A DNA stretch of 22,691 nucleotides, taken from assembly GCA_015523645.1 (NCBI GenBank), contig WAJY01000248.1:1-22691 (forward strand), in the 5' to 3' direction. Origin of the DNA: Geoglobus sp. (GTDB lineage Archaea > Halobacteriota > Archaeoglobi > Archaeoglobales > Archaeoglobaceae). Under the pieces are notes generated by a model. It had not been told where the DNA came from, did not search any database, and worked only from the letters and a program-made list of their open reading frames with translations. A program made the translations under genes and the position numbers. Positions 1 through 22,691 of this stretch are shown here, in pieces; the first letter of the stretch is position 1, and every line of letters starts with the position of its first letter.

Positions 1-484
1 GTGACTGGGAACATCATTGAAGTTGGAATTCAATACCACAGATCACTTGAAACTGCAACCGAATTTTCTGAGGAGATTGCTGAGAAGATAAATGCTAAGA
101 AAACGGAATTCATGGGGAATGTTCTCTCCATGATCGTTTCCAATATCTCACAATTCAAGATTATCGGTGAGGATGAAAAGATTGGATGGTTTTAGAGGGT
201 TACCGCTGAGGCAGAAAGACTCGGGGCTGATTTAAATTCTGAGAGATTTATGGCGGTGTTCTGGCTTGCAACTCTATTCATGCTATACCATTCATTCCCC
301 AAAAGTTATAAGTGGCTGAAATAGTCTTCAGAGAGTGGATTGATGAGATAGAGAAGCATTATCTCGATCTGATAGGATATGAAAAATCTTTTCCAACAGG
401 CAATCTTGCATTCTTTCTTACAAAAATTTGCGTGAATCTTGTGAGGATGGGGAAAAGCTGAGAGATCCTGAGGTTGAGAGATAA
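1..484 (+). pseudogene. Decayed remnant of an unrecognised protein gene
   Basis: Read from base 1, the frame gives a helical, charged protein of about 64 residues that stops at TAG 193-195, then continues in the same frame with protein-like sequence (ending FPKSYKWLK) to a TAG at 322-324. The coding character then moves to another frame (IVFREWIDEIEKHY onward, to about 450) and again to a third (EKLRDPEVER, stop at 482-484). One nonsense codon plus two frameshifts suggest a degraded gene whose 5' end may lie outside the window. I do not recognise the family. Sequencing errors, or unrelated short frames, cannot be excluded. Confidence 0.4.
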
Positions 485-532
485 AGAGGTTATGCAATGA
501 GGAGTGAAGGCTTTACACATCAGCACCCTAAA

Positions 533-543
533 AGAAATATATC
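533..543 (+). promoter_or_regulatory. TATA box for the DNA ligase gene
   Basis: The A/T run containing AAATATAT lies about 26-30 bases before ATG 568, the spacing expected for an archaeal leaderless transcript beginning at or next to that ATG. This supports the start at 568 rather than the in-frame ATG at 547. Confidence 0.4.
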
Positions 544-567
544 AAAATGTCAAAATTATATATTGCC

Positions 568-2235
568 ATGCTAACGTTTCAGGAGTTTTCAAAATTCTGT
601 GAGAGTGTAGAGAGAATATCATCGACACTTGAAAAAACGGCAAAGATATCCGGATTTATAAAAGAGATTGACGATGAAGATGACCTCTACAACACAATAC
701 TCTTCCTAATGGGCAGAGTTCATCCCGAATGGAGTGAAAAGGATGTTGGAATTGGTATTGGGCTGATATACGAGGCATTGAGAGTTTCTACAGGAGTTGA
801 GAAGAGAATTATAGAGAATCTTGTAAGGGAGAAGGGTGATTTTGGTCTTTCAGCTGAAGAAGTTGTGAGAAAGAAAAAACAGACCTCCTTGTTCTCCGAA
901 GAGTTAACAGTAAAAAAAGTAAGGGAGGTTCTTGATGAGATAAGCAGCCTTACAGGAGAGGGGAGTCAGAAAAGAAAAATAATACTCCTTTCTGAGCTCT
1001 ACATTTCTTGCACACCAATAGAGGCAAGATACCTTACAAGGCTGATACTAAAGGAAATGAGACTGGGAGTTGGTGAGGGCATAGTGAGGGATGCAATTGC
1101 AAGGGCTTTTGGAATCGATGCTGAGATCGTTGAAAGAGCATACATGGTAACAAACGACTATGGAAAGGTTGCGGTAACAGCAAGGAAAGGTGGTAAGGAT
1201 GCTTTGCTTTCTCTTAAAATAACTCCCCATATCCCTGTCAAGATGATGCTCGCTCAAGTAGCAGAAAACGTGGAAGAGGCTGTGAAAGAGATCAAGCACC
1301 TAGGAGTGGAGTGGAAGTTTGATGGAAGCAGGGTTCAGATACACTACGCAAATGGAAAGGTTAGCATTTTTTCAAGGAGACTTGAGAATGTTACAAATGC
1401 ACTTCCTGACATAGTTGAGGAGGTAAAAAAGAACGTGAAGGAGGGGGTAATTCTTGATGGAGAGGTGATAGCAGTTAAAGATGGAAAGCCGATGCCATTC
1501 CAGCATGTTCTTAGGAGATTCAGAAGAAAGCATGAAGTTTCCAAAATGGCTGAAAAGATACCACTAATAGTCTATTTTTATGATATAATATATGATGAAG
1601 GTTCAGTAATAGATCTTCCACTGGAGGAGAGGAGAAAGAGATTGATTTCAGCGGTAAGCAAAAATGAAGTGCTGAAAATCGCTGAGCAAGTTGTAACCAG
1701 AGACCCAGATGAGATAGCGAGAATATTCAATTCAGCGATTGAAGCTGGACACGAGGGTGTTATGCTAAAAAATCTTGATTCAAAGTATATCCCGGGTAAG
1801 AGAGGAAAGAACTGGCTAAAGCTCAAGGCAACAATGGAAACTCTCGATCTTGTTGTTGTTGGGGGTGAGTGGGGAGAGGGGAAGAGAAGCAATCTAATAA
1901 GCTCCTACGAACTAGCATGTCTTGATGAAGAGGGGAATCTGTTAAAAGTTGGAAAGGTTGCAACAGGATTCACTGATGAAGATTTAGAAGAACTTACAGA
2001 GCTCTTCAAAAGCGAAATAGAGGTTGAAGAAGGGAAAAAGGTTGTTTTTCATCCAAAATACGTTTTTGAGGTTGCATATCAGGAGATCCAGAGGAGCCCA
2101 AAATATGAGAGCGGATATGCACTGAGATTTCCAAGATTCGTGAGGCTGAGAGACGACAAGAGTGTTGAGGAGGCTGATACGATCGAGAGGGTAGCAAGGC
2201 TTTACGAAATGCAGTTCAGAAGTAAAGGAACCTGA
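568..2235 (+). CDS. lig: ATP-dependent DNA ligase (archaeal LigI type)
   Basis: Seals nicks in duplex DNA during replication and repair, using ATP to form an enzyme-AMP intermediate. The nucleotidyltransferase motif I is KFDGSR, with the adenylated lysine at about residue 250 from this start; later motifs are also visible: LDGEVIA, GHEGVMLKN and the motif V segment WLKLKA. The N-terminal third matches the DNA-binding domain and the C-terminal part, after motif V, the OB-fold domain. Total length is 555 residues, normal for archaeal ligases. An in-frame ATG at 547 would add seven residues, but archaeal ligases usually begin close to the LTFQEFSKF segment and the TATA spacing favours 568. It stands alone and is not evidently tied to the catabolic genes that follow. 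The family assignment is secure; only the start is uncertain. Confidence 0.95.
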   Translation: MLTFQEFSKFCESVERISSTLEKTAKISGFIKEIDDEDDLYNTILFLMGRVHPEWSEKDVGIGIGLIYEALRVSTGVEKRIIENLVREKGDFGLSAEEVVRKKKQTSLFSEELTVKKVREVLDEISSLTGEGSQKRKIILLSELYISCTPIEARYLTRLILKEMRLGVGEGIVRDAIARAFGIDAEIVERAYMVTNDYGKVAVTARKGGKDALLSLKITPHIPVKMMLAQVAENVEEAVKEIKHLGVEWKFDGSRVQIHYANGKVSIFSRRLENVTNALPDIVEEVKKNVKEGVILDGEVIAVKDGKPMPFQHVLRRFRRKHEVSKMAEKIPLIVYFYDIIYDEGSVIDLPLEERRKRLISAVSKNEVLKIAEQVVTRDPDEIARIFNSAIEAGHEGVMLKNLDSKYIPGKRGKNWLKLKATMETLDLVVVGGEWGEGKRSNLISSYELACLDEEGNLLKVGKVATGFTDEDLEELTELFKSEIEVEEGKKVVFHPKYVFEVAYQEIQRSPKYESGYALRFPRFVRLRDDKSVEEADTIERVARLYEMQFRSKGT

Positions 2236-2351
2236 GTACAGTCGCAAAACTAAGCTAGGCAGTGGTTCAATCTCTTCTTTCTCTAAAAATCTATCGAAAT
2301 CGCTAAACCTAGGCACAAATGAGGATTAGGAATCTTTTTGACTCCGCTCTT

Positions 2352-3083
2352 TCACCTCAATTTGCTGAACTGACCCATCTCCACTATGTCCTTCTCAACA
2401 GATCTTATATGCAGATCCATTGCCCTTTCAGCCCGCTCAGGATCCCGAGCAATCAGAGCTTTTGCAATCTCCTCATGCTCTGCAAGGGATTTTAGGGGTC
2501 TTCCCTCAATCTGCAAGCACCTCAGCCTTACCTCTGAAAGCAAATCAAGCAAATTCCGCATTATCTTTACTAAAACCGTATTGCCAGTTGCTTCAGCCAG
2601 CAAATTGTGAAACGTTGTATCGTGATCAGCCAGCAAAAGCAACACACCCTTGCTCCTGTTCTTCATCAAATCTTTTGTTTTTTCCAGCAACTCAAAAATC
2701 TGATTTATCTGCTCATCAGATGCCCTTACAGCAGCCCACTTTGCTGCATTAATCTCCAGGATTCTCCTTATTTCAAGGAAATCTCTAATTGTAGCATCAT
2801 CAACTGCCGCAACCCTGACGAACTCCCTTATGAGGTTATCTGGATCCTCCATTCCATTTACAAATATTCCCTGCCCATGTCTTATTTGAATCAGACCTTC
2901 CGCAGCAAGTATTTTCAACGCCTCCCTAACCGAAGTTCTGCTAACATTCAGCATTTCAGCCAGCTTTCGTTCTGAAGGTAGTCTATCTCCGGGTTTCAGC
3001 TCACCACTCATTATTGAAGATTTCAGAACCTGTACAACCTTCTCATAAACTGTTTTTCGCTCAACCTCGATCGGCTGGAACAC
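2352..3083 (-). CDS. FadR-subfamily GntR transcriptional regulator
   Basis: A DNA-binding regulator of 243 residues. Residues about 7-77 form the GntR winged helix (GDRLPSERKLAEMLNVSRTSVREALKIL, then the wing GLIQIRHGQGIFV); residues about 95-225 form an all-helical FCD ligand domain with candidate metal/ligand residues in LADHDTTFHNLL, LAEHEEIAKAL and MDLHI. The family usually binds carboxylates such as lactate, pyruvate or sugar acids and releases DNA on binding. The start is GTG at 3083; a T/A-rich TATA-like stretch near 3107-3116 suggests a leaderless mRNA. It follows larA by 104 bases and could also be transcribed with it. TGGTNNNACCA sites in three nearby promoters match the FadR-type operator pattern, so I infer it controls the whole island. 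GntR/FCD proteins are commoner in bacteria, so transfer is possible. Confidence 0.9.
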   Translation of the reverse strand: MFQPIEVERKTVYEKVVQVLKSSIMSGELKPGDRLPSERKLAEMLNVSRTSVREALKILAAEGLIQIRHGQGIFVNGMEDPDNLIREFVRVAAVDDATIRDFLEIRRILEINAAKWAAVRASDEQINQIFELLEKTKDLMKNRSKGVLLLLADHDTTFHNLLAEATGNTVLVKIMRNLLDLLSEVRLRCLQIEGRPLKSLAEHEEIAKALIARDPERAERAMDLHIRSVEKDIVEMGQFSKLR

Positions 3084-3121
3084 AATAAATATGTCTTTAC
3101 TTTTAGTTTAAAAATTTTGTT

Positions 3122-3141
3122 AGATCGGTATTGACTGATCT
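3122..3141. promoter_or_regulatory. Imperfect palindrome upstream of the GntR gene
   Basis: A 20-base element with symmetric positions AGATC-N-GT-N4-AC-N-GATCT lies about 40 bases before the regulator start, just upstream of its TATA-like stretch. It differs from the TGGTCTAACCA sites elsewhere. In addition, the 9-mer ATGTCTTTA occurs at 3091 and 3151, exactly 60 bases apart, on either side. On the transcribed strand a T6 run (3146-3151) after larA could serve as a weak terminator. Confidence 0.35.
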
Positions 3142-3187
3142 GCTGAAAAAATGTCTTTAAAATCTCAATTTCCTGTAAATTAGTTTC

Positions 3188-4441
3188 TTAATTAACAATA
3201 GGGACGATTGATGATGCATGCGGGAGTACCAAAATCTTCTCTCCCTTGCTAATCTTAACTGCCTTTTCTAAAGCTGTTTCTAAGTCAGAAACGAGATCAA
3301 TTTTGAGAGTTTCTCCATCCCTAGAAGTTAACTTGTCGGAGACAAAAATAACATTGCGCTTTGCTACTGTCTTCGCCCAAAGGTATGCTTTGTGAACACC
3401 AATTTTAAATCCTGTCTCTCTAAAATAATCTATTATCTCGCTAGGAGATGAAAAAGAGCTAAGTGTTCTCTCAAAAGCCTCATCACCCAGCCCTCCTGGA
3501 CATTCTGCAACCAAAACAATAACCCCATCAGGCTTTGAAACGATTTCAGCAGTAGCCAGAGCTTTCTGAGCTTGGTAGACATTTAAGTCCCTAGGATACC
3601 CACCTGGAGATGCAACAACGATGTCTGCTAAGAATGGAGTCTTAACCTCCAAGATATCTCTGGCAAACTCAACCCCCTTTCTGTGGGCTTCTAACCAGTC
3701 ACCAGCCACAGCCTTCAGCAAACCTTTTCTGTAATCAATAACAACGTTCACCAGGAAATCAATCCTTGCAACTGATCCAATTTCATCTATATCCTCTCTT
3801 ACTGGATTTCCCTCCAAGACTCCAAGCTTTGCTTTTTCATCAAGCATGAGAGAATGATTTGTTTCTATTGTCTCTACCCCTCCCAAGCCTATTGCAACAC
3901 CCTTTGCACCTCCAGTATATCCGACAAACTGATGTGGCTCAATCATCCCTGTAACAATCCTTTTTTCAGCCTGAAAATAGTGCTTGTTTACCCAGATGGG
4001 CGTTCCTCTGGATGTTCTTCCAAGATATGCTAGATTCTCACTATCCATTGCATCATGAAAAACGATCCTTCCAAATTCACTTACCAACTCCTCACCGACA
4101 AGATCTTCAATGGAGAGATTTTTGCTCTCATGCATTCCTGTTCCAACAAGCAGTGTAATGTTCTCTCCACCAATTCCTTGCTCTTTGAGCTTGGAGAGAA
4201 GAGAGTTGAGTATCAGAGAGTTTGGCACCGGTCGAGTTTCATCGCTAATAACAATGGCTACGCTTTCAGCACCATTCAATTCAGCCATGCCTTTATGAGA
4301 TACTGGGTTTTCCAAAGCCCTCAAAACCTCAGCTTCTGGATTTTTTGGTGGGTGAGCTTTCTTTGGGAGAAGATAAAATCCGGAGAATTTTCCGGTTACC
4401 TTTAACGTTCCATCTCCATAGGGAACCTCAATTTTCATCAT
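3188..4441 (-). CDS. larA: LarA-family nickel-pincer 2-hydroxyacid racemase
   Basis: Predicted to interconvert the enantiomers of a 2-hydroxy acid by hydride transfer to a nickel-pincer nucleotide cofactor bound covalently to a lysine. Visible active-site residues are His104 (GTGMHES), His170 (EPHQF), Lys180 (GGAK) and His196 (TNHSLM). They sit at a constant offset of four from L. plantarum LarA His108, His174, Lys184 and His200 (from memory of that family). Length (417) is normal. The gene starts 10 bases after the dehydrogenase stop, with GAGGT upstream of ATG, so the two are co-transcribed. Homologues include lactate, malate and other racemases, and the substrate cannot be read from sequence. 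Given suyAB in the island, sulfolactate is a candidate; malate is the main alternative. The cofactor genes larB, larC and larE are not in this window and would have to be elsewhere. Confidence 0.88.
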   Translation of the reverse strand: MMKIEVPYGDGTLKVTGKFSGFYLLPKKAHPPKNPEAEVLRALENPVSHKGMAELNGAESVAIVISDETRPVPNSLILNSLLSKLKEQGIGGENITLLVGTGMHESKNLSIEDLVGEELVSEFGRIVFHDAMDSENLAYLGRTSRGTPIWVNKHYFQAEKRIVTGMIEPHQFVGYTGGAKGVAIGLGGVETIETNHSLMLDEKAKLGVLEGNPVREDIDEIGSVARIDFLVNVVIDYRKGLLKAVAGDWLEAHRKGVEFARDILEVKTPFLADIVVASPGGYPRDLNVYQAQKALATAEIVSKPDGVIVLVAECPGGLGDEAFERTLSSFSSPSEIIDYFRETGFKIGVHKAYLWAKTVAKRNVIFVSDKLTSRDGETLKIDLVSDLETALEKAVKISKGEKILVLPHASSIVPIVN

Positions 4442-4451
4442 GTATCATACC

Positions 4452-5480
4452 TCATTCCAACTTTAACTCAACTCCAAACTCCTCTGAAAGATCAACCAAG
4501 CTTGCAAGAGTTTCTTCATCCAGAGGTATTCCCTTCTTTTTCCTCTCCTCCAGTATCTTGAATTTAAGCTCTCCGGGCACTCTGATTTCATCGAACTCCT
4601 TCATTTTTGGGATCGACTTCAATCTCGCAAGATATGCTTCTATGTCCTTTAAATAGTCTGCATAGTCTCTAAAGCCCTCAACACTGATTGCAAGAATTGA
4701 GAAGCCTCCCTGCGAGGAGAAATCAGATGGTAAATCAAATCCAAACTTTCCCCCAAGAACTGCTCCACAAAACAAATCGATCATCAATGCCAGTGCATAT
4801 CCCTTCACACCATCTGGTAGCAGAGCACCTCCTATTGCTTTTTCAGGATCCGTGGTTGGCTCACCATTCTCATCAAGAGCCCAGTTCGGAGGTATTTTTT
4901 CTCCCCTCTTCCAAGCAAGAAGTATTTTTCCCCTAGAAGAAATGCTCATTGCAGAATCAAACAGAATGTGTCTGTTTTCCTTGAATGGAAAACCTATTGC
5001 TACCGGATTTGTGCCCAAAAAAGCCCTTCTTCCACCCAGGGGCGCCATGACAGCCGGAGCATTTGCTACTGCCATTCCAATCATTCTGCTTTCAACAACC
5101 TTCAGGGTGTAGTGGGTTAGCATGCCCACATGCCCCAGATTTACTGCACATCCAAATCCGATACCGTTGCTTTCTGCTTTTTCAATAACCCTTTCAGTAA
5201 CCTCCATCGCAACTCCCTGCCCCAATCCAGAATCGCCATCGATAAAAACAATTCCATCACTCTCCCTTATTATTTTGTAATCGGGACAGGGATTTAACTT
5301 ACCGCTACGGATGGCTTTAACGTAATAAGGTAGCCTGACTATTCCGTGGGAATCAACTCCAAAAAGATTTGCCAAAACCAAATGATCTGCAACAATTCTT
5401 GAGTCTCTATCCCCAACCCCAAGTTTTAGAAGAACGCCTTGAGCAAACAGCTTCAGTCCTTCGGGATCAACAACAATCAT
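4452..5480 (-). CDS. Ldh_2 (malate/L-lactate/sulfolactate dehydrogenase) family oxidoreductase
   Basis: An NAD(P)-dependent 2-hydroxyacid dehydrogenase of the Ldh_2 fold, 342 residues. Signature segments are DSHGIVRL (active-site SHG near residue 45), NLGHVGMLTHYT, a glycine-rich LGGRRAFLGTNPVAIGFPF and, late in the chain, DGVKGYALALMID. The family includes malate dehydrogenases, ureidoglycolate dehydrogenase and ComC, the (R)-sulfolactate dehydrogenase of coenzyme M biosynthesis and of bacterial sulfolactate catabolism. ATG 5480 is the first gene of an operon with larA and perhaps gntR. A TATA box at 5503-5512 puts the predicted mRNA start nearly at the ATG, and a FadR-type operator lies between them. 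Role inferred: oxidation or reduction of the 2-hydroxy acid handled by LarA and SuyAB. A ComC-like role is attractive but unproven; malate oxidation is equally possible on sequence alone. Confidence 0.85.
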   Translation of the reverse strand: MIVVDPEGLKLFAQGVLLKLGVGDRDSRIVADHLVLANLFGVDSHGIVRLPYYVKAIRSGKLNPCPDYKIIRESDGIVFIDGDSGLGQGVAMEVTERVIEKAESNGIGFGCAVNLGHVGMLTHYTLKVVESRMIGMAVANAPAVMAPLGGRRAFLGTNPVAIGFPFKENRHILFDSAMSISSRGKILLAWKRGEKIPPNWALDENGEPTTDPEKAIGGALLPDGVKGYALALMIDLFCGAVLGGKFGFDLPSDFSSQGGFSILAISVEGFRDYADYLKDIEAYLARLKSIPKMKEFDEIRVPGELKFKILEERKKKGIPLDEETLASLVDLSEEFGVELKLE

Positions 5481-5486
5481 GGTATG

Positions 5487-5497
5487 TGGTCTAACCA
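5487..5497. promoter_or_regulatory. FadR-type operator TGGTCTAACCA, dehydrogenase promoter
   Basis: A palindrome with TGGT/ACCA arms and a 3-base centre, matching the FadR-subfamily pattern TNGTNNNACNA. It sits between the TATA box (5503-5512, minus strand) and the predicted mRNA start near 5482, where a bound protein would block RNA polymerase. The same 11-mer, and one flanking G, recurs at the suyA promoter. Confidence 0.75.
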
Positions 5498-5502
5498 GAT
5501 TG

Positions 5503-5512
5503 TATTTATTAA
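5503..5512 (-). promoter_or_regulatory. TATA box of the ldh2-larA operon
   Basis: On the minus strand this reads TTAATAAATA, centred about 27 bases before the ATG at 5480, suggesting a leaderless or nearly leaderless mRNA. Confidence 0.5.
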
Positions 5513-5760
5513 TTTTTGATGGTAAGGTTGCTCAACTCTACCAATCATAACAAAATCCAAAAAATTTGGGGGATAGAGGAAAAAGAAAAACACCACCTAT
5601 AGCATAGAGAACTGCCAAGCCCGTAGCGAATTCAGTTTAGGCAAAATCACTCCTTCAGTCTTTGATTTTTGTCTCAAAATAAATTTAATTAAAATTTTTA
5701 TTTTTCCTTTTTCCAACTTACCAAAACACTCTAGCTCAATCAACCTTTAAATCGAAAATC

Positions 5761-5770
5761 ATTAAATACA
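5761..5770 (+). promoter_or_regulatory. TATA box of sdhC
   Basis: ATTAAATACA lies about 25 bases before ATG 5791, and no ribosome binding site is present before that ATG, which fits a leaderless transcript. Confidence 0.45.
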
Positions 5771-5790
5771 CTTCCATCTGGCTTGATGAT

Positions 5791-6141
5791 ATGCCTAGGT
5801 TATTCAACTCTGAGAATGCCTTGCAAAATTCACTGAGGTCTTGGTTTAAGATAAGAGGTAGGTATTATCATGGTGGCATTGCATTCGCCTTTCACAGAAT
5901 CTCAGGATTTTTTCTGGTTGGCTACTTTTTGTTCCACATGCTTGCCTTTCCTCAATCACTTAGGATAGGTTTTAAAATAGCCCCTCTCATAGTTTTTATC
6001 GCCACATTTCACGCCCTCAATGGACTGAGGCTTGCGCTAAATGAGATCGGTGTTGGATACAGCCATAGAAGGGTTTTTGTGATGCTAGTAGTTCTCTTAT
6101 CCTTCATAACTTTAGGAGCATTCCTCCTCCTATCTTCATGA
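5791..6141 (+). CDS. sdhC: Succinate dehydrogenase/fumarate reductase cytochrome b subunit (SdhC-like)
   Basis: A 116-residue membrane anchor of the succinate:quinone oxidoreductase family. After a charged N-terminus, three hydrophobic helices are visible. The conserved segment FHRISGFFLVGYFLFHML carries the HR(I/L)SG signature, and FHALNGLRLALNE supplies a second histidine; these are the usual heme b ligands and quinone-site residues. ATG 5791 is preceded by a TATA box at leaderless distance. The next gene starts 10 bases after its stop, giving a CD pair. The matching flavoprotein and iron-sulfur subunits are encoded on the other strand about 4-7 kb away, so the complex is split over two operons. 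The complex could run as succinate dehydrogenase or as fumarate reductase; sequence does not decide. Confidence 0.85.
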   Translation: MPRLFNSENALQNSLRSWFKIRGRYYHGGIAFAFHRISGFFLVGYFLFHMLAFPQSLRIGFKIAPLIVFIATFHALNGLRLALNEIGVGYSHRRVFVMLVVLLSFITLGAFLLLSS

Positions 6142-6151
6142 GGTGGTTGTA

Positions 6152-6457
6152 ATGGAAAGAAGAGTTGCGGGTTACGCGAATCCGATTGCATGGCTCTTGA
6201 AGGTAATCTCTGGCTTGGCTCTTCTTATATTGTTAAGCATGCATCTCCTTGCAACTCACACCAACTCAAGTCTAATTAGAATAACGAACGAGATGTTTTA
6301 TGCTACCCTCTTAATTTTCGTACTCATCCACGTATCTACAGCCTTGAGGGACGTGCTAATTGAACTGAGCCTTAAGAGAATGGCTGTATGGGCTGTTATA
6401 ATTGCAATCTTACTAATAGCTATTCCCCATTTTGGATTTGCTGGCTTTCCTGCATGA
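6152..6457 (+). CDS. sdhD: Succinate dehydrogenase/fumarate reductase second membrane subunit (SdhD-like)
   Basis: A small protein of 101 residues with three transmembrane helices and histidines in the first two (LLSMHLLATH and VLIHVSTALRDVL), as in SdhD-type anchors. ATG 6152 is chosen because GAGGTGG lies a few bases upstream; a GTG at 6143 in the same frame overlaps that ribosome site and is less likely. It overlaps nothing and follows sdhC by 10 bases, so the two are translated from one mRNA. Together they would hold the SdhAB catalytic part on the membrane and pass electrons to or from the quinone pool. No regulator site was seen specifically before this pair. Confidence 0.8.
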   Translation: MERRVAGYANPIAWLLKVISGLALLILLSMHLLATHTNSSLIRITNEMFYATLLIFVLIHVSTALRDVLIELSLKRMAVWAVIIAILLIAIPHFGFAGFPA

Positions 6458-6550
6458 TCAAGAAAAACTGCCAAAATTCATTTTTCCAAAATAAGAGGAG
6501 AAGAATCGATTTCATCAATTCCTCAACCCATTAACCGTAAGTTTTATTAA

Positions 6551-6558
6551 TTATAAAT
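6551..6558 (+). promoter_or_regulatory. TATA box of the TRAP transporter operon
   Basis: TTATAAAT precedes the predicted mRNA start near 6580 by about 26 bases. The operator variant at 6567-6577 lies between them, and a leader with GGAGGTG follows. Confidence 0.5.
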
Positions 6559-6566
6559 CTGGAAAT

Positions 6567-6577
6567 AGGTAAGACCA
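6567..6577. promoter_or_regulatory. Variant FadR-type operator, TRAP receptor promoter
   Basis: On the minus strand this reads TGGTCTTACCT: the left half TGGTCT is the same as at the other two sites, and one outer base breaks the symmetry. Its position relative to the TATA box (about 8 bases downstream) is the same as in the dehydrogenase and suyA promoters, which makes chance less likely. Confidence 0.6.
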
Positions 6578-6596
6578 CAGACCGGAGGTGGAAAAA

Positions 6597-7664
6597 TTGA
6601 ACAAAAGATTTGGTGGTAAAAGTAACAGGGTAGCCTTAGTTGGGCTGCTGATTCTGATGTCGCTCGTGATAGCATTTGCTGGTTGTGCACAAAAAGCTCC
6701 TGAGGAGAAACCAAAGCCTGCTGAAACTGCCACAGAAACTCCGAAGCCTGCTGGTATTACTCTAACGACTGCAGGAGGAACCCCGGGAGGGGTTGGTTAT
6801 GCTATTATGAGTGCAACAATGTCCACGACATCTAAAAATTATCCTGAAATCAACTACAACATAGTTCCCGGAGGTTGGGTGGGGAACATACACAGAGTGA
6901 ACAGGGGTGAGCTTGATGTAGCCCATACAACAAAAGCAGCTGGTGCGCTTGCAATGTCCCAGAAGGGTCCATTTGAAGGAAAACCAAAGCCAGAAAATGT
7001 AAGAACGCTGTTCATGGATCAGATAGAAGTCTACTACTTTATAGTTGCAAGAGCCGATTTTCCATATGACACTGTTGATGAGATTGCAGAAGCAAAATAC
7101 CCGCTAAAGGTAACAAATCAGCCAAAAGGGACATTTGGAGGTTATCTATGGGATTCTATACTTACTGAGCTTGGAATGGATGAAGAGACACTCAAATCAC
7201 TTGGAGGAAGTTTGACACGTGTAACTTGGTCCGATGCAGCAAGCTTGCTCAGAGACGGGCATGTTGATGCTATACTGGCTGTTGGTGGTAAAAAGATTGG
7301 CTGGCTTGAAGAGATAACAGCCTTGAAGGACGTGAAGTATGTAGGACTTTCTGAAGAGCTTGCAGATAGAGTTTCTAAGAAATACGGGCTTATAAAGGTT
7401 AAGATACCTGCAGGCACTTTTCCAAAACAGGACAAGCCGATAATTGCGCTTAAGGATACTGGCATGATTATCGCAAAAAAGGACTTGCCTGAAGATGTTG
7501 CATACAAGATCGTTAAAGCTGTTGCAACGGATTATGAGTACTTCAAATCACAGCACGCGATGCTCCAGAACTTCAAACCCGGACCTGATATGTATAAGCT
7601 GAGCCCGTTCCCTCTACACCCAGGGGCAATAAAAGCTTACAAGGAATTGGGTTACATGAAATGA
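6597..7664 (+). CDS. TAXI-family TRAP transporter solute receptor (lipoprotein)
   Basis: Extracytoplasmic receptor of a tripartite ATP-independent transporter, about 355 residues. The N-terminus is a signal peptide with a hydrophobic core and a lipobox AFAGC (Cys30), followed by a Lys/Pro/Thr-rich linker, so it is predicted to be lipid-anchored outside the membrane. The mature part starts with the TAXI-type segment ITLTTAGGTPGGVGYAI and contains GELDVAHTTKAAGAL, which match the family. TTG 6597 is chosen because the GGAGGTG ribosome site at 6584-6590 is spaced correctly for it; the in-frame GTG at 6588 lies inside that site. The permease follows. TAXI receptors bind glutamate, succinate-like or largely unknown carboxylates; the ligand here is not readable. 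Context suggests a hydroxy acid such as sulfolactate, or a C4 acid. Confidence 0.9.
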   Translation: MNKRFGGKSNRVALVGLLILMSLVIAFAGCAQKAPEEKPKPAETATETPKPAGITLTTAGGTPGGVGYAIMSATMSTTSKNYPEINYNIVPGGWVGNIHRVNRGELDVAHTTKAAGALAMSQKGPFEGKPKPENVRTLFMDQIEVYYFIVARADFPYDTVDEIAEAKYPLKVTNQPKGTFGGYLWDSILTELGMDEETLKSLGGSLTRVTWSDAASLLRDGHVDAILAVGGKKIGWLEEITALKDVKYVGLSEELADRVSKKYGLIKVKIPAGTFPKQDKPIIALKDTGMIIAKKDLPEDVAYKIVKAVATDYEYFKSQHAMLQNFKPGPDMYKLSPFPLHPGAIKAYKELGYMK

Positions 7665-7671
7665 TAAAACA

Positions 7672-7692
7672 AAATTTTTTAATTTTTTAACC
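7672..7692 (+). terminator. T-rich stretch between TRAP receptor and permease
   Basis: Two runs of six T residues follow the receptor stop without a stem. Such runs act as terminators in archaea; here it may be partial, giving more receptor than permease mRNA. A GGAGGGG ribosome site follows before the permease ATG. Confidence 0.35.
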
Positions 7693-7730
7693 AATTTTTA
7701 GAGTTAACACCCATGTAATGGAGGGGTTCA

Positions 7731-9638
7731 ATGGGAGTGATTTCGGAGGATAGCCTAAAGAGGATAGCAAGAATTCTGATCTCAATTCTTGCAGTTGGAA
7801 CGGCATCCTTTCACCTCTATACAGGAGCTTTCGGGACATTTGACGCTTTAATTCAGCGTCCAGTTCATCTTCTTCTTCTCACAGCCCTTTCCTTCTGCAT
7901 ATACCCGTTCTTGGGCAAATCTGAAAATTTGAAAGCAAGAATTGTGGATTTTCTCTTGGTTGTTCTAACCCTCATTTCCCTAGCCTACATTCTCGCATCT
8001 CACGACAGGTATCTGAACACAATTCTCTACGTAGATTATCCGCAGACACTTGACTGGGTGTTCACAATTCTGGTAACAGCACTGGTTTTGGAGGCTGCAA
8101 GAAGAGCTGTAGGGGCTGCTCTCCCTTTCTTGGCTCTGGTCTTTTTGGTAGCAAGCTATATGCTTGCCACACTTCAAATATTCCCTGGAATGGGATTTCC
8201 TAAGATCCCGGACTACTGGTGGGTTCATGCAATCTTCATAAGCACCCAGGGACTCTGGGGCATTCCAACAATGGTCTCAGCAACTTACATCTTTCTATTT
8301 GTCGTTCTTGCAGCCTTGCTTGAGGCAACAAAGGTTGGAAGGTTTCTTATAGACTTTGCAATTTCCCTTGTTGGAAGATCAACAGGAGGTCCAGGAAAGG
8401 TTGCAGTTGTTTCAAGCTCCCTTTTTGGCTCCATCTCAGGAAGCGCCGCAGCAAACGTCTATGCAACCGGGGTCTTCACAATACCGACGATGAAGAAATT
8501 TGGATTTGAGAAGAACTTTGCAGGCGCTGTAGAGGTTGTGGCTTCTACAGGCGGACAGCTCATGCCACCGATAATGGGTGCCGGAGCCTTTGTGATGGCT
8601 GAGTTTTTGGGGATACCATACATCAGAATTGCCGCAGCTGCAATCATACCCGCATTCCTCTACTACCTTGCTACCTTCTGGGCAGTTCATGCAGAGGCGA
8701 AGAGGCGGGGACTTACTGGACTTCCAAGCGATCAGGTTAGATCATTCAAAAGCATGATGAGAGATGAGATGGGGCAGTTTATCACCTTCTTCATAACAAT
8801 AGGTGCTCTTGTTGCAATGCTTTTGAGCGGATCTTCTCTTTACAGGGCAGTTTTCATAACGATCCTTATACTTCTGTTTGTCAGTTCGCTCAGAGCCGAA
8901 TCGAGGCTCGGTCCAAGAAGCTTCTGGTTCGCTCTTGAAACAGCATCGAAAAACGCAACCATGATTGCAATGGCTTGTGGAGTGGCATCTCTGATTGTTG
9001 GCATTCTAACGGTAACAGGACTTGGTGTCTCTTTCTCAAAGCTGCTCATCGACTTCAGCCACGGCAATGTCATGCTACTCCTCTTCGCAGCCGCACTTCT
9101 TGCCATCATCCTCGGCATGGGTATGCCAACAACTGCCGCCTACATCCTTGCCGCATCTTTAATAGCTCCTGCACTGATAACCTCAGGTGTTGGAAAGCTC
9201 CCTGCTCACTTCTATGTCTTCACATTCGCCATTTATTCAACAATCACTCCTCCAGTTGCTCTTGCAGCATATGCTGCCGCCAACATCTCTCAGGGAGACC
9301 CGATCAAAACGGCATCACTGGCAATAAAGATGGTGATGCCGAGCTTCATAATACCTGTGAGATACGTCTTACATCCAGCCATCCTTCTCATTGGATCACC
9401 TTTTAGCATAATTACAGACATACTACTCCTCTGCATCGCAGTTATAGCATTCGAGGCAAGCATATTCTCCTGGCCCATTGAAGATAAGCTTACAAGAGCA
9501 CTTTTCGCCATAGGTAGCTTGGTTATAATCTTTCCCTTAATGACACCAAGACTTGAGGGAGACCTTATTGGCTTTGGAATCATACTCCTTGGCTTCGTCT
9601 TGAGCCTGTTCCTTGGCAAAAGAAGGAGTGGTGTATGA
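7731..9638 (+). CDS. TRAP transporter fused permease (DctQ-DctM type)
   Basis: An integral membrane protein of 635 residues combining the small 4-helix and the large 12-helix TRAP permease parts, the arrangement typical of TAXI systems. Signature segments of the large part are visible: the SISGSAAANVYATG motif, the GGQLMPPIMGAGAFVMAE segment, LGMGMPTTAAYILAASL and ITPPVALAAYAAANIS. It uses an ion gradient, usually sodium, to drive uptake of the solute delivered by the receptor. ATG 7731 is preceded by GGAGGGG. The stop overlaps the start of the TauE gene by four bases (ATGA), indicating translational coupling. The C-terminal part carries extra hydrophobic helices, as often in fused TAXI permeases. 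Confidence 0.93.
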   Translation: MGVISEDSLKRIARILISILAVGTASFHLYTGAFGTFDALIQRPVHLLLLTALSFCIYPFLGKSENLKARIVDFLLVVLTLISLAYILASHDRYLNTILYVDYPQTLDWVFTILVTALVLEAARRAVGAALPFLALVFLVASYMLATLQIFPGMGFPKIPDYWWVHAIFISTQGLWGIPTMVSATYIFLFVVLAALLEATKVGRFLIDFAISLVGRSTGGPGKVAVVSSSLFGSISGSAAANVYATGVFTIPTMKKFGFEKNFAGAVEVVASTGGQLMPPIMGAGAFVMAEFLGIPYIRIAAAAIIPAFLYYLATFWAVHAEAKRRGLTGLPSDQVRSFKSMMRDEMGQFITFFITIGALVAMLLSGSSLYRAVFITILILLFVSSLRAESRLGPRSFWFALETASKNATMIAMACGVASLIVGILTVTGLGVSFSKLLIDFSHGNVMLLLFAAALLAIILGMGMPTTAAYILAASLIAPALITSGVGKLPAHFYVFTFAIYSTITPPVALAAYAAANISQGDPIKTASLAIKMVMPSFIIPVRYVLHPAILLIGSPFSIITDILLLCIAVIAFEASIFSWPIEDKLTRALFAIGSLVIIFPLMTPRLEGDLIGFGIILLGFVLSLFLGKRRSGV

Positions 9639-10396
9639 ATTTTGACTACTTCCAGCTTGCAGTGATAGTAGTTGCGGTTGTTGGCTCAGCAATAATAAAA
9701 AATGGTGTAGGAATAGGATCTGGAATCTTTCTGGTTACTCTCCTCTCACTAACTCTCCCTCCAAAAATTGCCCTAGGACTTGGTGCTCCTGCAATGCTCA
9801 TTTCTGACATAGTAGGGATCAGAAATTACTGGAAAGAGTGGAACAAGGGAGAGCTGCTTCTCCTTGTCCCATCAGCCTCAATTGGGGTTTTAGTTGGAGG
9901 CATCACCGTAAAGTTCACACCAAACGAGATATTCAGAATCTGGGTAGGAAGTTTTGCTTTGATAATTGCAATCTACAACCTAGGCAGGGGAAGAATATTC
10001 AAATGGAAAGGCTATGAGATGAATTTTTTCAAATCCATCGACGGCAAAAAGCTCACAGGATTTTTTGGTTTTCTTGGCGGTGTTGCTAGCACAATAATCC
10101 ATGCTGGAGGTCTTGTGATGTCGCTATTCCTTCTCAAGGAGAAGTCTGACAAGAGAATGTTTGTGGGAACGCTTGTTTTTTTCTTTGCAATTGTAAATTT
10201 CCTTAAGATGATAGCCTACATAGGAATAGGCATACTAACATCAAACACACTGCTTTTGGTTCTCCTCGCCTCACCTCTCATCGTTCTTGGAGGAAATGTT
10301 GGGAATGCCCTAAATAAGAGGGTAGAGCAGGAACACTTTAGAACAATCGTGCTTCTCGTAATACTTCTAATAGGAGCAAGGCTATTGCTTGGATAG
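9635..10396 (+). CDS. TauE/SafE-family membrane exporter (putative sulfite exporter)
   Basis: A 253-residue protein with about eight transmembrane helices in two repeated halves; the glycine-rich segments IIKNGVGIGSGIFLV and FFGFLGGVASTIIHAGG are the paired TauE/SafE motifs. Members export sulfite or sulfonated compounds during sulfonate breakdown, though many have unknown substrates. ATG 9635 lies within the last codons of the permease (ATGA overlap), so the two are co-translated, linking it to the imported substrate. Together with suyAB this suggests disposal of sulfite. In a sulfate-reducing archaeon sulfite would also be a useful electron acceptor, so the direction and need for export are open questions. 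The 3' end overlaps the convergent sdhB gene by 15 bases. Confidence 0.85.
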   Translation: MNFDYFQLAVIVVAVVGSAIIKNGVGIGSGIFLVTLLSLTLPPKIALGLGAPAMLISDIVGIRNYWKEWNKGELLLLVPSASIGVLVGGITVKFTPNEIFRIWVGSFALIIAIYNLGRGRIFKWKGYEMNFFKSIDGKKLTGFFGFLGGVASTIIHAGGLVMSLFLLKEKSDKRMFVGTLVFFFAIVNFLKMIAYIGIGILTSNTLLLVLLASPLIVLGGNVGNALNKRVEQEHFRTIVLLVILLIGARLLLG

Positions 10397-11146
10397 CCTA
10401 TGAATTTTTTCTGAGAACAGGCTCAGTTTCTTCTTGAAGGAAAAGGAAAGAATCATTCTTCTTAGCATCTGAATGGCTTGAGCAGGTTCAACACCTTTAG
10501 GACAGTTTTCACTGCATTCTGATGCAAAATGACACCTCCAGACACCAGAATTTGAATTTAACACCTCATACCTCTCCTCAAAACCTTCATCCCTTGAATC
10601 TACTATGTATCTGTATGCTTGTGAAAGTGCCTGGGGTCCAAGATACTCCCAAGAACTGTCGAAATTCGGGCATGAAGATGAGCAGAGACCGCAAACTATG
10701 CAGTATCCATAATTGAGATACCTCTGCAGTTCATGAGGTAGTTGAACGTAAAATTTCTTTGGCTTCTCCTGCTCCTCTCTATTCTTCCTTATCAGATATG
10801 GCTTAACACTTCTGTGTTTCTCAAAAAAATCGTCCATCTCAACAACCAGATCCTTTATAACCCTGTATTTTGGAAGTGGCTTGATCGTTACCTCATCTCT
10901 CCCCAAATCCTTGATGAGGGTCTTGCACGCAAGTCTCGGCACCTCATCTATCAGCATACCGCAGGAACCGCACTGAGCCATTCTGCATGAATACCTGAAG
11001 CTCAGGGATGGGTCCAAGTTCTCCCTCACCCAGATTAGGGCTTCCAGAACCCTTGTATATTCGTAAACCTCAACCACATACTCCTGAAAACGAGGCTTTT
11101 TGTCCTTTAATGGATCAAATCTGAGAATCTTTAGAGTAACTTCCAT
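10382..11146 (-). CDS. sdhB: Succinate dehydrogenase/fumarate reductase iron-sulfur subunit
   Basis: 254 residues with the full set of iron-sulfur ligands. The N-terminal ferredoxin domain has Cys54, Cys59, Cys62 and Cys74 for a [2Fe-2S] cluster; the C-terminal domain has C149IVCGLCSSSCP for [4Fe-4S] and C205HFASECSENCPKG for the third cluster, of the [3Fe-4S] type by similarity to bacterial SdhB. It passes electrons between the flavin in SdhA and the membrane quinone site formed by SdhCD. ATG 11146 begins six bases after the sdhA stop. It is the last gene of the suyA operon, and its stop lies inside the convergent TauE gene. Confidence 0.93.
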   Translation of the reverse strand: MEVTLKILRFDPLKDKKPRFQEYVVEVYEYTRVLEALIWVRENLDPSLSFRYSCRMAQCGSCGMLIDEVPRLACKTLIKDLGRDEVTIKPLPKYRVIKDLVVEMDDFFEKHRSVKPYLIRKNREEQEKPKKFYVQLPHELQRYLNYGYCIVCGLCSSSCPNFDSSWEYLGPQALSQAYRYIVDSRDEGFEERYEVLNSNSGVWRCHFASECSENCPKGVEPAQAIQMLRRMILSFSFKKKLSLFSEKIHRLSKQ

Positions 11147-11152
11147 AGCCTT

Positions 11153-12838
11153 TCAATACCTCCTCTCCTCTGGTTTCCATTTTGTTATCCTAACTGGCTT
11201 GTACGAAATCTCAACTCCACCATTCCTGCATCTTGCTATTGTGTGCCTAAGCCACTTGTTGTCATCACGGTAAGGAAAATCTAAGCGATAATGCGCCCCT
11301 CTCGATTCTCTTCTCATTAAAGCACTTGTCACAATTACCTCAGCAACATCGAGCATGAAGCCAAGCTCAAGGAGATGAATTAGTTCAACATTGAAAGCCC
11401 TTGAAGAGTCGCTCAAGCCAACATTCAGGTAATCTTCTTTTAGCTGTCTTATCGTTTTCAGAGCTTCAAGCAACCCCTTCTCTTCTCGAAAAACATGAAC
11501 ATTTTTTTCCATTGTTCTTTGGAGCCTCTTTATTAAAGAATAAACTCCGAAGTCACCTCTCTTGCCAATAATTTTCTCAATGCTATCCACCTCCTCAAAT
11601 ATCCTTTTCTTTGAAACTTTTACACTCTCTTTTTTGCGAATCGCATAGGATACAGCACTTCTACCTGCAATCGCACCTGTAACCAAGCACATTGGAAGAG
11701 AATTGCTTCCAAGCCTGTTTGCCCCATCAATGCTCGCACATGCCACTTCTCCAGCAGCAAACACACCCATTACCTCGGTTTTCATGCCTATGTCAACATC
11801 TATCCCACCCATTGAAAAATGGGCTGCAGGTCTAACAGGGACTAGCTCTGTTAGAGGATCTATTCCTATAAAATCTCTCGCGTTCTCAACAAATGTTCGA
11901 TAAATTGTGAGAAGCTTTTCCTCTCCCACAGGTCTTGCATCAAGCAGGACAGAATCCATGTTTCCATGACTCTTCCATCCTCTTCCTTCCATGATTTCCT
12001 GCATTATTGCTCTTGATATGATATCCCTTGCCGCGAGATCCATTTTTTCAGGAGCGTATCTTTTCATAAACCTCTCTCCCTCTGAATTCAGCAGTATGGC
12101 TCCATGACCCCTCAATGCTTCTGTTGCTGGAATTCCATGGGGAACCATGCAGGTTGGAAGCCACTGAATAAATTCCATGTCCTTTAGGGGTATTCCGGCT
12201 TTAAAAGCCATTGCAAAACCGTCTCCGGTGGTTGTATGGGCATTTGTTGTGAACTCCCATAGCCTTCCCAAGCCTCCGGTTGCCAGAATTATTGCTCTAG
12301 CTTTAAAAAAAACAGGTGAGGTGTCTTTTCTTTTCAAAGCTAGGAGACCGCTGAATCTGCCTTCCTCAACAACAAGTGAGACTGCAAAAAATTCATCGTA
12401 TCTTTCAAAGTTCTGATATCTAAGAAGGGTGTCGTAAAGAGTCCTCATCAGAAAATGTCCTGTTCTGTCTTCAGCAAATACGGTTCTCGGGACCTCATGA
12501 GCTCCAAAAAGTCTCAAAGCTATCGATCCATCCTCATTTCTGCTCCAAGGACATCCCCAGTGTTCAAGCTGGAGTATCTCTTCAGGACACCTCCTCACAA
12601 ACTCCTCAACAACATCCTGATCTGCCAGAAAATCGCTTCCTTTTATTGTATCGTAAGCGTGCTGCTCAAAGCTATCATTCTCAGACAGAACGGCAGCAGC
12701 ACCCCCTTCCGGAGCTACCGAATGAGATCTCATCAAGTGAACCTTCGAAATTACTCCAACACTCAATTTCTCGTTGCTAGCTTTCAGCACCTCTATGGCA
12801 GATCTCAAGCCCGCGATTCCTGTGCCAAGTATCAGCAC
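11153..12838 (-). CDS. sdhA: Succinate dehydrogenase/fumarate reductase flavoprotein subunit
   Basis: Catalytic subunit interconverting succinate and fumarate with covalent FAD. Visible: the dinucleotide fold LILGTGIAGL at the N-terminus, the FAD-linking histidine in RSHSVAPEGGAAA, the substrate segment HTTTGDGFAMAF, the proton-shuttle arginine region ARDIISRAI, RPAAHFSMGGIDVD and ANRLGSNSLPMCLVTG near the C-terminal side of the FAD domain. The GTG at 12838 gives 561 residues but cuts into the first beta strand. Seven more in-frame codons upstream read LEVIEHD from a CTG at 12859, with GGGGTGA six bases before it; that is the usual SdhA N-terminus, so translation may start at CTG. It follows fumarase beta closely. 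Direction of reaction is not determined by the sequence. Confidence 0.93.
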   Translation of the reverse strand: MLILGTGIAGLRSAIEVLKASNEKLSVGVISKVHLMRSHSVAPEGGAAAVLSENDSFEQHAYDTIKGSDFLADQDVVEEFVRRCPEEILQLEHWGCPWSRNEDGSIALRLFGAHEVPRTVFAEDRTGHFLMRTLYDTLLRYQNFERYDEFFAVSLVVEEGRFSGLLALKRKDTSPVFFKARAIILATGGLGRLWEFTTNAHTTTGDGFAMAFKAGIPLKDMEFIQWLPTCMVPHGIPATEALRGHGAILLNSEGERFMKRYAPEKMDLAARDIISRAIMQEIMEGRGWKSHGNMDSVLLDARPVGEEKLLTIYRTFVENARDFIGIDPLTELVPVRPAAHFSMGGIDVDIGMKTEVMGVFAAGEVACASIDGANRLGSNSLPMCLVTGAIAGRSAVSYAIRKKESVKVSKKRIFEEVDSIEKIIGKRGDFGVYSLIKRLQRTMEKNVHVFREEKGLLEALKTIRQLKEDYLNVGLSDSSRAFNVELIHLLELGFMLDVAEVIVTSALMRRESRGAHYRLDFPYRDDNKWLRHTIARCRNGGVEISYKPVRITKWKPEERRY

Positions 12839-12871
12839 ATCGTGCTCAATAACTTCCAGATTTTGTCACCC

Positions 12872-13453
12872 CTAAGCAAAGCCTTGCAGAATTTCAGCAA
12901 GCTTCGCCCTAGCATTACTTGTAACTTTCTCGTAGATGCTATTTCCATGGGAATCCATTGATACAATAAGTGGACCAAAATCTCTCACTCTAAATACCCA
13001 AAGGCATTCAGGGAATAGATCTTCCCAGTAAACCTCCTCTATTTCCTCTATCTGTGTTGTCTCAAGTGCAGCAGCACCTCCAACAATGGAGAGATAAACT
13101 GCCCCAAATCTCTTCATCGCATCCAAGCTGCCCTTTAACAAACCACCCTTCCCTATTATCCCCCTAACTCCATACCTCTCAATCAGCAGAGGGGAGTACC
13201 TCTCCATTCTTGTGCTTGTGGTTGTCCCAATGCATATTTTCTTCCATCTTCCCCCTTCCTTCTTTGCATTTGGTGCGGTGTGAAGGACGATATAGTTTTC
13301 AAGGCTTACAGGTGGATCAACACCCTCATCAAATATTCTTCTTTGAGTTGCATCCCTGATTCCGATTATTCTGCCGTTAAGATAAACAACATCTCCTATC
13401 CTTAGCCTCCTAACTTCATGCTCGCTCACCGGACTTTCAAGCCTGTATTCCAT
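12872..13453 (-). CDS. fumB: Class I fumarase / L-tartrate dehydratase beta subunit
   Basis: 193 residues of the iron-sulfur hydro-lyase swivelling domain. Segments seen are RDATQRRIF, the glycine-rich IIGKGGLLKGSLDAM, YLSIVGGAAALE and DFGPLIVSMDSHGNSIYE, all typical of the C-terminal half of class I fumarases. It pairs with the alpha subunit just upstream to hydrate fumarate to malate, or to dehydrate tartrate. ATG 13453 is chosen because GAGGTG lies eight bases before it and it follows the alpha stop by 16 bases; a GTG at 13492 in frame would overlap the alpha gene. The stop lies directly before the ribosome site of sdhA. Fumarase is favoured over tartrate dehydratase because of the neighbouring succinate dehydrogenase. 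Confidence 0.9.
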   Translation of the reverse strand: MEYRLESPVSEHEVRRLRIGDVVYLNGRIIGIRDATQRRIFDEGVDPPVSLENYIVLHTAPNAKKEGGRWKKICIGTTTSTRMERYSPLLIERYGVRGIIGKGGLLKGSLDAMKRFGAVYLSIVGGAAALETTQIEEIEEVYWEDLFPECLWVFRVRDFGPLIVSMDSHGNSIYEKVTSNARAKLAEILQGFA

Positions 13454-13469
13454 AAGCCCACACCTCAAC

Positions 13470-14354
13470 TCAGGCAAGATATTCAACCTCAAACTCCTCA
13501 GAGATACAAGCGCAAGATCTTTGCCCTTTCCAGCACTGGAGATTTATTCCAACAGGAAGCTGGCTTATGTGCGTGTCTGCAATCTCAACGTTCACAGCCA
13601 AGGCTGTACATTTTCCTCCCAGTCCCATCGGACCTATCCCTGTTTTGTTGATCGCATTCAAAAGCTCATCCTCAAATCTTTGAAGACTCTCATCTGGATT
13701 TGGAATATCAATTCTCCTCATTGTTGCTGCTTTTTTTGCCAGCCAGGCACACTCATCAAACGTCCCGCCAATACCAACTCCAACGATAACAGGTGGGCAT
13801 GCTTTTGATGCCCCCTCAACTATTGACTCTAAAATGAACCTTTTAACGCCAGATACCCCTTCAGCTGGAGTGAGCATCCTGAGAAAGCTCTGATTCTCAG
13901 AGCCTGAGCCTTTAGGTACGCATGTAATTCTCACTAGCCATTCAGCATCATCTTGAAATTCGAAATGGACATCTGGAACTCTTCTGCCTACATTGTCGCC
14001 CCTCAATTCTCTTGTTAAAGGGTGAAGCATGTTTGGTCTGAGATCAAATTCCCTGGTTGCTTTGCTCGTACCTCTGTATACAGCCTCATAAACCTTTTTA
14101 AGGTTGAGGCTTACCTCACCACTTAGTTCAACAAGATAAACGGGTGTTCCGGTGTCCTGGCATACAATCATGTCATTTTCCTTGGCTACCTCTATGTTTT
14201 TCAAGATTGTTCCTAAGACCATTCTGCCAATCTCTGATTCCTCATCTTCATAAGCTCTCTCCAAGGCTCTCTGCACATCTCGCGGAACCTCCTTAAGAGC
14301 CTTAACATAAAGTTTCTTGCAAGCATCCTCTATCAGCCTGTAAAGTTTCTCCAT
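13470..14354 (-). CDS. fumA: Class I fumarase / L-tartrate dehydratase alpha subunit
   Basis: Catalytic [4Fe-4S] half of a two-subunit class I hydro-lyase, 294 residues. Three cluster cysteines are visible: Cys65 (VCQDTG), Cys186 (KACPPVIVGVGIGG) and Cys249 (GLGGKCTA); the substrate loop KGSGSEN is also present. The enzyme is oxygen-sensitive, which fits an anaerobe. ATG 14354 has GGTGAT upstream and lies 23 bases after the suyB stop; a TTG at 14372 would add six residues. Lying between suyB and sdhA, it suggests that fumarate or malate is made or used with the lyase pathway. Distinguishing fumarase from tartrate dehydratase needs biochemical data. Confidence 0.9.
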   Translation of the reverse strand: MEKLYRLIEDACKKLYVKALKEVPRDVQRALERAYEDEESEIGRMVLGTILKNIEVAKENDMIVCQDTGTPVYLVELSGEVSLNLKKVYEAVYRGTSKATREFDLRPNMLHPLTRELRGDNVGRRVPDVHFEFQDDAEWLVRITCVPKGSGSENQSFLRMLTPAEGVSGVKRFILESIVEGASKACPPVIVGVGIGGTFDECAWLAKKAATMRRIDIPNPDESLQRFEDELLNAINKTGIGPMGLGGKCTALAVNVEIADTHISQLPVGINLQCWKGQRSCACISEEFEVEYLA

Positions 14355-14377
14355 CCAGATCACCGCTTGCAAAAATG

Positions 14378-15538
14378 TTACATTGAAGGATAGAGCCTGT
14401 TGATCGTGAAGTTGTCATGCCTGACTATTTCAGCTGCTGTTAACTTGCCTGAGGCTACCTTAAGCATAAACTCAAAAACCTTCTCTCCCCCTTCCCTTAC
14501 ACTCATCTTGCCCCTAATTATGTCGCTTACATCCACGTCAATGTTGTCTTTCATTCTCTCAGCAGTAACGGGATTTCCGGTGATCTTGATCACCGGTATA
14601 ATCTGATGTCCCACAGGATTTCCCTGTCCGGTTGAGAAGAGGTGTATGGATGCACCAGCAGCAGCCAATAGTGTGACTTGTTCTTGGGCACTTGAGCTCG
14701 TATCCATGAACCAGAGTCCCTTGCTGGGAGGTCTTTCAGCTGGCTTAAGCACACCTTTGATGCCTCTTTTTGGCACTTTCTGAATGTTGCCCAGAGCCTT
14801 TTCCTCTATTGTTGTCAGACCACCTGCTATGTTTTCTTCTGTTGGCTGAGAACCCATTATATCAACGCCCTTCGATTTTGCAAACTCAAGATATCTGTTA
14901 AAAACCTCTAGAAACTTCTTCCTTTCTTTCTCATCCACAAATCTCTCCGCAATTATGTGTTCTCCTCCAGCTAATTCTGTTGTCTCTCCGAATATGAATG
15001 TTCCGCCTAGATCGATTATTTTTTCACCCACAACCCCGATAACAGGATTCGAGGCAATTCCAGATGTTGTGTCAGATGCTCCACACTTAACCCCAATTAT
15101 CAAGTCAGAGATCTTGCAGGGTTCTTTTTGTATTTCACTTGCCCATGATACCAGCTCTCTTGCATGCTTCGCAGCATCTCTAATTGCATCTATTGTCCCC
15201 TTTCCTATCACATGAACAGCTCTGACTGGCTTTTTCGATCTCCTCTCGATTTCTTCAGCAACTTTCAGCGTCCAGTTCGGTTCTATCCCAACAACAACAG
15301 CAGCAGCCACATTCGGATTACATCCAGTCCCTATCAGAGTTTCAAATGTCAATTCTAGATCCTCGCCAAACTGAAGCCTGCCATACTGGTGTGAGACTGC
15401 AGTCGTCCCTCTAATGAGCTTGCTTACTCCCTCAACAACAGGTGCCCCTGCATGATCAACTGCAATCAGAGCCACGTGATTTCTAACACCAACACTGCCA
15501 TCCTCTCTTCTGTAACCCAAAAACTCGACTTCAGACAT
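14378..15538 (-). CDS. suyB: (2R)-sulfolactate sulfo-lyase large subunit (SuyB-like, UxaA C-terminal family)
   Basis: 386 residues of the altronate/galactarate dehydratase C-terminal family. The segments GRLQFGEDLEL, IGTGCNPNVAAAVVVGIEP, CGASDTTSGIASNP, FGETTELAGGEHI, GLTTIEEKALGN and the C-terminal GLWFMDTSSSAQEQVTLLAAAG, STGQGNPVG and HIDVDVSD-like block with the end NRLYPSM resemble, as I recall it, bacterial SuyB more than sugar-acid dehydratases. With SuyA it would cleave (2R)-3-sulfolactate to pyruvate and sulfite. ATG 15538 has GAGGTG upstream and sits 10 bases after the suyA stop; a GTG at 15547 would add three residues. That large and small parts are separate genes, as in suyAB, supports the call. 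Altronate, galactarate or another hydroxy acid remain possible. Confidence 0.75.
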   Translation of the reverse strand: MSEVEFLGYRREDGSVGVRNHVALIAVDHAGAPVVEGVSKLIRGTTAVSHQYGRLQFGEDLELTFETLIGTGCNPNVAAAVVVGIEPNWTLKVAEEIERRSKKPVRAVHVIGKGTIDAIRDAAKHARELVSWASEIQKEPCKISDLIIGVKCGASDTTSGIASNPVIGVVGEKIIDLGGTFIFGETTELAGGEHIIAERFVDEKERKKFLEVFNRYLEFAKSKGVDIMGSQPTEENIAGGLTTIEEKALGNIQKVPKRGIKGVLKPAERPPSKGLWFMDTSSSAQEQVTLLAAAGASIHLFSTGQGNPVGHQIIPVIKITGNPVTAERMKDNIDVDVSDIIRGKMSVREGGEKVFEFMLKVASGKLTAAEIVRHDNFTINRLYPSM

Positions 15539-15548
15539 TCTAAACACC

Positions 15549-15830
15549 TCATGTGAACTTCAAACTCCTAACATTGTGTGTGTGCACGTGCTCTCCTGGC
15601 TCAATTTTTTCTGTTGCTGCTCCTATAATTTCACCGTATTTAACCACCTTACCACCCGCATCTATCAATTCCAGTGCAACCTTGTGTCCAAAAGGAATTC
15701 TTTCCTTAACAGAAATCTCAACCTCTTTTCCTCCTTTCTCAACACGAACCTTGTCTCCCGGCTCTAAATCCTCAAGAGCAACAGCAACGTTGTCTTTCTC
15801 ATCGTGCAGATGTATTTTTTTAATTGCCAA
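15549..15830 (-). CDS. suyA: (2R)-sulfolactate sulfo-lyase small subunit (SuyA-like, SAF domain)
   Basis: 93 residues forming a SAF domain, the N-terminal part of the UxaA family as a free subunit. Segments seen are DNVAVALEDLEPGDKV, IPFGHKVALELIDAGGKVVKYGE and a histidine-rich GEHVHTHNVRS near the C-terminus, which usually contributes to a metal/substrate site. It starts at TTG 15830 with GGAGGTG (15836-15842) five bases upstream, so the rare start is well supported. It is the first gene of a six-gene operon (suyA, suyB, fumA, fumB, sdhA, sdhB, with short gaps). Its promoter carries a TATA box and the FadR-type operator. Family confidence is high; the specific substrate rests on the SuyB partner and context. 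Confidence 0.78.
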   Translation of the reverse strand: MAIKKIHLHDEKDNVAVALEDLEPGDKVRVEKGGKEVEISVKERIPFGHKVALELIDAGGKVVKYGEIIGAATEKIEPGEHVHTHNVRSLKFT

Positions 15831-15850
15831 AATCCCACCTCCAAGGTCAG

Positions 15851-15861
15851 TGGTCTAACCA
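15851..15861. promoter_or_regulatory. FadR-type operator TGGTCTAACCA, suyA promoter
   Basis: Identical 11-mer to the dehydrogenase promoter site, here extended to 13 bases with perfect GTGGT/ACCAC arms (15850-15862). It lies about 11 bases downstream of the TATA box and overlaps the predicted mRNA start (near 15850). Confidence 0.75.
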
Positions 15862-15872
15862 CCACCTATTTG

Positions 15873-15879
15873 TATATAT
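15873..15879 (-). promoter_or_regulatory. TATA box of the suyA operon
   Basis: On the minus strand this reads ATATATA, within GATATATACAAAT, giving a short leader that contains the suyA ribosome site. Confidence 0.55.
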
Positions 15880-15906
15880 CGTTTTCCCTCTTAATCTGCA
15901 AGCAGA

Positions 15907-16626
15907 TCAGTGAACGAACACAATTCCAAATGTTGTTGCGCATGGAAAGTCTTCAGGTGGAATCGGTCTCGCTCTCACAGGATATACCTCCCATCCGAGC
16001 TTTGAAGCGAGATCTATAACATCGATGCCAACAGCCTCCATGGCAGGTCTAGCCTTGAGAACAAACCTGCATCTCTCCCCTTTAAGCACACTGCACGGCT
16101 GCATCATGCAGAGTGCATGCTGACACGAACCACCTCCAAACCCCATCGCAAAATAATACCCATCACTGAACGCTTGAGCTTCAAGAAGACCGACAACCTC
16201 CATGTTCTTTCTGTAATGCCTGGCTATGTCTTCCTCTTTTTTAGGATCAACAAAATCATCCTTTGGTTCGACAGCTCTTTTTATCACAAGGGCATACTTG
16301 TATCTTGGAATTATTTTGCCCATCTCCTCAGCTGTTGGGCTGTATGGAGGGCAATTTATGCAGTTGTTGTAATGATGGCAGACAGATATTCTGCACTTCA
16401 TCCTTAACCTTTCATCAACACTCACCATCGATGCAGGAATTACTTTGGCATCCTCACATCCAAGTTTCAACGCAAATTCCTTGTATCTCTCAAGATCCTC
16501 CAGCAACTCTCTTTCAGAAACGCCAGTTTTGAACCTCCTAGGCTTCTGAAACATTCCTAACTGTCTCAGAAACTCGCGGTCAAATCTTGCAAATCTGTTC
16601 TTCTCCTCAATCTTGATTTTATTCAT
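15907..16626 (-). CDS. DUF2284-family Cys-rich putative metal-binding protein
   Basis: 239 residues of a family common in anaerobes and methanogens, function unknown. Two cysteine groups are seen: RMKCRISVCHHYNNCINCPP (residues about 75-95) and SCQHALCMMQPCSVLKGERC (about 170-190), arranged as in iron-sulfur proteins. ATG 16626 is used; an A/T-rich stretch about 25 bases upstream could be a TATA box, suggesting a leaderless mRNA. It lies downstream of nothing on its strand and ends 46 bases before the region of the suyA TATA box; it may thus read toward the suyA operon, but a separate suyA promoter is evident. Family members are sometimes associated with corrinoid or redox genes. No function is assigned. 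Confidence 0.85.
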   Translation of the reverse strand: MNKIKIEEKNRFARFDREFLRQLGMFQKPRRFKTGVSERELLEDLERYKEFALKLGCEDAKVIPASMVSVDERLRMKCRISVCHHYNNCINCPPYSPTAEEMGKIIPRYKYALVIKRAVEPKDDFVDPKKEEDIARHYRKNMEVVGLLEAQAFSDGYYFAMGFGGGSCQHALCMMQPCSVLKGERCRFVLKARPAMEAVGIDVIDLASKLGWEVYPVRARPIPPEDFPCATTFGIVFVH

Positions 16627-16699
16627 TAAAGATGATCTGTTTCAAAATTTAATAAGATTTCGCCATAGCATCATTTCCCCAATTTCTGAAATGGGAAAA

Positions 16700-16709
16700 G
16701 TTTATCTTT
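16700..16709 (+). promoter_or_regulatory. TATA box of the amidohydrolase gene
   Basis: GTTTATCTTT, preceded by A-rich GGGAAAA (BRE-like), lies about 25 bases before GTG 16730, consistent with a leaderless mRNA from that GTG. Confidence 0.45.
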
Positions 16710-16729
16710 TTATCAGGAGCTTAAATCTT

Positions 16730-17440
16730 GTGAGAATTATCAACGCACACGTTCACATTGGCAAATCTCTAGCCTTATCAATGGATGTGAAGATTGAGGA
16801 TGTTGAGAAAGAGATGATTGAGGCTGGAGTTCATGAATGCCTTGTTTTCCCGTTTCCTTCATGGGCTGTTGAAAATTCCGAAGTTAATTCTTGGATTTTG
16901 GAGATTTGTGAGAGAAATAAAGTGTTTCATCCTGTTTTTTATGTGAGGGACGATCTTAAAGCCCCCGAAAACAGCAGATATGTGGCAGTTAAATGGCATT
17001 GGGTGAGAGGTGTATCTGACACAAAATCAAATTACAGCGTTCTGAGGGATGAAGGGCTGGAAGAACTTGTTGAAGAGATAATCAGACTTGGAGTTCCAGT
17101 GATATTTGAGGAGGAGTTCGAATTCACAAAGATGTTCACGGAGATGTTCAGAGACGCTAAACTGATAATTCCCCATCTCGGTGCTCTTGGTGGAGATCCA
17201 TCTGCGTTTCTTGATGAGTTTGAAAATAATGAGAACATCTACTTCGACACATCTCTTTCTTCTCTCCCAACCCTTCTGAGATTCGTGGAGAGAATTGGAG
17301 CGAAGAGAATGATCTTCGGCTCCGATTTGCCATTTGGAAACATGAAATATGAGCTTGAAAAAATCATCAATCTTGAGATTGACAGAAAGGAAAAGGAGAG
17401 AATTCTTTGCAGAAACATAAGGAAATTGTGCAATATCTAG
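16730..17440 (+). CDS. Amidohydrolase-family (Amidohydro_2/TatD-like) metal hydrolase
   Basis: A TIM-barrel metal-dependent hydrolase or decarboxylase of 236 residues. The metal motif HxH (AHVHIG) sits near residue 7, the second-shell histidine in IIPHLGALGG and the catalytic aspartate in MIFGSDLPFGN, which ends the barrel as in Amidohydro_2 proteins. GTG 16730 is chosen because the conserved strand RIINAHVHIG begins there and the TATA box is at leaderless spacing; earlier in-frame starts give residues unlike the family. It is divergent from the DUF2284 gene. Substrates in this family range widely (2-amino-3-carboxymuconate derivatives, lactones, other small acids), so none is proposed. Confidence 0.85.
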   Translation: MRIINAHVHIGKSLALSMDVKIEDVEKEMIEAGVHECLVFPFPSWAVENSEVNSWILEICERNKVFHPVFYVRDDLKAPENSRYVAVKWHWVRGVSDTKSNYSVLRDEGLEELVEEIIRLGVPVIFEEEFEFTKMFTEMFRDAKLIIPHLGALGGDPSAFLDEFENNENIYFDTSLSSLPTLLRFVERIGAKRMIFGSDLPFGNMKYELEKIINLEIDRKEKERILCRNIRKLCNI

Positions 17441-17453
17441 CATCAACCAAAAA

Positions 17454-17463
17454 TTTTATATCC
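17454..17463 (+). promoter_or_regulatory. TATA box of the symporter operon
   Basis: TTTTATATCC lies about 26 bases before ATG 17486, indicating a leaderless mRNA. The perfect palindrome follows immediately. Confidence 0.5.
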
Positions 17464-17469
17464 AACAAA

Positions 17470-17487
17470 ATCGAACACGTGTTCGAT
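17470..17487. promoter_or_regulatory. Perfect 18-bp palindrome, putative operator of the symporter operon
   Basis: The sequence ATCGAACACGTGTTCGAT is its own reverse complement over all 18 bases. It spans from 7 bases after the TATA box into the ATG at 17486, so a bound protein would cover the transcription start. It is unrelated to TGGTCTAACCA. The binding protein is unknown; the nearby winged-helix gene (19752-20027) or a regulator elsewhere are candidates. Confidence 0.65.
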
Positions 17488-17638
17488 GAGGGTGATTGAG
17501 CCTTTGTTGATTATACTTGCAATGATCTTTCCGTTTGTCGGGATTAAAAGCCATGACCTCTCCACATACATATACTGGACAGCTGTAGTTTCCTTGTATC
17601 TTGCATACACAACATACAAGAGGTGGGAGATTGAATAG
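17486..17638 (+). CDS. Small (50-residue) two-helix membrane protein, SSF symporter partner
   Basis: A reading frame from ATG 17486 to TAG 17638 encodes MRVIEPLLIILAMIFPFVGI then, after KSHDLSTY, a second hydrophobic helix and a charged TYKRWEIE end. It has two predicted membrane helices. Its stop overlaps the TTG start of the symporter by eight bases, so the two are coupled. Small accessory membrane proteins (such as DUF3311- or DUF485/DUF997-type) often precede sodium:solute symporter genes in this way; the resemblance here is of position and layout, not of firm sequence identity. The start matches the leaderless promoter. Confidence 0.7.
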   Translation: MRVIEPLLIILAMIFPFVGIKSHDLSTYIYWTAVVSLYLAYTTYKRWEIE

Positions 17639-18971
17639 CTTTCTGATAGTTGTTTTTCTCTATGCAGTAGCAGGAACGGCAATCGCTCTTTATGCGAGGA
17701 AGATTGGCATAAGGGATGATGTTGACTACTACATTGCAGGAAGAAATGTTAGCGGAGCTATCTCAGCTTTAACCTATGCTGCAACGACATACTCAGCTTT
17801 TATGATGATTGGTCTTGTTGGTCTAAGCTATGCCAGCGGTGTGGGAGCCTATGGCTTCGAGCTCTTCTATCTTGTTGGCACGTTAATGCTCCTAACCTAC
17901 TACGCCCCAAAGATATGGAACATGTCAAAGGAGCTAGACGTTGTCTCTCCAGCAGAGTTACTTGGGAAAAGGTTTGGAAGTGCAACAGCAATCTCAGTTG
18001 CAACAATTTCTCTGATTGCCTTAATTCCCTACACATCAATACAACTAATTGGTGTCTCTCTTGTAATTGAGAAGCTCTCTGGTATAGGTTTCAACGCAGG
18101 AATAGCAATATCAGCCCTACTCATAGCACTATGGGCATTCATAGGTGGTTTGAGGGGCGTTGCATGGACTGATGCTCTTCAGGGAGTTATAATGATCTCA
18201 GCATCCCTTGTAGCTCTGCTTTACGTTTTTTCAATGAATCCGGACTTTGCGAGCGAGATTCCAAAGCTTGGAGATCTTTTGGTGGTGCCAAACAAAATTT
18301 GGACTCCATCAAGGTTTATCTCTCTCACAGTTCCATGGTTTTTCTTTGCGCTAACAAATCCTCAGGTTTTCCAAAGGATATTCATTCCCAAGAATGAAAG
18401 GGCTTTGAAGCGAATGGTTGTATACTTTGGAGCATTCGGACTCACATACACCATCATCGTCACACTGATTGGACTCATGCTCAGGGTGATGTCCCAGAGT
18501 GGTGGATTTCCAGCAATAAACGACAGAGACCTCGTCACACCCACTCTCCTATCGATGATGCCAGAATGGATGGCACTTTTTGTAGGATTGAGCATACTTG
18601 CTGCAGCAATAACAACAGCCAACTCAATAATCCTCAGCCTTTCATCAATGGTTTCAAGGGACTTGTTCAAAAACCCGCTTGCCGGAAGAATGGCGATAAT
18701 CATCTTGACACTTGCTGTGGCTGTTTTTGCATCCTCAAGACCAGCATACATAGTTGAGCTTGCTGTGATGTCCTCAACTCTGCTTCTTTCAACTTTACCG
18801 CTGGTTGTAGCCATTGTCCATACAAGGTTTGAGAGAGGATTTGAAGCTCTAATAACTGCATTCATTGTAGGAGTTGTGTTAAGCTACTTAAAGTACCCAT
18901 TTACCGGGTTGGCTGTCCTTGCCATTGGATTCTCGGTTATTATGCTGACTAACATGCCGAAAAGACGATAA
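17631..18971 (+). CDS. Sodium:solute symporter family (SSF) permease
   Basis: A membrane protein of about 446 residues with roughly 12-13 helices. The SSF signature is seen in DVDYYIAGRNVSG (N-terminus), TYAATTYSAFMMIGLVG, IGGLRGVAWTDALQGVIM, and the Ser-rich helix TTANSIILSLSSMVSRDL, which carries sodium-site serines. It imports a solute with sodium. TTG 17631 is chosen since GAGGTGGGAGA precedes it at a proper distance; a TTG at 17601 in frame would add ten non-hydrophobic residues. It overlaps the small gene by eight bases. Members transport pantothenate, proline, acetate, monocarboxylates and others; the substrate here is unknown. Its promoter carries a palindrome distinct from the suy island sites. 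Confidence 0.9.
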   Translation: MNSFLIVVFLYAVAGTAIALYARKIGIRDDVDYYIAGRNVSGAISALTYAATTYSAFMMIGLVGLSYASGVGAYGFELFYLVGTLMLLTYYAPKIWNMSKELDVVSPAELLGKRFGSATAISVATISLIALIPYTSIQLIGVSLVIEKLSGIGFNAGIAISALLIALWAFIGGLRGVAWTDALQGVIMISASLVALLYVFSMNPDFASEIPKLGDLLVVPNKIWTPSRFISLTVPWFFFALTNPQVFQRIFIPKNERALKRMVVYFGAFGLTYTIIVTLIGLMLRVMSQSGGFPAINDRDLVTPTLLSMMPEWMALFVGLSILAAAITTANSIILSLSSMVSRDLFKNPLAGRMAIIILTLAVAVFASSRPAYIVELAVMSSTLLLSTLPLVVAIVHTRFERGFEALITAFIVGVVLSYLKYPFTGLAVLAIGFSVIMLTNMPKRR

Positions 18972-18991
18972 GCTCTGGAAAAATTCAATTT

Positions 18992-19759
18992 CTATTTTAT
19001 TGAGTCAATAAACTTCAGGTCATCCAGGAAAGGATAATTTCTCCTAGCTCTTTCAACCTCAGAAAGATCAATTTTCGAGAAAACAAGCTCTTGGAGATTT
19101 CCAGCCTCATTTAAAACCTTTCCATATGGATCTACTATGGCAGAGTGTCCATTATAAATTCCCTTTTCATCCACACAGTTAACAGCAGCAACATAAAACT
19201 GGTTCTCTATTGCCCTGGCTCTGATTAAAACCCTCCAGTGTTCAATCCTCACTGCAGGAAACTCAGCAGGTACTGCAAGTATCTCAGCCCCCTTCTTCAT
19301 CAGCTCCCTTGCAAGCTCCGGAAACCTTATTTCATAGCAAACCAAGACTCCAATCTTACCTACCGGTGTGTCGAAAACCCTAAGCTCCTTTCCAGGTGTG
19401 AAGTGCTCTCTCTCATCAGTCAATGGAAAGGGAAGAATTTTCCTGTATTTCCCTATTATCTCTCCATCATAAATGAGGCATACAGAATTGTAAAGCTCCT
19501 CATCTCTCTCCACAACTCCTGTGACTATGAGAGTGTCCTTTCCCCTGGAAAATCTGAGCACAGGATTCAGCTCATCCTCAGCAGTTTCAACATTCAAAAA
19601 GTTTTCTGAATGCAATCCTGTGTTTGAAGCTTCTGGAAGAATTGCAAGGTCAGCATTTACCTGCACAGCTCTTTTTAAAAGACTTAATGCCTTAGACTTG
19701 TTCACCTCCACATCCTTGGTTATTCTTTGCTGGGCACATGCGACAACAATCTCACTCAA
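18992..19759 (-). CDS. Nitrilase-superfamily carbon-nitrogen hydrolase
   Basis: 255 residues with the catalytic triad of the nitrilase superfamily: Glu43 (LPEAS), Lys107 (KYRKILPF) and Cys141 (VLVCYEIRFPELA). Such proteins hydrolyse amides, omega-amides, nitriles or carbamoyl groups. A TTG at 19759 is the start: it overlaps the stop of the winged-helix gene by eight bases (CACATTGAGTGA, regulator ending HIE-stop), with GGTGGT upstream, so the two are translationally coupled. The short length and YEIRFPEL motif resemble omega-amidase or carbamoylputrescine amidase-like members, but the substrate is not determinable. Confidence 0.88.
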   Translation of the reverse strand: MSEIVVACAQQRITKDVEVNKSKALSLLKRAVQVNADLAILPEASNTGLHSENFLNVETAEDELNPVLRFSRGKDTLIVTGVVERDEELYNSVCLIYDGEIIGKYRKILPFPLTDEREHFTPGKELRVFDTPVGKIGVLVCYEIRFPELARELMKKGAEILAVPAEFPAVRIEHWRVLIRARAIENQFYVAAVNCVDEKGIYNGHSAIVDPYGKVLNEAGNLQELVFSKIDLSEVERARRNYPFLDDLKFIDSIK

Positions 19760-20027
19760 TGTGATCCACCACCATTCCCTCCTTTGTTATCTCCACTTTC
19801 TCTCCATCTCTAACAATACAGAAACCCCACTCCAGTATTTTAAGGTGGTAATCAAGCTGTTTTTCATCCAAGGCAAGCTCATCCTTTATCTCATCAAGGT
19901 TTTTCCCTTCCCTGACAAGCTTCAGGATCTTCCTTCTTATTGGGCTGTTTACTGCAATCTGATATCTTTTGTGATATTCCCTGCTTTTCTCTATTGATTC
20001 GCTATGCCTGCTCCAGCTTTCACGCAT
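19752..20027 (-). CDS. Winged-helix (ArsR-like) DNA-binding regulator
   Basis: 91 residues. Residues about 28-60 form a helix-turn-helix (SPIRRKILKLVREGKNLDEIKDELALDEKQLDYHLKILEW) and the remainder a beta wing (IVRDGEKVEITKEG). No ArsR metal-site CxC is present; a single Cys occurs in WGFCIV. ATG 20027 has a GGTGTGGGG ribosome site. It overlaps the nitrilase gene downstream and is divergent from the Cys-protein gene at 20109, so it may regulate one or both. I could not identify its binding site. Confidence 0.8.
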   Translation of the reverse strand: MRESWSRHSESIEKSREYHKRYQIAVNSPIRRKILKLVREGKNLDEIKDELALDEKQLDYHLKILEWGFCIVRDGEKVEITKEGMVVDHIE

Positions 20028-20078
20028 AACCCCACACCTTCCTTGCTTTTGATGGTTGGAAGAAAATGCATTAAAAGG

Positions 20079-20086
20079 TTATATAC
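20079..20086 (+). promoter_or_regulatory. TATA box of the DUF6951-like gene
   Basis: TTATATAC, preceded by AAAAGG, lies about 27 bases before ATG 20109, which has no ribosome site, so the mRNA is probably leaderless. Confidence 0.5.
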
Positions 20087-20108
20087 TTTCCCCATCCCCA
20101 GGAATTCC

Positions 20109-20417
20109 ATGAGAATAACGGTTAAAGACCAGCCCTGCGGTTACAAAACTGAGATTTGTGTTGAGAAAGTTGACAAAAGAAGTGTGAGGGTGAAGGTAAA
20201 GTCGGAATGTCCGGATGTTCAAAGATATGGGGAAAGGCTTGGAATTCTTGATGCGAAAGATATTCTCACAAAAATTCCGGAGAACAATGTTTACAGGCTT
20301 GCAGACATAAGGCATTCAACCTGCGTAATTCCATACATGATTCTGAAGGCTGCTGAGATAGAACTTGGGCTGAACGTGAAGAAGTTTTTCAGCTATCAGA
20401 TCGATGAGAGCTGTTAA
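20109..20417 (+). CDS. Small Cys-containing conserved protein, DUF6951-like
   Basis: 102 residues. Cysteines occur in KDQPCGYKTEI, KSECPDVQ, RHSTCVIPYMILKAAE and the C-terminal DESC. The layout, with a CG near the N-terminus, an SxCP in the middle and HxxCxxPxxILKAxE near the end, resembles the DUF6951 family of methanogens and related archaea as I recall it; function unknown, possible metal or redox role. A longer frame begins at 20004, but ATG 20109 fits the TATA spacing and the family start. The next gene, TusA, follows by 55 bases with its own TATA box. Confidence 0.7.
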   Translation: MRITVKDQPCGYKTEICVEKVDKRSVRVKVKSECPDVQRYGERLGILDAKDILTKIPENNVYRLADIRHSTCVIPYMILKAAEIELGLNVKKFFSYQIDESC

Positions 20418-20442
20418 AGCTTTGAATTTCCCTGGCAAAAGT

Positions 20443-20450
20443 TTTATAAT
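20443..20450 (+). promoter_or_regulatory. TATA box of tusA
   Basis: TTTATAAT lies about 26 bases before ATG 20473 and suggests a leaderless start there. Confidence 0.5.
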
Positions 20451-20472
20451 GCATTGAAAATGAGTGAGTTCG

Positions 20473-20691
20473 ATGAGAGTTATCGACTTAAGGGGACTTG
20501 TTTGCCCCGAACCTCTAATCAGAATGGCTGGAGAGATAAAAAAGATTGAGAGCGGTGAGACTTTCGAGGTTCTTGCCACCGATCCTGGAACACTAACAGA
20601 CATACCCATGTGGGCAAGAAACAACAATATAGAGGTTATTGAGAGCAAGAGAGAGAATGACATCATAAAGTTCACATTAAGAAAGCCTTAG
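20473..20691 (+). CDS. tusA: TusA-family sulfur carrier protein
   Basis: 72 residues with the defining CPxP motif (LRGLVCPEPLIRM) near the N-terminus and the beta-alpha fold of SirA/TusA proteins (TFEVLATDPGTLTDIPMWA). The cysteine carries persulfide sulfur in thiolation, molybdenum cofactor work or dissimilatory sulfur metabolism. A GTG at 20464 would add three residues; the TATA spacing and the usual length favour ATG 20473. It lies between a Cys-rich small protein and redox-type genes. The family is certain; the pathway is not. Confidence 0.92.
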   Translation: MRVIDLRGLVCPEPLIRMAGEIKKIESGETFEVLATDPGTLTDIPMWARNNNIEVIESKRENDIIKFTLRKP

Positions 20692-20816
20692 AAGTCACTT
20701 CGAATTTTATCCAACATATCCTGAAATTTTTGAATATTTTATAACATTTTTCAGAATTTTTCAGAGAAAAACTTAAATAGGTCGATTAAAAATTACAAAA
20801 AAAGGAGGATGGTAGC

Positions 20817-21233
20817 ATGACAGATGATTGTGAGCAGTATGTTAGGGAGAAGATGAAGCTGTATCCTAGATTTTTGCAGCCAATCTGCCAGATATGGCCC
20901 GAGGCAGCCAAAAAATTTGCGGACTTCTATGAGGAAATTTTCAAGGATGGTGCATTGGACAGAAAAACGAAGGAACTGATTTTTACAGCTATAGGGGTAG
21001 CAACAGCCTCTCCAAGATGCATCGTTCATGTTATAGCCGCAGTTGAGGCAGGAGCCACAGACGAGGAAATACTGGAGGCAGTAACTGTCGGATTTATTGG
21101 AGCTGGCTTCTATCCCAACAATCCTGGCATTCCGTATGCATTTGAGTATGCAGCAAAGGCTTTAGAAGTTGCTCAGAAATACAGGAAAGGAGAAGATTGG
21201 GAGTATCTCCAGCCTCCAGAGTTCAGAGGTTAA
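20817..21233 (+). CDS. Carboxymuconolactone decarboxylase (AhpD-like) family protein with degenerate CxxC
   Basis: 138 residues of the CMD fold: KTKELIFTAIGVATASPRCIVHVIAAVEAGATDEEILEAVTVG is the helical core. The family redox pair CxxC is here SPRC, so only the second cysteine and the proton-relay histidine (CIVH) remain; peroxidase activity like AhpD is therefore unlikely, and a single-thiol or non-redox role is more probable. ATG 20817 has AAGGAGGAT directly upstream. A TATA-like ACTTAAATAG lies near 20770. It is followed by the MtaA-like gene after 39 bases, which may share the mRNA. Confidence 0.85.
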   Translation: MTDDCEQYVREKMKLYPRFLQPICQIWPEAAKKFADFYEEIFKDGALDRKTKELIFTAIGVATASPRCIVHVIAAVEAGATDEEILEAVTVGFIGAGFYPNNPGIPYAFEYAAKALEVAQKYRKGEDWEYLQPPEFRG

Positions 21234-21256
21234 ATTTTCTTTCCAATTTTTTATTT
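21232..21256 (+). terminator. T-rich stretch after the CMD gene
   Basis: Several T runs (TTTTC, then TTTTTTATTTTTTG) follow the stop, as in archaeal intrinsic termination. The next gene has its own GAGGTGGTG ribosome site, so readthrough is also plausible. Confidence 0.3.
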
Positions 21257-21272
21257 TTTGAGGTGGTGATTT

Positions 21273-22295
21273 TTGAAACCAAAGGATATTCTGCTTGAAG
21301 CCTTTAATCTAGGAACTCCTGAAAGAGTGCCAGCTGTAATATTTGGTGGAGGGATGTGGACAATAAAGAACTCAGGAAAGACATTCATGGATTTCATAGG
21401 CAAGCCAAGAGAGTATGCTGAGGTGATAATCAAAACCGCTGACATTCTTCAGTCAGACATGGTATATCCTGGCTCAGGGTACAATAACTTTCTTGCCGCT
21501 GCAATTGGAGGTAAGATTAAAGTGAGGCACATAGGTGCTCCTGACTTGGAAGGACCGATAATCAACTCCCCTGAAGACCTAGAATCACTGGAAATCGACA
21601 GGATATATGAGGATGAGGCTCTGCAGACAATCTGGAAAGCTTCTGAGATCGTTTTCAATGAAATTGGTGACAGGTATTTGGTTGGGACGACATCTTGGGG
21701 TCCATTCACCAAAGCAGGAAATTTGAGAGGTGTGGAGGCATTGATGAGGGATGTCTACAAGAACAAGGAATTTGCAATGAAGGTCATTGAGTTTGCAAAG
21801 GATCTCATACTAGCTTTCTATGAACCCCTGATAAAGGATGTTGGAATGGATGCGATAAGCATAGCAGACCCAACTGCAAGCGGAGATCTGATATCCAGAA
21901 AACATTTCCTCGAATTTGCCCTCCCAGCCTTAAAAGATCTTATAGACAAAATGAAAAAGAGAGGTGTTGTAACGTTCCTCCACATATGCGGAGATACAAG
22001 TGACAAGCTGAAAGAAATAGCTGAAACCAAAGCAGGATGCTTTAGCTTGGATCACAAGGTGAACTTGGCTTATGCAAAAAAAGAACTTCAGGGAGTTATT
22101 TGCATAGCTGGAAATGTTGATCCTGTTTCAGTAATGAATGATGGAACACCCGAATATGTGGAAGAGATTTCAAGAAAATGCATTGAGGATGCAGCAGAAG
22201 GAGGGGGTTATGTTCTCTGTCCGGGATGCGATATCCCGCCCACAGTCCCCCTCGAAAACATAAAAGCATTTATAAAATCAACAAGAAAATCTTAG
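21273..22295 (+). CDS. UroD-family corrinoid methyltransferase-like protein (MtaA/MtbA type)
   Basis: 340 residues of the uroporphyrinogen decarboxylase/cobamide methyltransferase superfamily. Zinc-ligand residues of the MtaA/MtbA group are visible: His237 and Cys239 (LHICGD) and Cys316/Cys319 (VLCPGCDIPP). Such enzymes transfer a methyl group from a corrinoid protein to a thiol; others in the family demethylate different substrates. TTG 21273 is the start, with GAGGTGGTGAT upstream. No corrinoid protein or activase is in the window. The acceptor thiol is unknown; coenzyme M is the known acceptor for MtaA/MtbA, but many anaerobes have non-CoM homologues. True heme-pathway UroD is unlikely because of the Cys/His set. 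Confidence 0.85.
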   Translation: MKPKDILLEAFNLGTPERVPAVIFGGGMWTIKNSGKTFMDFIGKPREYAEVIIKTADILQSDMVYPGSGYNNFLAAAIGGKIKVRHIGAPDLEGPIINSPEDLESLEIDRIYEDEALQTIWKASEIVFNEIGDRYLVGTTSWGPFTKAGNLRGVEALMRDVYKNKEFAMKVIEFAKDLILAFYEPLIKDVGMDAISIADPTASGDLISRKHFLEFALPALKDLIDKMKKRGVVTFLHICGDTSDKLKEIAETKAGCFSLDHKVNLAYAKKELQGVICIAGNVDPVSVMNDGTPEYVEEISRKCIEDAAEGGGYVLCPGCDIPPTVPLENIKAFIKSTRKS

Positions 22296-22300
22296 GTTAA

Positions 22301-22312
22301 ATCCTTAAATAT
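22301..22312 (+). promoter_or_regulatory. TATA-like element of the OsmC gene
   Basis: CCTTAAATATTG lies about 26 bases before ATG 22334, which lacks a ribosome site, suggesting a leaderless mRNA. Confidence 0.4.
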
Positions 22313-22333
22313 TGTTGATTTCAATTCTTTTTT

Positions 22334-22691
22334 ATGACAGAAGTTAACGGGCTGGATGTTGAGTATCTGAAAAATATTGTTGAAGCTGTCAAATCGAATC
22401 CTGAGCTTGGTAAAACGCTCTGGAGAGCAAGTGCAAAATGGAAGGGAGGATTTAGGGAAGAGGTGAAAATAAGAGAATTTACTGTCAGAATGGATGAGCC
22501 TAAGGATCTCGGTGGAACAAACACAGCACCAAACATGGTTGAAATGGTTCTTGGGGCATTTGGAGCCTGCTTGATTGTTGGTTATGCTATGAATGCTGCT
22601 GTCAGAGGCATCCATCTTGACAAGGTTGAGGTGGAGGTTGAGGGAGATATAGATCTCCCAGGATTTCTTGGACTTGAACCACCTGAAAAGG
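22334..22691 (+). CDS. OsmC-family protein, partial (3' end outside the window)
   Basis: The frame from ATG 22334 is open to the window end (119 codons seen). The segment GGTNTAPNMVEMVLGAFGACL, broken as GGTNTAPNMVE and GAFGACLIVGYAM, is the OsmC signature with the first catalytic cysteine in the GACL turn; the following IHLDKVEVEVEGDIDLPGFLGL fits the dimer strand. OsmC/Ohr proteins reduce peroxides with paired thiols; archaeal OsmC-like proteins are often linked with TusA-type sulfur genes. The second cysteine lies beyond the window. The gene follows the MtaA-like gene with its own TATA-like element. Confidence 0.88.
   Translation, partial: MTEVNGLDVEYLKNIVEAVKSNPELGKTLWRASAKWKGGFREEVKIREFTVRMDEPKDLGGTNTAPNMVEMVLGAFGACLIVGYAMNAAVRGIHLDKVEVEVEGDIDLPGFLGLEPPEK

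Follow-up and report, generated by a model that had tools for sequence, protein, structure and literature searches.

What an archaeon would do with genes for sulfonate cleavage that stand among copies of citric-acid-cycle genes is the question raised by this locus. The window analyzed here is the whole stretch of 22,691 nucleotides from a Geoglobus sp. genome (contig WAJY01000248.1). The first-pass annotation had listed split suyA and suyB genes, an Ldh_2 dehydrogenase, LarA, a TAXI TRAP importer, TauE, fumarase and succinate dehydrogenase (SDH), and had read them as an island for sulfolactate use. A list of open reading frames and a profile search recovered all of these genes in place, with their family matches (Table 1); the interpretation stood only in part. 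The same gene set occurs in a genome from another genus of the Archaeoglobaceae (G102), at 41-79% identity except for SdhD, which argues that the island is not a chance assembly. The GntR/FCD gene lies just beyond the interval first delimited (3188..15830) and is counted here as an island member.

Table 1. Features of the island, with positions in the window
Feature	Position	Strand	Basis
GntR/FCD-family regulator, probable repressor of the island	2352..3083	-	GntR and FCD Pfam domains; regulator in G102 island 60% identical
LarA homologue, LarAH5 group, predicted sulfolactate racemase	3188..4441	-	NF052595, 489.4 bits (cut-off 462); PHQF loop, GxHKA
Ldh_2 dehydrogenase, ComC-like or malate-dehydrogenase-like	4452..5480	-	PF02615; NF040650, 258 bits (cut-off 500); 54% identical in G102 island
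Operator-like palindrome TGGTCTAACCA, upstream of ldh2-larA	5487..5497		One of two TGGTNNNACCA copies
SdhC-like membrane subunit	5791..6141	+	Weak TIGR02970 match, 25.9 bits (below cut-off 52.3); 41% identical in G102 island
SdhD-like membrane subunit	6143..6457	+	Position after SdhC; 32% identical in G102; no NCBIfam match
TAXI TRAP solute-binding protein	6588..7664	+	TIGR02122, 148.5 bits (cut-off 84)
Fused TRAP permease	7731..9638	+	TIGR02123, 564 bits (cut-off 321)
TauE/SafE exporter, probable sulfite exporter	9635..10396	+	PF01925 match; 54% identical in G102
SdhB-like iron-sulfur subunit	10382..11146	-	NF004616, 292 bits (cut-off 228)
SdhA-like flavoprotein paralogue, predicted 3-sulfopropanoate dehydrogenase	11153..12838	-	TIGR01812, 688 bits; Leu at FrdA His232 position
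Class I fumarase beta subunit paralogue, predicted sulfoacrylate hydratase	12872..13492	-	PF05683; clade-specific residues in common with suy-cluster copies
Class I fumarase alpha subunit paralogue, predicted sulfoacrylate hydratase	13470..14372	-	PF05681; clade with suy-cluster fumarases, 100/99
SuyB, predicted sulfolactate sulfo-lyase large subunit	14378..15547	-	PF04295 and PF20629 (GD_AH second and C-terminal domains); SuyB clade 100/100
SuyA, SAF-domain subunit	15549..15830	-	PF08666; 68% identical in G102 island
Second operator-like palindrome TGGTCTAACCA, upstream of suyA	15851..15861		Second TGGTNNNACCA copy

The sulfo-lyase and its racemase

The SAF domain and the GD_AH_second and GD_AH_C domains are encoded by separate genes, as in SuyAB. 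The large subunit is 31% identical to each of the E. coli sugar-acid dehydratases UxaA and GarD. In a tree of 67 rows, kept from 112 collected, it falls apart from both and inside a sulfonate-linked SuyB clade of 47 rows (support 100/100, stem 0.76), which also holds the Cupriavidus copy, encoded beside hpsN/hpsO, and those of Paracoccus and Methylobacterium. The first branches inside this clade are the copies from the window and from G102. We therefore rejected the identity of a UxaA/GarD-type dehydratase, and the earlier assignment to the sulfo-lyases is supported by the phylogeny that had been proposed as its check.

The known SuyAB/SlcC/ComC pathway of Chromohalobacter, Paracoccus and Cupriavidus, in the available parts of PMC12421959 and PMC6018796, likewise has a split SuyA and SuyB, of the same clade as the island's. 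The suy clusters of Methylobacterium resemble the island in having a GntR regulator, a TauE-type gene and an Ldh gene. The island differs from this pathway in its LarAH5 protein with no SlcC-like gene in the window, its TAXI-TRAP importer, its archaeal SDH paralogue and its FumAB paralogue.

The window LarA passes the curated cut-off of LarAH5. The group 5 signature given in the available text of PMC7583248, a Gln after the catalytic His and a GHK motif, is found in it as PHQF and GVHKA (placed by eye). Within the phylum, LarAH5 exceeds its cut-off in 2 of 392 genomes, the two that carry the island. Among the 11 genomes of the Desulfosporosinus family that bear LarAH5, 10 have larA and suyB no more than 2 kb apart; in the eleventh, larA ends about 0.2 kb from a contig end. 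Of the genes for synthesis of the nickel-pincer cofactor, the search covered LarC, which the window genome carries (G000:C122).

For a broader comparison we used the best 80 of 584 confirmed suyB loci, which are the most similar ones and not a random sample. A match of 60 bits or more to an open frame counted as presence of a gene, and the labels SlcC, ComC, SuyZ and AdhHpsP are names given by position and annotation in the clusters of Methylobacterium oryzae, Paracoccus versutus and Rhodobacteraceae SC52. LarA lies near suyB at 11 of these best 80 of 584 loci, so its combination with suyAB, previously put forward as a new arrangement, is not confined to the archaeon. Eight of the 10 full-length LarAs near suyB in this set exceed the LarAH5 cut-off; those of the bacterial loci L049 and L082 (4.3 kb off) fall below it. 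LarA and SlcC occur together at none of the best 80 of 584 loci (P 0.0013), a result that is not significant when kinship is taken into account (6 independent pairs). Nor is an association of Fum with LarA across these 80 loci significant in the kinship-aware test.

NCBIfam names LarAH5 (NF052595) malate racemase. According to the available part of PMC7583248, Mar1 of Desulfitobacterium hafniense, of this group, acts on malate with a KM of 55 mM, and its authors doubted malate as its substrate. Mar1 and the window LarA are alike in passing the family cut-off, in the Gln after the catalytic His and in GxHK. The window copy stands in a context of sulfonate cleavage, its predicted substrate being sulfolactate; on the side of Mar1, the gene neighbourhoods compared are those of its family relatives. 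Because the KM for malate is so high, sulfolactate appears the likelier native substrate of LarAH5. The context supports the earlier proposal that LarA would act as a sulfolactate racemase. We found no mention of such a racemase, or of suyAB with larA, in a search of a literature collection with few subscription papers and theses.

These names invite another interpretation, in which the island handles C4 dicarboxylates through a malate racemase, fumarase, SDH and malate dehydrogenase, and the SuyAB-like pair is an ordinary hydroxy-acid dehydratase of the tartrate, altronate or galactarate type. The family names of the fumarase and SDH agree with it, and so does Ldh_2. This enzyme, taken for ComC in the first-pass annotation, scores far below the curated ComC cut-off (Table 1) and fits ComC (2x06, 211 bits) and malate dehydrogenase (1v9n, 210 bits) equally well. 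We nevertheless give this interpretation scant credence: SuyB belongs to the sulfonate-linked clade, LarAH5 tracks suyAB, Mar1 has the poor affinity and doubted substrate just described, and the His232 position of SdhA is changed.

Paralogues of fumarase and succinate dehydrogenase

Fumarase and SDH had been regarded as extras to sulfolactate use. Clades and altered residues show them to be divergent paralogues, of a kind met again next to suyAB in bacteria, and the imported substrate would therefore likely lie one stage upstream, at 3-sulfopropanoate.

The window genome encodes a second fumarase of the ordinary type (G000:C184). In a tree of 42 rows, the fumarase alpha subunits of the window and of G102 form a clade with all 11 full-length bacterial suy-cluster alpha subunits (support 100/99). 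Ordinary Archaeoglobaceae copies had been thinned from 28 to 14 and a 109-residue fragment from L101 left out; E. coli FumA, a very long branch in a first tree, was dropped from the second, and E. coli TtdA was retained. Apart from one Moorella copy, which adjoins a tricarboxylate-type binding protein and not suyAB, the remaining fumarases from these bacteria and from Archaeoglobaceae all fall outside the clade. The island fumarase has family matches in common with the class I fumarase of Archaeoglobaceae but is a paralogue in another clade, apart from the ordinary fumarases of that family. Residues beside the positions that we take to be catalytic in class I fumarases are uniform within the clade, and the island copy has the same altered residues.

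The SdhA tree and residue counts were based on the same 49 rows, drawn from 74 matches and the window's own copy after removal of duplicates and short rows and thinning of ordinary Archaeoglobaceae copies from 28 to 14. The two island copies form a pair of their own beside Archaeoglobaceae SdhA and group with archaeal copies and E. coli FrdA, not with E. coli SdhA. All 13 copies from bacterial suy clusters are united in a single clade, separate from the others (SH-aLRT 100, quick tree). The island pair lies outside this clade, so its role is argued only from its position and from a residue change.

We take His232, Thr244, Arg287, His355 and Arg390 of FrdA to be the substrate-binding residues of the SDH/FRD flavoprotein, with His232 binding a carboxylate. 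The island copies depart from this set by a Leu at the His232 position and retain the other four; the Arg287, His355 and Arg390 positions are in common with the SDH of Archaeoglobaceae. In the bacterial suy-cluster copies it is Thr244 that is replaced, by Glu. The loss of His232 alone is no proof that a sulfonate is bound, and in the bacterial copies Thr244Glu places an additional negative charge close to the substrate. Six scattered columns are common to the island and bacterial suy-cluster copies and rare in ordinary ones. None is at the five substrate residues, and one, window residue 242, is three residues past the Thr244 position.

A rival account keeps to plain sulfolactate use as in the first-pass annotation, with import, racemisation by LarA and cleavage by SuyAB, and with fumarase and SDH serving only pyruvate or the general citric-acid cycle. 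It accords with the SuyB clade and the link of LarA to suyAB; moreover, at 66 of the best 80 of 584 confirmed suyB loci the stretch read contains no Fum and no Sdh, although many stretches are short. The genome already has an ordinary fumarase, however, the island fumarase belongs to the suy-cluster clade with its changed residues, and the island SdhA lacks the usual substrate-binding His. We regard this account as unlikely, though the likeliest of the rivals.

Fum and SdhA occur together at 11 of the best 80 of 584 loci. A plasmid cluster of Methylobacterium radiotolerans combines sdhB and two genes for SDH membrane subunits with fumarase alpha and beta, a FAD protein, TauE and suyAB, and with oxidoreductase, Ldh and GntR genes; the module is also found in Massilia and Bacillus. 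The pair that racemises sulfolactate, SlcC-like plus ComC-like, is also encoded at 6 of the 14 Fum/Sdh loci in this set. Locus L078 has hpsN/O/P-like, slcC/comC-like and sdh/fum genes with one suyAB in the stretch read, and a single SuyAB would therefore serve two entry routes with sulfolactate as common product.

These loci bear on a route from sulfosuccinate, which an SDH-like enzyme would convert to sulfofumarate, hydration to sulfomalate and SuyAB to oxaloacetate and sulfite. The enzyme order is the same, the chemistry would work, and the malate activity of Mar1 is in its favour. Against it stand the six loci with the racemising pair, the sulfolactate produced by the hps-like genes of L078, and the SdhA changes at one carboxylate site (residue roles as assumed above), so that replacement of a carboxylate fits better than an extra group. 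We allow this route a slim chance.

The Fum/Sdh steps might also run in reverse: sulfolactate would be dehydrated, and reduction of sulfoacrylate to 3-sulfopropanoate would serve as an electron sink, as in fumarate respiration. SDH and FRD enzymes are reversible, the Geoglobus organism probably lives anaerobically, and the island SdhA groups with FrdA. Methylobacterium, Massilia and Bacillus, which have the same module, are aerobes, however, and SuyAB of the same operon would drain the sulfolactate, which makes this direction very improbable.

Homotaurine as a source of 3-sulfopropanoate, suggested by gabD and gabT, was dropped. At a minimum of 28% identity over 200 residues, gabD-like genes occur at 12 other suyB loci and gabT-like genes at 3 among the best 80 of 584, but neither turned up at the 14 Fum/Sdh loci; thus nothing found at these 14 loci makes 3-sulfopropanoate, which counts against it as the starting compound. 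Among ten extra proteins scanned from four suy-fum-sdh loci, the sole helpful match was an ABC importer of the nitrate/taurine/sulfonate type at L120, below curated cut-offs.

Predicted pathway and regulation

We infer that the island probably serves the regulated catabolism of C3 sulfonates, leading from 3-sulfopropanoate through sulfoacrylate and sulfolactate to pyruvate and sulfite. The TAXI-TRAP system would import 3-sulfopropanoate, and perhaps sulfolactate too. A quinone-linked SDH paralogue (SdhA-D) would oxidize 3-sulfopropanoate to sulfoacrylate, and the FumAB paralogue would hydrate this to 3-sulfolactate; the three compounds are the sulfonate analogues of succinate, fumarate and malate, respectively. 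LarA with its nickel-pincer cofactor would interconvert S- and R-sulfolactate, SuyAB would eliminate sulfite from the R form to give pyruvate, and TauE may export the sulfite. With moderate confidence, we extend this reading to a 'sulfo' copy of a citric-acid-cycle segment in archaea and bacteria, in which the fumarase forms one cross-domain clade, the dehydrogenase was recruited at least twice and LarAH5 would replace SlcC/ComC as the sulfolactate racemase.

Sulfite had been proposed either as an electron acceptor or as an exported product. No dsrA gene exceeded the cut-off in any of the 7 genomes of the genus (the window genome is 90.5% complete), unlike in G102, which has dsrA and carries dsrOP inside its island. 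Export thus seems likelier than respiration for the window organism, and in G102 sulfite respiration is plausible.

The predicted order of reactions is that of Roseovarius nubinhibens, for which 3-sulfopropanoate is converted through sulfoacrylate to sulfolactate according to a thesis cited in PMC11489063; the available text names no genes, and candidates are proposed here in an archaeon and several bacterial phyla. In their available parts, papers of 2024 and 2026 leave the breakdown of 3-sulfopropanoate open and report that Bilophila can respire it (PMC11489063, PMC12890257). Among the papers listed by a literature search for 3-sulfopropanoate with fumarase, none added anything further to the point; sulfoacrylate is rarely mentioned in the collection searched, which has few subscription papers and theses. 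The island offers gene candidates for this series and suggests a physiological substrate for LarAH5/Mar1, and it would extend the catabolism of sulfonates to an archaeal lineage that is probably thermophilic. If so, the curated names malate racemase (NF052595), fumarate hydratase and succinate dehydrogenase would be misleading when applied to these copies.

The GntR/FCD protein may control the two operons through the TGGTCTAACCA sites (Table 1). The looser pattern TNGTNNNACNA shows no excess in the window (4 found, 3.65 expected). The stricter TGGTNNNACCA occurs exactly twice (0.22 expected; reached by 1 of 100 shuffles), a count that is post hoc because this pattern was chosen once two of the four TNGTNNNACNA matches proved identical. 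The stricter pattern is absent from L027, the first part of the G102 island; in that island, TGGTCTTACCA is located immediately upstream of the TAXI gene (L028:1104-1114).

Gene content and identity of the island

Contig C248, which the window covers from end to end, belongs to a 1.71 Mb Geoglobus genome of 294 contigs (completeness 90.5%). Its G+C content is even (39-48% per kilobase), and a tRNA search of the window found none. The island adjoins a DNA ligase gene whose best match is PDB 3gde, presumably the Archaeoglobus fulgidus enzyme (834 bits vs 551 for the next), a match that makes a member of the Archaeoglobus family the most likely host. All the genes named by the first-pass annotation are present in the window as open frames with family profile matches.

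Genes and operator-like sites of the predicted sulfonate island
Feature	Position	Strand or place	Basis
suyA-suyB-fumA-fumB-sdhA-sdhB	15830 down to 10382	minus	open frames and family matches
sdhC-sdhD-TAXI-TRAP-tauE	5791 to 10396	plus	open frames; family matches (sdhC weak, below cut-off; none in NCBIfam for sdhD)
ldh2-larA	5480 down to 3188	minus	open frames and family matches
GntR	3083 down to 2352	minus	open frame and family match
operator-like TGGTCTAACCA	5487-5497	before ldh2	pattern TGGTNNNACCA
operator-like TGGTCTAACCA	15851-15861	before suyA	pattern TGGTNNNACCA

The operator pattern was narrowed once a looser one gave no excess in the window (4 found vs 3.65 expected). The stricter TGGTNNNACCA has exactly two matches there, both TGGTCTAACCA (0.22 expected; two were reached in 1 of 100 shuffles). 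In G102, a relative from another genus of the same family (Archaeoglobaceae) with an island of its own, a near-identical TGGTCTTACCA lies directly before the TAXI gene. No exact copy was found in the remainder of that island, and one further match lies about 3 kb farther upstream, outside it.

Next to suyA, immediately upstream and in the same orientation, is a gene for a DUF2284-like protein (15907-16626, minus), which has weak matches to NCBIfam selenoprotein models and no match in the G102 island stretches (L027 and L028). Further along, 20817-22295 (plus) encodes an AhpD-like protein and then an MtaA/CmuA-like methyltransferase (187 bits, below the cut-off of 235).

The SuyB proteins of the window and G102 branch first within a SuyB clade of 47 rows (support 100/100, stem 0.76) in a 67-row maximum-likelihood tree, whose bootstrap values were not fully settled. 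Haloarchaeal pairs, a gucD-cluster protein and two proteins of G149, a genome from another family of the same class, fall outside it; the next branch beyond the clade (98/80) takes in a single further row, which in a quick tree is a Variovorax protein. The window SuyB thus groups with sulfonate-linked SuyB, as the first-pass annotation had proposed, and a grouping with UxaA or GarD is ruled out by the position of both E. coli proteins outside the 100/100 clade. Of 317 matching plasmid records, 40 were listed; the 13 best are 46-50% identical to the window SuyB and the other 27 are 37-43% identical. The 13 include Cupriavidus pinatubonensis (beside hpsN/hpsO), Rhodobacteraceae SC52, Methylobacterium and Paracoccus versutus, the last adjoining a putative sulfate exporter gene. 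We consider it very likely that the island pair functions as SuyAB.

Genes for SuyB of this clade were also seen in two Sulfolobales, Metallosphaera yellowstonensis and archaeon HS-7, and in an uncultured archaeon; no LarA was found in these three stretches (L051, L060, L103).

Association of LarA with suyAB

LarAH5 matches over the cut-off occur in 2 of the 392 genomes of the phylum, the window's genome and G102. LarC is present in the window's genome. Across the family it occurs in 52 of 55 genomes, and a LarA-like match at E 1e-60 was listed for the same two only.

Among the 80 named suyB loci (the best 80 of 584 confirmed), 11 carry LarA, of which 10 are full length and 8 of these 10 exceed the LarAH5 cut-off; the gap between LarA and suyB is about 500 bases or less in 7 of the 11. 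None of these best 80 of 584 has LarA together with an SlcC-like gene (11 and 34 loci; hypergeometric P 0.0013), and the counts are 7 and 22 among the 46 of them flanked by 4 kb or more on each side (P 0.0065); the exclusion is not significant in a kinship-aware test.

The bacterial family of Desulfosporosinus is represented by 45 genomes, and LarAH5 exceeds the cut-off in 11. A suyB gene lies within 2 kb in 10 of them, including Desulfosporosinus sp. SRJS8, and in the eleventh about 0.2 kb separates larA from the end of its contig. Ten genomes of this family have LarA matches only below the cut-off; in the five of these that were read, no suyB was found within stretches of 12-16 kb. Desulfitobacterium belongs to the same NCBI family, and a passage of a review reports sulfolactate as terminal electron acceptor in D. 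hafniense DCB-2 (PMC12890257). The word "sulfolactate" is absent from the main text of the malate racemase paper behind the LarAH5 name (PMC7583248) and of its 2024 follow-up (PMC11770544).

The suy-linked LarAH5 proteins have Gln next after the catalytic His, together with GxHK; two G149 LarAs adjoining other UxaA-type genes lack the His-Lys. From its gene context, the island LarA is likely to be a sulfolactate racemase.

The two G149 loci (L030 7189-10954 and L031 9868-12287) combine UxaA-type genes outside the SuyB clade with LarAs without GxHK, one locus also having a methylcobalamin:CoM methyltransferase gene; they probably serve another hydroxy acid. In a Desulfosporosinus-family genome (G414, L306 5892-10201), one LarAH5 gene is flanked by two suyAB pairs.

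Fumarase and succinate dehydrogenase paralogues

At least one fumarase alpha match was found in 52 of the 55 family genomes. Two alpha subunits are encoded in the window's genome and likewise in G102: besides the island copy there is an ordinary-type one (50% on contig C184 and 48% on contig C50, respectively). A single clade (100/99) unites the island pair with 11 of 11 full-length bacterial suy-cluster copies and one Moorella stamsii copy, in a tree that also included 14 other copies from these bacteria as controls. Unlike ordinary fumarases, this clade has specific residues beside class I catalytic positions, which we take from work on the Leishmania enzyme. In the beta subunit, GTTTSTR (window) stands against GPTTSAR (PDB fumarases), with Thr90 in 14/14 of the clade and Pro in 31/31 ordinary copies, and Thr72-Ala73 and Gly44 occur in 14/14. 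In the alpha subunit, Ser156 (KGSGSEN vs KGAGSEN) and Thr267, preceding a conserved His, are likewise found in 14/14; since all these columns were chosen by script because they differ, they show clade divergence and not function on their own. The Moorella stamsii copy (L269 8938-10424) has a tricarboxylate-type binding protein as its neighbor instead of suyAB, and is on a different contig from that genome's suyAB locus.

Among the best 80 of 584 suyB loci, SdhA occurs in 13, a fumarase subunit in 12 and both in 11. For SdhA, identity between the two island copies is 69-70%, and the window's copy shares 49-55% with ordinary Archaeoglobaceae SdhA; at E 1e-60, G102 has both kinds and the window's incomplete genome only the island copy. 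The 13 bacterial suy-cluster copies group together in a single clade (SH-aLRT 100, quick tree), outside which fall the other SdhA-family copies of those genomes (at least one in 13/13). The island pair branches as sister group of the ordinary Archaeoglobaceae SdhA (96), a placement which indicates that it was recruited separately. In what we take to be FrdA numbering, the His232 position is Leu in the island pair and His in 14/14 ordinary archaeal and 13/13 bacterial suy-cluster rows (16 His and 2 Phe in other bacterial rows). The Thr244 position is Glu in 13/13 bacterial suy-cluster rows, Thr in the island pair, and Thr or Ser in 32/34 ordinary and other rows. Both residues presumably bind one carboxylate of succinate or fumarate; Arg287, His355 and Arg390 are kept in 49/49 rows. 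The island SdhA is assigned its predicted role from its place, its paralogy and a single residue.

We propose that suyAB loci carry alternative entry modules, all of which would end in sulfolactate. Among the best 80 of 584 loci these are hpsN-like (5), gabD-type aldehyde dehydrogenases (12) and Fum/Sdh (14). One stretch (L078) holds hps-like genes, suyAB, slcC/comC-like and sdh/fum genes together. This arrangement speaks for sulfolactate as the Fum/Sdh product and so for 3-sulfopropanoate as the starting compound. Another (L120) has a nitrate/taurine/sulfonate-type ABC importer (below curated cut-offs) between sdhB and fumA, and the Methylobacterium plasmid cluster has the same parts, annotated, including two SDH membrane genes. 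A section of PMC11489063 credits the route from 3-sulfopropanoate through sulfoacrylate to sulfolactate to a thesis on Roseovarius, and describes growth of Bilophila on 3-sulfopropanoate as an electron-acceptor source, by a route to be investigated. We infer the direction of the Sdh and Fum steps, and favor, with some reserve, a 3-sulfopropanoate module; the substrate of Ldh_2 may be sulfolactate or malate.

A second island and the fate of sulfite

A GD_AH_C protein was found in 12 of the 392 phylum genomes, among them G102, where contig C36 carries a complete island in rearranged gene order. Identities to the window are suyB 79%, suyA 68%, fumB 72%, fumA 61%, sdhB 69%, sdhA 69%, sdhC 41%, sdhD 32%, TRAP 72%, TAXI 68%, GntR 60%, ldh2 54%, tauE 54% and larA 47%. 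In a third family genome (G282), a contig end truncates a GD_AH_C protein that shares 42% identity with the window SuyB (L029); the 7 kb contig, C89, has no match to other island genes.

Between larA and sdhB, the G102 island contains dsrO (272 bits, cut-off 200) and dsrP (356 bits, cut-off 350). In a third genus, four of five genomes have the nearest homologue of this dsrP (53-55%) at a distance of about 5 kb from dsrA; in the fifth, which is closed, the two are far apart. G102 has dsrA, and no dsrA over the cut-off was found in any of the seven genomes of the window's genus, where matches to the model are weak (38 bits in the window's genome, cut-off 393). These gene contents tie the G102 island to sulfite respiration and make sulfite export, rather than respiration, more likely in the window organism. 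The first-pass annotation had left both fates open; export is the one favored here, and respiration is plausible for G102.

Despite the lack of an over-cut-off dsrA, the window's genome holds two DsrP/NrfD-like fragments, on contigs C278 and C34.
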